60,629 nucleotides of DNA from Planctomycetota bacterium (lineage in GTDB: Bacteria > Planctomycetota > UBA8742 > UBA2392), in assembly GCA_020848275.1 (NCBI GenBank), contig JADLAK010000011.1, positions 1 through 60,629 of the forward strand, read 5' to 3'. Each line of letters starts with the position of its first letter. Within the stretch, counting starts at the first letter, position 1. Made by a program: the position numbers and the translations under genes. A model generated the notes under the pieces. The model was not told the origin of the DNA and ran no database searches. It worked only from the letters and a program-made list of their open reading frames with translations. Positions 1 to 60,629 of this stretch are shown in pieces.

Positions 1-2
1 TC

Positions 3-506
3 GTGCGCAAGGGGTATCGACCGGTCAAGATCGCGCTGGCCACCAACCTGATGGATGCGAAGCTGTGGCCGCCGGAGAAGATAATGGAGCTCTATGGGTT
101 GCGATGGGGCATTGAGAACGACATCCGTGACATGAAGCTGCGCCACGGCCTGGCGATGCTGAGTTGCAAATCACCCGACATAGTGCGCAAGGAAATCTGG
201 TCGGGGCTGCTGGCTTATAGTTGCGTCAAGTTGTTGCTCGGGCGCACGGGCAAAGACCCGCGTCGCCTGAGCCACAAACGGGCGTGTGCGGTGATCCTGC
301 AATGGTCCGCCAAGATGGCCTGGGCGCTGACGACATGCCTGCCCATGCTAAGCAGACAGTTGATAATGCGGCTGTCCGGGCTGACGCTTAGGCGGCAAGA
401 ACGCCCGCCCTGCCCGCGTGCGCTGGTGCGAAACACGCAGGCAGACTACCCCTTCCTCTATCACACTCGCCAACAATGGTACGTCCACTACCTCGCTGCC
501 GCTTAA
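3..506 (+). mobile_element. IS4-family transposase, C-terminal fragment (cut by window edge)
   Basis: This is the C-terminal 167 codons of a DDE transposase; the reading frame is already open at base 3, so the N-terminus lies outside the window. The stretch YGLRWGIENDIRDMK fits the IS4 signature Y-(2)-R-(3)-E-(6)-K exactly, with the Glu being the last catalytic acid. The protein ends at a TAA at 504-506. I could not see a terminal inverted repeat in the short stretch before the next gene at 540, so the right end of the element is not located. Whether the full copy is intact cannot be told from here. Confidence 0.85.
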
Positions 507-539
507 TCCCGCAGCATTGGCCATCACTGGCGGGGCTGT

Positions 540-905
540 TCATTGGGCTTCCGTTGGCCCAATGCCGCCGCGGAACATAAAAAACGCCGCCGCCACAAGG
601 CACAGGCCCGCCCAGAGGAAATCCAGCCGCAGCGGGACTTTCATGTAGAAGAACGCAAAGCCCGCAAACACGATCATGGTGATGACTTCCTGCATGACCT
701 TGAGCTGGCCGAGGTCGTAACCCGCCTCGGCGCCCATGCGGTTGGCGGGCACCTGCAGGCAGTATTCGAGGAACGCCACGCCCCAGCTAAGCAGGATCGC
801 GAGCCACAACGCCGAGTTTTTCTGGTCCTTAAGGTGCCCGTACCAGGCATAGGTCATAAACAGGTTCGAGCCGACCAGCAAAAGCGGCGTCCACAGTTTG
901 TTCAC
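540..905 (-). CDS. DUF486 / DMT-superfamily small membrane protein
   Basis: The 121-residue protein has four hydrophobic segments and matches the DUF486 pattern: an N-terminal SNLFMTYAWYGHLK stretch, a central SWGVAFLEYCLQVPANR and QEVITMIVFAGFAFFYM. Family members are small four-helix inner-membrane proteins related to drug/metabolite transporters; their substrate is generally unknown. Length is normal for the family. It lies downstream of the DmeF-like exporter on the same strand with a 57-base gap, so co-transcription is plausible. A short hairpin at 934-948 sits in the gap but has no U-tract. Confidence 0.85.
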   Translation of the reverse strand: MNKLWTPLLLVGSNLFMTYAWYGHLKDQKNSALWLAILLSWGVAFLEYCLQVPANRMGAEAGYDLGQLKVMQEVITMIVFAGFAFFYMKVPLRLDFLWAGLCLVAAAFFMFRGGIGPTEAQ

Positions 906-962
906 GAACTTTCTCCGGTTGTGTGTTGTGGCATGGGCCGCTGGCCCACGGGATTTCGATTA

Positions 963-1916
963 TCACGCCGCGTTGACGGGTGCGTGGTCGGTCGCGCAAC
1001 GAGTAACCTCCACCGTCAGGTGGGCGATGCGCGCGGCCTGCAGCACTTTCTGGCGGTAGACCTCCGTCTCGCGCGGCTGGCTGGCGACAAGGCTTACGAT
1101 ACAGCCAAAACGCCCGGGGCTGATTTCCCACAGGTGCAGGTCGCACACGCGGCTGTCGTCAACGGACTCGACGGCCTTGCGTATTGCCGTGCTGAGTTCG
1201 CCGCTGGGGGTGATGTCCAGCAGCGCGCCCGCGGCTTGTCGGCACAGGCCCCAACCCCAGCGCACAATCACCGCCGCGCCGATCAGCCCCATCGCCGGGT
1301 CCAGGAAAGTCCAGTGCAGGAAGTAGCCGCCCAGCAACGCGACAATCGCCAGCACGCTGGTCAACGCGTCGGCCAGCACGTGCAGGTACGCCGCGCGCAG
1401 GTTGTGATCGGCCGGCGCATGTTCGTGTTCGTGGTCGTCATCGTGGGCGTGATCGTGATGATGCCCGAGGCCCAGCAGCAGCGCGCTAACGACGTTCACC
1501 GCAAGGCCGATGCCGGCCACCAGCAACGCGCTGCCGAACTCGATGGGCGCGGGGCGGCGCAAACGCTGGATACTTTCGGCGGCAATCCACAACGCAGCGA
1601 CGCCCAGCAAAATCGCGTTGGTATAGCCCGCCAGCGCGTAAACCTTGCCGGTGCCAAAGCTGAAGCGGCCGGACTTTGCCTGCCGGCGCGCAAACCAGTA
1701 GGCCAGGCCCGCAAGCCCGAGCGCCCCGACGTGCGTCGCCATGTGCCAGCCGTCGGCCAGCAGCGCCATCGAGCCCGTGGCGTAGCCCGCCGCAATTTCC
1801 ACGATCATCGTCGGGCCGGTCAGCCCGACGACCCACCAGGTGCGGCGCTCGTGGCCCGCGTGGTCCGCCTGGACAACGTGCGAATGGCAGTAGGGCGTGA
1901 TGTCCTGGGTGTGCAT
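963..1916 (-). CDS. dmeF: Cation diffusion facilitator, DmeF-like Co/Ni efflux transporter
   Basis: This 317-residue inner-membrane protein belongs to the CDF family, which exports divalent metal ions in exchange for protons. It opens with a His-rich N-terminus, has the metal-site motif ADGWHMATH at about residues 54-62 and a matching ADALTSVLAI motif in the second half. A His/Asp-rich cytoplasmic loop lies between them at about 149-165. The HxxxH form of the first site and the overall layout resemble DmeF rather than zinc-type CzcD, so cobalt or nickel is the likely substrate; this is inference. The C-terminal 80 residues form the usual cytoplasmic domain. It starts 19 bases after the stop of the oxidoreductase gene and is probably in one operon with it. 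Confidence 0.85.
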   Translation of the reverse strand: MHTQDITPYCHSHVVQADHAGHERRTWWVVGLTGPTMIVEIAAGYATGSMALLADGWHMATHVGALGLAGLAYWFARRQAKSGRFSFGTGKVYALAGYTNAILLGVAALWIAAESIQRLRRPAPIEFGSALLVAGIGLAVNVVSALLLGLGHHHDHAHDDDHEHEHAPADHNLRAAYLHVLADALTSVLAIVALLGGYFLHWTFLDPAMGLIGAAVIVRWGWGLCRQAAGALLDITPSGELSTAIRKAVESVDDSRVCDLHLWEISPGRFGCIVSLVASQPRETEVYRQKVLQAARIAHLTVEVTRCATDHAPVNAA

Positions 1917-1935
1917 ATCGGCCCTCGCACGTCGG

Positions 1936-3108
1936 CTAGATGACGTTGCGTTCGTCGATGAGCTGGCCGCCGCCGGTGAATCGCGCGTTGCTCAGCGTCG
2001 ATACATCGACCGACTTCGCTTTGCCGTCGAGCACGATTTCACTCGTGACGATGCCCGCGGCGGGCGCGTGCATCAGGCCGTGGCCCGAGAATCCCGCGCA
2101 AATGTAAAGACCATCGACCGGCGGCAGCGTGCCGAAAATCGGGTGGTGGTCCGGCGTCGTTTCGTACAGGCCTGACCATTTGTGCTTGGGTGCGGCGTGT
2201 TCGAGCACAGGAATGCGGTGCATCGCCGTCATCAGCATTTTCTCGCCGTAGTCCTCGTCGAAAACGGTCTCGAACTGCGGCTTTTGCGCCTCGTTGGACA
2301 TGCCGATCAGCACGCCGCCGGATTCGCGATGGCAATACAGCGTTGTTGACAGGTCAACAGTCATCGGCCACGGGTCTTTGATCAGGTCGAACTTGTCCGT
2401 CACGATGATCTGGCGCGGCAACGGCTCAATCGGCACGTCTACCCCTGCCCAAGCGGCGACAACTTTCGACCACGCGCCCGTCGCCAGAATCAGGTTTTTG
2501 CAGGCGACGTTGCCTTTGCTGGTCTTCACGCCGGTGACTTTGCGGCGGGTGGACGAAAGCTCGATGCCCGTGACTTCAACGCCGGTTTCGATCACGGCGC
2601 CGTGTTTGCGGGCCGCACTTGCGTAGCCCTGAGTGATGTCGTTGGGATCGCCAAAACCGTCACGCGCATGGAACGTCGCGCCGCGCACGCCTTCCATGTT
2701 CACGTGCGGGAAGCGTTTGGAAATGTCGGCGGGATGCAACCACTCGACCTTCATGCCGAGTTTGGTCCACATCGCGTGGCTCGTCTTGAAGCGGGCGACA
2801 AGGTCGTCGCTGGTGAGCAAAAACAGATAGCCCCACTGGCGATACTGAAACGGCGTGGCGATTTCTTCCTGCCAGTGTTCGAAGCGGTCGATCGAAAGCA
2901 GGCTCAGGCGCGCGTTGATCTCGGTGCTGAACTGCGCGCGAATACCGCCCGCGCACTTGCCGGTGCTTTCCTGGCCCAGGAACTCGCCGCGCTCAAGCAG
3001 CAGAACGCTGCCGACCTTGCGCTTCGCGAGATGGTAGGCAATCGAAACGCCGATACAGCCGCCGCCGATGACCAGGTGATCTACGCTCTTCTGCACAGGA
3101 TGCTCCAC
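1936..3108 (-). CDS. FAD-dependent oxidoreductase (sarcosine/glycine oxidase-like, DAO family)
   Basis: This 390-residue protein starts with a Rossmann dinucleotide-binding motif, VIGGGCIGVSIAYHLAKR, at about residues 13-30. Near the C-terminus it has YETTPDHHPIFG and a GFSGHGLMHAPA segment, both typical of sarcosine oxidase beta-like members of the DAO family. These enzymes oxidise a C-N bond of an amino acid or N-methyl amine with FAD. The substrate here cannot be assigned. Length is normal. It is the first gene of the 3108-to-540 leftward group, followed by the cation exporter. The start is the only in-frame ATG before the FAD motif. Confidence 0.85.
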   Translation of the reverse strand: MEHPVQKSVDHLVIGGGCIGVSIAYHLAKRKVGSVLLLERGEFLGQESTGKCAGGIRAQFSTEINARLSLLSIDRFEHWQEEIATPFQYRQWGYLFLLTSDDLVARFKTSHAMWTKLGMKVEWLHPADISKRFPHVNMEGVRGATFHARDGFGDPNDITQGYASAARKHGAVIETGVEVTGIELSSTRRKVTGVKTSKGNVACKNLILATGAWSKVVAAWAGVDVPIEPLPRQIIVTDKFDLIKDPWPMTVDLSTTLYCHRESGGVLIGMSNEAQKPQFETVFDEDYGEKMLMTAMHRIPVLEHAAPKHKWSGLYETTPDHHPIFGTLPPVDGLYICAGFSGHGLMHAPAAGIVTSEIVLDGKAKSVDVSTLSNARFTGGGQLIDERNVI

Positions 3109-3193
3109 GAAAGCTTATCGCGGCACATTACCGGGAATTAGCGACAGTTGTAGAGGCTGATAACCGCGGAGACGCGGCGGCGCGGGGAAAGGC

Positions 3194-3276
3194 TTTGACC
3201 ACAGATGGACACAGATAACAAAGGATACAGCAACGGAGAACATATCCGTTGGTATCCATCTTTATCTGTGGTCAAA
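3194..3276. repeat. Degenerate-repeat hairpin, period about 11
   Basis: The left arm (3194-3237) begins TTTGACCACAGATGGACAC and the right arm (3245-3276) ends TATCTGTGGTCAAAA; they are imperfect reverse complements. Each arm is a run of drifting copies of a CACAGAT-type unit about 11 bases long. An outer, GC-richer shell (about 3165-3305, GCGGAGACGCGGCGGCG-like on the left and CCCCGCGACTCGGCG on the right) encloses it. It fills the gap between two leftward genes. Confidence 0.85.
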
Positions 3277-3310
3277 AGTAGTTGCTGCTGTATTCCCCGC
3301 GACTCGGCGT

Positions 3311-4981
3311 TTACTTTTTCAAACCGTCTTCGGCGCGAAGGCGCTTGCGGTCGATTTTATCGCGGTCGTTTCGGGGCAGCACATCGGCGCGGAACTCGAC
3401 CCAGCGCGGCGCCTTGTAGCGCACCAGTTTTGTTTTGCAGTGGTCGATCAGCGCGTCCGAGAGCTTCGCGTCGGCCTTGTGCCCCGCGTTCGTCACCACG
3501 ATCGCCAGCGGCTTGGTCAAACCGGCTTCGTCGTTGCGGCCGATCACGCAGCATTCCTTCACCGCCGCGTGCTGCATCAGGCAGTTTTCGACCTCGAGCG
3601 GGCTGACGAAAATCCCGCCCACCTTGAGCAGATCGTCGCCGCGGCCCTCGTACCACCAGTAGCCGTCGTCGTCGCAGCGGAATTTGTCGCCGCTGACGAC
3701 CCAGCCGCCACGCAGGTGTTCCTTCGATTTCGCGTAGGCGGCGTGGTAGTGCGTCGCCACACTGTCGCCGGAAATCCAGAGCGTGCCGATCTCGCCGGGG
3801 CCTACGACTTTGCCGTCGTCGTCGAGCAATTTCGCTTCGTAGCCCGCAACCAGCTTGCCGAGCGAGCCGGGGCGGATGTCGGCTTTGCCCCACGCGCCCG
3901 CGGGCCGGTTCGAAATGTAGATGTGGAAGGTTTCGGCGCTGCCGATGCCGTCGATGATCGGCACGCCAAAGGCCTTGTCCCAGCGCTCGTGCAGGTCGCG
4001 TGGCAGCGCTTCGCCTGCGCTCCACATGAAGCGCACGGTGCGCAGCGCTTCCATCCGTGCGTGCGGCCATTGGAGGATGTTGTTGATCAGCGTCGGCACG
4101 CTGGTGAACACCGTGACGCGCTCGCGTTCGATCAGCGGCAGCAGGACTTCGGGTAAGGGTCGATCTTTGAACAGCACCGTGGTCGCGCCGACGGCGAACG
4201 GGAACATCAGGTTGGTGCCCGTCGCGTAGCCGAAAAACAGCCGCGGTCCCGCGATAGTAATGTCGTTCTCGCGCATGCCGATGAAACGCTTGGCATAGAC
4301 TTCGGTGTTGAAGGCAAAGTGCGCGTGTGTGTGCACCGCGCCTTTGCTTTGGCCGGTGCTGCCGCTGGTGAACAGCCAGACGGCGGGATCGTCCTTGCTC
4401 GTCGGCCACGGCTTGAAGTCGTCGTCCGGTTCCTCCAGCCAGTTGGAATAGGTCTGGTGGCTGTCGGGCTCGTGCGTTTGCAATGGTGGCGCGACATCGA
4501 TTTCAAAGTGCACCGTGCGCGGTGTTTTCAGGCGTTCGCGGCCGACAACGATCACGTCGTCAGTGAAGCGCCCGCTGCCGCAATAACGGGTGGATTTAAT
4601 GGCCTTGTCGAATTCGGCGAGCGAGGCTTCGTCGATAAACGCAAACTGCGGCTTCACGTAATTGAGGTAGTACTCGTAATCGGCGGCGGGCAGCAGCGGG
4701 TTGATCTGCGTCGCGACGCCGCCTGCCTTGATCGCGCCGAACCATGCGTAGACGAACTCGGGCCGGTCCTGCATGCACAGCAGCACGCGCTGCTCGGGCT
4801 GCAGGCCGTTTTCGATCAGAGTGTAGGCGACGCGGTTGACGTTGCGCGCAACTTCGTCGTAGGTGATGGACTTGCCTTCGAAGCGGATGGCGACCTTGCC
4901 GCCGCGACCCAAGGATATGTTGCTGTCGACGAAGTACTCCGCCATGTTGAAGCGGTCGGGGAACGTTGGAAGGTCGGACAT
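3311..4981 (-). CDS. Benzoate-CoA ligase family protein (AMP-forming)
   Basis: This 556-residue protein is an ANL-superfamily acyl-CoA synthetase that would activate an aromatic or related carboxylate to its CoA thioester via an acyl-adenylate. The phosphate-binding loop reads LFTSGSTGQSKGAVHTH at about residues 204-220. GSLGKLVAGYEAKLLDDDG and WYEGRGDDLLKVGGIFVSP match the benzoate-CoA ligase subgroup closely. The C-terminal catalytic lysine sits in NDRDKIDRKRL. The next gene downstream in transcription is upstream-lying here: the hotdog thioesterase at 5120-5584 precedes it, with a hairpin repeat between. The exact substrate is unknown; benzoate or hydroxybenzoate is inference from subgroup. 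Confidence 0.85.
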   Translation of the reverse strand: MSDLPTFPDRFNMAEYFVDSNISLGRGGKVAIRFEGKSITYDEVARNVNRVAYTLIENGLQPEQRVLLCMQDRPEFVYAWFGAIKAGGVATQINPLLPAADYEYYLNYVKPQFAFIDEASLAEFDKAIKSTRYCGSGRFTDDVIVVGRERLKTPRTVHFEIDVAPPLQTHEPDSHQTYSNWLEEPDDDFKPWPTSKDDPAVWLFTSGSTGQSKGAVHTHAHFAFNTEVYAKRFIGMRENDITIAGPRLFFGYATGTNLMFPFAVGATTVLFKDRPLPEVLLPLIERERVTVFTSVPTLINNILQWPHARMEALRTVRFMWSAGEALPRDLHERWDKAFGVPIIDGIGSAETFHIYISNRPAGAWGKADIRPGSLGKLVAGYEAKLLDDDGKVVGPGEIGTLWISGDSVATHYHAAYAKSKEHLRGGWVVSGDKFRCDDDGYWWYEGRGDDLLKVGGIFVSPLEVENCLMQHAAVKECCVIGRNDEAGLTKPLAIVVTNAGHKADAKLSDALIDHCKTKLVRYKAPRWVEFRADVLPRNDRDKIDRKRLRAEDGLKK

Positions 4982-4993
4982 TTCTTAAAAACC

Positions 4994-5082
4994 TTTTTGA
5001 CCACAGATAAAACCGGATAAAGACGGATGTGACAGCGTTTTGCTTTATCAGTTTTTATCTGTGTCCATCTTTGGTTGAAAAG
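4994..5082. repeat. Degenerate-repeat hairpin, period about 11
   Basis: Left arm (4994-5022) starts TTTTTGACCACAGATAAAAC; right arm (5043-5082) contains TTTATCTGTGTCCATCTTTG. The arms are imperfect reverse complements and share the CCACAGAT core with the element at 3194-3276. The following bases 5090-5115 carry another arm-like run (TCTCCGTGTCTCTGCGGTG) without a clear partner. It lies between the thioesterase and CoA-ligase genes. Confidence 0.8.
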
Positions 5083-5119
5083 CAGTTGCCGTTCTCCGTG
5101 TCTCTGCGGTGAAAGTCCT

Positions 5120-5584
5120 CTAGCCCTTCACCGGCTTGTAAAAACCTGTGCGGTGGCTGTCGGGCACGAGGAAGCGGGTGAACATCTCGCGGTATTTAAT
5201 CGGCACGTCGCGCGATTCAAAGCTGTCCATGTCCAGGCACACGGTCACGAGTTTGGCCTGCACCGCACGCACGGCTTTGTTCTCGCGGCTGGTCGTTCCG
5301 GTGTACATCCAGGTGACGGATTTGACGCCGATTTTGTCCACGCCCAGCGCGATCTCGACTTTATCGCCAAAGCGCAGCGGGCTCAGGTAATCGACTTCCA
5401 TGTGGACGGTCGGGAAACCTACGCGCTCGACGTCGAGCAGGTGGTTGTAGGGAATGCCCAGCCCGCGCTCGAAGAAGTCCTCAAAGCAGCAATGGAAGTA
5501 ATGCAAAAATCGCGGGTAATAGAGGATGCCCGCGTGGTCCACGTCGGAGAAGCGAATCGGGTAAGTAGCAGAGAATAGCGGCAT
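5120..5584 (-). CDS. Acyl-CoA thioesterase, 4HBT/YbgC hotdog family
   Basis: This 154-residue single-domain hotdog protein probably hydrolyses an acyl- or aroyl-CoA. The N-terminus reads YPIRFSDVDHAGILYYPRFL, where the Asp before HAGI (residue 17 region) is the catalytic acid of the 4-hydroxybenzoyl-CoA thioesterase family. It is transcribed toward the benzoate-type CoA ligase at 3311-4981, which suggests a shared substrate class; this is inference from neighbourhood. Length is typical. The stop of the previous gene (cytochrome c) lies 76 bases upstream inside a repeat hairpin. Confidence 0.85.
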   Translation of the reverse strand: MPLFSATYPIRFSDVDHAGILYYPRFLHYFHCCFEDFFERGLGIPYNHLLDVERVGFPTVHMEVDYLSPLRFGDKVEIALGVDKIGVKSVTWMYTGTTSRENKAVRAVQAKLVTVCLDMDSFESRDVPIKYREMFTRFLVPDSHRTGFYKPVKG

Positions 5585-5590
5585 GGTTTA

Positions 5591-5689
5591 GGGATTGGGG
5601 ACGGGGGAATAGGGACTGGGTCTGTTGCAGACCGAATAATACTAACCGACGGCCAACTCCCTACTCCCTATTCCCCATTCTCGATTCCC
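5591..5689. repeat. Degenerate-repeat hairpin, period 7
   Basis: Left arm 5591-5620 reads as heptads GGGATTG GGGACGG GGGAATA GGGACTG. Right arm 5659-5689 reads CCCTACT CCCTATT CCCCATT CTCGATT. The arms are imperfect reverse complements around a 38-base loop. The right arm overlaps the last codons and the stop (5661-5663) of the cytochrome gene, so its final residues are repeat-encoded. Confidence 0.85.
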
Positions 5690-6902
5690 ACTTGTTGAGC
5701 GATCTCACATATGCCGCCAGCGCCCACAAGTCGGCGCTGTTGCGCCCGTCAGCCTCAAGATAGCCCGCCATGCCGATGCCGAGCCCAAGCGAGAGCGTCG
5801 CATATACGCCCTCAAACGTGCCGCGGCGCAGGCGATCTCTAACCAGGTCGCGCGGGGGAAAACCCAGCCGCTTGGTGGTTTCGGCGGCCAGCGGGCCGTT
5901 GCCGCCGCCGTCGGCGCCGTGGCAGGTCGCACAGGCGTACTTTTCGCCATCGTTGAACAGAACGTGCCCGCGCGCGATGAGATCCGCCGTTACTTGCGGC
6001 GGCGTGACCTCAATCGGCCCGTGCTCGAAAGCGTCGGCGTAGCCCTCGTAGGTGACGCGGTTGAGTTCGGCGATGTAGGCCACCAGGTCGGAGCGTTGGG
6101 CGTCGCTCAGCGTGCGCGCGAAGCTGGGCATGCCGCTGCCGGGCAGGCCGTTGGTGATCGTTGAGTAGATATCGTCGAGGGACGGCAGCGGCGCGCGCAG
6201 CGTGCGCCAGACCATCTTCGCGCCGCCAATGTCCGCGGGCGGTTTGTCTCCTGCCTGCTTGAACCATTTCGCTGCGGGTCCGTCGCCGCGCGCCTCGGGC
6301 CCGTGGCAGCCCGCGCAGAATTCGGCGAACAGCTTCTGGCCCGCGACAATGCTGCCGGGCCGCGGCAACTTGTGCTCGCCGCGCGGCCAAGTTGCACGCT
6401 CGCGGCCGGGAACGTCAAGACTTTGCAGAAACCTCAACAGCAAGCGATTGGGAACAATCGTTTTGATTTGCATCGCAATGATCGCATTGAACGATGGCTG
6501 TTGTTCCGGCATCTGGGAGTGTGCGACGACGTCTTGCGGCCGCCAGAGGTGCGCGAGATGCCAGCCGTTGGAGTAGAGGCCGCCGATGCCCGCAAGGTCA
6601 GGCCCCAGCGGCCGCGCGCCCGCCGCTGGTGCGCCGAACGCCGCCGTCATTTCCCTTTCGAGCGTCGACACGGAGTGGCAGCGCCAGCAACCGGAGTCGA
6701 CGTAGGCCTGCGCGAGTTCGCGGTCAAAGTGCTGGCGCTCAGGTGGGGGAGTATCAGGTGCCGGATCAGGTTTGGGTAGCGCAGCGCCGGCGATGCCCGC
6801 TACGACAGCGAGGAGAAGGAGGCTGATCGCAATGACGACGCGTGGGCGCACGAGCAGCATCCTACCAATCACGCGCATCTGCCGCCCCGTTGGGGCTTGC
6901 AT
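5661..6902 (-). CDS. Membrane-anchored tri-haem cytochrome c, CcoO-like plus two cytochrome c domains
   Basis: Three CxxCH haem sites are visible at about residues 72 (CWRCH), 196 (CAGCH) and 324 (CATCH). An N-terminal membrane anchor (VVIAISLLLLAVVAGIAGA) places the haem domains in the periplasm. The first domain resembles CcoO/FixO of cbb3 oxidase: a GPDLAGIGGLYSNGWHLAHL segment and VVAHSQMPE supply the distal Met region. The second and third are ordinary CcoP-like domains. No oxidase catalytic subunit lies in the window, so the partner is unknown; electron transfer is the safe call. The chosen start is the first ATG; a TTG at 6923 and an ATG at 6878 preceded by GGGG are alternatives. The last residues fall inside a repeat hairpin. 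Confidence 0.8.
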   Translation of the reverse strand: MQAPTGRQMRVIGRMLLVRPRVVIAISLLLLAVVAGIAGAALPKPDPAPDTPPPERQHFDRELAQAYVDSGCWRCHSVSTLEREMTAAFGAPAAGARPLGPDLAGIGGLYSNGWHLAHLWRPQDVVAHSQMPEQQPSFNAIIAMQIKTIVPNRLLLRFLQSLDVPGRERATWPRGEHKLPRPGSIVAGQKLFAEFCAGCHGPEARGDGPAAKWFKQAGDKPPADIGGAKMVWRTLRAPLPSLDDIYSTITNGLPGSGMPSFARTLSDAQRSDLVAYIAELNRVTYEGYADAFEHGPIEVTPPQVTADLIARGHVLFNDGEKYACATCHGADGGGNGPLAAETTKRLGFPPRDLVRDRLRRGTFEGVYATLSLGLGIGMAGYLEADGRNSADLWALAAYVRSLNKWESRMGNRE

Positions 6903-6996
6903 GGACGTTAACGCCAAACTCAAGCCTCACGGCTTGGGCTCAATTCTGACGGCTCGTTGGGCCTGAACGGCGCACACAGAACGAAGACCGAGCCGC

Positions 6997-7064
6997 AAAA
7001 ACAAGTCGCCGGGCCAAAGCCCGGCGACGGCAGGCCCTCCTGAAAACCGCAATGCGGTTTTCAG
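6997..7064 (-). terminator. Double hairpin with U-tract after the 7095-8435 gene
   Basis: On the minus strand, a first near-perfect hairpin (7040-7064, arms CTGAAAACC and GGTTTTCAG) is followed by a perfect 10-bp stem (7005-7014 with 7019-7028, GTCGCCGGGC/GCCCGGCGAC, 4-base loop). Next comes TTGTTTTTG. The second hairpin plus U-tract is a good intrinsic terminator for the leftward TPR gene pair. Confidence 0.8.
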
Positions 7065-7094
7065 GCACGCTCTCTTCGGTCGCCCCGCCCCACA

Positions 7095-8435
7095 TTACTT
7101 CGGGGCTTTGGGCTTGTCGGTCTGGCGGAAGCGGTCCTTGCTGTTCATGTACTCGATCAGCCGCGTGGCGATCGCGCCGTTGCCGCGATCCTTGCCGTCG
7201 AGCTCGATGACCTTGTTGTAGATATCGCGCGCCTTGCCGTTGCCCTGTACCTGGTAACACTTGCCCATGTTGATCATGAACGAGGTGTTCTGCGGGCATT
7301 TCTCGAGAATCTTCTCGTAAAACTCGATGGCTCGCTTGGCGCCCTCTTCGTTCATGCAACTGTTACTGTCGCTGGACTCGCGCGCGTAGTCGAACCACGA
7401 GCCGGCGACATTCTGCAACAGGCGGATATCTTCGGGGTCGATCTTGAGCAGCAGCTCAAGGATCTGGGCGCGTTTCTTCCAGTCGTCGGACTCCTGGCTG
7501 CTGGTGAACGCCTGGGCTTTTTCATAGTTGTTGCGGATGATCTGGAAGTCCGCGTCGATGGACTTTGACATTTCGTCGAGCAGCGTGACGGTCTTGGCAT
7601 CCTTGCACAGGTCCGTGGCCTGGTAGGTGCGCTTGAATTCCTTGATGTCCCACTGGACCATCAACAGCAGCTTGCGCGGCTGGCGGCGGCGTTTGGCCGG
7701 GTCCTTGTCGTAGTCGCCTCGGTTGAGCCGGATTTCATCGAGCTTCTTCTTGGCCGCCGACTCGCGTTCGGTGATCAGTTTCAGCTTGTCGTCGGCGGTC
7801 ACCAGCACCACGCGCTCAAGCTGGAACTCGCTGTCCCATTCGTTGAATATCTCAAGCTGCCCGGGCTTGGCCTTGAGCTTCTCCTTCTCAATGATGTAGC
7901 CCTCGATCAGCGGGCGCAGGTCCTTGTTGCGCTGGTGGATGATCGTCAACACGCGGTTGGCCAGCCGCGGCTGGCTGATGCTGTAAAGCCAGATCGCCAC
8001 GGCGGACACGTCAACGTCGTCGGTGCTGGTGCGCACCGGGTAGATATCGATCATGTGCTGCGGCGGCCAGTGCTTGAACGTGAACTCGACGCCGTCTTTG
8101 CTCACGCGGTAAACCGTTTTACCGCTGTCATCCTGGTTGTCGGCGACCAACTGGTAGGCGCGAAACCCGTTCTTGGTGATGTCGCGGATTTCGCAGGGCT
8201 TGACGCCCTTGTCCTTGCCCGGGAATTCGATGTAGGTCTTGGGAAACTGGTTGGTCTCGACCAGGCCCTTGATATAGGCGGGCAGCTTCTTCTCGAACCA
8301 TTCCTTGGCGACGTCCGCCTCTTTTTTGCCGGGGTGAAGTTTGCCCGGCAGCGTGTCGTCGGCAGGGGCGGCGTAAAGGCCGCCGCAAGCCAGCGAAATC
8401 AGCAATCCAGCCACGGTCCATTTGATAAGCGCCAT
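7095..8435 (-). CDS. Secreted TPR-like protein of unknown function (paralogue A)
   Basis: I do not recognise this 446-residue protein. It has a clear signal peptide (ALIKWTVAGLLISLACGG, cleaved near Ala-Ala-Pro) and would be exported. The middle is rich in charged helices (about 200-270 has a basic Lys/Arg-rich stretch). The C-terminal 110 residues look like degenerate TPR helices (KRAIEFYEKILEKCPQNTSFM, GKARDIYNKVIELDGKDRG). Two Cys pairs (KPCEIRD, DLCKDAK) may form disulfides. An AGGAGA ribosome-binding site stands 4-5 bases before the ATG. It lies 42 bases after a related gene with the same signal-middle-TPR plan, and the two are followed by a terminator. Confidence 0.7.
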   Translation of the reverse strand: MALIKWTVAGLLISLACGGLYAAPADDTLPGKLHPGKKEADVAKEWFEKKLPAYIKGLVETNQFPKTYIEFPGKDKGVKPCEIRDITKNGFRAYQLVADNQDDSGKTVYRVSKDGVEFTFKHWPPQHMIDIYPVRTSTDDVDVSAVAIWLYSISQPRLANRVLTIIHQRNKDLRPLIEGYIIEKEKLKAKPGQLEIFNEWDSEFQLERVVLVTADDKLKLITERESAAKKKLDEIRLNRGDYDKDPAKRRRQPRKLLLMVQWDIKEFKRTYQATDLCKDAKTVTLLDEMSKSIDADFQIIRNNYEKAQAFTSSQESDDWKKRAQILELLLKIDPEDIRLLQNVAGSWFDYARESSDSNSCMNEEGAKRAIEFYEKILEKCPQNTSFMINMGKCYQVQGNGKARDIYNKVIELDGKDRGNGAIATRLIEYMNSKDRFRQTDKPKAPK

Positions 8436-8477
8436 ATCAGTCTCCTGAACCTTCTACGAATAGCACGCGCGGCGGCG

Positions 8478-9746
8478 TCATTCCTTCATGCTTGAAAGCT
8501 GGTTCTTGGCGTACTGGCGGTTTGCGTCGCCATCAGGCGCGTTTTTCCAGACGAATTCGAAGTAAGCGCGGGCTTTTTTTGTGTCGCCCGTGGTGCGATA
8601 GGCGGCGCCGGCGCAGGCGTGGTAGGACCAGATCAGCGGGAAGTCCTCGGCCAGGCGCGCGTAAAGCTCGGCGGCTTTCTTCATGGATTCGGGGTCCTTG
8701 CATTCGCGCCCCGCATTGAATGCGTTGCCGGCTTTGAGGTAGGCATCGGCGGTAAGGGATTGCAGGCGTTCGTTGCGCGGGTCGGCGGTCAGCAGCACCG
8801 CGTATTTCTTGGCGCTGTCGAGCCATTTGTCGTCCATGCCGTCGCGTTCGGCGGCAAAGGCCTTGGTCTTGATCTCCGCAAGGTCCGCTTCCATCCCGGC
8901 CGAGAGATCCTTGAGTTTTTCCATGTTCTTCTTGTTGAGGACATACGCTGTGCCCGCATAAGCGCGCTCAAACAGGTCGATGCGCATGATCAGGGTGTCG
9001 AGGCGCGCAGTCGGCAGCTTCTTGCGCGCGCCGATGGCGCCCTTGAAGTCGCCGCGCTGCTCTTCGATCTTCTTGGCCATCGCCTGCGCGGCCTTGTCGA
9101 GCTCGGCCAGGCGGGCCGCGTCGGCCTCCGGGGTTACCGCCAGCAGGCCCGCGACGTACTGCTCGATGTCGAGCGTATGAACGTAGGCAAGGCCTTTTTC
9201 CGGGCGGGTCCAGCCGTGTTTTTCGCACAGCCAGTTTTCAACGTCCTCCTTAAGGTCGGCGCGTTTGGCCAGCATGACCGAGAGTTCGTTGTTGGCCAGC
9301 CACAGTTCCTTCTTGGCGACCAGCCAGCACGCAAGCGAGACGGACACTTCCGCGGGCTGCGTGTTCGAGTCAAACATCGCCGCTATATCACGCACGGGAA
9401 TGTCCGCGACCTTCACGGTGTATTTAGGCTCAAAAGGCATGTAGCTGTAACGCGCGACCGGCGGGCCGAACCATTCCCAGCGCACCAGTTTGGCGAACGT
9501 GCAGGTGTCGCCCTTGATGCTTTCGAGGCGGCAGAACACCTGCTGCTTCTTGATTTCCAGCGTGACTTCGGGGCGAAAACCGTTCTTGTCCTTGCACAAT
9601 GTTTCAAGGAAGGTCTGGATCGTCCCGTCGAAGTCCTTGGCAATCTGCTCTTCGGTTTTGCCTTTGTGCAGGCGGTCGATAAGCCCCGCCTGGGCGGCTT
9701 GCGCCGCGAGTGTGAACAGCACACAACACGCAATGAACCTGCGCAT
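8478..9746 (-). CDS. Secreted TPR-like protein of unknown function (paralogue B)
   Basis: This 422-residue exported protein is a divergent relative of its downstream neighbour. The start was placed at the ATG directly before the signal peptide (RRFIACCVLFTLAAQAAQA), which has a GGAG 11 bases upstream; the open frame extends 50 codons further upstream but that stretch is not protein-like. Shared features with the 7095-8435 product are a KGKTEEQIAKDF / KKEADVAKEWF opening, a central LANNELSVMLAKRADLKEDVENWL / LANRVLTIIHQRNKDLRPLIEGYI segment and C-terminal TPR helices (KKARAYFEFVWKNAPDG). No enzyme motif is seen. A role in a planctomycete-type envelope is only a guess. Confidence 0.7.
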   Translation of the reverse strand: MRRFIACCVLFTLAAQAAQAGLIDRLHKGKTEEQIAKDFDGTIQTFLETLCKDKNGFRPEVTLEIKKQQVFCRLESIKGDTCTFAKLVRWEWFGPPVARYSYMPFEPKYTVKVADIPVRDIAAMFDSNTQPAEVSVSLACWLVAKKELWLANNELSVMLAKRADLKEDVENWLCEKHGWTRPEKGLAYVHTLDIEQYVAGLLAVTPEADAARLAELDKAAQAMAKKIEEQRGDFKGAIGARKKLPTARLDTLIMRIDLFERAYAGTAYVLNKKNMEKLKDLSAGMEADLAEIKTKAFAAERDGMDDKWLDSAKKYAVLLTADPRNERLQSLTADAYLKAGNAFNAGRECKDPESMKKAAELYARLAEDFPLIWSYHACAGAAYRTTGDTKKARAYFEFVWKNAPDGDANRQYAKNQLSSMKE

Positions 9747-9894
9747 GAAATACGCTCCGTTGGCCGGTAGTTCTCCCCGTGGCGATTCTAAGTGAGGACA
9801 GGCACGAACTCCAGCTTGCGGGCGGGTTTTAGACGCCGGGCTGCCAAAAAAGACGCGGCGGCTCTGGATGTTCTGTTCATCCTGCGAACTAACC

Positions 9895-9931
9895 AAAAAA
9901 AGACGCGGCGGCCCGATTAAAGGCCGCCGCG
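9895..9931 (-). terminator. Intrinsic terminator of rpsA
   Basis: A perfect 10-bp GC stem (9904-9913 CGCGGCGGCC with 9922-9931) closes an 8-base loop and, on the minus strand, is followed by a run of seven U (9895-9901). It lies 20 bases after the rpsA stop. The U-run and left arm are copied as CCAAAAAAGACGCGGCGGC at 9844-9862 without the right arm. Confidence 0.9.
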
Positions 9932-9950
9932 CGGTGATTATTGAGCCAGA

Positions 9951-11603
9951 CTACCCTTCGGCAGCGGCGTTGAGAGCCGTGAGGCCGATCTTGCGATCTT
10001 TCGGGTCAAGTTTGATGACCTTGACGCGAAGCTTCTGGCCGACCTTGACGACGTCTTCGGGGCTGCTGACCTTCTCGTTGGCGAGTTCGCTGATGTGCAG
10101 CAGGCCTTCGAGATCCTTCTCCAGCTCCACGAACACGCCGAAATTCGTGATCTTCGTGATCACGCCCTCGACCTCGACGCCGACATTGTACTTGTCGGGA
10201 ATCTTGGCTTCCCACGGGTCGGTTTCGAGCTGCTTCATGCCAAGGGCGATGCGGTGCTTGTCGGTGTCGACACTAAGCACCACGCACTCAACTTCGTCAC
10301 CCTTCTTGACCATTTCATTGGGGTGGCTGATCTTGCGCGTCCAGCTCATGTCAGACACGTGGAGCAAGCCGTCGATGCCCGGCTCGATCTCAACGAAGCA
10401 GCCGTAACTGGTGAGGTTGCGGACCGTTCCCTTGACCTTCACGCCGGGCTGATACTTTTCGGCGACGCGATCCCACGGGTTGCTCTCGAGCTGCTTCATG
10501 CCGAGGCTGATTTCCTGCTTTTCTTCGTTCACGCCGAGGATCACGACCTCCACGGTGTCGCCGGGCTGCACGACTTCGCGCGGGTCGTTGACGCGGCGCG
10601 TCCAGCTCATTTCGCTGACGTGCACCAGGCCCTCGACGCCTTCCTGCAGCTTCACAAACGCGCCGTAAGACATGATGTTGACAACCTGGCCCTTGTGGCG
10701 GCTCCCGACGGGATAGCGGTCGGCGATGCCTTCCCAGGGGCTGCTGTTGAGCTGCTTCATGCCAAGCGCGATGCGTTCGCGCTCGCGGTCGACCTTGAGG
10801 ACCTTGACCTTGATCGTCGCGTTGATCTGCACGACTTCGCTCGGGTGCTGGATGCGGCCCCAGCTCATGTCGGTGATGTGCAGCAGGCCGTCGATGCCGC
10901 CGAGGTCCACGAATGCGCCGAAGTCGGCGATGTTTTTAACAACACCCTCTCTAACTTGACCTTCCTCAATTTCAGACAGTAGCGCTTGCTTCAATCTCTC
11001 GCGGTTGCGCTCCTGCAGCTTGCGGGCGCTGACCACGATGTTCTCGCGGGCTTCGTCGATCTTGATGATCTCGCACTCGAGCTCATCGCCGATGAATTCG
11101 TTGATGTCGCGCGTGCGGCGGATGCTGACCTGGCTTGCAGGCAAAAACGCCGGCACGCCGATGTCGACAAGCAGGCCGCCCTTGATCTTCTTGATGACTT
11201 TGCCCGAAACGACGTCGCCTTCCTTGTGTTTTTTGACGACGTTTTCCCAGTTCATCTTGCGGTCGGCTTTGCGCTTCGACAGGCCGACCAGGCCGTCCTC
11301 GTTCTCCATCTCTTCGATGAGGACGGTGATTTCGTCGCCGGGTTTAACAGGCGGGTCCTGGCCATCGAATTCGTGTGCGTCGATCACGCCGACGGTCTTG
11401 GCGCCGATGTCGACGATCACGCGGTCCTTGTTGGCGGTCACCACGCGGCCCTTGACGATGGCGTCCTCAGAGAACGCGCGGGCGGTGGGGGTCATCCGGT
11501 CATCAGCCGGTTCCTTCCAGATGGCTTCAAGTTCAGCGTCCTGCTTCTTGGCGTCGCCGCCGTACAGGCGGATCAACGGGTTAATCGCTCTTGCTACTGG
11601 CAT
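9951..11603 (-). CDS. rpsA: 30S ribosomal protein S1
   Basis: This 550-residue protein contains six S1 RNA-binding repeats, as in Gram-negative type S1. Repeats begin near residues 45 ([20 protein letters not shown]), 130, 215 ([20 protein letters not shown]), 300, 387 and 474. The FGAFV/YGAFV/YGCFV/FGVFV strand appears in the last four. Repeats 3-6 each carry the LHITDMSW or HVSEMSW motif, typical of mRNA-binding S1 domains. S1 binds mRNA on the 30S subunit and promotes initiation. It is transcribed after the AarF gene and ends in a strong terminator. The 184-base leader holds two GC-rich hairpins. Confidence 0.97.
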
Positions 11604-11639
11604 GGTTGAATATTTCCCGGAGACGATTGTTCTCTCGAC

Positions 11640-11701
11640 GGCAGCGGCGTCTCCCAGGCCGCTGCCTGACTGCTGGTTGCGTCCGGGCGCGCGCGCGCCC
11701 G
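11640..11701 (-). promoter_or_regulatory. Structured rpsA leader (two hairpins)
   Basis: Upstream of the rpsA ATG are a perfect 18-base palindrome at 11684-11701 (CGGGCGCGCGCGCGCCCG) and an 8-bp stem (11640-11647 GGCAGCGG with 11659-11666 CCGCTGCC, 11-base loop). S1 is known to autoregulate through its leader in other bacteria; a similar role here is inference. The first palindrome has no U-tract. Confidence 0.5.
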
Positions 11702-11787
11702 CATAGCCGCAACGAAAGGGGCGAAAGTGTACCCGTGGATGTCAATTTGGCAACAGGGGAAATAATCGGAGCCGCCCGGTTTGCGGG

Positions 11788-13458
11788 CTATTTCTTCTTC
11801 TTGCGGTCGTGGCGCCAGATGTCGATGGCCAGCACCCCCGCGCCGACCGCCGCCAGGACAAACAGCAGCACGCTTAGCGCCGGGTAACCGAAAATCGCAA
11901 AGGGCGACGGCACCTGCATCAGTTGGGCGGCGGCAATGATCATCGCCGCAATTACCAGGCCCTCGGCGATGCGATTGGCCACCTTCTGGAAGCCCTCGGT
12001 CAGTCGCTGCTCGTCAAAGGATTTGACCTTGATCTCGAGGTGATTGTCGGCGACGCGGTCGAGAATCTTGTTCACTCGGCCCGGCAGGCGTTGCGCAAAT
12101 TCGCTGATTTCCAGCGCGCGCGTCAGCACGTTGGTCGCGGTGATGCCGCGTTTAAGCTGGTTGAATATCAGCGCGGGCGCATGGCGGCGGATATAGCCGT
12201 AGGGGTCGAACTTGGGCTCGAGCGAATGCCCGAGGTTGTCGAGGCTCATCATCGCCTTGCCAAGCATCGTCAGTTCGCGCGGCACGCGCATATGGCTGTC
12301 GCCAGCTGTCCGCGCGATTTCGAGCACCGTTTTGCCAAGCTGGATTTGCGCCAGGCCCACGCCCTGCTGGCTCGCCACAAGGTCGGCGATGCGGCGGCGC
12401 ATGCGCGGTTCGTCGAAATCCTCCTTGGGCTCGCCGATCTTCAGGCAGATGTCGGCGGCGTCCTCGCCGTTGCCTTCGCCCACGGCCAGCAGCAGCCGCA
12501 AAAGGTATTCGCGCAGCGGCGGCGCGACGTGCGCTACCATGCCAAGATCGATCAGCGCGAGTTCGTCCTGCGGCGTCAGCAGCACGTTGCCGGGGTGCGG
12601 GTCGGCGTGGAAAAAACCGTCGACACAGACCTGCTTGATGTAGGCGTCAAGCGCGGCGGCGGCGAGTTTTTCGCCGCGCCCGCCGGCAAGGCGGTCGGTT
12701 TCGCTCTTGGTGATCTTGACGCCCTTGATGAAGTCCATGGTCAGGACGCGGGCGGTGGTGAGTTCGTCAACGGGTTGGGGGATGACCAGGAGGTCGTAGT
12801 CCTTGAGATTTTCGGCCAGGGTGTGGAGGTTGCGGGCTTCCTCGATGTAGTCGAGTTCGCGCATCAGCGTGCGCCGAAGGTCGGCCACGATGCGCTTGAA
12901 CTCGTAGCGTTTGGCGAGTTCCGTCGCGGCCTCCATCATGCCGGCAACTTCGTCGAGCACCTCGAGGTCGTCGGCCAGTTTGGCGCGGATGTCCGGGCGC
13001 TGGATTTTAACGGCGACCTCGTGGCCGTCGGCAAGGCTGGCCTTGTGAACCTGGCCCAGCGACGCCGAGGCAATCGGCGTGGGGTCGAAGGTATTGAAAG
13101 TCTTGGCGACGCCCTGGCCGAATTCTTCGCGGATGATCGCCTCGACCTGCTCAAACTCAAAGGGGCCGACGCGGTCCTGCAACTGGGCAAGCGCGTCGAG
13201 GTATTGCACGGGCACCATGTCGGCGCGCGTCGACAGCACCTGGCCAAGCTTGACGAACGTCGGGCCCAGCTTTTCGAGGTCCGTCGCGAGTTCCTCGGGA
13301 GGCGGCGTGGTCTTGCGCGCGAGCAGCCCTTCTTCGCCGCCCATCAGCGCCTGCAGGCCCGACGACCGGACAAACTCGGCCAGCCCGAATTTGAGCAGCA
13401 GGCCGACGATGTCCTTGTAGCGCTTGAGGTGCTTCGGATTGAGCGAAAATTTGATGAT
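11788..13458 (-). CDS. AarF/UbiB/ABC1-family kinase-like protein, possible ATC start
   Basis: The atypical kinase fold of the ABC1 family is clear: a KxGQ motif in ELGPTFVKLGQ-like form (LGPTFVKLGQVLSTRADMVP), the Ala-rich nucleotide loop (ASASLGQVHKA), VAVKIQRP, a VDGFFHADPHPGN catalytic segment and a DLGM metal motif. Two hydrophobic segments close the C-terminus, as in UbiB-like proteins tied to quinone or lipid biology. The first standard start is ATG at 13344. The same frame stays open upstream to 13458 and encodes the conserved N-terminal region (LNPKHLKRYKDIVGLLLKFG). It begins with ATC six bases after AGGGGAGG. I therefore place the start at the ATC, giving 556 residues; a base-call error for ATG is the alternative. 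Confidence 0.85.
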   Translation of the reverse strand: MIKFSLNPKHLKRYKDIVGLLLKFGLAEFVRSSGLQALMGGEEGLLARKTTPPPEELATDLEKLGPTFVKLGQVLSTRADMVPVQYLDALAQLQDRVGPFEFEQVEAIIREEFGQGVAKTFNTFDPTPIASASLGQVHKASLADGHEVAVKIQRPDIRAKLADDLEVLDEVAGMMEAATELAKRYEFKRIVADLRRTLMRELDYIEEARNLHTLAENLKDYDLLVIPQPVDELTTARVLTMDFIKGVKITKSETDRLAGGRGEKLAAAALDAYIKQVCVDGFFHADPHPGNVLLTPQDELALIDLGMVAHVAPPLREYLLRLLLAVGEGNGEDAADICLKIGEPKEDFDEPRMRRRIADLVASQQGVGLAQIQLGKTVLEIARTAGDSHMRVPRELTMLGKAMMSLDNLGHSLEPKFDPYGYIRRHAPALIFNQLKRGITATNVLTRALEISEFAQRLPGRVNKILDRVADNHLEIKVKSFDEQRLTEGFQKVANRIAEGLVIAAMIIAAAQLMQVPSPFAIFGYPALSVLLFVLAAVGAGVLAIDIWRHDRKKKK

Positions 13459-13501
13459 GGCCGCCTCCCCTGCCCGGCGTGTGCTTCATTTTACCAAAGC
13501 A

Positions 13502-13888
13502 TCAGCGTGCCCCGGACAAGAACAACCCGAGCCACGCCGCGCCCAGCGACAATACTACTGACACGGCAATATTTGCGAGGCCCAAGCCCGTGCTGGTCCT
13601 GAACAAATCCCAGGTCTGGTTGGCAAACGTGCTGAAGGTGGTGAGGCCGCCGCAAATGCCGACCAGCATGAAGACCCTGAGTTCGTCGGCATAAGCCGGC
13701 GCGCCCTCGCGCGACAACCAGCCATAACCCAGGCCGATTGCCAGGCATCCCACGACGTTGACAACCAGCGTCGCCCACGGAAACGCCGCGGCGAGCGCAG
13801 GCGCCCATTGGCGAAAGGCAAGGTCGGTGCCGTAGCGGGCGCCGGAGCCGATCGCGCCGCCAAGACAAGCGAGAAGGAAGAGTTTCAT
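13502..13888 (-). CDS. crcB: Fluoride ion channel CrcB/FluC
   Basis: This 128-residue four-helix membrane protein matches the Fluc family: GGAIGSGARYGTDL near the N-terminus, PWATLVVNVVGC in the second helix and GICGGLTTFSTFANQT in the third, the last carrying the Phe and Thr residues that line the fluoride pore. It would function as a dual-topology dimer exporting fluoride. A single copy is present, consistent with a homodimer. I found no fluoride riboswitch in the leader; a degenerate-repeat hairpin occupies that place instead. It ends 43 bases before the AarF start, on the same strand. Confidence 0.92.
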   Translation of the reverse strand: MKLFLLACLGGAIGSGARYGTDLAFRQWAPALAAAFPWATLVVNVVGCLAIGLGYGWLSREGAPAYADELRVFMLVGICGGLTTFSTFANQTWDLFRTSTGLGLANIAVSVVLSLGAAWLGLFLSGAR

Positions 13889-13975
13889 GGGAACGGCCAG
13901 GGATTAGGGATTGGGGAATAGAAAAACTCCTGTGCCGGGAGGTTTTACCTAATCCCCACTCCCAAATCCCGGTTC
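13889..13975. repeat. Degenerate-repeat hairpin, period 7
   Basis: Left arm (13889-13921) reads GGGATTA GGGATTG GGGAATA after a short GGAACGG lead. Right arm (13948-13975) reads CCTAATC CCCACTC CCAAATC and ends GGTTCC-like. The core arms agree at 19 of 22 positions when one is reverse-complemented. It lies between divergent crcB and PHP genes. Its motif resembles the element at 5591-5689. Confidence 0.85.
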
Positions 13976-14028
13976 CGTTGAGGCGTCGACGGTTTGACGC
14001 GCGGGGCGGCAACGCATACCGTTGAGCC

Positions 14029-14859
14029 ATGTCCACCTTCGGTCTCCATTGCGATTTCCACAGCCACACAACGGCCTCAGACGGCAGTCTCTCGCCGCGC
14101 GAGCTCGTCGAAGAAGCGGTGAAACGCGGCGTCTCCACCTTGGCGCTGACCGACCACGACACTACGGCGGGCATAGCGGCGGCGCAGGCCGCGGCGCGCG
14201 AACTTGGGCTCAACCTCGTGCCCGGCGTCGAAATCACCTGCGAGGCCGCGACGACGGAAGTTCACCTGCTTGGCCTCGGCATCGATGTCGCCAACGCACA
14301 ATTGCAAATACTCTGTGTCGAGATGCAAAAGCGCCGCATCACGCGTTTTCAACGCATGCACCAGTTGCTGGGGCAGCACGGCCTGCACTTCCCGCTGCCG
14401 GAAATTCCGCCGGGAACGTCGCCGTCGCGGCCGCTGATGGCGCGCGCGCTGGTGAATGCGGGCCATGCGCGCGACCTCGATGACGCCTTCAATAAATATC
14501 TCAAGCGCGGCCGGCCGGGCTACGTGCCGCACACGCGAGAAAGCGTGAAGACCGCAATCGAAGCCGTGCATGCCGCGGGCGGCATTGCCGTGCTCGCGCA
14601 CCCGGGGATTTACGGCAACGCGGAAGCGACGATTGACGAAGCGGTCCGCGGCGGCGTCGACGGCATCGAGTGCGTGCACCCCGACCACGACCACGCCAAG
14701 GAAGTGAAGTACACCGAGCGCGCGCGGCGCCACGGCCTGCTGATTTCCGGCGGCGCCGACTTCCACGGCCCGGACCATCAGCGTTCGCACTGGTTTGGCA
14801 AGAAGTTCTGCCCGCCCAACGAAGCCGTCCGCCTCGAACTGGCGATGGCGGGTAAGTAA
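14029..14859 (+). CDS. PHP-domain phosphoesterase (nucleoside bisphosphate phosphatase / YciV-like)
   Basis: This 276-residue cytosolic protein shows all PHP metal-binding motifs in order: DFHSHTTASDG (residues 9-19), TDHDT (about 43-47), PGVEIT (about 65-70), AHPG (about 193-196) and GADFHG (about 244-249). The length and motif spacing fit the family of E. coli YciV (RNase AM), which removes 3'-phosphate from 3',5'-bisphosphonucleotides and degrades short 5'-phosphorylated RNA. Substrate assignment is from family. Two unknown genes follow closely on the same strand (gaps of 14 and 5 bases). Confidence 0.85.
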   Translation: MSTFGLHCDFHSHTTASDGSLSPRELVEEAVKRGVSTLALTDHDTTAGIAAAQAAARELGLNLVPGVEITCEAATTEVHLLGLGIDVANAQLQILCVEMQKRRITRFQRMHQLLGQHGLHFPLPEIPPGTSPSRPLMARALVNAGHARDLDDAFNKYLKRGRPGYVPHTRESVKTAIEAVHAAGGIAVLAHPGIYGNAEATIDEAVRGGVDGIECVHPDHDHAKEVKYTERARRHGLLISGGADFHGPDHQRSHWFGKKFCPPNEAVRLELAMAGK

Positions 14860-14873
14860 GGGGATCGTTCAAA

Positions 14874-15212
14874 ATGATTGTAAGAGCGTTTCTAAGCTGT
14901 CTTCAAACCCGCGGCAAACGGGCACCCCATACGCTGATCAAAGTGTTCAAGGAATGCCAGAAAGAGGTCCTTAGCTTCACCGTGTTTCTTGAATTGGAAG
15001 AAGTGAAAAAGGGCGAACAGTACTTCGTGAAGCTACTCGGGCCGCACGGACAGCATGTTGATGCGACCGATCAATTCTTGGCGACAAAAGATGACCGCTT
15101 CGTCCACTTGATTCTGGACCTGATCAACCTTAGGGGCGCAGTCGGACCGCACGAATTGGTGCTATTCCACGATTCCATTCCTGTTGCGACCCGAACAATT
15201 TCGATAAAATAA
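14874..15212 (+). CDS. Unknown 112-residue protein, beta-rich
   Basis: I do not recognise this protein with confidence. It is short, lacks a signal peptide, and alternates hydrophobic strands with charged turns (EVLSFTVFLELEEV, YFVKLLGPHG, GPHELVLFHDS). The end, GAVGPHELVLFHDSIPVATR, recalls small beta-sandwich proteins of the DUF6941 type, in which a conserved G-x-Y/H-x-hydrophobic strand pair closes the domain; that link is weak. It follows the PHP gene by 14 bases and precedes a 58-residue basic protein by 5 bases. A similar arrangement (beta-sandwich protein, then 58-residue basic protein) recurs at 20748-21302. Confidence 0.6.
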   Translation: MIVRAFLSCLQTRGKRAPHTLIKVFKECQKEVLSFTVFLELEEVKKGEQYFVKLLGPHGQHVDATDQFLATKDDRFVHLILDLINLRGAVGPHELVLFHDSIPVATRTISIK

Positions 15213-15217
15213 CCGCC

Positions 15218-15394
15218 ATGAAACCGGGTCAGGTCATCTATCGAAGAGTCTCCGTCTATGGCGTCGGGTACGACGGCAACGAGCATTTTCACGAGCAGAA
15301 GACAGTTGTTATCGGCCCCGATGGAAAGCCGCTCCGGTGGCCCGCCAAGAAGGCTAAGGCCAAGCCCGCCGCCAAGCGCCGCAAGGCAGCCTAA
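15218..15394 (+). CDS. 58-residue basic protein with Ala-Lys tail
   Basis: A small gene starting with ATG at 15218, 5 bases after the previous stop, ending at TAA 15392-15394. The N-terminal 40 residues (MKPGQVIYRRVSVYGVGYDG...) look folded and beta-like. The last 18 are a Pro/Ala/Lys/Arg-rich tail (KKAKAKPAAKRRKAA) like those on nucleic-acid-binding proteins. The tight spacing and good codon usage argue that it is real and co-translated with its neighbour. Its stop overlaps the end of the convergent sigma-54 activator gene by 4 bases. Function unknown; nucleic-acid contact is a guess from the tail. Confidence 0.6.
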   Translation: MKPGQVIYRRVSVYGVGYDGNEHFHEQKTVVIGPDGKPLRWPAKKAKAKPAAKRRKAA

Positions 15395-16353
15395 TTCCGT
15401 TTCTCGACTTCCTTGATGCCGTAGCGTTCGAGCTTGTTGTAGAGGCTCTTGCGCGCCAGGCCCAGCCGCTTGGCCGCCAGCGTTTTGTTGTGCGAGCAAT
15501 CCTCGAGCACCATCTTGATCACCTCGGCCTCGATTTCCTCCAGCGTCATCGAGAGCCAGCGTCGGTTGGCGTCCTGCGGCTCGAGGTGATAGGTCGCCTT
15601 GCGATCCAGCACGTCGAGCGCTTCTTCGCCCAGCGTCATCCAGCGCACCACGAAGTTTTCCAGCTCGCGTACGTTGCCCGGCCACGGGTAGGCGCGCAGC
15701 TTTTCCATCATCGGCGGCGGCGGCGGCGCAACGTTCGTCATCTTGTACGCCACGCCGTGCTTCTTGAGGAAATGGTCGATCAGCAGCGGGATGTCCTCGA
15801 CGCGCTGGCGCAGCGCCGGCACGCGCACCTCAAAGGTGTTCAGGCGATAAAGCAGGTCGCTACGGAACGCGCCCTGCGCCACCAACTGCTCGATCGGCGC
15901 GTTGGTCGCGGCCATGATGCGAACGTTGATCGCCGTCGCTTCGGTCCCGCCGAGGCGCCGCACTTCGCGCTCCTGCAGGACGCGCAGCAGGCGCTTCTGG
16001 AAGCCGAGCGGGATGTCGCCGATTTCGTCGAGGAACAGCGAGCCGCCCTGCGCTTGCTCGAACAAACCGATGCGCCGTTCGCGCGCATCGGTGAACGCGC
16101 CGGGCTCGTGGCCGAAAAGCTCGCTCTCGATCAGCGTTTCAGGAATGGCAAGGCAGCTTTGGCCGACAAACGGCGACGCCGCGCGGGCCGAATGGCGATG
16201 AATGGCGCGCGCGACCACTTCCTTGCCCGCGCCGCTCTCGCCCAAAATCAGCACCGGGTAATCCGCCGCCGCGACCTGGCGCACCTGCTGCTTGAGCGCC
16301 TTGATCTTTGGCGAAATACCGACAATTTCCGGGACGAGGTCTTCTGCGGGCAT
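15391..16353 (-). CDS. Sigma-54-dependent transcriptional activator, PspF-like (no receiver domain)
   Basis: This 320-residue protein has an AAA+ domain that remodels sigma-54 RNA polymerase. Walker A is GESGAGKE (residues 38-45), the sigma-54 contact loop is GAFTDA (85-90; the classic form is GAFTGA) and Walker B is GGSLFLDEIGD. A Fis-type helix-turn-helix closes it (NKTLAAKRLGLARKSLYNKL, about 284-303). There is no N-terminal receiver, GAF or PAS domain, so control must come from a partner protein, expression level or an unknown signal, as with PspF. It lies divergent from the lipoprotein gene at 16455. A Pro-rich insert (APPPPPP) breaks the C-terminal part of the AAA+ lid. Confidence 0.92.
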   Translation of the reverse strand: MPAEDLVPEIVGISPKIKALKQQVRQVAAADYPVLILGESGAGKEVVARAIHRHSARAASPFVGQSCLAIPETLIESELFGHEPGAFTDARERRIGLFEQAQGGSLFLDEIGDIPLGFQKRLLRVLQEREVRRLGGTEATAINVRIMAATNAPIEQLVAQGAFRSDLLYRLNTFEVRVPALRQRVEDIPLLIDHFLKKHGVAYKMTNVAPPPPPMMEKLRAYPWPGNVRELENFVVRWMTLGEEALDVLDRKATYHLEPQDANRRWLSMTLEEIEAEVIKMVLEDCSHNKTLAAKRLGLARKSLYNKLERYGIKEVEKRN

Positions 16354-16454
16354 GTGTAAGAACTATACGGCGTTGGCGCGACGCCACAAGGCAAGATCGT
16401 GCTAAACTACGCGCAGCTTTGGACATCCGGGCGAAGGGCAGTGAGGACCTCGCC

Positions 16455-17306
16455 ATGTCCGACCCCATGAAAACTCTCCGCTGGTTGCTTGGCGCCGCAA
16501 GTTTGACGGCGCTGATGCTTTATGCCGCGTCATGCAGCCAGGTGCCGAATGAAGCCGTGGAGGGAAAGTCCAACCCGACGGCCGCCGAGACCAAAACCTA
16601 CGAACAATGGGCGCGCGAAGCACGCGGCGCGTTTCTTGTCCAGCGGCGCAACATCGAGACCGTGAAAATCTCCGTCGATAAGTACAGGGAGGCGATTGCG
16701 ATCAAGGCCGACGAGTACGACGTGTTGTGGGAGGCCGCGCGCAGTTGTGTGTGGATGGGCAATTTCGGGCCCGACAAAGAGCGCAAGGAGTACGTCGTGC
16801 AGGGCATCAAGTTCGCCAATGCGGCGGTGAAGGTCAGGCCCGACGGCGAGGAAGGTTTGTTTTACGACGCGGTGCTTGCCGGCAAGCTTGCGGAACTTGA
16901 TTTGGGCTATGCGCCCGACGGCATGAAAGTTCTCGAGAGCCGCTTGAAGCAGTTGATCGACATGCACTCGACGGTGATCTACGGCGCGCCGGACCGCGTT
17001 TACGGCATCCTGCTGATGCGCGCGCCGGGGGCGCCGCTGAGCGTCGGCGACTGGGACAAAGCGTATGTTCACCTGAAAAAGGGCTATGAGGTCGACCCGA
17101 AGTACCCCGAGAACCCGCTGTATCTTTCGGAGATCGAGTTCAAGCTTGGCAAGCGCGACAACAAGCCGGAGATGAAGGCCGCCGCACGCCGGCGCCTCGA
17201 GAGTTTCTTCTTTGGCCCCGACAGCAAGCCCTACATCGGCTCGGAGTTCGAGTGGGACGACTGGAAAGCCCAGGCCCGCAAGCTGCTGGACGACAATCCT
17301 CTGTAG
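16455..17306 (+). CDS. TPR lipoprotein, TatT-like
   Basis: The start at 16455 follows a GAGG at 8 bases and gives a 283-residue protein. It has a lipoprotein signal: charged start, hydrophobic run (LRWLLGAASLTALMLYAASC) and a lipobox Cys. The rest is helical with TPR-like pairs. The GAPDRVYGILLMRAPGAPLSVGDWDKAYVHLKKG... region resembles TatT, the TPR lipoprotein associated with some TRAP transporters. No TRAP transporter genes are in the window, so it may be a general TPR scaffold in the envelope. It is divergent from the sigma-54 activator and could be one of its targets; I saw no convincing -24/-12 site. A strong terminator follows. Confidence 0.7.
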   Translation: MSDPMKTLRWLLGAASLTALMLYAASCSQVPNEAVEGKSNPTAAETKTYEQWAREARGAFLVQRRNIETVKISVDKYREAIAIKADEYDVLWEAARSCVWMGNFGPDKERKEYVVQGIKFANAAVKVRPDGEEGLFYDAVLAGKLAELDLGYAPDGMKVLESRLKQLIDMHSTVIYGAPDRVYGILLMRAPGAPLSVGDWDKAYVHLKKGYEVDPKYPENPLYLSEIEFKLGKRDNKPEMKAAARRRLESFFFGPDSKPYIGSEFEWDDWKAQARKLLDDNPL

Positions 17307-17313
17307 TTTGTGG

Positions 17314-17367
17314 CATCGACCTCCAGGTCGATGTGTTGTGAGAGGCGACGCTCGCGTTGCCTCTTTT
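17314..17367 (+). terminator. Tandem hairpins with U-tract after 16455-17306
   Basis: First a perfect 9-bp hairpin (CATCGACCT 17314-17322 with AGGTCGATG 17325-17333), then a stem from 17341 (AGAGGCGACGC with GCGTTGCCTCT, one G-U pair) followed by TTTT at 17364-17367. The second is a good intrinsic terminator for the rightward lipoprotein gene; it ends at the stop of the convergent gene. Confidence 0.75.
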
Positions 17368-17809
17368 AGTTGCTCGGCGGCGTCCAAGTCGCGGGGACGG
17401 TGTAGAACGCTTCGAAGACTTCGCCGCTGGGCCACTTCAGGACAGCTCGATAGCGTTTGCCGAACTCAAGTGGCTTGTTTGGACGAAAGCAGAGTATGTC
17501 GGCATGCAGGTCAAAATCGCCTTGAAACGGTTCTCCGCTCTCAGGCGCAAAACTGAGCCACTTGTCCACGTACTTGCCATTCACAATGGTTTCTTTTGGA
17601 GGCCAAACTGCATAGACGCCGATCTGTCGTGGATCGTGACGCGGCTCAAACCTCTCTCCCTGAGCGCTCAATCCGCCTTCCATCGGACTCGACTGGGGGT
17701 GCGGGTAGAAAATGATCGCCCTGCCCGCTGGTTGTGGTCCACACGCGCCTATACCTCCAATCAGCAGCAAAGTTGCCACGATTCCAATGGTTCGTGCACG
17801 CAGGTTCAT
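17366..17809 (-). CDS. Unknown 147-residue lipoprotein
   Basis: The protein begins with a lipoprotein signal peptide (ARTIGIVATLLLIGGIGAC, lipobox GIGAC), so it would be anchored in a membrane. The mature part is about 125 residues, beta-rich with conserved-looking Pro and Trp (FYPHPQSSPMEGG, VWPPKETIVNG). It resembles an Ig-like fold: the C-terminal KRYRAVLKWPSGEVFEAFYT strand pair is typical of bacterial Ig domains. Function is not recognised. It is convergent with the TatT-like lipoprotein gene. The gap of 81 bases on its upstream side holds the pnp terminator. Confidence 0.65.
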   Translation of the reverse strand: MNLRARTIGIVATLLLIGGIGACGPQPAGRAIIFYPHPQSSPMEGGLSAQGERFEPRHDPRQIGVYAVWPPKETIVNGKYVDKWLSFAPESGEPFQGDFDLHADILCFRPNKPLEFGKRYRAVLKWPSGEVFEAFYTVPATWTPPSN

Positions 17810-17832
17810 AGCGTCTCATTATAGCTGGCTTA

Positions 17833-17864
17833 AAAAACTAGGGGCGACGCATGCGTCGCCCCTA
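17833..17864 (-). terminator. pnp terminator, 26-bp perfect palindrome
   Basis: Positions 17839-17864 form a perfect palindrome (TAGGGGCGACGCA and its reverse complement). On the minus strand it is followed by GTTTTTTAA. It ends the leftward pnp transcript. Similar GGGGCGACGCATGCGTCGCCCC hairpins are, from memory and unverified, common between genes of several phyla. Confidence 0.85.
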
Positions 17865-17890
17865 CAGGTTTAAGGCTTACAGTTTAGGCG

Positions 17891-20092
17891 CTACCGGCGA
17901 TGGCCGCCGCCACGGCCGCCGCGGCCGCCGCCACCGCCGCTGCGTTCACGCGGGGGCGCGGGCGTGTACTGCTCGCCCCGGTCCTTGAGAATCACGGCCT
18001 TGCGGCTGACTTTAACCCTGCCGGTCGCGTCGACATTAATAATTTCAAAATCCAACTCGTCGCCCATCTTCACGACGTCTTCGGGCTTCTCGACATAACC
18101 GTCCGAGAGCTCGCTGACGTGGCACATGGCTTCCTGCGCGCCATTGAATTCAACGAACACGCCGAATTCCTTCATGCTCGTCACCTTGCCGCGGATGCGC
18201 GAGCCCAGCTCGGGCTTTGCGGTCATGGCGCGGATGCGGTTGGCGCAATCCTCGGCGCCGCCCGGCTCGGTGCTGAAAATCTTGACGCTGCCGTCTTCCT
18301 CGACGGAGATCGTGGTCTTGGTCGCTTCCTGCAGCGCGCGGATGGTCTTGCCGCCGGGGCCGATCAGCAGGCCGATCTGCTCCTTGTCGATCTTGACCGT
18401 CTCGTACTTCGGCGCCCACTTGCTGAGCTCGCGGCGCGGCGCGGGCATGGCGATCTTCATCTTCTCAAGCACGTGCAGGCGGCCATCGCGCGCCTGTTTC
18501 AGCGCCTTGAGCATGATGTCGAGGCTGAGGTTGAGAACTTTGATGTCCATCTGAAGCGCCGTGATGCCGTCGGCCGTGCCGCAGACCTTGAAATCCATGT
18601 CGCCGGCGTGGTCCTCGTCGCCGAGGATGTCCGTCAGCACGCGCACGACGTCGCCTTCCTTGACCAGGCCCATCGCCACGCCCGCAACGGGCTTCTTCAG
18701 CGGCACGCCCGCGTCAAACAGCGACAGCGACGCGCCGCAAACCGTCGCCATGCTCGAGCTGCCGTTGCTCTCGAGAATGTCGCTGACGATGCGGATGGTG
18801 TAAGGGAAAGTCGCGTTGGGCGGCAGCATCGGGCGGATCGCGCGTTCAGCGAGTGCGCCGTGGCCGATTTCGCGGCGGCCGGGACCGCGGATAGGCTTTA
18901 CTTCGCCCGTGCTGAAACTGGGGAAGTTGTAATGCAGCAGGAAGTATTCTTCCTTGCTTTCGCGCAGGCCGTCGATGAGCTGGCCGTCCTCGCTGGTGCC
19001 CAGCGTGCAGGTGACAAACGCCTGCGTTTCGCCGCGCGTGAATGTCACGCTGCCGTGGTTGCGCGGAAACGGCGCCATCTCGATGGTGATGGGGCGCACG
19101 GTTTCCATGTTGCGGCCGTCAACGCGCTTGTTCTCTTTCACAATCACGTCGCGCAGGGCCTTGTATTTCAGTTCGCTGAAGATGCTGGAAAGCGTCTTGG
19201 CGCGAACGGCGAGCTTGGCCTTTTCTTCGGGCGTGGTGCGGTCGTTGACGGGGCACATCTCGATGATCGCGTTGTGCTTGACCTCGTCCATCGCCTCGCT
19301 GCGGCCGAACTTGTCCTTGACCTTGATGGCCTCGATCAGCTTGGGGTAGTACTTCTTGAGCACTTCGTCCATCAGTGCTTTGTCAGGGCCGGCGGGCGGT
19401 TCAAACTCCTCGCGCACCACGCCGACTTTCTTGACCATCTCGTTCTGAAGATTACACAGGCGCTTGATCTCGGCGTGCGCGATACCCAGCGCCTCGGTGA
19501 TCTGCTCTTCCGAAAGTTCGTTGGCTCCGGCCTCAACCATACAGATGCCTTCGAGGGTGCCGGCAACGATCATGTTCAGCGCGCCGGTGTCCTGCTGGGC
19601 GTAAGTCGGGTTGATGACGTACTTGCCTTCGTTCATGCCCATGCGCACGGCGCCCACGGGGCCGTGGAACGGCAGGCCGGCGAGCATCAGAGCCAGGCTC
19701 GAGCCGTTGATCATCAGGATATCTGGGTCAAGTTCGGGGTCGGCCGACATCACCATGCCCTGGACCTGCACTTCGTCCATGTAGCCTTCGGCAAACAGCG
19801 GGCGCAGCGGGCGGTCGGTGCAGCGCATCGTGAGCGTTTCCTTCATCGAAGGACGCGTCTCGCGCTTGAAGAAGCCGCCGGGCAGTTTGCCCGCGGCGCT
19901 GGTCTTTTCACGATAATCGACGGTCAGCGGAAAGAAATCGATGCCCGGACGCGCGCCCGCGCTGGTGACGGCGACAAATACCGCCGAGTTGTTCTCGCGC
20001 ACAAGGCACGCGCCCGCCGCCTGCTTGGCAAGCCAGCCGGTTTCGAAAGAAATGTCGCGACCGCCGACATTGAGACTCATTACGTGTTTCAT
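17891..20092 (-). CDS. pnp: Polynucleotide phosphorylase
   Basis: This 733-residue enzyme degrades RNA 3' to 5' by phosphorolysis. Domain order is two RNase PH domains (the first about 10-230, the second about 320-545, with [19 protein letters not shown] and [16 protein letters not shown]), a KH domain ([20 protein letters not shown], about 570-630) and an S1 domain ([20 protein letters not shown], about 640-710). A Gly/Arg-rich tail ([17 protein letters not shown]) extends it, a basic disordered end that may add RNA affinity. rpsO lies just upstream on the same strand, the widespread rpsO-pnp arrangement. The 200-base leader is strongly structured. Start chosen at the ATG with GAGGA five bases upstream. 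Confidence 0.97.
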
Positions 20093-20114
20093 TTATTCCT
20101 CACCAACGCTCATG

Positions 20115-20281
20115 GCTCCCGATGCTGGGAGCGTCCTGTACGGAGCGTGGTGGGATTGCACTCGGCCTGTTGCGGCGGGCAGAGAAGCTGAGGCTCTCAA
20201 TGAGCCTGTGCCTCTGTGTCCGCCGTGCCCGGGGTGATACTCCGCCACGCTCCTCGCTTTTTCACACCGGTGAAAAAGCGA
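20115..20281 (-). promoter_or_regulatory. Structured rpsO-pnp intergenic leader
   Basis: Read on the minus strand after rpsO: a 12-bp hairpin (20254-20265 with 20270-20281, TCGCTTTTTCAC / GTGAAAAAGCGA, ACCG loop); then a 9-bp long-range stem (20142-20150 GGAGCGTGG with 20245-20253 CCACGCTCC) enclosing AGGCTC/GAGCCT (20191-20207); then a hairpin GCTCCC/GGGAGC (20115-20132) near the pnp start. In E. coli this intergenic hairpin is cut by RNase III and mediates pnp autoregulation; a like role here is inference. Confidence 0.6.
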
Positions 20282-20292
20282 AACGGCATCCG

Positions 20293-20559
20293 CTACTTGC
20301 GGATGCCGAGCTTTTCGATCAACGTCTTGTAACGCGCTTCGTCAACACGGTTGAGATACTTCAACAGCGCGTTGCGCTTTCCCACCATCACCAGCAAACC
20401 GCGTCGGCTGTGGTGATCCTTCACGTGAAGCTTGAGGTGCATCGTGAGCTGGTTGATGCGCTCAGTCAGCAATGCGCACTGCACTTCCGGCGAGCCTGTG
20501 TCGTTTGCCTTCAAGGCGTATTGCTTGACGAGGCCCTTCTTGCGCTCCGTTGTTGCCAT
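20293..20559 (-). CDS. rpsO: 30S ribosomal protein S15
   Basis: The 88-residue product matches S15 along its length: [40 protein letters not shown] and [24 protein letters not shown]. The conserved His-Ser-Arg-Arg-Gly-Leu stretch contacts 16S rRNA helix 22. It has a GGAGAG ribosome-binding site a few bases before the ATG. It is transcribed leftward toward pnp with a 200-base structured leader between, and is separated from the upstream ispD operon by a terminator at 20695-20726, so it should have its own promoter in 20560-20694. Confidence 0.97.
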
Positions 20560-20694
20560 CTATCTCTCCATGTCCTTAGCACTTGCGCTCGGCGCAGCCC
20601 GTTGCCGCGCCGGCGTGGTTTCCAATCGGGCAGAGACGGTAACATGAGCGTCTGCCGCGTCAAGCACGTGGCATTGGCAAGGCCAAGGTGGCAG

Positions 20695-20726
20695 CAAAAA
20701 CAGACGACCGAATGTTCGGTCGTCTG
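20695..20726 (-). terminator. Intrinsic terminator of the ispD operon
   Basis: A perfect 12-bp stem (CAGACGACCGAA 20701-20712 with 20715-20726) is followed on the minus strand by TTTTTGC. It lies 22 bases after the stop of the small gene at 20748 and separates the ispD operon from rpsO. Confidence 0.9.
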
Positions 20727-20747
20727 CATATAACCAATTCAAGCAAT

Positions 20748-20924
20748 TTACTGGGCTCGCCGCTTGTGGCCGCCTTTGTACTTGGCCTGACTAACGGCCA
20801 ATTCACGCTCAATTCGTTTCTCAAGCGCGTCGCGGTCGGACGCGCTGAAGCTGCCTTTTGCCCCTTGCATGACGTGCTGAGGCTTGCGGTTCAACACAGC
20901 CTTAGCCCAAGTCGTAGTAGTCAT
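20748..20924 (-). CDS. 58-residue basic protein of unknown function
   Basis: A small gene whose ATG overlaps the stop of the preceding gene in an ATGA arrangement (20921-20924), which indicates translational coupling. It ends at TAA 20748-20750, just before a strong terminator. The protein starts MTTTTWAKAVLNRKPQHVMQ, has a charged helix (SDRDALEKRIERELAVSQAK) and a basic end (YKGGHKRRAQ). It is unlike the other 58-residue basic protein at 15218 in sequence, but both follow a small beta-rich protein gene. Function unknown; antitoxin-like or accessory roles are guesses. Confidence 0.65.
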   Translation of the reverse strand: MTTTTWAKAVLNRKPQHVMQGAKGSFSASDRDALEKRIERELAVSQAKYKGGHKRRAQ

Positions 20925-21302
20925 TCGTCCTCCACTTCCACATCAATTACAGGCAGTGGCATCACTCCCGCCAGTTTGCCGTCAATCGCCACATGAACAG
21001 TATACTCGCCCGCGTGAGGGAACACTACGCCTTCGAAGGCGACAATCGCAGATCGCAAAGGAGTGCCCTGCTGAACGATGAGAGGGCTTTCTCCTTTGGC
21101 AATGAGAGTTGAGTCGTCGGACGTATCCACAATTTCGGCCACCACCGTCTTGTTAGCGAGTGGTGAATACAAAGAATATGGAAGGTTCTGTCGGAAATTC
21201 GTCAAAATGGAGCGCAACGCGGACGTCGAGCAATCCTAATTGCGGCGGCGTGATCTGGATGCCGGTACACAACACAATGTTTCGAGCAATGGGCTGATCC
21301 AC
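20921..21302 (-). pseudogene. Small beta-sandwich protein (DUF6941-like), frameshifted
   Basis: The N-terminal part starts at a GTG (21300-21302) seven bases after a strong GGTGGAGG ribosome-binding site, 17 bases after the ispD stop, and runs 49 residues (MDQPIARNIVLCTGIQITPP ... FPTEPSIFFVFTTR) to a TAA at 21153-21155. The rest of the domain continues in another frame from about 21158 (ANKTVVAEIVDTSDDSTLIA ... HAGEYTVHVAIDGKLAGVMP) and ends at 20921. Joined by a +1 shift near 21155-21160 the two halves make one plausible domain with the closing GEY-strand typical of DUF6941-like proteins. Either it is a broken gene, a sequencing indel, or a programmed frameshift; I cannot tell which. The downstream half alone would need a TTG start without a good site. 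Confidence 0.6.
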
Positions 21303-21319
21303 TCAATGTCCTCCACCTT

Positions 21320-22633
21320 CTAGCTCAACTTGCGCAACGCCGTAATCGCGTTGATGTCGCCGCGGAGTTGCGGGTTGAGTTCCGTCGCGGTCTTGAGGTG
21401 CTTCTTGGCGGCGTCGGCCTGGCCGAGTTCCGACAGCGCCACGGCGCGCGAAAAATGCGTCGCGGGAAGCTTGTCGTCTAGCGCCAACGCCTTGGCAAAG
21501 GCCTTGTCCGCGTCCGAATAACGTTTGAGCCCCAGCAGGATCGCGCCGAGGTTGTGCTGCCACTGCGCGCCCCCGGGGTCGGCGTCGACGGCATTGTGCG
21601 CCGCGTTCAACGCGTCGGCCGACCGCCCAAGCTGGTCGTAGCACGCCGCAACCAGCGCGTGCGCCGCAGCCCAATCCTGCCTGTTGTTGGCCGCGGCCTT
21701 GGCGTGTTTCAAAGCGCGCTTGTAGTCGCGTGCGTTGAAGGCCGTCAGGGCGAAGTCGTAAAGCTGCTCGGGCGAGTTGGCCTTGCTGACGTCCATGATT
21801 TCAGGCGGCTCGAGCTCGATTACGGTCTGCTGTTCCGGGATCTGGTAGAAGACCGCGCTGTGCTGGTGCGCCAGTTTCTTTTTGCCCGTGCCCTTGTTGA
21901 CCTCGGCGATCAGGCGTTCGCCCAGCGCCAGGTCGTCGGGCGTGGTGATCTTGAAGTTGCCGGCGTCGCCCTGAACGACGGTGCAGGGCTCGTTGGTGCG
22001 CTCAAGAAGCGCGGCGTCGTCGGTGACGTCCTGCTTGCCGAATTTTTCGTAGGCCTTCAACAAACGCACGCGGCGGAAGCCCTGCGGCGTCTGGGCCGAC
22101 CACAACATCGCGCGGTCGACCGTCGCCGAGATATTACCGTTCTGGTCCACGCGTTTAATGGTGTCTTTGACCGGCAGCGCGAGGATCGCCGCGCCGACTT
22201 CTCGTGTGCGGGACATTAAACCTTCGATATCCTCGCGGCGCACGAAGGGTCGCGCGGCGTCGTGGATCATCACGTATTCGCAGGCCTCGGATGCAGCCTT
22301 GAGCCCGTTGACGACGCTGTCCTGGCGGCGCTTGCCGCCCGAGACAAAACGCGTGACGCCGGATTTGACCAGCCGCCTGGCCAGGGGCGCGCGCGATCCG
22401 TCGCCTTTGACTTCGGTTGCCGCGACGTTGGCGCCGTCCAGCCCCGTCAGGCGCGACATCTCCTCGCGCGGGACCACGACTATGACTTCGGCGATGCCCG
22501 GGATGCCCGCAAATGCGCGCACGGAACGCAGCACGATCGGCTCGCCCGCGAGGTCAAGGAACGCCTTGGGCGTACTGGCGCCCATGCGTGTTCCCGCGCC
22601 GCCGGCAACGATGATGAGTGAAAAGTCGGGCAT
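21320..22633 (-). CDS. ispD: IspD cytidylyltransferase fused to a TPR domain
   Basis: Residues 1 to about 235 are 2-C-methyl-D-erythritol 4-phosphate cytidylyltransferase of the non-mevalonate isoprenoid pathway: the nucleotide loop reads VAGGAGTRMGASTPKAFLDL, IHDAARPFV carries the second conserved segment and the C-terminal part has WSAQTPQGF and NFKITTPDDLALGERL. Residues about 270-437 are TPR repeats (YKRALKHAKAAANNRQDWAA, YSDADKAFAKALALDDKLPA, AKKHLKTATELNPQLRGD). The join has no ribosome-binding site before the internal ATG, so a true fusion is favoured. The start is the ATG at 22633; the frame stays open much further upstream only because it is antisense to eno. The combination is unusual. 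Confidence 0.88.
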   Translation of the reverse strand: MPDFSLIIVAGGAGTRMGASTPKAFLDLAGEPIVLRSVRAFAGIPGIAEVIVVVPREEMSRLTGLDGANVAATEVKGDGSRAPLARRLVKSGVTRFVSGGKRRQDSVVNGLKAASEACEYVMIHDAARPFVRREDIEGLMSRTREVGAAILALPVKDTIKRVDQNGNISATVDRAMLWSAQTPQGFRRVRLLKAYEKFGKQDVTDDAALLERTNEPCTVVQGDAGNFKITTPDDLALGERLIAEVNKGTGKKKLAHQHSAVFYQIPEQQTVIELEPPEIMDVSKANSPEQLYDFALTAFNARDYKRALKHAKAAANNRQDWAAAHALVAACYDQLGRSADALNAAHNAVDADPGGAQWQHNLGAILLGLKRYSDADKAFAKALALDDKLPATHFSRAVALSELGQADAAKKHLKTATELNPQLRGDINAITALRKLS

Positions 22634-22636
22634 AGT

Positions 22637-24046
<1,410 letters not shown>

Positions 24047-24114
24047 TTTTCAGCACGAATTTCGCGAGTAGACGCGAGCGATCGTTTTTATTCGTGGGTA
24101 TTCGTGGCTAAAAG
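24047..24114. repeat. Degenerate-repeat hairpin, period 10-11
   Basis: The left arm (24047-24084) starts TTTTCAGCACGAATTTCGCG immediately after the eno stop. The right arm (24085-24114) ends TATTCGTGGCTAAAAG and is its imperfect reverse complement. The right arm encodes the last residues (ATNTHE) and the TAA of the convergent gene at 24088. It probably serves as terminator for both genes. Confidence 0.8.
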
Positions 24115-24411
24115 TTTTTCGCGTTCCAGCTTCGCGATTTTTTCGTCCGCTTCCGCGATTAGCTTGTTCAACACGCGGATTTTGCTGTCCAGTCGTGCAA
24201 GCGCGCGCGTCGAAAGATCATCGATTTCGACGACCAATTCGCGCGCGGCGGTAAGTTGAGCTTCATTCACCGGCGCAGCAGCAGGCACGCTGCTGCGTGC
24301 CCCTATGGCCTTGCGTCGTCCAGCCAAACGGTGCACCAGCCGCGGCAGGACCAGCGAGGCCATGATTGCCACGAGACCTGCCGCCATCAGCGCCAACTGG
24401 GTCGGATCCAT
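24088..24411 (-). CDS. Unknown membrane-anchored coiled-coil protein
   Basis: Start placed at the ATG 24411, seven bases after GGAGA, giving 107 residues. One N-terminal membrane helix (QLALMAAGLVAIMASLVLP) is followed by a basic/Ala-rich linker and a coiled coil (RELVVEIDDLSTRALARLDSKIRVLNKL... with Leu/Ile heptads, about 55-100). The last six residues lie in the repeat hairpin shared with eno. The same plan (signal anchor, basic patch, coiled coil) is common in small phase-variable envelope proteins, but no family is recognised. The leader is AT-rich at 24440-24475, unlike its surroundings, and is the likely promoter region. Confidence 0.65.
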   Translation of the reverse strand: MDPTQLALMAAGLVAIMASLVLPRLVHRLAGRRKAIGARSSVPAAAPVNEAQLTAARELVVEIDDLSTRALARLDSKIRVLNKLIAEADEKIAKLEREKLLATNTHE

Positions 24412-24470
24412 GCATGGTTCTCCGTACCCATGAAACATATAAAAGACAAAAATACAATAAAATAGTAACC

Positions 24471-24553
24471 GCCGACGATAACGGATAGACGCCGATACGC
24501 AAAAACGCCGACGGGCATGATCCGTCGGCGTTCATCCGCATTGATCGGCGGCA
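24471..24553 (-). terminator. Nested repeat hairpin and terminator after the STN-domain gene
   Basis: An inner 11-bp stem (24504-24514 AACGCCGACGG with 24522-24532) is followed on the minus strand by TTTTTG, a good intrinsic terminator. An outer imperfect shell (CCGCCGACGATAACGGATAG on the left, TTCATCCGCATTGATCGGCGG on the right) is made of drifting CGCCGAT/CGGATA units about 11-12 bases long, like the other hairpin repeats. Confidence 0.8.
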
Positions 24554-24557
24554 AAAA

Positions 24558-25241
24558 CTACTTGCTCGTGCGCAACTGGTCGAGCAGGTCCGCTACCTGC
24601 TTGTGCACTTCGCGCGTGGCCTTCACGATCAACTGGCCCTTCACGATTGTCACTGTGCAGGTGGTGTCCCAGTCCGCCTCGATGGTTTCTTTAATCATGT
24701 CGACGATATCGTCGGTGGTTGGCGTTTCTTTCTCTTCGGGCGGCATCTCGACGCCCACGCCGCTCGAGTCATCGCTCTCCTTCATGCGAATCTTCGGCGC
24801 GGGGAAGTCCTGCACCGCCGCGGTAATGTCGCGGACGTCGTAGATCTTGTTGCTGGTTGCGCCCTGGGCCTTTTCCTTGGTGGTCAGGTAGAGCACGCCA
24901 TTCTTGTAACTCTTGTAGAGACCGACGTCCTGGATCACGATGTTGAGCGCATTGCCGAGCTTGATTTTGCCCAGTGTGACCGTGACCTTGCGGTCCTCTT
25001 CCTTAATGTCCTTCAGCGCTTCCTTGTCGATCAAAATCGAGATGTTGCCCTTCTTGGCGAGGTCCTTGACCACTTCGTTGATGTCCTGTTTTTCATAGGA
25101 CAGCGAATCCAGCGACGTGGACTCCAGCGCGTTCTCAATCTTCTTGTACGTCGCTTCTTCGTCCTTCTCGCCCGCGAAGACCGGCGCCGCAAATAGCGAA
25201 AGAACCGCGAAGAAAGCGGCAAGCAGAGCGAACTTCTTCAT
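24558..25241 (-). CDS. Periplasmic protein with STN (secretin N0-like) domain
   Basis: The start was set at the ATG before the signal peptide (KKFALLAAFFAVLSLFAAPVFA), giving 227 residues. The mature protein opens with a short coiled stretch. It then has an STN-type domain: KKGNISILIDKEAL, RKVTVTLGKIKLGNALNIVI and KNGVLYLTTKEKA (about 65-125) match the beta-alpha-beta pattern found at the N-terminus of secretins and TonB receptors. A C-terminal repeat of the same style (DIVDMIKETIEADWDTTCTV, IVKGQLIVKATREVHKQVAD) resembles the N1/KH-like fold of GspD. There is no secretin barrel, so it is a stand-alone periplasmic adaptor; its partner is unknown. Confidence 0.75.
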   Translation of the reverse strand: MKKFALLAAFFAVLSLFAAPVFAGEKDEEATYKKIENALESTSLDSLSYEKQDINEVVKDLAKKGNISILIDKEALKDIKEEDRKVTVTLGKIKLGNALNIVIQDVGLYKSYKNGVLYLTTKEKAQGATSNKIYDVRDITAAVQDFPAPKIRMKESDDSSGVGVEMPPEEKETPTTDDIVDMIKETIEADWDTTCTVTIVKGQLIVKATREVHKQVADLLDQLRTSK

Positions 25242-25312
25242 TGGGAAGACCCTTACAGGGGTGAAACCGGGGTGCCGGGCCGCCGCCCGACCCAAAGAGT
25301 TTACCCGGTGGA

Positions 25313-25440
25313 AAGCATAAAGCTAAAGGCTAAAAGCTAAAAATTGCCGACCGTGACAGGACGATTAAGAGTTGCCATCGCTGTGAAGCCCGTCTGCGGC
25401 CCCAACTCAAATTTCAGTCTTTAGCTTTTAGCCTGCTTTT
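25313..25440. repeat. Degenerate-repeat hairpin, period 7
   Basis: Left arm 25313-25344 reads AAGCATA AAGCTAA AGGCTAA AAGCTAA; right arm 25410-25440 contains CTTTAGC TTTTAGC CTGCTTT. The arms are reverse complements separated by about 65 bases, longer than in the other elements. It lies between the divergent STN-domain and small secreted protein genes. Confidence 0.75.
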
Positions 25441-25513
25441 CTCCGCAACCTTGCGGGATGCCCGGGGTGCTATTGACTGTCCAATACCGGACCCCTCAAC
25501 AAAGGAAAAAGCC

Positions 25514-25816
25514 ATGAAAAGCCTCATCATTATCGCCTTTGCTGCCCTGTGTGCGGCGCCCGTTTTCGCCGCAGACAATGCAGTCAAGACCGACCGTCCC
25601 GCCCGTGAAGGCCGCAAGGACTGCGGCTGCCGCAAAAAGCACGACGGCAAACACGCGGAACGCCGCGAGGAAATGAAGAAGCTGCTTGAAAGCTTGAGCG
25701 AGACCGAACGCGAGGCGCTGAAGGCCGAACTGAAGGCCCTGCGCGAGAAACATAAGGCCGAAAACGAAGCCCACCGCGCGGCGGTCAAGGCCGTGATCGA
25801 CAAGTACAAGAAGTAG
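25514..25816 (+). CDS. Small secreted coiled-coil protein with CGC/His cluster
   Basis: The start is the ATG after AAAGGAAAAAGCC; the 100-residue product has a signal peptide (KSLIIIAFAALCAAPVFA). The mature part begins with a Cys/His/Lys cluster (RKDCGCRKKHDGKH) that could bind metal, then a single long charged helix (RREEMKKLLESLSETEREAL ... KAVIDKYKK). The layout (short exported helix with LxxLs) loosely recalls Spy/CpxP/ZraP periplasmic proteins, but the LTxxQ motif is absent. Function is not recognised. It is followed within 35 bases by the repeat hairpin that ends the convergent VWA gene. Confidence 0.65.
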   Translation: MKSLIIIAFAALCAAPVFAADNAVKTDRPAREGRKDCGCRKKHDGKHAERREEMKKLLESLSETEREALKAELKALREKHKAENEAHRAAVKAVIDKYKK

Positions 25817-25846
25817 CGAGCAACAGGAAAGCGGACAGCAAAAAAA

Positions 25847-25923
25847 CAGCAGATAGCGGATAGCAAAGACCACGTCTGCTATCTGCTATCTGCTATCTGC
25901 TATCTGCTATCTGCTATCTGCTA
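25847..25923. repeat. Hairpin with pure (CTATCTG)6 heptamer array
   Basis: The left arm holds two heptads (AGATAGC GGATAGC, 25851-25864). The right arm, 25876-25923, holds six identical copies of CTATCTG plus partial ends. It is the only arm in the window with undegraded copies. The last bases contain the stop codon (25921-25923) of the VWA gene. Confidence 0.95.
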
Positions 25924-27615
25924 ACTCTCCGGGAAGCCCCAATCGACGTAGGTGCCGCCGGACTTTTCGGCCAGCTTGCGCAGGCACTCTTTGTCGTGGT
26001 TGCCGATGCCGACGGTGTTGATCACCACTTTGCGGAACAGGTTGTGGCGCGCGATGTCGGGCCAGATGTCCTCGCCGTAAATGTGCGTGCCGTCGCCGAC
26101 CTTGACGCCGGGGTTGTTCGGGTTCCGTTTGTCCTGGACGTTCTGGACCTTGCTGTCGTCGCTCCAGCTCCCCCAGCCGTCAGTCAGGAAGATGATCGTG
26201 TCGGCGCCGCTCTGGATGCAATCCGGGTCAACGGCGGGTTCCGCAGCCTCGGAGCCCTTGTCGCACACACGCAGGCCCTTCATCAGGCCGCCGTGGATGT
26301 TGGTCAGCGCCTCAAGTTGCAGTTCGCGCGCTTTGCGTTCCCACGTGTCACGGTTGGTCTGGTCAGACTTTACCCAGCCGTTGCCCGTGATCAGGTTGAT
26401 GCTGGTTGAATACGTCACAATCGCGAACTGGTAGCCCTCGGGCAATTCCTTGATCGCGCGCGCGAGTTCCGCTTTGGCGAGGTCAATCTTGAAGTTGATG
26501 TTCTTCCAGTCCAGCTTGGCCAGCGGGTTCTTGGCCGGTTCTTCCTTCTCCTCGGGCTTCTCGCCTTCTTTTTCGCCTTTACCGGGCGTGATCGGGCTCG
26601 ATTTTTCCGGCTTGCGCTTTTCGATGTCTTCCAGCGTGATCTTCAAATCCAATTTCATGCTGTCTGACACGTCGATCACGAACACCCACTTCTTGCCCAC
26701 GGGCTCAGCGCCGAATGCCGGCGTCGACCGAAAGTCCGTGCTGCGGTCGTCAGGCTTCTTGGGCTGCGCGGCGGCCGCAGGCGCTTTCTTCTGCTGTACC
26801 CACCACTTCCAGAAAATCACGAATGAAAGATCCGCGACCTCGCCCGTCAGCCGGTTCAACATGCGCCGCGAGAAATATTTCAGGCGATCATCAAGCTGGA
26901 AGTCTTTGATCTTGCTCGTCCATGTCTCCCACTGCGTGCACAGCGTTTCAACCACACGAATGGCCTGGTCGCTGCCCGGAGTCACGAGATCCTCGATGCA
27001 GCAAAACACATTCAGCGGCACGATCTTCCACTTGGTCATCCACTCCTTATTGTCCTCGGCCAGGATTCCAAGCACGGTGTCGAGGTACGTCGGGTTCTTC
27101 GCCTGCCGTATTGCCTCCAGCGCCGCAACTTTCACATAGGGGTTCTTTTTATCGGTCAGCGCGGCGGTTAAATGCTTGGTGGCGGCGGCGCTTCTGGTCA
27201 TCGCTGCCAGGGGCTTGAAGAAGTCGAACTGGTCCAGCGCCAAAATCGGCATCTTGTCGCTGTCGAGCTTGACCGCGGCTTTGCCGATGCGCTCGACGCT
27301 TTCTTCGTCCTTGGCGAGGGCGGTGATCGCGCTCACAACGTGGTCGTGCACGTCGCCGGGAAGGCCCTTACCGGCCTTGGCGTCTTTCTGGTCTTTTTCG
27401 AGCGTATCCAGGAGGAATTCGAGGGCCTCTTTGCAATCCGCGGCGCCGATGGCGTCGATAGCCGCGACCATTTTCTTTTCGTCGGCGGCGGTCTGCGCGG
27501 CTTTGAAGTCCTTTTCGGCGCTCTTGAACGAGGCCTTGTCGGCGACAACGGGCGTCGAACACCCGAGGAACAAAACTGCGGCGAGCAGGAATATACGCGG
27601 CAACAGTCTGGGCAT
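25921..27615 (-). CDS. VWA-domain lipoprotein with N-terminal HEAT-like helices
   Basis: This 564-residue protein starts with a lipoprotein signal (RIFLLAAVLFLGCS). Residues about 25-270 are helical and look like degenerate HEAT repeats (AVKLDSDKMPILALDQFDFF, VKVAALEAIRQAKN). After a Pro-rich linker comes a von Willebrand A domain: KKWVFVIDVSDSMKL carries the MIDAS DxSxS, TNIHGGLMKGLR supplies the Thr region and TIIFLTDGWGSW the Asp. A charged insert (GEKEGEKPEEKEEP) breaks the VWA domain after its first strand. VWA domains bind proteins in a metal-dependent manner; the ligand is unknown. Related large envelope VWA proteins are common in Planctomycetota. Its stop lies in the heptamer array. 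Confidence 0.82.
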   Translation of the reverse strand: MPRLLPRIFLLAAVLFLGCSTPVVADKASFKSAEKDFKAAQTAADEKKMVAAIDAIGAADCKEALEFLLDTLEKDQKDAKAGKGLPGDVHDHVVSAITALAKDEESVERIGKAAVKLDSDKMPILALDQFDFFKPLAAMTRSAAATKHLTAALTDKKNPYVKVAALEAIRQAKNPTYLDTVLGILAEDNKEWMTKWKIVPLNVFCCIEDLVTPGSDQAIRVVETLCTQWETWTSKIKDFQLDDRLKYFSRRMLNRLTGEVADLSFVIFWKWWVQQKKAPAAAAQPKKPDDRSTDFRSTPAFGAEPVGKKWVFVIDVSDSMKLDLKITLEDIEKRKPEKSSPITPGKGEKEGEKPEEKEEPAKNPLAKLDWKNINFKIDLAKAELARAIKELPEGYQFAIVTYSTSINLITGNGWVKSDQTNRDTWERKARELQLEALTNIHGGLMKGLRVCDKGSEAAEPAVDPDCIQSGADTIIFLTDGWGSWSDDSKVQNVQDKRNPNNPGVKVGDGTHIYGEDIWPDIARHNLFRKVVINTVGIGNHDKECLRKLAEKSGGTYVDWGFPES

Positions 27616-27682
27616 GGCGGTACCTCGGGTCGATGCTGGATTATAACGGATGAACGGGGTAAAGGTTACAGTGGTTCAAGAG

Positions 27683-27749
27683 AAGGTATCAGGTAGCGGG
27701 TGTCAGGTATCAGGTGACCCGATACCCAAGACCGGATACCTGATACCTT
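27683..27749. repeat. Degenerate-repeat hairpin, period 7
   Basis: Left arm (27683-27715) is GGTATCA GGTAGCG GGTGTCA GGTATCA GGT; right arm (27718-27749) is CCCGATA CCCAAGA CCGGATA CCTGATA CC. Both arms keep an exact 7-base period and are reverse complements with a 2-base centre. It lies between the divergent VWA and DUF2203 genes. Confidence 0.92.
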
Positions 27750-27804
27750 TCCGTTGTCGCTAATTCCTAACCGCCGCCACTCAATCAAGCTATTCTGGTG
27801 CCTA

Positions 27805-28224
27805 ATGAGCACCTTCACACTCGAGCAGGCAAACCGCGCATTGGCCTATGTCAGGCCTATTTGCGAGGAACTTCGCGACGCCCACGCGCGCTTTGCCGAC
27901 CTTCGCCGCGCGTTGCAGCCGGGCACGAGCCCCTCGGGCGATCCGCGCGTGCGCCTGATCGAGGACCTCGACCGCGTGAAGGAACAAATCCTGCGCGGCT
28001 GCGACGAACTTGAAAAAGCCGGCGTACAGGTAAAGAGCCTTGAGCGCGGCCTCGTCGATTTCCCGTACCGGCGCGCCGACGGGCAGATCGTGCTGCTGTG
28101 CTGGATACTGGGCGACGGCGCGATCAGCCACTGGCACGACCGCGACAGCGGTTTCGGCGGCCGCCAGCCGCTGGACACGCTTGAAACCGCGCCGGTCTCA
28201 AGCATCCCCGAATCGCAGGCGTAA
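27805..28224 (+). CDS. DUF2203 family protein
   Basis: This 139-residue cytosolic protein matches DUF2203: FTLEQANRALAYVRPICEEL at the start, a helical middle and the family core GVQVKSLERGLVDFPYRRADGQ then LLCWILGDGAISHWHDRDSGFGGRQPL. The conserved His-Trp-His and Glu-Arg-Gly residues hint at a metal or nucleotide site, but no function is established for the family. The start is the ATG before the family's N-terminal motif. It lies 31 bases before gatB on the same strand, so the two are probably co-transcribed. Confidence 0.88.
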   Translation: MSTFTLEQANRALAYVRPICEELRDAHARFADLRRALQPGTSPSGDPRVRLIEDLDRVKEQILRGCDELEKAGVQVKSLERGLVDFPYRRADGQIVLLCWILGDGAISHWHDRDSGFGGRQPLDTLETAPVSSIPESQA

Positions 28225-28255
28225 ACTGCGCCGCGTGTCCCTACAAACATCCGCT

Positions 28256-29710
28256 ATGGCCACTGCGACCACGATTAAATACGAACCTGTGATTGGCCTT
28301 GAGGTCCACGTCCAGCTCAAGACGAAGACCAAGGCTTTTTGTTCGTGCAAAGTTGAATTCGGCGCGCCCGCCAACAGCCACACCTGCCCGGTTTGCCTCG
28401 GGCTTCCCGGCGCGCTGCCAGTGCTCAATAAGGAAGTCGTCACGCTCGCGATCAAGGTTGGCCTTGCGCTGAATTGCCAGATCGCGCACAGGATTAAATT
28501 CGACCGCAAAAATTATTTTTACCCGGACCTGCCCAAGGGCTACCAAATCACGCAATACGACGGGCCGATCTGCTTTGACGGCATCCTTGAACTGCCGATC
28601 CACGACGCCAGCGGCGCGCCGCGCAACTGCCGCGTAACCCGCGCGCACCTTGAGGAAGACGCCGGCAAGTCGATCCATCTTGAGGGCAGCACGCTGATCG
28701 ACCTGAATCGCGCGGGCACGGCGCTGGTCGAAATCGTCAGCGCGCCGGACCTGCGTTCAGCCGAGGAAGCGCACGCTTACCTGACGACGCTCAAGCGCAA
28801 CCTGAGCTATTTGGACGTCTCCGAGTTGTCCATGGAGAAGGGATCTTTGCGCTGTGACGCCAACATCTCCATTAAACCCGAGGGTGCTATTAAACTTGGC
28901 ACGCGCGTCGAAGTGAAGAACATGAACTCGTTCAAGAGCGTGGCCAGCGCCATTCGCTTCGAGATCGAGCGCCAGACCAAAGTCGTTAGCGCCGGCGGCA
29001 CGCTGCACCAGGAAACGCGCCTCTGGGACGAAGACCAGTTGTGCACGCGCGCGATGCGCAGCAAGGAAGAAGCGAACGACTATCGCTATTTCCCCGAGCC
29101 CGACCTGAGCTGGTTCAATATTGATCGCAAGTGGGTGGAGCAGATCCAGTCGTCGCTGCCCGAGCTGCCGGAAAAACGCCTGCTGCGGTTCCTCGACGAC
29201 TACAAGCTTGAGCGCGGCGAGGCGGAATTCCTCGTCAGCGAGCGCGAACTCGCGGAGTTCTTTGAGCACGCGGTCAAGCTTTACCAGAAGCCGCGCAAAG
29301 TCGCCGCATGGGTCGCGGGCGAGTTCAGCCATGCGATGCAGGAGCGCGCTATCGGCGTCAAGGGCCTGAAGATTACGCCTGCGGCGTTGATTGGCCTGAT
29401 GGACCTGCTGGACGCGGGCAAGCTCAACAACGTGACGGCGAAAGAAGTGTTTGCAGCGATGCTGGACAGCGGCGAGGACGCGCTGGCCGTCGCCAGGCGC
29501 CTGAACAAGTTGATCGAGCAGGATAGTGGCGCCGTCGACAAGGCGATCATCGAGGTGATGCTGGAATTCGCGGACAAGGCCGTGGCCGACTACAAGGCGG
29601 GCAAGGACGTCGCGCTCGGGTTTCTGGTCGGGCAAGTCGTGCGCAAGCTCAAGGGCAAAGCCAACCCCAAAGAAATCGCGCCTCTGCTGACCAAGGCCAT
29701 CCGGGGATAA
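28256..29710 (+). CDS. gatB: Aspartyl/glutamyl-tRNA amidotransferase subunit B
   Basis: The 484-residue protein is GatB of the GatCAB transamidosome, which converts Glu-tRNA(Gln) or Asp-tRNA(Asn) to the amide form. The kinase-like domain shows IGLEVHVQLKTKTKAFCSC, TCPVCLGLPGALPVLN (zinc-type Cys pair), FDRKNYFYPDLPKGYQITQ, HLEEDAGKSIH and DLNRAGTALVEIVS. The C-terminal YqeY-like tail domain follows (about 330-484). gatA and gatC are not in the window. An asnS gene is present at 43406-44755, so the amidotransferase may mainly serve Gln-tRNA(Gln); this is inference. Start chosen at the ATG just before the conserved N-terminus. Confidence 0.97.
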   Translation: MATATTIKYEPVIGLEVHVQLKTKTKAFCSCKVEFGAPANSHTCPVCLGLPGALPVLNKEVVTLAIKVGLALNCQIAHRIKFDRKNYFYPDLPKGYQITQYDGPICFDGILELPIHDASGAPRNCRVTRAHLEEDAGKSIHLEGSTLIDLNRAGTALVEIVSAPDLRSAEEAHAYLTTLKRNLSYLDVSELSMEKGSLRCDANISIKPEGAIKLGTRVEVKNMNSFKSVASAIRFEIERQTKVVSAGGTLHQETRLWDEDQLCTRAMRSKEEANDYRYFPEPDLSWFNIDRKWVEQIQSSLPELPEKRLLRFLDDYKLERGEAEFLVSERELAEFFEHAVKLYQKPRKVAAWVAGEFSHAMQERAIGVKGLKITPAALIGLMDLLDAGKLNNVTAKEVFAAMLDSGEDALAVARRLNKLIEQDSGAVDKAIIEVMLEFADKAVADYKAGKDVALGFLVGQVVRKLKGKANPKEIAPLLTKAIRG

Positions 29711-29765
29711 GAACCAGGGCTCGCCGGATGGCAAGCCCTTGGGATTTGTCCGCGCAACTGAATCC

Positions 29766-30884
29766 CTACTTCGTCACCTTGATGCGTTTGAGCGCGACCC
29801 ACTCGTCGTCTTCGTCGGGATAGCCCTCATAGTGCACGAGGTGCAGGCCGAGCTTGTGTTCCTTGATCTTGGCCTTCCACCACTTGCCTTCGGCCTCCAC
29901 TTCACATTCCGTGCCGCCCGGATGTGTTTCGGGCTTCCACTTGCGCAGGCGGCTTGCCGGCATCCAGGCGTCGTCCTCGGCCTTGTAGCCGACCCACGTG
30001 ACCTTGAACTCCTCGACGTCACCTTCCTTCTTGTAGTCAATGATCTTGCACTTGTACCACTTCTTGTCCCACTCGCCCTCGAGGCACTCCGCCAGCCGCT
30101 TGGTCGTGCGTTTGGCGGGCTTTGACAGCACCGTGTAGCGGTCAAAGCCGTTGCACACGCCGCTCACCGAAAGCTGCTGCTCAAAGAACGCCATTTCGGT
30201 CTCGGCGTAGTACGCAGCCTCGGCGAATGTGACTTTCTCGTTGCCGTCAGTGTCCACCAGCGGGCTTGCGCCAAACGTGTCGATCAAGACGTTCGTGAAC
30301 GTCCAGCGCGGCGTCGAAATCGTGTTCAAGTGCGCCGAGACCATCGTGGCGTAGGCGATCTTGCTCTGCCGTTTGCCCGCCTCTGTGCACACGCCGCCAC
30401 AGTGGCAGCAGTCGGTGAACACCATTACCGACGACCCCTTGAAGTGCTTCTCGATGTCGTCAAACGCCGAGCTGACGGACCAGCAGCTCGTGTAGCCTTC
30501 CTTCGCGCCGCCCTTGGCGTCGTTGGGCACGAAGTAAACGTTGCGGTCTTTGTCCTTAATGCCGTGGCCCGCGTAGTAAACAATCAGCGTGTCGCCGGCC
30601 GCGGCCTTCTTCACGTGCGCCTCGAACTCGGCGGCGATTTTCGCCTTGGTCGCGTCGCCGTCCTTGATGAAAACGATGTTGGCCTTGGGCACGCCGCGCG
30701 TCTCCAGCGTGTCCATGAACACCTGGTCGCGCCGGCCTTCCTTGGGGAACGACCCATAAAGCTTCGCTGCGTCGTACTCGAGCACGCCGACGGCAAACAC
30801 CCAGGTCTTTTCCGGCTCCCATGTCTTTTCGGCGGCAAGTTGTGATGCGAACAGGCAAAACACCAACGCAATCGCGTAGCGCAT
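29766..30884 (-). CDS. Secreted caspase-family protease with EF-hand and tandem Tudor/chromo-like repeats
   Basis: This 372-residue protein starts with a signal peptide (RYAIALVFCLFASQLAA). Residues 25-255 form a C14 caspase-like domain with the catalytic His in YYAGHGIKDK (His107) and Cys in VMVFTDCCHCGG (Cys159 or 160). Inside it, DTDGNEKVTFAE (211-222) fits an EF-hand calcium loop. Residues 266-316 and 326-370 are two related small beta domains (DKKWYKCKIIDYKK ... VTWVGYKAEDDAWMPASRL and GKWWKAKIKEHKLG ... VHYEGYPDEDDEWVALKRI) that match the Tudor-knot/agenet/chromo-like pattern. The start is at the ATG before the signal peptide. It is divergent from the DUF6745 gene, 89 bases away. Substrate unknown. 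Confidence 0.85.
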   Translation of the reverse strand: MRYAIALVFCLFASQLAAEKTWEPEKTWVFAVGVLEYDAAKLYGSFPKEGRRDQVFMDTLETRGVPKANIVFIKDGDATKAKIAAEFEAHVKKAAAGDTLIVYYAGHGIKDKDRNVYFVPNDAKGGAKEGYTSCWSVSSAFDDIEKHFKGSSVMVFTDCCHCGGVCTEAGKRQSKIAYATMVSAHLNTISTPRWTFTNVLIDTFGASPLVDTDGNEKVTFAEAAYYAETEMAFFEQQLSVSGVCNGFDRYTVLSKPAKRTTKRLAECLEGEWDKKWYKCKIIDYKKEGDVEEFKVTWVGYKAEDDAWMPASRLRKWKPETHPGGTECEVEAEGKWWKAKIKEHKLGLHLVHYEGYPDEDDEWVALKRIKVTK

Positions 30885-30973
30885 GAACTCATCCTTGAAG
30901 AAGGGCCCGCCCCATGATGCCAATTTGAAGCGTCGATTGCGAATCCAACACAGTAATGCGGTAGAATCAAACA

Positions 30974-32218
30974 ATGGACGCCCCGGCAGATGAACGCGAA
31001 CTTGAGCGCATCAGTGCGCAGGCTTGGCGCATTGCGCTGAGCACTGGGCCCTGCGGCCGCGAGGGCTTTGAGGAGGCCGCGTCGGCGATTTACCGCGTTT
31101 GTGGCCACGCGCCGCCGGAGTTTCTGTGGCTCGACGGGCCCGTCGAGGCAAGCTTGCTGTTACTGATGTCCGGGCCGGTTCTGGGCAACCGCGGGCTGAT
31201 CAAACGCATGGCAAAACGCGCGGGCAAACGCGGCTCGGAGTTCGAGCTCGACCGCTACCTCGGCCAATTGCTGAAGCTGCTCAACGCGCAGTGCGGCTAC
31301 CGCCTGCAAACCGAGTTCGAGGACGACGTCGAGGAGTTGCTCGGCAACAGCCTGCTGATGTCGATGGACCGCGTGCTGTTTGAGGGCATCGGCGAGACGT
31401 TGCGTAAATCGGTGATGCGTGGCCGCGGTCCCGGGCAGATGGACTGGAACGAGCCGCTTGCGGCGGTCACCGAGAAATTGCGCCAGGAAATCCAGAGCGG
31501 TTTTGGCCGCACGCTGGAGTTCGGCCTGAACCAGTTTCTGCGTGTGCTTTGCGACGAGATCGGCGGCGGCGACGTGCGCGCGCTTCAGGACGAAGGCTTC
31601 TACATTTCGTCGCTCTCGCCCATCCCTCTGCTGTTCGAACTGCTGCCGGCCGAAACGCGGGGCAAATTGGCCGAAGTCGGCGCGCACCTGGGCAGGCTTT
31701 GCCGCGAGGGCTTCTGGTTCTGGCCCGGCACGCGCACCTGTTTGTGCTACGAGCGCCCGCGCGAAATCCGTCTCGACGACGAACGTCGCCTGCACGCGCC
31801 CGACGGCCCCGCGGTGACGTTTCGCGACGGCTGCAAGCTTTACTTCCACCACGGCATTCCCGTGCCCGAAATGGTGGTGATGGAACCGAACCTGCTCACG
31901 ACCGCGATCATTGACCGCGAACTCAACGCCGAAATCCGGCGCGTGATGATCGAGATTTACGGCCCGGGGCGTTACTTGAACGATTCGGGCGCGGTCGTGA
32001 TCGACATGGACATGATCGACGTCAGCCGCGATCAACCGTTAGGCGCGATGCCGCGCGCGTTGATGGAGGACCGCCACGGTCGCAAGTGGCTGGTCGGCAC
32101 CGACGGCAGCACCAAACGCGTGTACTACATGCGTGTACCCGACGAAGTCAGGACCTGCGTGCAGGCCCACAACGCGCTGGCGGGCTTTGACGAGGGCCGG
32201 ATTGTCGCTTCGTCGTGA
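30974..32218 (+). CDS. DUF6745-type protein
   Basis: The C-terminal 150 residues fit the pattern I associate with DUF6745: GPAVTFRDGCKLYFHHGIPVP, then a run of Ile-Asp-Arg-Glu-Leu-Asn-Ala-Glu-Ile-Arg-Arg-Val-Met residues (INxExNxExRRVM type) and GPGRYLNDSG, followed by LMEDRHGRKWLVGT. The N-terminal 250 residues are helical with no known motif. Length (414) is normal for such proteins. No signal peptide or membrane segment is seen. The function of the family is not known to me. It overlaps nothing; the kinase gene ends 7 bases beyond its stop in convergent orientation. Confidence 0.75.
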   Translation: MDAPADERELERISAQAWRIALSTGPCGREGFEEAASAIYRVCGHAPPEFLWLDGPVEASLLLLMSGPVLGNRGLIKRMAKRAGKRGSEFELDRYLGQLLKLLNAQCGYRLQTEFEDDVEELLGNSLLMSMDRVLFEGIGETLRKSVMRGRGPGQMDWNEPLAAVTEKLRQEIQSGFGRTLEFGLNQFLRVLCDEIGGGDVRALQDEGFYISSLSPIPLLFELLPAETRGKLAEVGAHLGRLCREGFWFWPGTRTCLCYERPREIRLDDERRLHAPDGPAVTFRDGCKLYFHHGIPVPEMVVMEPNLLTTAIIDRELNAEIRRVMIEIYGPGRYLNDSGAVVIDMDMIDVSRDQPLGAMPRALMEDRHGRKWLVGTDGSTKRVYYMRVPDEVRTCVQAHNALAGFDEGRIVASS

Positions 32219-32224
32219 CCCGTC

Positions 32225-33445
32225 TTATTTTTTTTCGTCGGGCGGGCGCTGGCCGAGCGGGCGGGTGAAGCGCTCGATTTCCGCGGGCTTGTTAACAATC
32301 GCCGATTGCGCCGTGCGCAGAATCTGCGCGGCCTGGTCGTTGGCCACGGGCGCAGGTTTAATTGGCGGCATTGCCCCCTTGCTGGGCGCCTTTGGCGCGG
32401 GCGGCGCCGGCGCTTTTGCCGCCGAGGCTGCGGGACGCGGCGCGCCCGCGGGCAGCGGCTTGCCGGTCGGCGGTTTGGCGGCAGGTTTAGCCGGCGCCGC
32501 GGCGGGACGGACAGCGGCAATTTGCGACGTGCCACCCGCGGTGTCGGCGACCTGCGGGCCGCCTTCCTTCAGCGGGGCGGTGCTGTCCAGGCCGTGGGCG
32601 CGCAAGGCATCGCGCGCTTTCTTGAGCACCGAGAGCACGGCGTTGATGTTGGGCAGCCGGCGCTTGGGATCTTTGGCAGTCATGGCCACGATCGCCTCGC
32701 GCATTTCCTTGGGCAACTTGTTGAAGTGGTCTTCCGGCAGCGGCAGCGGGTCGTTGACCGCGGCGAGCAGCACCGCCATCGGCGTGGGCCCGTCAAAGGG
32801 CAGCCTGCCTGTGAGGAATTGCCACAACGTGATGCCGAGCGCGTAAATGTCGACGCGTTCGTCGATTTCGGTGCTGCGAATTTGTTCGGGCGCCATGTAG
32901 TGCGGCGTGCCGACGACCTGGTTGCTGAGTGTCAGCGCCGTCGTCGCTTGCAAGCTGCGGGCGAGGCCGAAATCCGTCACCTTCACTTTGCCGTCGCGCG
33001 CGATAAGGATATTTGCGGGTTTGATGTCGCGATGGATGATCGCCTGTCCGTGCGCCTCGCCCAGTGCGCGCGCGACGAAGCCAATAATGTTGACGGCCCG
33101 CATGGGCGAAAACTTGCCCTCGTGCTCAAGCAGGCGCTGGGCGTCAACGCCCTCGACGTACTCCATCACCAGGTAGTACACGCCGTTGGACGTGCCGACG
33201 TCGAGGGTGCGTACGATATTGGGATGCTGAAGGCGGCCTGACAGGCGCGCCTCGCGCAAGAAGCGTTCGACAAGTTCCGCGCGGCCGACGAACAGGTCCG
33301 GCAGCAGCTTGACGGCCACCTTCATGTCGAGGCCCGGGTGGTAGCCCAGGTACACAGCGCCCATGCCGCCTCGGCCCAGGATGCCCTGGACGACGACGTT
33401 GCCGAACTTTTGGCCGATAATGGGATCTGTCTGCTGCTCGGGCAT
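32225..33445 (-). CDS. PknB-type Ser/Thr protein kinase with Pro/Ala-rich tail
   Basis: The 406-residue protein has a full Hanks-type kinase domain in residues 10-270: glycine loop LGRGGMGAVYLG (23-34), VAVK with the ATP-anchoring Lys46, HRDIKPANILIA (catalytic loop), VTDFGLARS (Mg-binding Asp) and GTPHYMAPEQI (activation segment end). A C-terminal Pro/Ala/Lys-rich region (about 310-390) follows, with no membrane helix, so unlike many PknB relatives it appears soluble. It carries no PASTA or other sensor domain. Targets are unknown. Orientation is convergent with the DUF6745 gene and upstream-adjacent to the acyl-CoA dehydrogenase gene on the same strand. Confidence 0.95.
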   Translation of the reverse strand: MPEQQTDPIIGQKFGNVVVQGILGRGGMGAVYLGYHPGLDMKVAVKLLPDLFVGRAELVERFLREARLSGRLQHPNIVRTLDVGTSNGVYYLVMEYVEGVDAQRLLEHEGKFSPMRAVNIIGFVARALGEAHGQAIIHRDIKPANILIARDGKVKVTDFGLARSLQATTALTLSNQVVGTPHYMAPEQIRSTEIDERVDIYALGITLWQFLTGRLPFDGPTPMAVLLAAVNDPLPLPEDHFNKLPKEMREAIVAMTAKDPKRRLPNINAVLSVLKKARDALRAHGLDSTAPLKEGGPQVADTAGGTSQIAAVRPAAAPAKPAAKPPTGKPLPAGAPRPAASAAKAPAPPAPKAPSKGAMPPIKPAPVANDQAAQILRTAQSAIVNKPAEIERFTRPLGQRPPDEKK

Positions 33446-33533
33446 GGCTTCCTCGTTGATTCAATTATGCGACGAACGGTGCCCCGCCGCCACGCCGCAG
33501 TAAGCCAGTTTCGCGCGAATTGACCAAATCCTG

Positions 33534-34691
33534 TCAGGCACCGAGCAATGCGCGAGAAATCACGATGCGCTGGATTTCACTCGTGCCCTCGTAGATTTCC
33601 GTGATACGCGCGTCGCGGAAATGGCGCTCGACGTCATACTCCTTGGAGTACCCGTTGCCGCCGAAGATCTGCACGGCGTCCTTGGCGGTTTTGTCGGCGC
33701 TCTCGCTGGCGAACAACTTGGCCATCGCCGCTTCCTTGGCGCAGGGCTTGCCCGCGTCGCGCAAATAGGCCGCGCGGTACATCAACAGGCGTGCGGCGTC
33801 CAGGCGCATTGACATGTCAGCAAGCATCCACTGCACGGCCTGGAATTCGGCGATCTTTTTGCCGAATTGTTCGCGCACCTTGGCGTAATCGGTCGCTTCC
33901 TCCATGCACGCGCGAGCGATGCCGACGGCCTGGGCCGCGATGCCGATGCGCCCGCCGTCGAGGGTGTCGAGCGCGATGGTGAAACCCTTGCCCTCTTCGC
34001 CGATTAGATTTTTTGCCGGGATGCGGCACTTTTCGAACAGCACTTCGCAGGTCGCGCTGCCGCGAATGCCCATTTTCTTTTCGTGCTTGCCGATGGTGAT
34101 GCCCTTGCGCGACTTCTCGACGATGAACGCCGAGATGCCGCGTGTCTTGTGCTCTGCGCTGGTGCGCGCCATCACGAGGAAAACGTCGGCGTAGGGCGCG
34201 CTGGTGATCCAGAGTTTGCTGCCATCGAGGACGTAGTCGCCGCCGTCCTTCTTGGCCATGCAGGTCAGCGAACCCGCGTCGGATCCCGAACCCGCCTCAG
34301 ACAGGCAATACGCGCCGATCCATTCGCCCGTCGACAGATGAGGCAGGATGCGTTGCTTGAGCTCGTCGCTGCCCCATTTGTTGAGCGCGCTCGAAAACAG
34401 GCTCATGTGGACCGACAACGTTACGCCCGTGCTGGCGCAGATGCGGTTGATTTCTTCAAGCACGACGCAGGCCGCCTGGTTGGCCAGGTTGCTTTCGTAG
34501 AAGCCGCTGCCGCCGTAGGCCTCAGGAATCGTGAGTCCGGCCAAGCCGAGCTCCGCCAGCTTCTTAAAGACGCCGACATTAAATTCTTCTTCTTCGTCCA
34601 TGACGCGGGCGGGCTTGCGCAGCTCGGCCTCGGCGAATTCGCGGGCGGTCTTCTGCAGCAGGCTGAGTTCTTCAGGCAATTCGAAGTTCAT
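33534..34691 (-). CDS. Acyl-CoA dehydrogenase
   Basis: The 385-residue flavoprotein would oxidise an acyl-CoA to the trans-2-enoyl-CoA with FAD. Motifs: the N-terminal helices (LPEELSLLQKTAREFAEAEL), AYCLSEAGSGSDAGSLTCMA (flavin and substrate loop), DYVLDGSKLWITSAPYADVF, and the C-terminal QIFGGNGYSKEYDVERHFRD followed by YEGTSEIQRIVISRALLG, where the Glu of YEGT is the usual catalytic base. Short- or branched-chain specificity is possible from the family but not resolved. Start set at the ATG before NFELPEE. A separate transcription unit from the kinase cannot be excluded. Confidence 0.95.
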   Translation of the reverse strand: MNFELPEELSLLQKTAREFAEAELRKPARVMDEEEEFNVGVFKKLAELGLAGLTIPEAYGGSGFYESNLANQAACVVLEEINRICASTGVTLSVHMSLFSSALNKWGSDELKQRILPHLSTGEWIGAYCLSEAGSGSDAGSLTCMAKKDGGDYVLDGSKLWITSAPYADVFLVMARTSAEHKTRGISAFIVEKSRKGITIGKHEKKMGIRGSATCEVLFEKCRIPAKNLIGEEGKGFTIALDTLDGGRIGIAAQAVGIARACMEEATDYAKVREQFGKKIAEFQAVQWMLADMSMRLDAARLLMYRAAYLRDAGKPCAKEAAMAKLFASESADKTAKDAVQIFGGNGYSKEYDVERHFRDARITEIYEGTSEIQRIVISRALLGA

Positions 34692-34757
34692 ACGTGGCCT
34701 CTGACGGTGCACTCCTGTTTTAGCGGCTCCCCCGCCCGCTTCAACTGGGCTTTAGGC

Positions 34758-34828
34758 TGTGGCGCGGACATTCTTGTCCGCGCGGGCGGCGCAGCCGCCC
34801 GAATTCGCGCCGTAAAAAACGCGCCACA
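34758..34828. repeat. Three-stem intergenic palindrome
   Basis: The outer arms TGTGGCGCG (34758-34766) and CGCGCCACA (34820-34828) are perfect complements. Inside are a 9-bp hairpin GCGCGGACA/TGTCCGCGC (34762-34783, sharing bases with the outer stem) and a 7-bp hairpin GGGCGGC/GCCGCCC (34784-34800). The outer and first inner stem cannot both form fully. There is no U-tract on the exit side. It lies between two leftward genes. Confidence 0.75.
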
Positions 34829-34859
34829 AGAAATCAGGGGCGCCCACCCCTTCAAGAAA

Positions 34860-37100
34860 TTACTCCTGCCGGACCGTCCCTAACCCCATTAGCAGCGAAA
34901 GTGCCAGCATGATCGCGCACAGCACCAGTGTGATCACCGTGGTCACTCCCATCGCCGGCTCGGGCCGCAGCAACGTGCGACCCTGGAGCAATGTGTGCGT
35001 CAGCGCCACGCGGATGCGGCGCGCCTCCGGCGCGTGCGCGCCCCAGGTTGTGCGCATGTCGTCCACCAGCGCCGCGATCAAATGCGGCGCGCTCGCGTCC
35101 GGCGCGTCGATCAAGGCATTCAGCCGTGGCCCCCCCAACCGCGTATGGATGGCGCGCAGGCGTTCCATGAAAATCCCCATGTCGCGGGGCTGGCCGTTGA
35201 CCATGATCTCAATCAGTTGTTGCGCCTGCGACGTCTGCGGGATCATCGCCGAGTACTCAAGTTGCAACGCCTCGACGCTGCTGTCGGCAAGCGTCAGCAC
35301 GGCAATGCCGTCGGCCAACTGCGCACCCGCAAGCCTGCGCGCGATCTCCTCGGCCTTGGGATCTTCGCGCGCCGACAGGCGCTGCTTGATGCGCTCATGC
35401 CATAACACCAGGTCGGGGCGACTTCCCGGGCGAGGGCGGGCGTCAATCAGGTCGGCGACGATCTCCGCTCGAAGCAGCGCGCGCTCCGCGGCGGCGGGCT
35501 GGCCCATCAATTGTTCAAAGCGCCGGTCCAGCGGCGACAACTGCTCGACGGGCGTCGGCGGCTTGACTTCCTGCGCCTGCGCGAGCACTGTTCCTCCCAG
35601 CATCAGCAACACCGCCGCGGCTGCCGCCACAGGCGCCAACCGTTGCGTGCGCCGGTCTCGCGGCGGCGGCGTTAGCGAGCCCGCCCACATCAGGCCAAAA
35701 CCGACCGCGAGGCCTCCCAGCGCTAATCCATGTTCACGATGGGTGACGGCAGCGACGGCCACGACCGCGACCAGCGCCGGGCGCACGAAGTTCAGCGCAT
35801 ACCAGAAATGCCACTGCTGCATGCGGGGCCCCGAGGACTCAAAGGCGATGCTCGATACGCGAATGCCGCCGCCGGAACGTTTGGCGACCGCCAGACGCAT
35901 CAGCGAAAGCAGCGCGGGCAGCACCCCGATCAACGGCCACCACCACTCGCTGACGCCGCGAAGGTACGAGGCGGCCAGCCCGCCGATACTGATCAACGCC
36001 CCGCCGACGCCCAGCCAGAAGTGGCGGCTGCGCCCGTAGGCTGGTTTCCAGTTTCCGCCAAGCAGCAGGCACGCGGCGCCAAAGCAACATGCGATCACCA
36101 CCATCACGCACCACACCAGCGTGATGCGCACGGGCGAGGGCACGAATTGCGGCGGCCAGCCCGCGAAAAGCTTTTCGCGCAGGCCCGGCAGCTCCGCCAG
36201 CGTCGGCACGAGGTCCAGTGCGAGGATGCCCGGGTATGCGTGCCCCGGCTGGGGGATCACGCCCTGTTCCATGCACACCGCGCACAGCAGCATCAGCGCC
36301 GCCATGCCTGTCAGCGCCGTGAAGAAGGCCGTCCCGCACAGCAAAATTCGCGCCTCGCGACCGATTTCCGCCCGCGCGGGCAGGCCCTTGCCCGCCGCCG
36401 AAATCACACCCGATTGCGCGCCGACGGCAAGCAGCGCCAGCGCCGCGGCGTCCGACCACATGCGCGCGTCGCCCAGTGCCGACAATCGCACAGGCGCCGC
36501 AAGCGCTGCAAGGCCGCTGGGCCCGTCGAGCCAGAATGCCGCGCCGATGGCAAGCAAAAGCAGCACACAAAACAGCATGATCATCGGCGTGCCAAGCCAC
36601 GACAGGGCCGCCAGCCGCCGCTTCAGGCCCACGAACACCATCACCAGCATCAATATCGCCGTCAGTTCCGCGCCGGTGACAAGTTCATTGGCGCCAAGCC
36701 CGCCGATGCCATGCCAGCCCGCGGTAACTTGCGAAAGTTCTTCGGTTCGCAGCCGCGGGGCCAGGCCTTCCATGCGCCCTTCCGCGGCGACCAGAAACCA
36801 GCCCGCCGCCTGCGCCGCCATGTACATCAGGCCTGCGACGAGGCACAGCCGCAACAGCCATTGCATCGCCAGAGCCGCATCGCCCGAAGGAAGCTCCTGC
36901 TCGCTTTGGCCGGTAGCAAGCGAAAGGCGCACCAGCGGCGTGCCGACAATCCAGATCAGCGCGATGGATAAAGGAAGGAACAGCGCCCCGTGCTCAAGCA
37001 TGCCGCCCGCGACGTAAAACGGCGCACCCAACGCCACCAGGATCATCAGCGTGGTGGTGAGGAAACTCGTGCGGCTGTGCCAGCGTGCGTGGTTGGACAT
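34860..37100 (-). CDS. Divergent SLC6/NSS-like transporter with C-terminal extra domain
   Basis: The 746-residue protein has about 12 membrane segments to residue 515. The N-terminus (HSRTSFLTTTLMILVALGAP ... GALFLPLSIALIWIVGTPLV) and the segments around 150-285 align by eye with bacterial neurotransmitter:sodium symporters such as MhsT, including the long SLC6 loop (GLKRRLAALSWLGTPMIML and DARMWSDAAALALLAVGAQS). The unwound helix-1 glycine motif of true NSS proteins is not conserved, so it may not transport in the standard way. Residues about 520-715 form a soluble helical domain (ERALLRAEIVADLIDARPRP, QQLIEIMVNGQPRDMGIFME), then a last helix near the C-terminus. The combination is unusual. 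No substrate can be named. Confidence 0.6.
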   Translation of the reverse strand: MSNHARWHSRTSFLTTTLMILVALGAPFYVAGGMLEHGALFLPLSIALIWIVGTPLVRLSLATGQSEQELPSGDAALAMQWLLRLCLVAGLMYMAAQAAGWFLVAAEGRMEGLAPRLRTEELSQVTAGWHGIGGLGANELVTGAELTAILMLVMVFVGLKRRLAALSWLGTPMIMLFCVLLLLAIGAAFWLDGPSGLAALAAPVRLSALGDARMWSDAAALALLAVGAQSGVISAAGKGLPARAEIGREARILLCGTAFFTALTGMAALMLLCAVCMEQGVIPQPGHAYPGILALDLVPTLAELPGLREKLFAGWPPQFVPSPVRITLVWCVMVVIACCFGAACLLLGGNWKPAYGRSRHFWLGVGGALISIGGLAASYLRGVSEWWWPLIGVLPALLSLMRLAVAKRSGGGIRVSSIAFESSGPRMQQWHFWYALNFVRPALVAVVAVAAVTHREHGLALGGLAVGFGLMWAGSLTPPPRDRRTQRLAPVAAAAAVLLMLGGTVLAQAQEVKPPTPVEQLSPLDRRFEQLMGQPAAAERALLRAEIVADLIDARPRPGSRPDLVLWHERIKQRLSAREDPKAEEIARRLAGAQLADGIAVLTLADSSVEALQLEYSAMIPQTSQAQQLIEIMVNGQPRDMGIFMERLRAIHTRLGGPRLNALIDAPDASAPHLIAALVDDMRTTWGAHAPEARRIRVALTHTLLQGRTLLRPEPAMGVTTVITLVLCAIMLALSLLMGLGTVRQE

Positions 37101-37117
37101 CGAGACGGATTAAAGCG

Positions 37118-37195
37118 GTTTTAGGTATCGGGTATCAGGTTTTAGGTCGCAAGCAGACGGCTTTTCCTAAAACCCAACACCTGATACCTAATACC
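37118..37195. repeat. Degenerate-repeat hairpin, period 7
   Basis: Left arm (37118-37147) is GG TTTTAGG TATCGGG TATCAGG TTTTAGG; right arm (37166-37195) is CCTAAAA CCCAACA CCTGATA CCTAATA CC. Arms are reverse complements around an 18-base loop. It lies between the divergent SLC6-like and sigma-factor genes. Confidence 0.92.
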
Positions 37196-37320
37196 TTTGA
37201 CAGAACTTACAACACGTAAGTGATGCCGCACAAAGGTTTTGCGTCTGAACAACAATTCCGCCCACTTTCTTGACCCCAATTGTGTCCCTCGCGCATTTCC
37301 GGGGCATGATTGGGGAACTC

Positions 37321-37821
37321 ATGACGCTCGACCACGCTGAAATCATTCGCACGCACCAGGGCGGCGTGTGGCGCTATCTGCGCTTCCTCGGCTGCGATGA
37401 AGCGCACGCCGACGACCTCACGCAGGAAACTTTCGTCAGCGTCCTCACCAAACCCTTCGATTATCGCGGCCGCAACGAAACCAGCGCATACCTCAGGACT
37501 GTCGCGCGCAATTACTTCCTGATGTCCGCCAGAAAAGACAAACGCGTCGTCGCGCTCGACGAAATCGAAGCGCGCGACGAGGCCTTTGCGCACAACACCG
37601 GCGAAGACGACGGTGAGGGTTACCGCGATGCCCTGCGCCGCTGCATGGCGGGCTTGCCCGACCGCGCCCGCAAGGCGCTGGAGATGCAATACACCGACGA
37701 AGCCGGCCGCTCGACCATTGCGGGCGCGCTCGACATGAAGAAGGAAGCGCTCAAGACGTTGCTTCGCCGCGTGAAGGAAGCCCTGCGCGATTGCATCGAA
37801 AAGAGGCTCGCCCGTGCTTGA
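37321..37821 (+). CDS. ECF sigma factor, module 1
   Basis: The 166-residue protein has ECF region 2 (VWRYLRFLGCDEAHADDLTQ then ETFVSVLTKP) and region 4 (SVLP-like LPDRARKALEMQY, STIAGALDMKKEALKTLLRR). It would direct RNA polymerase to a small regulon. The start was placed at ATG 37321, with GGGGA 5 bases upstream; an in-frame ATG at 37306 is the alternative. The stop overlaps by 8 bases the GTG start of the large membrane partner, so the two are translationally coupled. A GTGTCCC motif precedes this start and that of the sister gene at 40277; it may be a shared autoregulated promoter element. Confidence 0.9.
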   Translation: MTLDHAEIIRTHQGGVWRYLRFLGCDEAHADDLTQETFVSVLTKPFDYRGRNETSAYLRTVARNYFLMSARKDKRVVALDEIEARDEAFAHNTGEDDGEGYRDALRRCMAGLPDRARKALEMQYTDEAGRSTIAGALDMKKEALKTLLRRVKEALRDCIEKRLARA

Positions 37822-40153
37822 TCGCCGCGAATTAGACATCGAGTTCATGGATAGTGTTCTCGCCGAGGAGCACGGCGTCATGCGCGACCTCACCGACGTC
37901 ATCCTCAAGCGCATCGCGGCGATCAAGGCCGGGCCGGTAATTCTGCCCGCACCGCGTAAGGCCGCCGCGCCGGCCCCGCGCACCGGCTGGTTTGCTTTCG
38001 CAGCCGCAGCCGCACTGGCGGTGGGAGTGTCGTTCTGGGTTGTGTCTAACAATCCGAGTCGATCCAACGTTGAAACCGCGCGCGTAAACCAGGAGCAGCC
38101 TGTAGCGCCGCCGGCCAGCATCGTTGACCGCAAGAACAACACTCCCACCGTCGCGCCACAACCCAAGGTCGAGCCAAAGGCCGAACCCAAACCCGAACCA
38201 AAGATCGAGCCCACGCCGCTGCCTCAACCCCAGCCAAGGCCTGAGCCCACGCCAACTCCCGAGCCAACACCGGAACCAACGCCGACGCCCGAACACACCC
38301 CGACCCCGGAACCCACGCCCGAGCCTTTCAATACCTCTATCGTTTGCGGCGCCGACAGCAAAGTCAGTGTCAGCGACGGCATCGCGTTGCTCGAGTCGGG
38401 TTGGGCGTTCCTTACTGCCGACACGCCAAGCCTCAATATCGGCGAGTCACACATCCGCGAAGTGAACGGCCGCGTAGTCGCCTGTGTGGGCGGCCCGGCG
38501 ACCCGCAATACCGTGAACGAAATGGAAGCGACGATCAAAGATCTCAATTCAAGGGAGAAAGAAATGCTTCTGGATGCGAAATCATGGATCAAGAAGACGG
38601 GGTTTGCCGTCTGCGTGCTTGCGGGCATCGCGATGCTCGACGGCGCGCAGATCGCAGCCCAGCCGCAGAACCCGGCCAAAGACGCAGTCCAGTTGCCGTG
38701 GACGACCGAGGACGTCAAAGCATTCATCTCCGAAGGCATGCGATTTGTTTACGACCTGCAGAACGACGGCAAATCCATCGGCTGGCGTGAGATACAAGTC
38801 GTCAAGGTGGAAGACAAGACGTTCACGCTCAACACATCGGACTACGACACCGGCGTCCAGCCGTTGAAGTCCGAATACGTTAAGCGCGAATGGAATTATT
38901 TTGAGACCCTTTTCAAGGACTTGAAGGCAAGCGACGTAAAGGTTGCCAGCCAGAAGCTGAAGATCGGGGAGACAACCTTCGATTGCGTTCTCCTGACAAT
39001 CGAACCAACCGACAAGGCGATGAATCCCACGCGCTACACGTTGGCAAAGAAAATGCCGGGCGTATTGGTCAACGTCGAAGTACTGAATAAGAATCGCACG
39101 GGCTCGCCGAAAGTCGTTGAAGCACAGCTGCTGACGTTAGCGCCGCTGGACCTGCAACTGCCCTGGAAGCCCGCCGACGGCCAGAAGTACCTCAATAAGG
39201 GCACGGTCTTGGCTTACACACACAAGAATACGTCTTCGAGAAGCGGTGGTGCCGGCGGCGGGATAAATTTCCCGGGAACCGAAATCAAATACGAGGTCGT
39301 AGTCACGGACGTCAATGAGCAGGGTTACAGCGCTCAAAAGCCGACCGGCTTTTCGTCAAAAATTCTTGGCATGAAGGACTGGACGTACCGGTGGAACGAG
39401 GCGGCCCGAGCCTTTGCAGGCTTCAAGAGCGTGAAGACCTTCTCCGAAAAACTGGTGATCGGCAACACCACCCTCGAATGCATTGTTTTCGAGGCCGAAT
39501 TCAAAGGCGTGGAAGGTTCATACTTCGACCGGGTTTGGGTTTCGAAGTCCCGACCCGGCCTTATAGTGCAGGAGCAGCATCAAGATATAAGCACCCTGGT
39601 TGACGGCGCAAAGTCCATCGAGAGCATCACCACAACATTGACAGCCGTAACACAGCCGGCCGCGTCAAAAAGCGCCAAACTCAGGGCCCCTACTGTCGCT
39701 GACGCTAAGAAATTCATCAGGAAAGACATGCAATTCGAATACGACACGCTCCAACGCGACGCGAGCGGCAAAGAGCGCCGCAGCAAATCCACCATGGAAG
39801 TCGTCGAGGTCAGTGCGGAGGGCTTCTGGGAACGCTGGCGCACTGATGATGAACCCTGGGGTGAAAAAATGTTCTCCAAGTGGGAAGCAGGACTGCCGCC
39901 ATCGCCCGTTCCCAAGGAGTGGATTGACCCCAAGACCACCGACGTAACGGTGACAGTTGGCGGGGAAGACCTGCGCTGCCTTTCGCATGTCCACCGCATG
40001 AAAAAGACGGACAAGGACGCAAAGGGCCTCATGCAGCACCGCAAGGTCTACAGCGCGGACAAACCCGGCATTGAGATTATTGACGAGATTTCCGACCTGG
40101 AAACCAACACAACGTATCTGATGACGCTGGTCAAGATCGTCAACCCGAAGTGA
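37814..40153 (+). CDS. Two-segment membrane partner of ECF sigma factor, module 1 (779 residues)
   Basis: It starts with GTG inside the sigma gene. Residues 1-55 are cytosolic and could bind the sigma factor. They are followed by membrane segment 1 (WFAFAAAAALAVGVSFWVV, 59-77), a Pro-Glu-Thr stalk (EPTPEPTPTPE type, about 112-172), a small beta domain resembling FecR (177-245), a second hydrophobic segment (TGFAVCVLAGIAMLDGAQI, 262-280) and a 490-residue C-terminal part. The last part is three repeats beginning near 294, 448 and 630, each with a VVKVEDKTF-like strand and a KIGETTFDC / VIGNTTLEC / TVGGEDLRC motif, then KMPGVL / SRPGLI / DKPGIE. An internal ribosome-binding site and ATG precede segment 2. 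Role as an anti-sigma factor is inferred from position. Confidence 0.75.
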   Translation: MLDRRELDIEFMDSVLAEEHGVMRDLTDVILKRIAAIKAGPVILPAPRKAAAPAPRTGWFAFAAAAALAVGVSFWVVSNNPSRSNVETARVNQEQPVAPPASIVDRKNNTPTVAPQPKVEPKAEPKPEPKIEPTPLPQPQPRPEPTPTPEPTPEPTPTPEHTPTPEPTPEPFNTSIVCGADSKVSVSDGIALLESGWAFLTADTPSLNIGESHIREVNGRVVACVGGPATRNTVNEMEATIKDLNSREKEMLLDAKSWIKKTGFAVCVLAGIAMLDGAQIAAQPQNPAKDAVQLPWTTEDVKAFISEGMRFVYDLQNDGKSIGWREIQVVKVEDKTFTLNTSDYDTGVQPLKSEYVKREWNYFETLFKDLKASDVKVASQKLKIGETTFDCVLLTIEPTDKAMNPTRYTLAKKMPGVLVNVEVLNKNRTGSPKVVEAQLLTLAPLDLQLPWKPADGQKYLNKGTVLAYTHKNTSSRSGGAGGGINFPGTEIKYEVVVTDVNEQGYSAQKPTGFSSKILGMKDWTYRWNEAARAFAGFKSVKTFSEKLVIGNTTLECIVFEAEFKGVEGSYFDRVWVSKSRPGLIVQEQHQDISTLVDGAKSIESITTTLTAVTQPAASKSAKLRAPTVADAKKFIRKDMQFEYDTLQRDASGKERRSKSTMEVVEVSAEGFWERWRTDDEPWGEKMFSKWEAGLPPSPVPKEWIDPKTTDVTVTVGGEDLRCLSHVHRMKKTDKDAKGLMQHRKVYSADKPGIEIIDEISDLETNTTYLMTLVKIVNPK
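38553..38566 (+). promoter_or_regulatory. Internal ribosome-binding site and ATG in module 1 partner
   Basis: GGGAG (38553-38557) lies 6 bases before an in-frame ATG (38564). Translation from here would give a 529-residue protein starting MLLDAKSWIKKTGFAVCVLA, which looks like a signal peptide with cleavage near IAAQ. The sister gene has the same arrangement at 41541-41555. Confidence 0.55.
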
Positions 40154-40172
40154 CCATGGCCCCACTCACCGG

Positions 40173-40197
40173 AAACCCGCGCCACGGCGCGGGTTTT
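40173..40197 (+). terminator. Intrinsic terminator between the two sigma modules
   Basis: An 11-bp perfect stem (AAACCCGCGCC 40173-40183 with GGCGCGGGTTT 40186-40196) is followed by TTCGC, ending in a short U-run. It lies 20 bases after the module 1 stop, so module 2 is a separate transcription unit. Confidence 0.75.
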
Positions 40198-40276
40198 CGC
40201 ATTTCCGGCTTTTTTCGCGGATTCCGTGTCCCCTTTTTTGGGGGCAGCGCGATTGAGGGCTATGATGGGCAGCCTT

Positions 40277-40777
40277 ATGGCGATGGACACCGCTGAAATC
40301 ATCCGCGTACACCAGCTTTCGGTGTGGCGCTACCTGCGTTTTCTGGGCGCGGGTGAAGCGCTCGCCGACGACCTGACGCAGGAAGTTTTCGTCGCCGTGC
40401 TGTCGCAGCCCTTTGAGTACGAAAACCCCGCGCGCACCAGCGCGTTCTTGCGCACCGTCGCCCGCAACCAGTTCGTGTCCGCCCTGCGCAAACTCAAGCG
40501 CGAAATCTCGCTCGACGACATCAACGCGCGCGAAAGCACTTGGGTCGAAATCTCCGGCGACGATGAGGGCGCCGCGCACCGCGAAGCGCTGGACGGTTGC
40601 CTCGAAAAACTGCCCGAGCGCCCGCGCCACGTCCTGCGCAGCTATTACGGCGGCGATCAGTCGCGCGGCGAGTCTGCAGCAGCGCTGGGCATGACCGACG
40701 AGGCCCTCAAGAAGTTCCTGTGGCGCGTGCGCGAAACCCTGCGCGAGTGTATCGAGCGGAGCCTCGCCCGTGGATAA
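40277..40777 (+). CDS. ECF sigma factor, module 2
   Basis: This 166-residue protein is a paralogue of the factor at 37321: AEIIRVHQLSVWRYLRFLGA against AEIIRTHQGGVWRYLRFLGC, then DDLTQEVFVAVLSQP. Region 4 is also alike (LPERPRHVLRSYYGG, SAAALGMTDEALKKFLWRV). The region-4 recognition helices differ moderately, so the two may read different promoters. Start set at ATG 40277 by analogy with the sister gene; ATGs at 40262 and 40265 are alternatives. The stop overlaps by 8 bases the GTG of the partner gene, exactly as in module 1. Confidence 0.9.
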   Translation: MAMDTAEIIRVHQLSVWRYLRFLGAGEALADDLTQEVFVAVLSQPFEYENPARTSAFLRTVARNQFVSALRKLKREISLDDINARESTWVEISGDDEGAAHREALDGCLEKLPERPRHVLRSYYGGDQSRGESAAALGMTDEALKKFLWRVRETLRECIERSLARG

Positions 40778-43184
40778 CAAGCTTTATCACGACTTCCTGC
40801 GTGATGCCCTGCGCGAGAAATTCAGCGGCCGCAGCGCGCCCGATGTTTCCGCCGCCGTGTTGAAACGTCTTAACAGCCCCGGCCGCCAGACCGGGGGCAA
40901 TGCCAATGGGCGTGCATCAGAAGATTCCTCGGCCCTCGCGGGCTGGGCTGTGCCTAGCCACAACCCCTGGCGCACACGCACCTTTGCGCTGGTTGCGGCG
41001 GCGCTGCTGGTCGCGGTCGCGAGCGTCGTGATCTGGTTCGTGGCCTTCAACAATGCGCCGACGCGTACCGTTGACACCGCTGAGCGCAAGGGCGCCCCAG
41101 TTCAGCCCGCGCCGCCGAAGGAAACACCGTCGGTCAAAGACACGCCCAAGGCCGCGCCGAAAACCGAGCAGCCGAAAGAAGTCCCAAAGGACGTGCCGAC
41201 GCCCGAAACGCCGCCCGTGGTCGAGCCGGAACCCACACCGCAACCGACGCCCGAGCCGACGCCGGAGAAACCACCGGTCGTTGAACCCGAGCCCGCGCCC
41301 ACGCCGCGCAATACTGTCGTCGAAATCCCCGGTGCAAAGAAGACCGAGGCCAACGGCGTAGTCACGCTGGAACGGGGCTGTGTGGTGTTGCTCAGCGATG
41401 CACCCGCGGTAACCGTTGTGGGCGCGCAGATCAAACAAGTCACCGGCCGCGTGGCAGTGAATGTCGGAGGCGTGCCTGCCGACGAAGTGCTGAAAGACGT
41501 CATTACCGTGATGGCGGCAACCCCTGATCCCCTGACAAGCGAGGAGAAGACCATGTTGATGAGCCGCACGAGTTGGCTGTTGAAGACCGGTTTTGCGCTC
41601 TGCGTCCTGAGCGGCGCCGTGATGCTTGACGGCTCGCTGATAGACGCGCAGCGCAAACCCGTTCCGGACCAGCCGCCTTCAGAGCAGGCGCCCTTGCCGG
41701 AAGTTCCGCGTCAACCGGAGGTGGAGAAACCGAAGGAACCACAGCCGGAAGCACCGGTCCAACCGCCGAAAAAGTCCGAGTTCGAGCTGGCGCTTACCGA
41801 GGACGGGAAACAGGTACTGGCCAAGGCTGAGTCCCTCGGCCGCGACGAACGCTTTTATTTCCTCCGCGCCGCCGCCAGCAAATACGCCCAACGCCAATTG
41901 GTCGTTGATCAAAACTACACACGCTCCTATTCGAGTTTTGTCGGCAAGGCCGACCGGGGACTGGTGCTGCTGCCCGACGGTGCGACCCTTGGCGAGAGGG
42001 ACAAAACCCGCCATTTGCCCCACTCCGCCTACCAGTATTCATTTTCAACACGCCTGTATGGCCAATGGTCCCCCCAGGTTGGTTTTTACATGGGAGAGCT
42101 GACCGCCCATTGCGGCGCACTCGATGGCGCGGCGGGACTTGCACCCCTGAAGGTCGCCGCCGACGTCGCCCGCGAATCCGACTGCCCTGAAGAATTCACG
42201 CGCAGTTACGCAACCAAAGACGAGGCAAGGCGGGGCCTGGACCAGGAAAATGAGGGTTCGCGTTACGGCGGCGTGATCGCCCAACGCGGCTATTCCTACG
42301 TGTTGCGCAGCATCCAGATCGGGGGGGAAGATGTCCTGGTTGCCATCAGCGTGGTGGGCAACGACGCGGGCGGAATCACGCTGGCGTGGCGCCTGGTCAA
42401 GCGTTACAGCTCGCCCCGCAAGCCCAACCACCCGGGCACGTGGGGAGCAAACGCGTTGACTGAGGCGCTCCTCGCACTGGAACTCGCCGAACACCAGGCG
42501 ATTTACAATCTCGCCGCACAGTCTCTCACCCATTCGATCAACTCACTTTCCGTGGCCAATGCCGACAACAACTCGGGTACAGCGGTGCTTGTGGGCCGGG
42601 GAGAGATCGAGCAAATCACGGGGCCAATCAAAAACCGCTTTTACGAGGGCTGCTACTATTCATTCCCGCGCCGTACCCACGACTACCAGGACGCGCCTAC
42701 CATCGAGGCCTACACTCGCGCTGACGTCGATACCCTTGAAAACACCTGCAATTTCACGGCGGGATTCGTATGGGACGGCGGTGCGGGCGACATGGGAAAC
42801 TCAGGCGCTGTTGCGCGCCTGCGAAACACGCGGTTTGAGTCGGCGGTTGCGGCTGATTGCCCGCCCCATCTGCGGGCGGAATATCGCGGCAGAGGTTGCC
42901 TGAACAAATTGAAGGACGCGGGCAGCGACTATCTGAAGGACATGGCGGTGCGCGACCGCGAAAACTATATGCGTGACCAACGCAACAGGGTGGGAGATGT
43001 CCTTGCGGTACGATCCATCGACGTCGATGGGGCCAACGCCGGTCACGACGATGGCGAGGCAGGCTCAGTCGATGGTCAAAAGACCGCGCGACACGACACG
43101 CTTAGTGTACTTGTCGTGACGGCGCTGGACGAATTCACCGTCACCGTCAAGTGGAGGATCATCAAGGATTTCAGGAAAAAGTAA
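40770..43184 (+). CDS. Two-segment membrane partner of ECF sigma factor, module 2 (804 residues)
   Basis: The chassis copies module 1: cytosolic residues 1-70, membrane segment 1 (FALVAAALLVAVASVVIWFV, 72-91), Pro-Glu-Thr stalk (PEPTPQPTPEPTPEK, about 110-178), small FecR-like domain (181-248) and segment 2 (TGFALCVLSGAVMLDGSLI, 273-291). After this the C-terminal 510 residues are unrelated to the module 1 payload. They start with a Pro/Glu-rich stretch, then hold two weakly related repeats (VLRSIQIGGEDVLVAISVVG and AVRSIDVDG ... VLVVTALDEF, each ending in a TLAWRLVKRY / TVKWRIIKDF strand). Several Cys residues suggest an extracytoplasmic place. A terminator follows. No catalytic motif is recognised. 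Confidence 0.75.
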   Translation: MDNKLYHDFLRDALREKFSGRSAPDVSAAVLKRLNSPGRQTGGNANGRASEDSSALAGWAVPSHNPWRTRTFALVAAALLVAVASVVIWFVAFNNAPTRTVDTAERKGAPVQPAPPKETPSVKDTPKAAPKTEQPKEVPKDVPTPETPPVVEPEPTPQPTPEPTPEKPPVVEPEPAPTPRNTVVEIPGAKKTEANGVVTLERGCVVLLSDAPAVTVVGAQIKQVTGRVAVNVGGVPADEVLKDVITVMAATPDPLTSEEKTMLMSRTSWLLKTGFALCVLSGAVMLDGSLIDAQRKPVPDQPPSEQAPLPEVPRQPEVEKPKEPQPEAPVQPPKKSEFELALTEDGKQVLAKAESLGRDERFYFLRAAASKYAQRQLVVDQNYTRSYSSFVGKADRGLVLLPDGATLGERDKTRHLPHSAYQYSFSTRLYGQWSPQVGFYMGELTAHCGALDGAAGLAPLKVAADVARESDCPEEFTRSYATKDEARRGLDQENEGSRYGGVIAQRGYSYVLRSIQIGGEDVLVAISVVGNDAGGITLAWRLVKRYSSPRKPNHPGTWGANALTEALLALELAEHQAIYNLAAQSLTHSINSLSVANADNNSGTAVLVGRGEIEQITGPIKNRFYEGCYYSFPRRTHDYQDAPTIEAYTRADVDTLENTCNFTAGFVWDGGAGDMGNSGAVARLRNTRFESAVAADCPPHLRAEYRGRGCLNKLKDAGSDYLKDMAVRDRENYMRDQRNRVGDVLAVRSIDVDGANAGHDDGEAGSVDGQKTARHDTLSVLVVTALDEFTVTVKWRIIKDFRKK
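41541..41555 (+). promoter_or_regulatory. Internal ribosome-binding site and ATG in module 2 partner
   Basis: GAGGAG (41541-41546) lies 6 bases before an in-frame ATG (41553). Translation from here would give a 543-residue protein starting MLMSRTSWLLKTGFALCVLS, again like a signal peptide with a cleavage site near IDAQ. It is at the position equivalent to 38553-38566. Confidence 0.55.
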
Positions 43185-43197
43185 GGCGCGTGATGCG

Positions 43198-43226
43198 GCG
43201 GGGCGGCGGTCGCCGCCCCGCTTTTC
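43198..43226 (+). terminator. Intrinsic terminator of sigma module 2
   Basis: A perfect 10-bp stem, GCGGGGCGGC (43198-43207) with GCCGCCCCGC (43212-43221), GGTC loop, followed by TTTT. It lies 14 bases after the stop of the large partner gene and just before the MITE-like element. Confidence 0.9.
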
Positions 43227-43228
43227 AC

Positions 43229-43397
43229 TTAGAGCTTGTTTAAGAAGTCTGAGCCTTGGAAGTGCGCAGCGCCGGGCGAGCAGATCAAGAAGGCCGAACG
43301 ACCGCGTGGCTGGAGGCCACGCAAAGTGAGGCCGACGCAGATGTGCGATGCCCGCCGCAAGCAGTTCCTGGCGAACGGCTTCTTAAACACGCTCTTA
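43229..43397. mobile_element. MITE-like element, 163 bp, 16-bp inverted repeats, TTA target duplication
   Basis: Terminal inverted repeats GAGCTTGTTTAAGAAG (43232-43247) and CTTCTTAAACACGCTC (43379-43394) match at 15 of 16 positions and are flanked by a direct TTA (43229-43231 and 43395-43397). The 131-base interior holds no credible gene. A 3-bp TNA duplication and GAG-starting ends point to IS5-family (IS1031/ISL2-like) transposition in trans; that assignment is inference from end structure. Confidence 0.8.
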
Positions 43398-43405
43398 ATG
43401 CCTGT

Positions 43406-44755
43406 TTACGGTTTGGTGCGGTAGATCGTTCTCGGGAACGGAATGGTTTCACGGACGTGCTCGCAGCCGGTGATCCACTGCACGCAACGCTCCACGCCCA
43501 TGCCAAAGCCGCCGTGCGGCACGCTGCCAAACCGCCGCAAGTCGAGATACCAGTCGATCGTCTCCGGCGGAATCTTGTGTTTAATAACCTGCTCTTCCAG
43601 ATATTTTAGGTCATCGGCACGTTGCCCGCCGCCGATCACCTCGCCCACGCCCTCGGGCGCGATCACGTCGACGCACAGCACGAAGTTCGGGTCCGCGGGG
43701 TCGCGCTTCATGTAGAAGGCTTTGACCTCGCTGGGGTAGCGGTGGATCATCACCGGCCGCTTGTAGTGGATGCCGACGGCGGTTTCGTCCGCCGCACCCA
43801 GGTCGTCGCCCAACCCGTTCTTGAGGATGTCGCCCGACAGTTTGACCAGTTTTTCGTCGCCGCTGGCGGCGAAGTCGGCCTTTAGTTTCTGCAAGACGCC
43901 TTGCATCTCGCCGTAACTGACGCGCGGGAAGCGCTCGGCCACGCGCTCGAGGATGCTGGTGTCGCGCTCGAGGATTTTCAGCTCCTCCTTGCACTTGTCG
44001 AGGGCGCGCGTGACGACGTAGCGGACCTGGTCTTCGGCAAGGTCCATGATGCCGTCGAGTTCGAGGAACGCGACTTCGGGTTCGACCATCCAGAATTCCG
44101 TCAGGTGGCGGCGGGTCTTCGACTTTTCAGCGCGGAACGTCGGGCCGAACACGACGACTTTGCCAAATGCCATCGCGCCGGTTTCGCCGTACAACTGGCC
44201 GCTCTGCGTCAGGTAAGCTTTTTCGTCGAAGTAGGGGACCTCAAACAGCGTGCTGACGCCTTCGCAGCTTGCGGGCGTGAAAATCGGCGCGTCGTAGAGC
44301 ACAAACCCGCGCTGGTAATAAAACTCGCGGATCGCCTGCACGACCTCGCTGCGAACTTTCAAAATTGCGTGGGGAACCTTGCTGCGCACCCACAGATGGC
44401 GGCGGTCCAGCAGCCAGTCGATATTCGGCACGTCCTCCGAAATCTGGATCGGGTAGTCCTTCACGTCCTGCAGCACGTTCAGCTTTTTCACGTGCAGCTC
44501 GACGCCAATGGGCGAGCGGGGCTCGGTCTTCACTTCAGCCGTCACGATGACGCTGGATTCGTTTCCCAGCCCCTTGCCGATATTGAATTCCGCTTCGCTG
44601 ACGTCGTTTTTGCCCATCACGGCCTGCACCGTGCCAGTGCCGTCGCGCACCTGCAGGAACAGGATTTTGCCGCTGCCGCGCCGGTTATAGAGCCAGCCGC
44701 GGACATCGACGATTTCACCGACGTGGTCTTTGAGTTCTCGAATTTCGTAGTGCAT
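43406..44755 (-). CDS. asnS: Asparaginyl-tRNA synthetase
   Basis: The 449-residue class IIb synthetase has an N-terminal OB-fold anticodon domain (VDVRGWLYNRRGSGKILFLQ, VQAVMGKNDV) and a catalytic domain with motif 1 in the IREFYYQRGFVLYDAPIFTP region, motif 2 VFGPTFRAEKSKTRRHLTEF and motif 3 GFGMGVERCVQWITG. FWMVEPE and the SGQLYGET loop favour Asn over Asp. It charges tRNA(Asn) directly. The start is the ATG at 44755; the open frame continues upstream only through the adjacent repeat hairpin. It is divergent from the VWA gene. Confidence 0.95.
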   Translation of the reverse strand: MHYEIRELKDHVGEIVDVRGWLYNRRGSGKILFLQVRDGTGTVQAVMGKNDVSEAEFNIGKGLGNESSVIVTAEVKTEPRSPIGVELHVKKLNVLQDVKDYPIQISEDVPNIDWLLDRRHLWVRSKVPHAILKVRSEVVQAIREFYYQRGFVLYDAPIFTPASCEGVSTLFEVPYFDEKAYLTQSGQLYGETGAMAFGKVVVFGPTFRAEKSKTRRHLTEFWMVEPEVAFLELDGIMDLAEDQVRYVVTRALDKCKEELKILERDTSILERVAERFPRVSYGEMQGVLQKLKADFAASGDEKLVKLSGDILKNGLGDDLGAADETAVGIHYKRPVMIHRYPSEVKAFYMKRDPADPNFVLCVDVIAPEGVGEVIGGGQRADDLKYLEEQVIKHKIPPETIDWYLDLRRFGSVPHGGFGMGVERCVQWITGCEHVRETIPFPRTIYRTKP

Positions 44756-44758
44756 GGG

Positions 44759-44831
44759 TGTCTCGTGGTTCGTATTTCGTGGTTCGTGTTTCGGGTCGAA
44801 CAACCAACCACGAACAACGAACCACCTCGTG
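44759..44831. repeat. Degenerate-repeat hairpin, period 7
   Basis: Left arm (44759-44798) reads GTGGTTC GTATTTC GTGGTTC GTGTTTC; right arm (44801-44831) reads CCAACCA CGAACAA CGAACCA CCTCGTG. Arms are reverse complements. It lies in the divergent asnS / VWA intergenic region and therefore overlaps the promoters or leaders of both genes. Confidence 0.9.
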
Positions 44832-44894
44832 CGGCATCATGCCTGTGCCCTGCCGGGCGGACAAGGCCGCCACAACCCTGCTATATTGAAGGCC

Positions 44895-47375
44895 ATGCTG
44901 GCTTTCGACCTTCAATCGCTCAGCCTCGCGTCGCCGCAGAACCTTACCCTCGCGGCGGCGGGCGGTGTCGCGCTGATATTGCTTGTCGCGGGCCTCAAGT
45001 CGCGGCATCCCGCGGCAGCGCGTTACGGCGCGCTGGTAGTGCGGCTGCTCGTGCTGGCGGCGCTTGGGCTCGCGCTGGCGTCGCCGTCGATTACCGCGCA
45101 AACCGAAGAACGCTTTGCGCCCCAGGGCGTCTGGAATCTTGCCGCGGACGGCAGCGCCGCGACCGTCAGTAATTTCAGCGCGCGCGTGCGCACAGCGTTT
45201 GCCGAGGGCAAACCGCCGTCGCTGATCGAAATCTCCGGCAAGCCGGCCCATGTGCGCGCCGCGGCGGCGATTGTTGAGCCGCTGGAGGTACCCGTGCGCC
45301 TTAAAGAGGAAGCCGTCGCGGGCGATGCGGGCCCGGTGCTGGTTTCCGTCGACGCCCCGGCGCTGCTTTCGCCGGGCGAACCGCTGGCCGCAACGTTGCG
45401 CGGCGCGGGCCGCGGCGGCGACGTGCGATTTTTGGTCGATGGCAAAGAAGTCGCGCGCGAGCCGCTGGACGCCGACGCCCTGGGCTGGCCGCAACTCGCC
45501 CTCGAGCCCGGCCGCCATGACATCGTGGCCGAACTCATGGACGGCGACGACGTGCGCCAGCGCATCGGCCACGTGCTGCGCGTCGACCGCATGCCGCGCC
45601 TGATTGCGCTGGGTATGACCGGCGCCGAATTCGCGCGACTGGAAACCCTCGCGCCGAACTACGAACGCCGCGCGATTGACATCAAGGATTTCAGCAAGGC
45701 CAACCTGCAGGAAGCCGAGGTCGTCGTGCTGCCGATCCTCGCGGGCCTGGACATGACCGACCGCCAGGCCCACGCGCTTATGCAGTTTGCGGCCAACGGC
45801 GGCGGCGTGCTGATTACCGCCGACGGCGCCGAACAAGTCAGCCCCGAGATGCTTCCCAGCGAACTGCGCGAACTCTTGCCCGTGCGGTTGATGCAGCAGC
45901 CGCGCGTGCCGCCGCCCGACCCGCCGGTTAAAGAAGAAATCGGCAAGGCCGAGGTTGCGGCGGTCTCGATCATGTACGTGATCGACCGCAGCACCAGCAT
46001 GGAATCGAAAGTCGGCAAGGCAACGCGCTGGGACATCGCGGTCGAGGCCGTGCGCAAGTCGCTGGAGAAACTCGACGCCTGGGATCGCGCCAGCGTGGTT
46101 GCGTTCACGCTCAAGCGCACCTGGATGCCGCGGCCGCAGGTCGTCGCGCCCTTTGACCGCGAACTGATCGCGCGCGAGTTGCGCGACCTCGAGCCTGACC
46201 ACGAATACGACCCGCGCGGCTACAACACGGATATCTACAAAGCGGTGGAGGAAGGCCTGGACGTGCTGGAGAAAGAACCCAGCGCCGTGAAAATGATGGT
46301 GCTGCTGACCGACGGCGGCGACCGCGACGACGACGGCGGCAAGGCCCGCAATCACCGTGCGCTGGCCGAGCGCGCGATCTCAAAGAAAATCAACATCGTC
46401 ACCTTGGGCATCGGCGACGGCTTCAACGAATCGTCGATGGGTTCGGCGAGCGCGCGCAGGCTGATCAACGACATCGCGACCAAACCCGGGTACGCCTATA
46501 TCGCGCCCGACGCAAAAACCGCCGAGGTCGCGCCCGTGGTGTTCGTGCGCGCCGTCGAGCTTTCCTATGAGGCGTACACCGAAGAAATGCAGCGCCGCGA
46601 ACTCGAAAAGAAAAAACGCGCTGTCGACCAGCCGCAAAAACCGCCGGTAGTCGAGGTCGCCAAGGGCGACTACGCGTTGCAGTGGACGACGGTCGAGCAA
46701 CAGTTGCTTGGCAGTGAGATACCCAAGCCGCCGCCGCGGCTTGCTCAATACGCGCTCACGCGCCTGCGCGAACATTCGGCCAACGCGATCACGCTGGGCG
46801 GCGTCAAGGACGAGCAGCCTGCGCTGCTGACGCTTGGCGGCTACGCGCTGGGCCGCGTGGCGTTCTGGGCCAGCGGGCTTGACGATGAAAGCCTCGGCGG
46901 CGTAGGCCAGTGGAAGGACTTCCCGCGCTTTTACGCGCAGCTTGTGCGCTGGTTGCAGCCGCGCAACGAGCCCGACCCGCGCCTGATTTCAGGCGCGACG
47001 CGTGCGGGCATCGGTTTAATAGACCCCATCGAGGGTGCGCAGTACGTGTTGCGCCGCGACGGCGTCGAGTCGTCGCTGGAGCTGGAGAACGGCGAACTTC
47101 GCGCGCGTGAAGGCACGCTGCCCGACGGCGCTGCCGAAATCATCGAACGCATGGGCAGCGAAGAACGCCACATCGGCGACGTTTTCATCACCGAGCGCCC
47201 TGCAGCGGCGAGTGTCGCGCGCGTGCTGGACGAAATCAAACCCGCCGCGGACCTCGCTGAGTTGCCGCCGATTGTGCGCACCACGCGCCGCGAGGCGCTT
47301 GAACCGCTGATGGCGCTGCTGATCGCCGCACTGGCGCTGATGCCGATTGAGAGATTTGTCAGAAGAAGGAGCTAA
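44895..47375 (+). CDS. Large membrane VWA-domain protein
   Basis: This 826-residue protein has two hydrophobic segments at the N-terminus (LTLAAAGGVALILLVAGL, ALVVRLLVLAALGLALA) and one near the C-terminus (ALMALLIAALALMPI), like BatA-type and planctomycete GATase-VWA membrane proteins. A flavodoxin/GATase-like region (about 225-330, AEVVVLPILAGLDMT) precedes the VWA domain (about 355-555), whose MIDAS is YVIDRSTSMESKVGK, with NTDIYKAVEEG and MMVLLTDGGDRDDDGG. A second beta/alpha region follows to 800. It would sit in the membrane with the VWA domain on one face; its ligand is unknown. The ATG follows GAAGG closely. Confidence 0.82.
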   Translation: MLAFDLQSLSLASPQNLTLAAAGGVALILLVAGLKSRHPAAARYGALVVRLLVLAALGLALASPSITAQTEERFAPQGVWNLAADGSAATVSNFSARVRTAFAEGKPPSLIEISGKPAHVRAAAAIVEPLEVPVRLKEEAVAGDAGPVLVSVDAPALLSPGEPLAATLRGAGRGGDVRFLVDGKEVAREPLDADALGWPQLALEPGRHDIVAELMDGDDVRQRIGHVLRVDRMPRLIALGMTGAEFARLETLAPNYERRAIDIKDFSKANLQEAEVVVLPILAGLDMTDRQAHALMQFAANGGGVLITADGAEQVSPEMLPSELRELLPVRLMQQPRVPPPDPPVKEEIGKAEVAAVSIMYVIDRSTSMESKVGKATRWDIAVEAVRKSLEKLDAWDRASVVAFTLKRTWMPRPQVVAPFDRELIARELRDLEPDHEYDPRGYNTDIYKAVEEGLDVLEKEPSAVKMMVLLTDGGDRDDDGGKARNHRALAERAISKKINIVTLGIGDGFNESSMGSASARRLINDIATKPGYAYIAPDAKTAEVAPVVFVRAVELSYEAYTEEMQRRELEKKKRAVDQPQKPPVVEVAKGDYALQWTTVEQQLLGSEIPKPPPRLAQYALTRLREHSANAITLGGVKDEQPALLTLGGYALGRVAFWASGLDDESLGGVGQWKDFPRFYAQLVRWLQPRNEPDPRLISGATRAGIGLIDPIEGAQYVLRRDGVESSLELENGELRAREGTLPDGAAEIIERMGSEERHIGDVFITERPAAASVARVLDEIKPAADLAELPPIVRTTRREALEPLMALLIAALALMPIERFVRRRS

Positions 47376-47381
47376 AACAGC

Positions 47382-47451
47382 GGTTTTAGGTTCTAGGTTT
47401 TAGGTGTTAGGGAAATGCTTTCCCAAAACCTGGCACCTGGAAACTATAACC
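47382..47451. repeat. Degenerate-repeat hairpin, period 7
   Basis: Left arm (47382-47414) reads GGTTTTA GGTTCTA GGTTTTA GGTGTTA GGG; right arm (47419-47451) reads CAAAACC TGGCACC TGGAAAC TATAACC. Arms are imperfect reverse complements with a 4-base centre. It lies between the VWA and pdxA genes on the same strand and replaces a normal ribosome-binding site for pdxA. Confidence 0.9.
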
Positions 47452-47460
47452 TGTCCCACC

Positions 47461-48525
47461 GTGACCCATCTTGATCCCATCCTCATTACCAGCGGCGATC
47501 CCGCCGGCATCGGCCCCGAAGTCACCCACAAGGCCGTGATGAAGCTGATGCGCGGCGAAATCCTGCGGCGCCGCCCGGTCGTTGTGATTGGCGACGCGCA
47601 CCTCTACGCACGCCACCTTTCGCGCCATGAGGACATGCACCATTATTTCATTCTCCCCGTCGATGAATTCATGGAGAACGGCGAGAGCTATATTTCCGAG
47701 GCGCACCCGCGCAAACACGGCCTCTGGCGTCCGCTTTTCATCGATTGCGGTCACCGCGAGCCAAAGCGCGTCAAACTTGGCGCGCCATCGCGCGAGGCCG
47801 GCGGCCGCGCGGTCGTTTACCTCGGCGTGGCGATCCAGATGATCTCGCTTGGCCTGTCGCTGACGGTTTGCACGGCGCCGATCTGCAAGGCGGCGGCGGT
47901 CAAGGCGGGTTTCGAGCATCCCGGCCAGACGGAACTTTTCGGCGAAGTGTTCGGCAACCCCGATGCGATCATGATGCTCGTCGGCGGCGGCCTGCGCGTT
48001 GCGCTGGTGACCATTCACGAGCCGATAAAACGCCTGCCCAGGCTGATCAAGCGCAAGCGCGTGTTTAATACCATCAAGACGGTGGCTGCATCGCTGATTC
48101 TTGATTTTGGCATTCGCAACCCGCGCATCGCCGTTTGCGGCTTCAACCCGCACGCGGGCGAGGACGGCGAGTTCGGCAACGAAGAACGCCGCTCGATCAC
48201 GCCCGCGATTAAACTGGCGCGCAAGCTCGGCATCGACGCCGTTGGCCCGTTTGCGGCCGACAGTTTGTTTGGCCGCGCAACCGGGTACGACGCGGTGATC
48301 GCGATGTATCACGACCAGGGGCTGGCGCCCTTTAAGACCGCCGCGTTTGACAGCGGCGTGAACGTGACGCTTGGCCTGCCGATCATCCGCACCGCGCCCG
48401 ACCACGGCACGGCCTTTGACATCGTGGGCAAACACGTGGCGAACCCCGGAGCGATGCTGGCCGCGATTGAACTCTGCCACGAACTCTCGGAACGCCGCGC
48501 CAAAACCGAACCCGTGAGTGTTTAA
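47461..48525 (+). CDS. pdxA: 4-hydroxythreonine-4-phosphate dehydrogenase
   Basis: The 354-residue enzyme catalyses an NAD-dependent oxidation in pyridoxal phosphate synthesis. Motifs: ITSGDPAGIGPEVTHKA (N-terminal nucleotide/substrate loop), EHPGQTELFGEVFG (metal His), FNPHAGEDGEFGNEE (second metal His), AMYHDQGLAPFKTAAFDSGV (third metal His and Lys) and RTAPDHGTAFDI. I chose the GTG at 47461; the ATG at 47404 would read through the repeat hairpin and is unlikely. No clear ribosome-binding site is seen because the hairpin arm abuts the start. Confidence 0.93.
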   Translation: MTHLDPILITSGDPAGIGPEVTHKAVMKLMRGEILRRRPVVVIGDAHLYARHLSRHEDMHHYFILPVDEFMENGESYISEAHPRKHGLWRPLFIDCGHREPKRVKLGAPSREAGGRAVVYLGVAIQMISLGLSLTVCTAPICKAAAVKAGFEHPGQTELFGEVFGNPDAIMMLVGGGLRVALVTIHEPIKRLPRLIKRKRVFNTIKTVAASLILDFGIRNPRIAVCGFNPHAGEDGEFGNEERRSITPAIKLARKLGIDAVGPFAADSLFGRATGYDAVIAMYHDQGLAPFKTAAFDSGVNVTLGLPIIRTAPDHGTAFDIVGKHVANPGAMLAAIELCHELSERRAKTEPVSV

Positions 48526-48540
48526 ACTTCTTTTTTTTGT

Positions 48541-48688
48541 CCACGGAAAACACGGAAGGCACGGAGAACGGCAACTACGTAATCCACAGATTACGCAGAT
48601 TGACGCAGGTGTTTTGTCTATGGGTATCTGCACTATCTGTGGATTGCTTTGTCTTCGCCTTTTTCCGTGTCCTCCGTGTTTTCCGTGG
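48541..48688. repeat. Nested degenerate-repeat hairpins, period 9
   Basis: Outer arms 48541-48571 (CACGGAAAA CACGGAAGG CACGGAGAA) and 48659-48688 (TTTCCGTG TCCTCCGTG TTTTCCGTG) are reverse complements. Inside, a second pair 48581-48609 (CCACAGATT ACGCAGATT GACGCAGG) and 48625-48645 (TATCTGCAC TATCTGTGG) forms an inner hairpin. A further arm-like run (TTGCGTATTCGCGCCTTCGCG, partly) at 48707-48730 lacks a partner nearby. It lies between convergent pdxA and DinB genes. Confidence 0.9.
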
Positions 48689-48741
48689 AAAATGCTGTTG
48701 CAGTTCTTTGCGTATTCGCGCCTTCGCGTGAGATGTTTTTC

Positions 48742-49209
48742 CTACCGCGTGCGCCAGAGTCTCCGGGCGACGGCGATCTGGGCGCTGTGCCAGCATTCGT
48801 GGCGGGCGCAGGCGCGCACGAATTCGTGAATCGGCTGGCCGTTGCCAAGCACGTCGTTGACGGCGCTGTCGGGCAGTTCGGCGACCGCGGCGCGCAAGTC
48901 CGCGTGCGTGCGTTCCAGCGCGCCCAGACAGACCTTGAGCGTCAGCAAGCCCTGAGCATCCGGTTCAGCCGGTTTTGCGGGCCGCCGGCGAATCATTGCG
49001 GCGTAGAACGCGTTGCAATGCGCCATGTGCGCGAGATACCAGAGCACCGTGCCGGGCGGCGGCAAGCCCTCTTCGCGTTCTTCCTTGGCGTAGGCGGCGT
49101 GCTGGAAGGCGGCCTCGTCCTCGCGCAGGTCCTTGATCGCGCCGGTGACGCTCTCCCAGCGGTGACTCCAGGTGTCATCGAGCAGCGCAAGCATGTCGGC
49201 GGTCGTCAT
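48742..49209 (-). CDS. DinB-family protein
   Basis: The 155-residue protein is a four-helix DinB-like protein. Candidate metal ligands are the His of LWYLAHMAHCNAFY in helix 2 and the His residues of RACARHECWHSAQIAVARRL in the last helix, giving the usual three-His layout. Many such proteins are thiol-dependent metalloenzymes (bacillithiol or mycothiol transferase type), others are only stress induced. No function can be picked. The start is the ATG at 49209; the open frame upstream runs through the repeat hairpin at 49263 and is not used. Confidence 0.8.
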   Translation of the reverse strand: MTTADMLALLDDTWSHRWESVTGAIKDLREDEAAFQHAAYAKEEREEGLPPPGTVLWYLAHMAHCNAFYAAMIRRRPAKPAEPDAQGLLTLKVCLGALERTHADLRAAVAELPDSAVNDVLGNGQPIHEFVRACARHECWHSAQIAVARRLWRTR

Positions 49210-49262
49210 GCCAAGCGATGTTACTTTTTTGAGCGTGGGAAGGACAAAGTGGTAAAGGCATT

Positions 49263-49322
49263 TCTCGCGGAGCACGCGGAGCGCTTCAAGCAGATTTGTC
49301 GCTCTGCGAATTCTGCGAGAGC
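49263..49322. repeat. Degenerate-repeat hairpin, period about 9
   Basis: Left arm (49263-49291) TCTCGCGGAGCACGCGGAGC and right arm (49298-49322) GTCGCTCTGCGAATTCTGCG are imperfect reverse complements (16 of 21 core positions). It lies in the 216-base divergent gap between DinB and thiC. I found no TPP riboswitch in this gap. Confidence 0.7.
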
Positions 49323-49425
49323 TGCAGTCGCCTTTGCTGCCCGGATGGCCTTCCCCACGCTGGCAGTTGCCCACTGGCGGCGATTTGGACGCGACGTATC
49401 CTTTTTGCCCCCAAGAGGGTCCACC

Positions 49426-51027
49426 ATGCCTACGCAGCTACAGTCGGCCCGTGCCGGCAAAATCACCGATGAAATGGCCCACGTCGCGCGCGAGGAAGAA
49501 CTGACGCCGGTCGAAGTCCGCGATCTCGTCGCAGGCGGCCAGCTCGTCATTCCCAAGAACATCAACCACAACTTCCCGCCGCGCGCCATTGGCTCGCGAA
49601 CCAAGACCAAGGTCAACGCCAACATCGGCATTTCGTCCGATCACGGCTCGCTCGACGAAGAACTCAAGAAGCTCGAAGTCAGCATCAAATATGGCAGCGA
49701 CAGCGTGATGGATTTGAGCAGCGGCTACCAAGACCTCGACCACATCCGCACCAGCATCATCAAGAATTCCAGCATCATGGTCGGCACCGTGCCGATTTAC
49801 GGCGCGATGTCGGACAACATTTTAAAAGGCGGCAGCTTTAGTGACTTCACGGGGCGCAGACTTCTGGACGAGATTGAGAAACAAGGACAACAGGGCGTTG
49901 ACTACATCACGGTCCACTGCGGCATCACCCGCCAGACTCTTAAGTATGTCGATGGCCGTCAGCGCATCGTCGGCATCGTCAGCAAGGGCGGCAGCGTCCA
50001 TGCGGCGTGGATGCGCGCCACCGGCAAAGAAAACCCGCTCTTCGAGTTCTACGACGAGCTGTGCGAGATCGCCGCACGCTACGACATGACCTTCTCGCTG
50101 GGCGACAGCCTGCGTCCCGGCGGAACCGGCGACGCGACTGACGCCGCGCAGATCCAGGAACTGTTGATTTTGGGCGAACTCGTCAAACGCGCGTGGGACA
50201 AGGGCGTGCAGGTGATGGTCGAGGGCCCAGGCCACGTGCCGATCAACCAGATCGCCGCCAACGTGCTGCTGCAAAAGCGCCTCTGCCACGGTGCGCCGTT
50301 CTACGTGCTTGGCCCGCTCACCATCGACACCGGCGCGGGCTACGACCACATCACCGGCGCCATTGGCGGCGCGGTTGCGAGCGCCGCGGGCGCGGACATG
50401 TTGTGCTACGTGACGCCGGCTGAACATCTGCGTCTGCCTGACGCCGACGACGTGCGCCAGGGCGTGATTGCGACGCGCATCGCCGCGCAGTCGGGCGACC
50501 TCGGCAAGGGCATTCCCTACGCCAAGCGCATCAACGACAAGATGAGTGCCGCGCGCAAGAAGCTCGATTGGGAGACGATGTTCGCCTGCGCGATCGACCC
50601 GATCGAGGCGCGGCGCTTCCGCCAGACCAGCGAAGATTACGACAGCGATGTCTGCACGATGTGCGGCGACCTGTGCGCCGTGCGCATGGATAATTTCACG
50701 GACCTCGGCAAGGGCCGCGCGCCCGCCGACCTGTCGAAGATGCCCATGAGCAAGGACCGCGACGCCCTGCGCGAAAAGAAATCGCGCAAGGCCGCGACGC
50801 TGGCCGCCAAGAAAGCGCAGGAAGGCTTCTTTGACGACAACGGCGTGTGGCAAGCGGCAGGTACAGAGCCCCGAGCGTCAGCGAGCGGGCCCGCTTTAAC
50901 AGAACGTGACTCGGCTTCTGAAGCCTCTTCGACCGTAAACACAGGCGGGAGGCGTGAGTCGGGAGCAAAAGCGGCGCCCAGCGCCGCCGCCGCACCCCGC
51001 GACAAAGTCCTCCGCGATCGGGAGTAA
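49426..51027 (+). CDS. thiC: Phosphomethylpyrimidine synthase (HMP-P synthase)
   Basis: The 533-residue radical-SAM enzyme converts aminoimidazole ribotide to the thiamine pyrimidine. Seen: VIPKNINHNFPPRAIGSRT, NANIGISSDHG, GSDSVMDLSSGYQDLDHIR, DYITVHCGITRQTL, the long MTFSLGDSLRPGGTGDATDA segment, EGPGHVPINQIAANV, and the cluster motif CTMCGDLC (Cys410, 413, 417). This is the shorter bacterial type, without the extra N-terminal domain. Residues about 480-533 are a low-complexity Ala/Arg/Ser/Glu-rich tail that reads through a repeat-like region and is not part of the usual protein. No TPP riboswitch precedes it. Confidence 0.94.
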   Translation: MPTQLQSARAGKITDEMAHVAREEELTPVEVRDLVAGGQLVIPKNINHNFPPRAIGSRTKTKVNANIGISSDHGSLDEELKKLEVSIKYGSDSVMDLSSGYQDLDHIRTSIIKNSSIMVGTVPIYGAMSDNILKGGSFSDFTGRRLLDEIEKQGQQGVDYITVHCGITRQTLKYVDGRQRIVGIVSKGGSVHAAWMRATGKENPLFEFYDELCEIAARYDMTFSLGDSLRPGGTGDATDAAQIQELLILGELVKRAWDKGVQVMVEGPGHVPINQIAANVLLQKRLCHGAPFYVLGPLTIDTGAGYDHITGAIGGAVASAAGADMLCYVTPAEHLRLPDADDVRQGVIATRIAAQSGDLGKGIPYAKRINDKMSAARKKLDWETMFACAIDPIEARRFRQTSEDYDSDVCTMCGDLCAVRMDNFTDLGKGRAPADLSKMPMSKDRDALREKKSRKAATLAAKKAQEGFFDDNGVWQAAGTEPRASASGPALTERDSASEASSTVNTGGRRESGAKAAPSAAAAPRDKVLRDRE

Positions 51028-51057
51028 TGAGAGCCGCGCGCGCAAGCAAGCGGCCTC
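50866..51057. repeat. Repeat-like hairpins within and after the thiC 3' end
   Basis: GAGCCCCGAGCGTCAGCGAG (from 50866) resembles palindromic repeats I recall from planctomycete genomes (CCCCGAGCGTCAGCGAGGGG type). A second palindrome, GAGCCGCGCG (51031-51040) with CGGCCTC (51051-51057), follows the stop. Together they replace the expected conserved end of thiC by unrelated sequence. The family link is from memory and unverified. Confidence 0.55.
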
Positions 51058-51079
51058 GTTTGTGACGGGGAACTGCAAA

Positions 51080-51110
51080 ACGCAACGCGAAGGCGCGAAG
51101 GACGCGAAGA
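51080..51110. repeat. Single-arm degenerate repeat, period 8-9
   Basis: CGCAACGCGAAGGCGCGAAG then GACGCGAAGAC, drifting copies of ACGCGAAGG with no complementary arm nearby. It abuts the HicB-like start codon and supplies its only ribosome-binding-site-like bases (GAAG). Confidence 0.6.
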
Positions 51111-51111
51111 C

Positions 51112-51327
51112 ATGCTCAGCTATGTCGTGATCTTCGAGAAGGGAACCCGCAATTGGTCGGCGTACGTGCCCGACCTTCCGGGATGTGTTGCGACTGGCAA
51201 AACCCGCAAAGCTGTTGAAAAAGCCATCCGCGAAGCGATTGAATTTCACATCGAAGGTTTGACGGCCGAAGGCATGAAGGTGCCTCGTCCAGCCGTCGAA
51301 GCCGGCACCATCAACGTCGCCGCATAA
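51112..51327 (+). CDS. HicB-like protein, orphan
   Basis: The 71-residue protein is a HicB-type antitoxin fold: FEKGTRNWSAYVPDLPGCVA (RNase H-like sheet), TGKTRKAVEKAIREAIEFHI (helix) and EGLTAEGMKVPRPAVEAG. It lacks the extra C-terminal DNA-binding domain of longer HicB proteins. No hicA toxin gene (about 60 residues, double-stranded RNA-binding fold) lies beside it on either strand. Stand-alone HicB-like proteins are frequent in many phyla and may act without a toxin. It follows the thiC 3' repeat region. Confidence 0.8.
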   Translation: MLSYVVIFEKGTRNWSAYVPDLPGCVATGKTRKAVEKAIREAIEFHIEGLTAEGMKVPRPAVEAGTINVAA

Positions 51328-51405
51328 CCAAGGCCCATCGAGCCGACAAAACTGAGCCCACGCCGTCTTCGTTTTGCCACGAACCAATCTCCCCGGGGTG
51401 ACAGA

Positions 51406-52452
51406 TCAATTGCGGGCGACGTGCATGATGGCGTTGCGCCAGAAGCGGCCGAAGTAAAAGTCGCCGACGGTTTCGCGCATGCGGAATGTCTCGTCCACGC
51501 CGACGAACAGAACGCGACCTTCACCAACGTCCATGGTTACGAGAATTGGCGTGCCATGTTCGCGCTTGTCGAGTGGATAGCTTTCCTCGGCAAGCACGTG
51601 TGCGCCAACCTTGGCCTTGGTGGCGGGAACGTGCCAATAGAAGCCATTTAGTTCGCCTATGTTGAAACCCGTTTCCCGCATTTCGCCAAAGAGGCGTGCA
51701 CGTGGAGCATCGCTCAGCAGCTTGGTCATCTCGACTTTGTTTCCGGATTCCGTCAGGCGGTAGTACTTCATGACCGTCGTATTGACGGCGCGGTCGAGAT
51801 CCAACACATCGGCAAGCTCAACCGGCATCAAGCGCATCAACGCGACGTCGCTCGAATAGCTCCTTGGGTTGTGCCGCTGGCCGCAAAGGAAGATCAATCC
51901 GCCGCCCTTGCGCACCCAGTCCTCAAGGAACTGCGAGTAGTCAGGGTCCCACCGCGAGTCAGCAATATCGACATCACCCAAAATGATGACGTCGTAGCCC
52001 AGCTTTTCGAAGTCCTCTGTGCAAACAACTGTGCTGAAATCCTCCCGGAACGGTCGCACCAACGGCCTGACCTGTTTCTTGACCTCTTCGCTGTAAGTCG
52101 ATGTCGGTTGTGTCCAGTCCGAGTCAGCTGCGAAGAAATACCCCTGATACTTCAGGCTTTTCTCCCTTCGAAGCCACTGATCGAGTGCCCGTACTTCCCA
52201 TCGTAGTTCGCCGTCAAGGAAACAGAGCTTGCGTACGCGGTCGTCCACCGCGCGCGCCTTCAAGGCCAGTGGCAATTCGTCTTTCTTGATTGGCGCGACG
52301 TCGGGTTTCTTGGAAGGTGTAGTTGGCTCAGGTGCGCGAGCGCATGGACGTGGCGCTACCGGTGCAGGCTTCGGCGACGTTGAAGGCGAGTTGGAGACAC
52401 ACGCGCCAACAAGCAGAACCAGGATCAAGACATTGAGATAGAGCCAGCGCAT
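51406..52452 (-). CDS. Unknown lipoprotein with GATase/ThuA-like domain
   Basis: Start placed at ATG 52452, giving a 348-residue protein with a lipoprotein signal (RWLYLNVLILVLLVGAC) and a Pro/Ala-rich linker. The folded part (about 90-348) has an alternating beta/alpha pattern: YFFAADSDW, EKLGYDVIILGDVD, LEDWVRKGGGLIFLCGQRHN, LVTMDVGEGRVLFVGVDE and FGRFWRNAIMHVAR. That order is typical of class I GATase/ThuA-like domains found in planctomycete envelope proteins, including those paired with VWA proteins; the nucleophile Cys is at GLIFLCGQ. No reaction can be assigned. It is convergent with the HicB-like gene. Confidence 0.7.
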   Translation of the reverse strand: MRWLYLNVLILVLLVGACVSNSPSTSPKPAPVAPRPCARAPEPTTPSKKPDVAPIKKDELPLALKARAVDDRVRKLCFLDGELRWEVRALDQWLRREKSLKYQGYFFAADSDWTQPTSTYSEEVKKQVRPLVRPFREDFSTVVCTEDFEKLGYDVIILGDVDIADSRWDPDYSQFLEDWVRKGGGLIFLCGQRHNPRSYSSDVALMRLMPVELADVLDLDRAVNTTVMKYYRLTESGNKVEMTKLLSDAPRARLFGEMRETGFNIGELNGFYWHVPATKAKVGAHVLAEESYPLDKREHGTPILVTMDVGEGRVLFVGVDETFRMRETVGDFYFGRFWRNAIMHVARN

Positions 52453-52621
52453 CGGTTCATGCTCTCGCTTGGGCCAAAGGGCGTCAAGCGCGAACGAAAA
52501 CTGGAGCGACGCAAGATCGCCCGAAAATGCGCTGCGGTTAGGAAATCGCTGCCACACAAAACAACACCCCCTGCTTCCAACTTGGCGCTTTGCGCTACGT
52601 CGGACTAGTACGCAGGGGGCT

Positions 52622-52685
52622 CTGGTTCACGGTTCTGTGGTTGTTACCGATAACCGACCGCTGATAACTGACAACCGATTACCGC
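52622..52685. repeat. Degenerate-repeat hairpin, period 7
   Basis: The left part (52622-52648) holds TGGTTCA CGGTTCT GTGGTTG-like units and the right part (52647-52685) CCGATAA CCGACCG CTGATAA CTGACAA CCGATTA CCG. The heptads are clear; the arm pairing is weaker than elsewhere. The stop of the gene at 52679 lies in the last unit. A CCCCCTGC/GCAGGGGG stem with a 37-base loop (52567-52619) sits just upstream. Confidence 0.7.
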
Positions 52686-53086
52686 CATTCCCACTCTTTG
52701 CCCTTGCTGCTGCCGTCGGCCTCGACTTCGTACTCGAACACGACGGGCACCTTGCTGAGCTGGGCCCACTTCGGCGACTTGCTCTGGTAATAGCAATTGC
52801 CGCGATAAGAAACCCGGCCCTTGTCCTTGAACTGGCCCAGGCCGTCGGCCGTAAACGTCGCGTGCGCGCTGCCGTCTTCCGACATCACCACGCCGACCGC
52901 CGTCCCGCACAGCGTGCCGTCTTCGCGCAGTTCGTTGGTGTAGGTCAGGAACGAGCGATAGGGCACGCCAAGCAACTTGCCCTGTCCTTCGGCCGACACT
53001 TCAACCAGCGTCGTGCCATTTTCATCGCGATACACGCGGCGCCCGATTGTCTTGCCCGTTTCTTCCATGATCTGTTCACCCAACAT
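52679..53086 (-). CDS. Unknown 135-residue beta-rich protein
   Basis: Start set at ATG 53086. The protein has no signal peptide and is rich in alternating strands and glycine: GKTIGRRVYRDENGTTLVEV, GKLLGVPYRSFLTYTNELRE, GTLCGTAVGVVMSEDGSA and KDKGRVSYRGNCYYQS. This looks like a small beta-barrel of the allene-oxide-cyclase or lipocalin-like kind, and the closing FEYEVEADGSSKGKEWEW recalls a group of hypothetical bacterial proteins. I cannot name the family with confidence. It is followed by a repeat hairpin that contains its stop codon. Confidence 0.65.
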   Translation of the reverse strand: MLGEQIMEETGKTIGRRVYRDENGTTLVEVSAEGQGKLLGVPYRSFLTYTNELREDGTLCGTAVGVVMSEDGSAHATFTADGLGQFKDKGRVSYRGNCYYQSKSPKWAQLSKVPVVFEYEVEADGSSKGKEWEWR

Positions 53087-53292
53087 GCGATGTCTCCTTG
53101 CTGGTGTTTGGGCAAAGGCGCCGCCGGGCACCCGGCGCGCCGCCTTCGCAGGAAGAATCGATTTGCACCGCCGCACGCACGCGGTCAAGCTAAGGTTTGT
53201 TGAAACCACGTGGTTAGTTCAAGTGGCTCGCAAACCGCTTCCAGAGCGGGTTTGCGTGCGAAGATCGCGTTAATTTTCTGACAGTCCTGGAC

Positions 53293-53658
53293 CTATTTGA
53301 CGCTTGCGCGCTTACGCTTGGGGCTCTGTTTCTTCGCCGGCAGCGTCACGACGAAATCCAGCGTCCACTTCACCCACTTCTTCAGGTCGGCGTCACTCGC
53401 GTGGCCCTTCGGCTCGACAAAGACGTAGCCCAGCATCGGCTTGCCCGTGAAATCCATGACGCGCGCGCCGGGTTCTTCCAGCGCGCCCTCGTGCGTCTGC
53501 GGTCCCACGCGCGCCATTAGTTCGTCCTTCAACACGCCGAGAAACATGCGGCCGTCGTGCAAAAACGCGACGCCGCCGAACATCTTCTTCTCGGTCACGC
53601 TCTTGTTCTTGCCGATGGCTTTGCGAATACGCTCCGCCAGTTTTTCGTCGTAAGCCAT
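53293..53658 (-). CDS. TfoX N-terminal domain protein
   Basis: The 121-residue protein is a TfoX/Sxy N-terminal domain: AERIRKAIGKNKSVTEKKMF, then GGVAFLHDGRMFLGVLKDEL, and a C-terminal part DFTGKPMLGYVFVEPKGHAS that fits the family. TfoX is a regulator of competence in gammaproteobacteria, but stand-alone N-domains are widespread with unknown role, possibly nucleic-acid binding. The C-terminus adds a basic KKQSPKRKRASVK tail. The 206-base gap upstream (53087-53292) holds no gene I can support. Confidence 0.85.
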   Translation of the reverse strand: MAYDEKLAERIRKAIGKNKSVTEKKMFGGVAFLHDGRMFLGVLKDELMARVGPQTHEGALEEPGARVMDFTGKPMLGYVFVEPKGHASDADLKKWVKWTLDFVVTLPAKKQSPKRKRASVK

Positions 53659-53799
53659 GGCCGCAATCTAGGTATGGCGGTTTGCCGCGCCAGCGGTAAA
53701 AAAGCGATCAGCCCCGGTCGGAAGGTGGGGGGAAGTTTCAATATCGCTCGTCTGTTCCCATTTCCCCCGCCCTTGCGGACGGGGCTGAAAAGGACACAC

Positions 53800-54309
53800 A
53801 TGGCCGCAAAAAAAGCGCCGAAGAAAACAGCCGCGAAAAAAGCCGCGCCTAAAAAGGCCGCCGCAGGGACAAGCGGCAGCGTGTCCGCGAAAACCAACAA
53901 GCCTTCAATCAAGAAACCCAAGATCAGGCCGCCGCAAGCGATTGTCGTCGACAAGTTCGCGCCGACTTTCCCCGTGGCTGACGTCGAGAAAGCGCTCAAG
54001 TGGTATAAGGAAGTTCTCGGCTTCAACGTCGCCTTCAGGCAGGCCGATCCCACGGGCGCGATTGTTTACGGCGGCGTCACGCGCGGCGCGGCACGGCTTC
54101 ACCTTGCACAAATGTTTCCCGACGGGCCGCTAAAGAAATCAGCGGCGTACCTGTTCATGAAATCCGGCGTCGACGAACTTGCGGCGCAGGTCTACGCGCG
54201 CGGCGGCAACATCATCGTGCCGCTCAAGGACCATCCCTACGGCCTGCGCGAATGCACCGTCGAGGACCCCGACGGCAATCACATCTACGTCGGACAACCC
54301 GTCGAGTAG
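53800..54309 (+). CDS. VOC/glyoxalase-family protein with histone H1-like basic tail
   Basis: Start set at ATG 53800. Residues 1-46 are an Ala/Lys/Pro-rich tail (AAKKAPKKTAAKKAAPKKAA) like bacterial histone H1-like proteins. Residues about 50-169 are one vicinal-oxygen-chelate module: FAPTFPVADVEKALKWYKEV, LGFNVAFRQADPTG, then SAAYLFMKSGVDELAAQVYA and a closing GLRECTVEDPDGNHIYVGQP with the usual acidic metal ligand. Members include dioxygenases, isomerases and resistance proteins; none can be picked. A basic DNA-binding-like tail on a VOC domain is unusual. Confidence 0.8.
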   Translation: MAAKKAPKKTAAKKAAPKKAAAGTSGSVSAKTNKPSIKKPKIRPPQAIVVDKFAPTFPVADVEKALKWYKEVLGFNVAFRQADPTGAIVYGGVTRGAARLHLAQMFPDGPLKKSAAYLFMKSGVDELAAQVYARGGNIIVPLKDHPYGLRECTVEDPDGNHIYVGQPVE

Positions 54310-54310
54310 C

Positions 54311-54372
54311 GCAGGTCGCAAATGGCAGGTTGCAGGTCGCAACATCACACGACCTGCGACCCGCGACCTGCC
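54311..54372. repeat. Degenerate-repeat hairpin, period 7
   Basis: Left arm (54311-54341) is GGTCGCA AATGGCA GGTTGCA GGTCGCA; right arm (54351-54372) is CCTGCGA CCCGCGA CCTGCC. Arms are reverse complements around a 9-base centre. It begins one base after the VOC gene stop and lies upstream of icd. Confidence 0.92.
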
Positions 54373-54446
54373 AAACCCCACCACTTGTGTATCGACGGGC
54401 GCCAATCCATATTCATCGCCCTGATAACCGACCTTCAGAGGAATAC

Positions 54447-55886
54447 ATGGCACGCACAGTAACCCTCATTCCCGGCGACGGCATTGGCCCGGAATGCACC
54501 GACGCAACCAAGAAAATCATCGAAGCCTCAGGCGTGAAGATCGACTGGGAAGTCCGCCACGCCGGCGAAAGCGTTTTCAAACAGGGCGTCGCCAGCGGCG
54601 TGCCCAAGGAAACGATGGACAGCATCAAGAAGACCCGCCTCGTGCTCAAGGGCCCGCTCGGCACGCCGATTGGCTACGGCGAAAAGAGCGCCAACGTTAC
54701 GCTACGCAAGCTGTATGAAACCTACGCAAATATCCGGCCCGTGCGCGAGTTCCCGGGTGTGACCACGCCGTACTCCGGCCGCGGCATAGACCTGGTGATC
54801 GTGCGCGAAAACGTCGAGGACCTCTACGCGGGCATCGAATACATGCAGACTCCGGGTGTGGCCGAGACGCTGAAACTCATCAGCCGCAAGGGCAGCGAAA
54901 AAATCGTGCGCATGGCCTTTGAATTCGCACGCAGCGAGGGCCGCAAGAAGGTCTCGGTCGCGACGAAGTCGAACATCATGAAGTTCAGCGAAGGCATGAT
55001 GAAGCGCACGCTCGAGGACATCGCCAAGGAATACCCGGACATCCAGAGCGAGCACATCATCGTCGACAACTGCGCCCACCAGTTGGTGAAGAAGCCGGAG
55101 CAGTTCGACGTGATCTGCATGACGAACATGAACGGCGACATCCTCAGCGACTTGAGCAGCGCGCTGGTTGGCGGCCTGGGCTTTGCGCCGAGCGCGAATC
55201 TGGGCAACGAAGTCGCAATCTTCGAGGCCGTGCACGGCAGCGCGCCGAAGTACGCCGGCAAAAACACCATCAACCCGACGGCGGTGCTGCTCAGCGGCGT
55301 GGCGATGTTGCGCTACATGGGCGAGTTCGAGGCCGCGAGCAAGATCGAGAACGCGGTCATGGTCACGCTCGAAAGCGGCTGCATCACCCGCGACATTCTT
55401 GGCGACGCCAAGGGCATTCCGACCACGAAGTACGCCGAGACTGTCATTTCCAACCTCGGCAAGAAGAGCGCGAAGTGGAAGGTGCGCGACTACAAGCCGA
55501 TCAAGATGCCGAACGTGAAGCTGGACCAGGCCTTTGTGGTGGCCAAGACGCGCAAGACCATCGGCGTGGACGTGTTCATCGAAAGCGCCGCGGCGCCGGA
55601 GTTGATCGGCAAAAGCGTCGAGAAACTGGTCGAGGGCTCGCCGCTGCAACTCAAGATGATTGATTCGCGCGGCACGAAGGTTTATCCGCCCACGGGCGCG
55701 ATCACCGACAACACCGATGCCTTCCGTTGCCGCCTGTTCATGCGCGATGCGGCGGGCGAAATGTCCGACGCGCAGTGCTTTGACGTGATTGCGCGCATCG
55801 CCAAAGAGCACAAGTGGACGCACATCGAGAAGCTGCACGAGTTCGACGGCAAGCCGAGCTTCACCAAGGCCCAGGGCGAAGACTAG
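54447..55886 (+). CDS. icd: Isocitrate dehydrogenase, Thermus/rickettsia-type
   Basis: The 479-residue enzyme is a beta-decarboxylating dehydrogenase that makes 2-oxoglutarate in the TCA cycle. Motifs: VTLIPGDGIGPECTDATKKI, the substrate segment YANIRPVREFPGV and IVRENVEDLYAGIEY (with Arg and Tyr), DNCAHQLVKKPEQFDVICMT, NMNGDILSDLSSALVGGLGF (metal Asp) and HGSAPKYAGKNTINPTA (cofactor loop). The C-terminal 140 residues (about 340-479) are an extra domain seen in the Thermus and rickettsial type, not in E. coli Icd. Coenzyme preference is not resolved. A repeat hairpin with U-tract ends the gene. Confidence 0.92.
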   Translation: MARTVTLIPGDGIGPECTDATKKIIEASGVKIDWEVRHAGESVFKQGVASGVPKETMDSIKKTRLVLKGPLGTPIGYGEKSANVTLRKLYETYANIRPVREFPGVTTPYSGRGIDLVIVRENVEDLYAGIEYMQTPGVAETLKLISRKGSEKIVRMAFEFARSEGRKKVSVATKSNIMKFSEGMMKRTLEDIAKEYPDIQSEHIIVDNCAHQLVKKPEQFDVICMTNMNGDILSDLSSALVGGLGFAPSANLGNEVAIFEAVHGSAPKYAGKNTINPTAVLLSGVAMLRYMGEFEAASKIENAVMVTLESGCITRDILGDAKGIPTTKYAETVISNLGKKSAKWKVRDYKPIKMPNVKLDQAFVVAKTRKTIGVDVFIESAAAPELIGKSVEKLVEGSPLQLKMIDSRGTKVYPPTGAITDNTDAFRCRLFMRDAAGEMSDAQCFDVIARIAKEHKWTHIEKLHEFDGKPSFTKAQGED

Positions 55887-55892
55887 CGAAGT

Positions 55893-55927
55893 GATTGCGG
55901 ATTGCGGATTTTGAATTGCGGATTGAA
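55893..55927. repeat. Single-arm heptad repeat GATTGCG
   Basis: Five copies of a 7-base unit (GATTGCG GATTGCG GATTTTG AATTGCG GATTGAA) begin a few bases after the icd stop. No reverse-complement arm was found nearby. It has the same period as the hairpin elements and looks like a half element. Confidence 0.85.
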
Positions 55928-55939
55928 GGCTTGCAACAC

Positions 55940-56007
55940 ACACGGATGGACAGGATATTCAGGATGGAAGCCATCTTGTTCATCTTGTTCATCCGTGTAA
56001 TTTTTTT
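55940..56007 (+). terminator. Repeat hairpin with U-tract after icd, period 9
   Basis: Left arm (55940-55967) reads GGATGGACA GGATATTCA GGATGG after ACAC; right arm (55971-55998) reads CATCTTGTT CATCTTGTT CATCCGTGT. Reverse-complement match is 22 of 28. TTTTTTT (56001-56007) follows, so this element has the form of an intrinsic terminator. The element at 57120-57168 is the same family. Confidence 0.9.
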
Positions 56008-56074
56008 GCGGCCATGCGCTTGCTAGGGCCCGGAACCACTGCCAGAGTTGCGTCACAAATCTCAAGGAGCCCTC

Positions 56075-57106
56075 ATGCGCATCGTCGGATTGATTGTCGC
56101 GTCGCTGATCCTCTCGCTTGCGTGCTACGGCACTTATGTCGTTCAGGCAGACGCCGCACGCGGGTTGCGTGGCGCTTATCTCGGTATGCTGCAGGGCCAG
56201 ACGGTCAAGGCGCTCACGGATGTAGCGTCGGGTCAGTCGAGTTCCCTGCCTCCAAGCAAAGACCTCGAAGCTGTTGCCCGCAAAGGCCTGAAGGCTTTTG
56301 AGCAGCAAAGCTTCGACGGCTTGTTCAACTTGCTGCCGACGTGGCGCAAGGAAAAGTATGGGCTGCTGCAGGAACGCGCCAAGGCGGCGGTAGAGGACGA
56401 TAATGAAAAGGCCCGCGCGGACTTCGGCAAGCTGTACAAGAGCAAGGACCCGGGCAACATCCTCAAGCTCAAGGACAAAGATTCGTTCATGAACCTCACG
56501 CGCGCGCAGTTTTGCGCGCTGAGCACAGATTTGCTCACCATTCACATAAACGCGCATGTGATCACCGCGGCCAGCGGCCAGTGGTTCATGGTCAACGTGA
56601 CGACGGGTTGGCTCACCAAGATGCCCGACCCCAGCCAGATGACCGCGGTGATCGAAAGCGGCGCGGTGGTTACGTTCGAGAATGTCGCGGGCAACACCAT
56701 CGTTTTCACGTTTACTGTGGTTGACAACCAATGGGTGCTAACGGATTGGCACGCAAAGATCGGTGAGTTCGAGTCACGCTCAGCCGAAGATGATTACTTG
56801 AGCGCTGCCACGAACGAAGCCAAGTCATCCGAGGCGCGCGCGGCGCTGGGCACGATCAAAGATCGCCTGCGCGTGAAGTACATCCAGAACAACAACTCGG
56901 TCAACACCAAATGGACGCTCAGCGACCTGGTGAACACCGCTGAGTTGTCGGGCAAGTACTATGGCGCCGCGGACTACAGCATGACCGCGCTGGCTGAAAA
57001 CACCGCCACTTTCAAAGCCGCGGCCAATACCCAGACACGTGCGCCGCAGGTGACGATGTCGATTACAAACATCCAGACCGGCGCGGCGACACTGACCTCG
57101 CCGTAG
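56075..57106 (+). CDS. Secreted protein with pilin-like C-terminal domain
   Basis: The ATG at 56075 follows AAGGAG at a good distance. The 343-residue product has a signal or anchor helix (RIVGLIVASLILSLACYGTY). Residues about 40-235 are mixed, with a helical KAFEQQSFDGLFNLLPTWRK region and a strand-rich middle (FVTVVDNQWVLTDWHAKIGE-like). The last 100 residues (SSEARAALGTIKDRLRVKYI, SLSDL-like TLSDLVNTAELSGKYYGAAD, YSMTALAENTATFKA) follow the layout of the globular part of type IV pilins: an ARAALGTI helix end, a disulfide-free sheet and a GKYYDYS-like loop. It may belong to a pilus-like or secretion assembly; no other pilus gene is in the window. Confidence 0.6.
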   Translation: MRIVGLIVASLILSLACYGTYVVQADAARGLRGAYLGMLQGQTVKALTDVASGQSSSLPPSKDLEAVARKGLKAFEQQSFDGLFNLLPTWRKEKYGLLQERAKAAVEDDNEKARADFGKLYKSKDPGNILKLKDKDSFMNLTRAQFCALSTDLLTIHINAHVITAASGQWFMVNVTTGWLTKMPDPSQMTAVIESGAVVTFENVAGNTIVFTFTVVDNQWVLTDWHAKIGEFESRSAEDDYLSAATNEAKSSEARAALGTIKDRLRVKYIQNNNSVNTKWTLSDLVNTAELSGKYYGAADYSMTALAENTATFKAAANTQTRAPQVTMSITNIQTGAATLTSP

Positions 57107-57119
57107 CGGCCAAAACAAA

Positions 57120-57168
57120 CACGGATGGGCGGGATAAACAGGATCGCACCATCTTGTTCATCCGTGTG
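57120..57168. repeat. Degenerate-repeat hairpin, period about 9
   Basis: Left arm (57120-57144) CACGGATGGGCGGGATAAAC and right arm (57150-57168) CATCTTGTTCATCCGTGTG pair imperfectly. The consensus is shared with 55940-55998. It lies between convergent genes. Confidence 0.85.
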
Positions 57169-57177
57169 GGTTGTTAA

Positions 57178-58788
57178 TTATTCAGGCAGTTCGCGAAGCA
57201 TCCGTTTCAGCGGTTTGCCCACGTGGTTCTTCGGGATCTCATGCACCAGGTGGTAGCGCCTGGGATGTTTGAACGCCGCAAGGTGCGGCGCCACGAACTT
57301 CGGCAAATCCGCGATGTCCGGCGGCGCGCCGTGTTTGAGCACGACATAGGCGACGGGAACTTCACCGTCAACCTTGTCGGGCTTGCCGACCACGGCGCAT
57401 TCGGCAATGGCAGGGTGCGTGAGCAGCACGGTTTCAATTTCACTTGGATAGACGCTGTAGCCGCGGAATTTTATCAAGTCCTTCAGCCGATCGACGATCT
57501 TCAGGTAGCCCTCGTCGTCGAACACGCCCACGTCGCCCGTGCGCAGCCAGCCGCCATCGAGCATGACCTCTTTCGTCGCGTCGGGCTGGCTCCAGTAACC
57601 CAGCATCACCTGCGGGCCGCGCACCTGCACTTCGCCCTCTTCGCCGACGCCAACCTCGACGCCCGGCTCGTCGGCCTTGCACAGGCGAACTTCCGTGCCC
57701 GGAAGCGGGATGCCCACCGTGCCGGCCTTGGCGCGTTGCGGCGGGTTGTTGCAGACCTCGGGGCTTGCTTCCGTCAGGCCGTAGCCGTTGATCATCGGGA
57801 TTTTCGGGCAGGCCTTGGCCCAGCGTTGCGGCAGGTCGCTGCCAATCAGCATCGCGCCGGCTTTCACGTAGCGGACGCTCGCGAAAATCTTCGCCGCATC
57901 GGCGCCTGCGGCGTCAAGCAGCCGGTTGAACATTGTCCCGCTGCCGTAAACGACCGTGACCTTGTGTTTCACGATCGCGGCGAGCACTTCGTCGGGCTTG
58001 AATTGTTCAAGCAGCACAATCGACGCGCCGACGGCAAAGGCCGAGTTCATCACGCAGCACATGCCCCAGGTATGGCAGAGCGGCAGCGCGCCGAGGATCA
58101 CGTCGTTTTCCGTCCAACTGAACCAGTTGCAGTTCTGCAGCGCGTTCACAATCAGGTTGCGGTGGCTCATCATCGCGGCCTTGAGGCCGCCGGTCGTGCC
58201 GCTGGTGTATTGCAGCACCGCGACGTCGACTTCCGGGCGCGTCTTGGGCGGCGGCGGCGGCTCGATCAGCGCCTGCAGCAGGCCCGAGTCGCCCGCGCCC
58301 GGCCGATATTCCTGGCCGGGCTCGATGTACTGCGTCTTGGGTTCGCGCGTGCCCGCGGCCTGCACGGCGCTGTCGAAATCGAGCACGCGCTGGACATCGA
58401 ACACCGCAATACTTGGGTCCGTGTCGGCGATGATCTTGGTGATTTCTTCGGTCGTGAGGTGCGGGCTTGGCGTCGTGACGATCAAGCCCGCGCGCAACGC
58501 GCCGTAATAATGGGTGATGAACTCGGGGCAGTTCGGCAGCCAGATCAGCACGCGTTCCTGGTACTTCGCCGCGCCGTAGCCCTTAAAACGCATGTGGGCC
58601 GAGGCCGAGAGCGCGTGTTTCCACAGGCGTTCGTAACTGATGGTGAGTTCTTTGTAGTACAGCGCGGGGCGCTTTTCGTGGCGGCGGGCGGCGTTTTCAA
58701 GCAGCCACCACAGGGGCTTTGGTGGGATGCCGACGGCACGCCCCAAACCCTGCGGATAAAACTTCGACCACTCGAATTTGTCCGCCAC
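57178..58788 (-). CDS. Long-chain acyl-CoA synthetase (AMP-forming)
   Basis: The 536-residue ANL-superfamily enzyme activates a carboxylic acid to the acyl-CoA. The phosphate loop reads LQYTSGTTGGLKAAMMSHRN (about 200-219), then YGLTEASPEVCNN, the GWLRTGDVGVFDDEGYLKIV and DRLKDLIKFRGYSVYPSEIE segments, and a C-terminal lysine in IPKNHVGKPLKRMLRE. The pattern is closest to FadD-like and cyclohexane-carboxylate-type ligases. It stands on the minus strand directly after the thioesterase gene at 58966, in the same CoA ligase plus thioesterase pairing as at 3311-5584. Confidence 0.92.
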   Translation of the reverse strand: MADKFEWSKFYPQGLGRAVGIPPKPLWWLLENAARRHEKRPALYYKELTISYERLWKHALSASAHMRFKGYGAAKYQERVLIWLPNCPEFITHYYGALRAGLIVTTPSPHLTTEEITKIIADTDPSIAVFDVQRVLDFDSAVQAAGTREPKTQYIEPGQEYRPGAGDSGLLQALIEPPPPPKTRPEVDVAVLQYTSGTTGGLKAAMMSHRNLIVNALQNCNWFSWTENDVILGALPLCHTWGMCCVMNSAFAVGASIVLLEQFKPDEVLAAIVKHKVTVVYGSGTMFNRLLDAAGADAAKIFASVRYVKAGAMLIGSDLPQRWAKACPKIPMINGYGLTEASPEVCNNPPQRAKAGTVGIPLPGTEVRLCKADEPGVEVGVGEEGEVQVRGPQVMLGYWSQPDATKEVMLDGGWLRTGDVGVFDDEGYLKIVDRLKDLIKFRGYSVYPSEIETVLLTHPAIAECAVVGKPDKVDGEVPVAYVVLKHGAPPDIADLPKFVAPHLAAFKHPRRYHLVHEIPKNHVGKPLKRMLRELPE

Positions 58789-58814
58789 GAAAAAGTCCTT
58801 TGTATGGCAACTGC

Positions 58815-58922
58815 GTTCACGAAGCCACGAAGAGACGAAGTAACGAAGGAAAACAACGACTGGAGCAAAAAAGCCTTTGTCCGTTTTTCTTCGTGTCTTC
58901 GTCTCTTTGTTTCTTCGTGAAA
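58815..58922. repeat. Degenerate-repeat hairpin, period 8
   Basis: Left arm (58815-58852) reads ACGAAGCC ACGAAGAG ACGAAGTA ACGAAGGA; right arm (58883-58922) reads CTTCGTG TCTTCGTC TCTTTGTT TCTTCGTG with a T-rich lead. The arms are reverse complements around a 30-base loop. It lies between two leftward genes, thioesterase and CoA ligase. Confidence 0.92.
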
Positions 58923-58965
58923 CAAAACCGGCGTTTACCCCACCGCGACAAACCGGAACCCCGCA

Positions 58966-59364
58966 CTACGTATACATCTTGATGAACTCTTTGGGCACCG
59001 GCGCGGGGCGGCCCGTCTTGATGTCGGTGTAGACGATCACGACCTTGGCCTCGGCCGCGGGCTCGCCGCCGCAAAGCACCTTCTGCGCCAGCGTCACGCT
59101 TGAGGTGCCGACGCGTTCGACCTGCGTCGTCAGCGTCACCTTGTCGCCGAGGTGCAACGGCTTCCGATAGTCGATTTCCGTGCGCACCGTCATGAACTGC
59201 ACGCCCCATTCGCTGATGATTGTCGTGTAGTTCAGGCCCTTGTCCTGCAGCAACTTGCTGCGGCCGTGCTCAAGCCAGTTGATATACACCGCGTTGTTGA
59301 CGTGGTTGTAGACGTCCAGCTCGTAGCTGCGCACTTCGAATTCAAAGGTGCTGACGAAAGCCAT
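58966..59364 (-). CDS. Acyl-CoA thioesterase, 4HBT hotdog family
   Basis: The 132-residue hotdog protein has the 4-hydroxybenzoyl-CoA thioesterase pattern: FEVRSYELDVYNHVNNAVYI at the start, where the Asp of LDVYNHVN is the catalytic residue, EIDYRKPLHLGDKVTLTTQV, and a final segment KVVIVYTDIKTGRPAPVPKE. It hydrolyses an acyl-CoA thioester, probably related to the substrate of the CoA ligase that follows at 57178; this link is inference. It is unlike the 5120-5584 thioesterase in detail but has the same size and domain. Confidence 0.88.
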   Translation of the reverse strand: MAFVSTFEFEVRSYELDVYNHVNNAVYINWLEHGRSKLLQDKGLNYTTIISEWGVQFMTVRTEIDYRKPLHLGDKVTLTTQVERVGTSSVTLAQKVLCGGEPAAEAKVVIVYTDIKTGRPAPVPKEFIKMYT

Positions 59365-59427
59365 GGCGGCAGTCTAATTCCCGCCCGGCGTGAAGCGAAG
59401 GCCGTTTCGCGGCGCGGTGACACGCAG

Positions 59428-60579
59428 CTACTTGCCTTCGGGCGGCTGTTCGCGGCCGGGAAAATCGGTCGCGGGCGGTGTTGCGGGCTCTTCGGGCGTC
59501 TTGGGCGGGTCGGTCCTGGGTTTGACCACTGTCCGAGTGTCGGGTTTAGGTGCGGGTAAGACGGGGGAGAGCTCGCGGAAGGAGTCCAGGAAGTGTGAAA
59601 CTTTCAGTGATCGCGCGCCAAAGCCCGTTGTGGCGATCAGCGTGTACACCCGCGACGGCATGTAAACCACGCGGCCGTAGATCGGCTTGCGGGTTTGGTT
59701 GTAGGACATCTCGAATTCGATGCCGCGATTGCCGTGCTGGTCAAAGAGCGTTACCTGCCGCTTTTTGGCGTTCAGGTAAGGTTCAAGGTGGCTGACGGCG
59801 GTGCGCAAGTAGTCATCGACCTTTTCAGGCGCCACGGGCTCATCGAGGTTGTAGTAGCTCGACTCGTAGTACTCCTCGAACAGGACATATGACGCGCTGT
59901 GAATCCACATCTGCCCGGCGGTGGAGGGCACGGGCTCGGATTTTTCGGTGGGCGAGAACGGAAACTCGATGCTGTAGTTGCCGCGTGCAGAGGTGTAAAG
60001 CTGCCAGCCCCCGGCTTTGTCTGTCTTATCGACCGGAAAATCTTCGTAGGGCCGATAGGCCGGCGTCGATGGAATATTGATCCTGGGCGGCGTCGCAGGC
60101 GCCGGGTTCGAGTCGTGATCGTGTGTCCCTATCGACCGCACGCCGACGCCGATGATCGACAGGACAAACAATGTCAGGCCGATCCACACAACTGGACTCG
60201 TGCTCTTCGGCTGGGTCGGGAAATAGCCATAGCCGGGCTGGCCGTAGGCCGGAGGGATGCGCCCGGGCGGACCGTACTGGCCGTAAGGTGGCGGAATCTG
60301 CCCGCCATAGGGCGGCGGAATGCCGGCGCCGCGGCGCATCGGCAACCTTGTTTGCGGCGGGTACGGCTGCGGCGGGTACGGCTGCGGCGGATAAGGCTGC
60401 GGCGGATAAGGCTGGTAGGGCGGCGGCGCTCCATAACCGGCGGGCGGCGGGCTGAAGCGGTGTTGCGTCGGCGCCGGCGAATAAGGCGGCTGTTGCGGCC
60501 AGGGCGACCCTTCGGCGCCGCTCGGGGCAGGTGGCGCGAAGTCGGGGTCCTGCGGCTGTGGCGGCTGCGCGTCAACCAT
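59428..60579 (-). CDS. Membrane protein with Pro/Tyr/Gln-rich N-terminus, unknown C-terminal domain
   Basis: The 383-residue protein begins with about 125 residues rich in Pro, Tyr and Gln. Part of this is encoded by four near-identical 15-base units (YPPQP repeats, 60353-60412). One membrane helix follows (VVWIGLTLFVLSIIGVGV), then a soluble domain (about 180-345, YTSARGNYSIEFPFSPTEKS, VDDYLRTAVSHLEPYLNAKK, EFEMSYNQTRKPIYGRVVY) that recalls small lipoprotein-like domains of planctomycete proteins. A Pro/Thr-rich tail ends it. Such Pro/Tyr-rich cytosolic heads resemble FHA or kinase-linked membrane proteins, but no family can be named. The 50 bases to the window edge hold no gene I can see. 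Confidence 0.65.
   Translation of the reverse strand: MVDAQPPQPQDPDFAPPAPSGAEGSPWPQQPPYSPAPTQHRFSPPPAGYGAPPPYQPYPPQPYPPQPYPPQPYPPQTRLPMRRGAGIPPPYGGQIPPPYGQYGPPGRIPPAYGQPGYGYFPTQPKSTSPVVWIGLTLFVLSIIGVGVRSIGTHDHDSNPAPATPPRINIPSTPAYRPYEDFPVDKTDKAGGWQLYTSARGNYSIEFPFSPTEKSEPVPSTAGQMWIHSASYVLFEEYYESSYYNLDEPVAPEKVDDYLRTAVSHLEPYLNAKKRQVTLFDQHGNRGIEFEMSYNQTRKPIYGRVVYMPSRVYTLIATTGFGARSLKVSHFLDSFRELSPVLPAPKPDTRTVVKPRTDPPKTPEEPATPPATDFPGREQPPEGK
60353..60412 (-). repeat. Four 15-bp tandem repeats coding for YPPQP units
   Basis: Units of 15 bases (TGCGGCGGGTACGGC, then with ATAAGGC) start at 60353, 60368, 60383 and 60398. In the reading frame they give PYPPQ repeats of the Pro-rich head of the 59428-60579 product. 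Length changes by whole units would keep the frame. Confidence 0.9.
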
Positions 60580-60629
60580 GCGTACAGGTTAATAAAGTTG
60601 CGGCCCCTGCGGCAAATAAACGGGATGCA

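Follow-up and report, generated by a model that had tools for sequence, protein, structure and literature searches.

Hairpins whose arms are built from short tandem repeats occupy about one in five of the gaps sampled between genes in the genome of a planctomycete bacterium. The bracketing of S23 and GxxExxY genes by arms of this format, with an arm period that goes with the enclosed gene, makes it likely that the hairpins represent gene-less copies of two types of small mobile element that would spread by replacing older hairpins. The full form of the first type, with arms of period 7, would encode an S23 four-helix-bundle protein, and that of the second, with units of 8-11 nt, a GxxExxY nuclease-fold protein. 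The gene-less hairpins would derive from these gene-bearing forms; both types would land on older hairpins and replace them by an inverted-repeat-replacing insertion, and the two proteins are candidate movers that would help in this process. An earlier sequence-only reading had offered a dedicated spreading element as the second of its two guesses, and that guess is supported by the dispersal of unit families, by arms that enclose genes, and by the exchange and nesting of hairpins. The tie between gene and period escaped it because the gene-bearing versions that were found lie outside the window, that is, the whole 60,629-nt stretch of DNA that was analysed.

Twenty loci in the window had been described as hairpins with reverse-complementary arms. 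When a gapped inverted-repeat score was compared with 200 dinucleotide shuffles per locus, 16 of the 20 were significant at p <= 0.01, the misses being 24047 (0.23), 49263 (0.22), 52622 (0.58) and 57120 (0.02). Autocorrelation against 1000 arm shuffles detected the claimed short-unit periodicity (p < 0.01 for one arm or both) at 15 of the 20, the misses being 4994, 24047, 25847, 52622 and 57120; the aligned arm at 25847 is 18 nt, too short for lag 7 in this test, and a separate test gave period 7 there (P 0.002). Nine of the 15 significant loci have period 7, one (58815) has 8, three (48541, 49263 and 55940) have 9 and two (3194 and 24471) have 10. The period first described as about 11 was measured as 9-10. 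The shared format is borne out: the arms are inverted and consist of short tandem units that drift, in most cases with period 7. Independent gene calls place none of the 20 loci inside a gene, as had been believed, and put seven of them between divergent genes: 13889, 22637, 25313, 27683, 37118, 44759 and 49263. The window hairpins, which are themselves gene-less, are as follows (window positions; no strand is assigned to any of them).

3194..3276: hairpin of CACAGAT units, period 10
5002..5063: hairpin CACAGATAAAA, period not significant
5591..5689: hairpin of GGGANTN units, period 7
13900..13970: hairpin of GGGATTA units, period 7, divergent gap
22638..22710: hairpin of CGTGYTA units, period 7, divergent gap, upstream of enolase
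24047..24113: hairpin of CACGAAT type in the gap 3' of enolase, alone not significant (p 0.23)
24471..24552: hairpin of GCCGATN units, period 10 in one arm
25313..25439: hairpin of GCTAAAA units, period 7, long loop
25847..25927: heptad arrays GCAGATA/TATCTGC, period 7
27683..27749: hairpin of AGGTATC units, period 7, divergent gap
37117..37195: hairpin of AGGTTTT/AGGTATC units, period 7, divergent gap
44765..44825: hairpin of TTCGTGG units, period 7, divergent gap
47382..47451: hairpin of AGGTTTT units, period 7
48541..48688: outer hairpin of CACGGAAR units, with arms read by eye at about 48541-48566 and 48660-48688
48581..48645: inner hairpin of CACAGAT units, lying within the loop of the 48541 outer hairpin
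49263..49320: GCGGAGCAC units, one arm with period 9, no significant inverted repeat (p 0.22)
52622..52684: heptads of TAACYGA type, no significant inverted repeat (p 0.58)
54323..54373: hairpin of GCAGGTY units, period 7
55940..55998: hairpin of CACGGATGGACAGGAT units, followed by a T run
57120..57175 (end approximate): short CACGGATG hairpin, marginal (inverted repeat p 0.02)
58816..58921: hairpin of CACGAAGR units, period 8

A wider scan for periodic inverted arms, of the kind that the sequence-only reading had proposed, covered gaps of 60-1500 bp in the window's genome (550 kb) and in genomes G007 and G014, and found them in 152 of 890 gaps versus 0 of 890 after dinucleotide shuffling (61/298 in the window's genome, 67/447 in G007 and 24/145 in G014). 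With the same detector, 80 named loci of other genomes (1.40 Mb), at least two of which (L082, L092) belong to the same phylum group, gave 10 periodic hairpins; three have period 7, two at L059 and one at L065.

The view that the loci lack a conserved sequence is only partly right: the hairpins are not sequence-free, for unit families recur, some of them across phyla. Sequence is shared with another such gap in 37 of the 61 periodic gaps of the window's genome, and heptads recur in different phyla. An exact 21-mer of the window gave one match in its genome. Of 199 genomes of the phylum, 75 contain the pattern ACCACRRAK, as do 5 of 48 named others. As a point against the mobile-element reading, only 24 of the 46 hairpins of period 8-10 have at least two CACRRAK units. 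One family is represented by 116 half-sites in G007 and by none in its congener G002, with no control hits. Some families have terminal inverted repeats with defined, MITE-like ends (AACAGC...GCTGTT; GGCAACTGC...GCAGTTGTC), and in the best-sampled family of all, arm length is nearly constant, 68 of 88 arms measuring 42 nt by register count. Also against the mobile-element reading, no very recent copy was found in the window's genome (G000), G007 or G014, where the closest hairpin pairs over 70 nt are 82%, 88% and 80% identical, respectively. GGGANTN was set aside as a test of distribution; it matched in 6 of 55 genomes, but 25 control matches in 5 genomes showed that it is not clean. The reversed GGGANTN pattern is a plausible heptad too.

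Small proteins of the S23 and GxxExxY types are common and have no known role, and neither type is a known transposase; they may be passengers of the elements. With families identified by Pfam and NCBIfam, 21 of 24 S23 genes (PF05635) were found to lie between inverted arms, with period 7 in all 21; these come from planctomycete-group genomes and from cyanobacterial, Bacteroidota and Chloroflexota plasmids, and one further S23 gene is cut by a contig end. GxxExxY genes (PF13366) were bracketed in seven of eight cases by arms of the 8-11 nt type, with units GCGAAG, GCAGAG, CACGGAG, GCCAAAG, GCCAAG or CACGGGTAAA, and periodic by test in four of the seven (periods 8, 8, 9 and 10). The unbracketed exceptions are L399, L193 11221 and L367 for S23 and L236 for GxxExxY. 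Other genes of 240-620 bp were bracketed in only 7 of 321 cases, of which, in our reading, three are genes for Y1 transposases with arms of their own and three (L160, L166, L194) sit between two separate heptad hairpins. Some bracketed loci (L240, L246, L334, L355, L364, L370) came from searches that used the repeats; when loci fetched because of repeats are left out, the counts are 16/18 for S23 and 5/5 for GxxExxY (Fisher p 4e-20 and 3e-8), and of the plasmid loci fetched by protein alone (tblastn) 12 of 13 were bracketed. The window's genome holds two of the eight GxxExxY genes (L145 12570-12917 and L142 17290-17640), and a search of the 550 kb sampled from it found no S23 gene. The units ATTACCA, GTCCCGT, AGGTTTT and GGAGGCA are, by eye, common to gene-less and gene-bearing forms in G007. 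As with a MITE and its parent, the ATTACCA family has a gene-bearing partner with matching arms (L246 8773-9338), the others being matched by unit. An S23 profile restricted to close relatives matched only the two L246 genes, and the survey of 24 genes used a broader one.

Hairpins also appear to be exchanged. When the same gap was compared between relatives, as had also been proposed, 26 of 39 non-shared comparisons showed another periodic hairpin, against a background of 91 in 592 gaps; these 26 directional cases are non-independent and amount, on our reading, to about 11 distinct clean gaps, with L193, L245:8121 and L261:706 doubtful. The entire spacer differs in exchanged gaps, and no clean empty site was found at them, which counts against the mobile-element reading. 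An initial figure of 46% flank divergence was rejected as a product of forced alignment. Four of five further hairpins lie in the loop of another (6.8% expected), and the window contains its own example in the CACAGAT hairpin inside the 48541 loop. A search of 44 elements for target-site duplications (k 2-11) revealed at most one match. Exchange between sister species, nesting in loops and the absence of target duplication together fit the "inverted-repeat-replacing" mode of IS1272, which, in the passages describing it, targets and replaces inverted repeats and likewise makes no target duplication (PMC5678879). The observation that bears on replacement itself is that of differing hairpins at one gap in sister species. 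IS1272, as described there, carries its own transposase gene, whereas no such gene is tied to the elements here. In orthologous loop comparisons, two of seven were at the shuffled level, one of which (L240) is plainly alignable. The idea that loops are remnants of GC-rich terminators was rejected, as their self-complementarity is not above shuffled (24 loops, p 0.44), and no link between arm asymmetry and gene direction was seen in 24 elements.

Selection could instead maintain the units as paired binding-site arrays for regulatory or DNA-bending proteins, an unlikely explanation here. Passages on Geobacter metallireducens so interpret its "global regulator binding sites", tandem 7- or 8-mers in opposite-strand pairs, of which two classes, class 2 (TCTCCGTS) and class 3 (MTYCTGA), match units seen in this analysis when reverse-complemented (PMC2700814), and arms do diverge less than loops (7.4% versus 18.8% of positions). 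However, the many different units per genome, the exchange of hairpins at the same gap, the patchy presence among congeners and the bracketing of two gene families by arms all argue against binding arrays. It is very unlikely that the hairpins are transcription terminators, or 3' RNA-stability hairpins retained at gene ends, even though a T run follows 55940 and periodic hairpins are most frequent in tandem gaps (114/563). They occur in 16/122 convergent and 22/205 divergent gaps; the terminator pattern is seen instead for gaps with only non-periodic hairpins (54/122 and 27/205). At least 6 T of 10 flank 16 of 156 hairpins, versus 10 of 155 random segments, and the one-sided changes in arms, too few to give much power, comprise 45 that break a pair, 21 that restore one and 8 that stay unpaired, with 2 that compensate. 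The doubts first raised about a terminator role were well placed, since neither the T tract nor convergent enrichment was found.

Mobilization as REPINs by REP-associated tyrosine (Y1) transposases has an equally low probability. According to the passages on REPINs and RAYTs, these too are dispersed inverted pairs that insert into existing elements and have gene-bearing and gene-less forms, but they differ in foot motif, in gene and in lacking tandem-unit arms (PMC3116915, PMC3733652). Y1 genes are present in 16 of 16 family genomes, most of all in G007 (28) and G014 (24), and co-occur with the ACCACRRAK repeat over the 199 genomes (61/14/61/63, odds 4.5). Nevertheless, 14 repeat-bearing genomes have no Y1 match, one of them with 68 repeat matches; where both occur there is no dose relation (rho 0.03, with Y1 counts being "at least" values); and G004 has 16 Y1 matches, yet no periodic hairpin in 80 kb. 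GTAG or CGTC stands at the foot of 10 of 156 hairpins versus 16 of 155 random segments. In G007, three Y1 genes (L163, L235, L244) have their own arms, which are GC-rich and without heptads, and a search for hairpin copies flanking Y1 genes at 30 loci found a single clear heptad hairpin, at a distance of about 1.3 kb, plus three weak calls with a period of 6 or 9. Tandem palindromes made in place by replication slippage plus template switching, the other origin first proposed, are scarcely credible: in-register pairing (0.849, versus 0.762 with units permuted within arms, by a detector that favours the best register) and the absence of target duplication speak for them, but the near-fixed arm length, the tie between period and enclosed gene and the identical units in several phyla speak against.

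Mobile elements of two types, the preferred reading, have a close parallel in the intervening sequences (IVS) of 23S rRNA, for example in Coxiella, which the passages on them describe as selfish, sporadically spread stem-loop elements with an S23 gene inside; three tandem heptamers (GACAGAT), variable in number among strains, precede that gene (PMC4990558). The gene-bearing forms here (21/24) share with these the terminal inverted repeats that form a stem around an S23 gene. The IVS as there described occupy rRNA helices, unlike the present elements, which lie between genes, have heptad arrays in both arms and are abundant as gene-less copies; insertion into a 23S rRNA helix was not found in the window, where all 20 loci are between protein genes and Rfam at its gathering threshold gave 0 matches.

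S23 is distantly related to Avd (E 1e-8, below the cut-off of that family), a component of diversity-generating retroelements, whose target, in the passages on them, needs a DNA hairpin (PMC3240598). We suggest, tentatively, that the period of 7 might be the footprint of S23, with an Avd-like five-fold ring reading the heptad arms. S23 would then drive a class of hairpin-replacing elements present in five or more phyla; the rRNA IVS might be only its ribosomal members, and a twin class with 8-11 nt arms would use the GxxExxY nuclease, the two together filling intergenic DNA with swappable gene-less hairpins. The link between the arms and the enclosed genes joins two puzzles, the scattered heptad arrays and the proteins without a known role, in that the fixed arm period would be due to the parent element and the proteins gain a testable job. 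It would also account for the unlike hairpins in one gap of neighbouring species and for much non-coding DNA in several little-known phyla.

Earlier reports of heptad arrays are scattered and treat them variously as G-quadruplexes, regulator sites, translation signals or strain fingerprints. The passages on Xanthomonas GGGAATC and Nostoc GGGGAYT describe paired inverted heptads that are heterogeneous and are discussed as G-quadruplexes, with two facing arrays occurring 70 times in Xcc (186 repeats) and 75 times in Xac (183 repeats), and those passages contain no link to S23 (PMC4692102). The same GGGAATC heptads form the arms around an S23 gene in the planctomycete-group genome G004 (L355).

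The window is the entire contig (C11) of a 4.41-Mb genome in 111 contigs (G000), and among its genes NCBIfam names enolase, GatB, PdxA, ThiC and isocitrate dehydrogenase. The sequence-only reading had described twenty intergenic hairpins whose inverted arms consist of drifting copies of a short unit; an inverted repeat above chance was recovered at 16 of these loci and a periodic arm at 15. In sampled intergenic gaps of 60-1500 bp, periodic hairpins occupied 61 of 298 in G000; the corresponding figures were 67 of 447 for G007 and 24 of 145 for its sister species G014, compared to none of the 890 gaps of these three genomes in a shuffled control. The period was 7 in 103 of 156 periodic hairpins, and 10, 8, 9 or 6 in the others (26, 11, 9 and 7, respectively). 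Thirteen other genomes of the family carried 0-10 per 100 kb, a rough estimate because only 20-80 kb was sampled from each.

The further claim that only the format and not the sequence is conserved held only in part: 24 of the 61 periodic gaps of G000 are singletons, and the others sort into eight groups of 2-5 and a single larger one of 13. Some units also recur widely. Of 199 genomes from the phylum, 75 contained the pattern ACCACRRAK-CACRRAK-CACRRAK, with units 1-4 nt apart, as did 5 of the 48 genomes of named loci, and the reversed control pattern had no matches in either survey; at least two CACRRAK units occurred in 24 of 46 hairpins of period 8-10. The highest count seen was 426 matches, in the 12.3-Mb genome of a phylum member (G110). 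Three tandem TCAGRAG units, with one mismatch allowed, were found in 5 of 55 genomes (the control pattern matched twice, in the L080 genome). YAACYGA matched in 10 of 55 genomes, including Verrucomicrobium L109, with a maximum of 27 in G014, many overlapping within one array (2 control matches). Elhai reportedly described small dispersed repeats in 2008.

Genomes with matches to either of two unit families
L072, L084, L109: Verrucomicrobia, ACCACRRAK pattern
L036, L062: labelled proteobacteria, ACCACRRAK pattern
L059: Pyrinomonadaceae genome, TCAGRAG x3, 40 matches (partly overlapping)
G012: TCAGRAG x3, 12 matches
L080: Thermodesulfovibrionales genome, TCAGRAG x3, 6 matches
Two more genomes: TCAGRAG x3, 1 match each

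Palindromes of a further repeat family, GGGGACTGTCCCC / GGGGACAGTCCCC, flank ATTACCA hairpins in G007 (L155 16392-16640, L241 10072-10320 and L152 7397-7680), and a separate repeat type occurs in G014 as the palindrome AAGGGACAGGCACC..GGTGCCTGTCCCTT (L119 19762-19791).

Certain periodic arms enclose genes. In the ATTACCA family, the longest loop (484 bases, in L246 8772-9340) codes for an S23 protein of 154 residues (PF05635, E 1e-13; TIGR02436, E 2e-17), and another S23 gene, at a distance of 2 kb, is enclosed by ATGACCA arms. When the examined DNA was searched for periodic arrays that face each other at a spacing of 200-1500, 41 candidates emerged, which enclosed additional S23 genes and two genes of the nuclease-fold family GxxExxY (PF13366), as well as ordinary genes sitting between two separate hairpins. 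Starting from the genes, inverted arms bracketed 21 of 24 S23 genes, all 21 with period 7 (one additional gene was cut by a contig end), and 7 of 8 PF13366 genes, with arms of the 8-11 nt type, against a background of 7 of 321 other genes of similar size. With loci chosen by their repeats excluded, the counts were 16 of 18 and 5 of 5. The plasmid genes were located via the protein alone. S23 matches occurred in 22 plasmid records, 13 of which were examined (from Nostoc, Dolichospermum, Aulosira, Euhalothece, Bernardetia and Chlorohelix, among others), and 12 of these 13 genes were bracketed; the counts are not fully independent because L407 and L408 are closely related.

The exception is L399 (Anabaena cylindrica). 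In this plasmid and in the Nostoc plasmid L400, cas2 and cas1 flank the S23 gene, which has bracketing heptad arms only in L400; in two other Nostoc plasmids (L405 and L406) the S23 element adjoins XisH/XisI-type genes. The arms of L355, GGGAATC, match the heptad unit published for Xanthomonas. Among solved structures, the one closest to the L240 protein is that of XCC0516 (2gsc, five chains; E 9e-9), and PMC4990558 gives the S23 protein of Xanthomonas campestris as a homopentamer and has heptamers preceding S23 in one Coxiella element. Among the listed titles and abstract beginnings of open-licence papers, none was found that links heptad arms to S23 or GxxExxY genes. A structure search with the L163 protein found no solved relative.

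In the ATTACCA family (31 elements from G007 and 13 from G014, some orthologous), 34 of 44 elements have one arm that starts AACAGCG opposite an arm that starts AACAGCA, which indicates that the arms spread as a pair. Comparison of 22 short-looped, asymmetric G007 elements with one another gave 231 pairs; in the 40 whose arms were at least 0.93 identical, loop identity was 0.19, versus 0.16 for shuffled loops. For seven pairs of orthologues, whose arm identity was 0.94 (0.88 in paralogues), the values were 0.635 and 0.366. Loop identity was 0.04 versus 0.00 for the TCAGRAG family of the L059 genome (91 pairs; a hairpin was obtained from 15 of 20 regions, and one with a 3-nt loop was dropped) and 0.39 versus 0.31 for the CCACGAAGG family (45 pairs). 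Since the loops of like-armed paralogues are near the shuffled level, the middle is either not inherited with the arms or rapidly lost. Homogenisation of the arms by conversion is a possible alternative source of like arms with unlike loops.

The same loci were also compared between relatives, as the sequence-only reading had suggested, and G007 and G014 (about 90% identity in alignment) often keep the unit and often carry a different periodic hairpin. Of their 129 periodic hairpins, 86 were placed in the partner genome, 42 were unplaced and 1 was excluded as too close to an end. G007 hairpins viewed in G014 had the unit unchanged in 27 cases, a different periodic hairpin in 12 and another state in 5; the reciprocal counts were 20, 14 and 8. 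For one G007 family the corresponding place was located in G014 for all 20 sites, and by eye 11 kept the family, 6 had another repeat-built hairpin, 1 had none and 2 were unbracketable. The gap adjoining enolase, also judged by eye within one genus, has GAAGTCA heptads in G007 and G014, GGGGCNT in G011, GTTGATG in G013 and none in G002. Elements also nest, with one inside the loop of another at L118, L191, L239, L261 and L262, and at window position 48541. In the gaps of nested cases, the detector located 4 of 5 further hairpins in the loop, versus 6.8% expected.

It is likely that a gene-bearing element lands on a pre-existing hairpin, which it would then probably replace or split, and that gene-less copies would subsequently arise in trans. 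IS1272, as presented in PMC5678879, provides a precedent in which inverted repeats are replaced without target duplication. Four S23 proteins also match Avd of diversity-generating retroelements in NCBIfam, under that family's cut-off, and because of this distant kinship an RNA step in the spread of the element is conceivable. Y1 transposases are a weaker candidate for the mover, since their genes possess arms of their own and they are absent from 14 of the 75 genomes carrying the ACCACRRAK repeat. G229 has six Y1 matches with identical scores, in contrast to single-copy RAYTs.

Transcription termination is not the main explanation for the periodic hairpins, which occupied 16 of 122 convergent, 114 of 563 tandem and 22 of 205 divergent gaps in three genomes (non-periodic hairpins alone: 54, 135 and 27 of the same gaps) and have T-rich flanks at close to the background level. 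A strong hairpin without period at window positions 53708-53788 (score 29) is probably a conventional terminator or another kind of palindrome.
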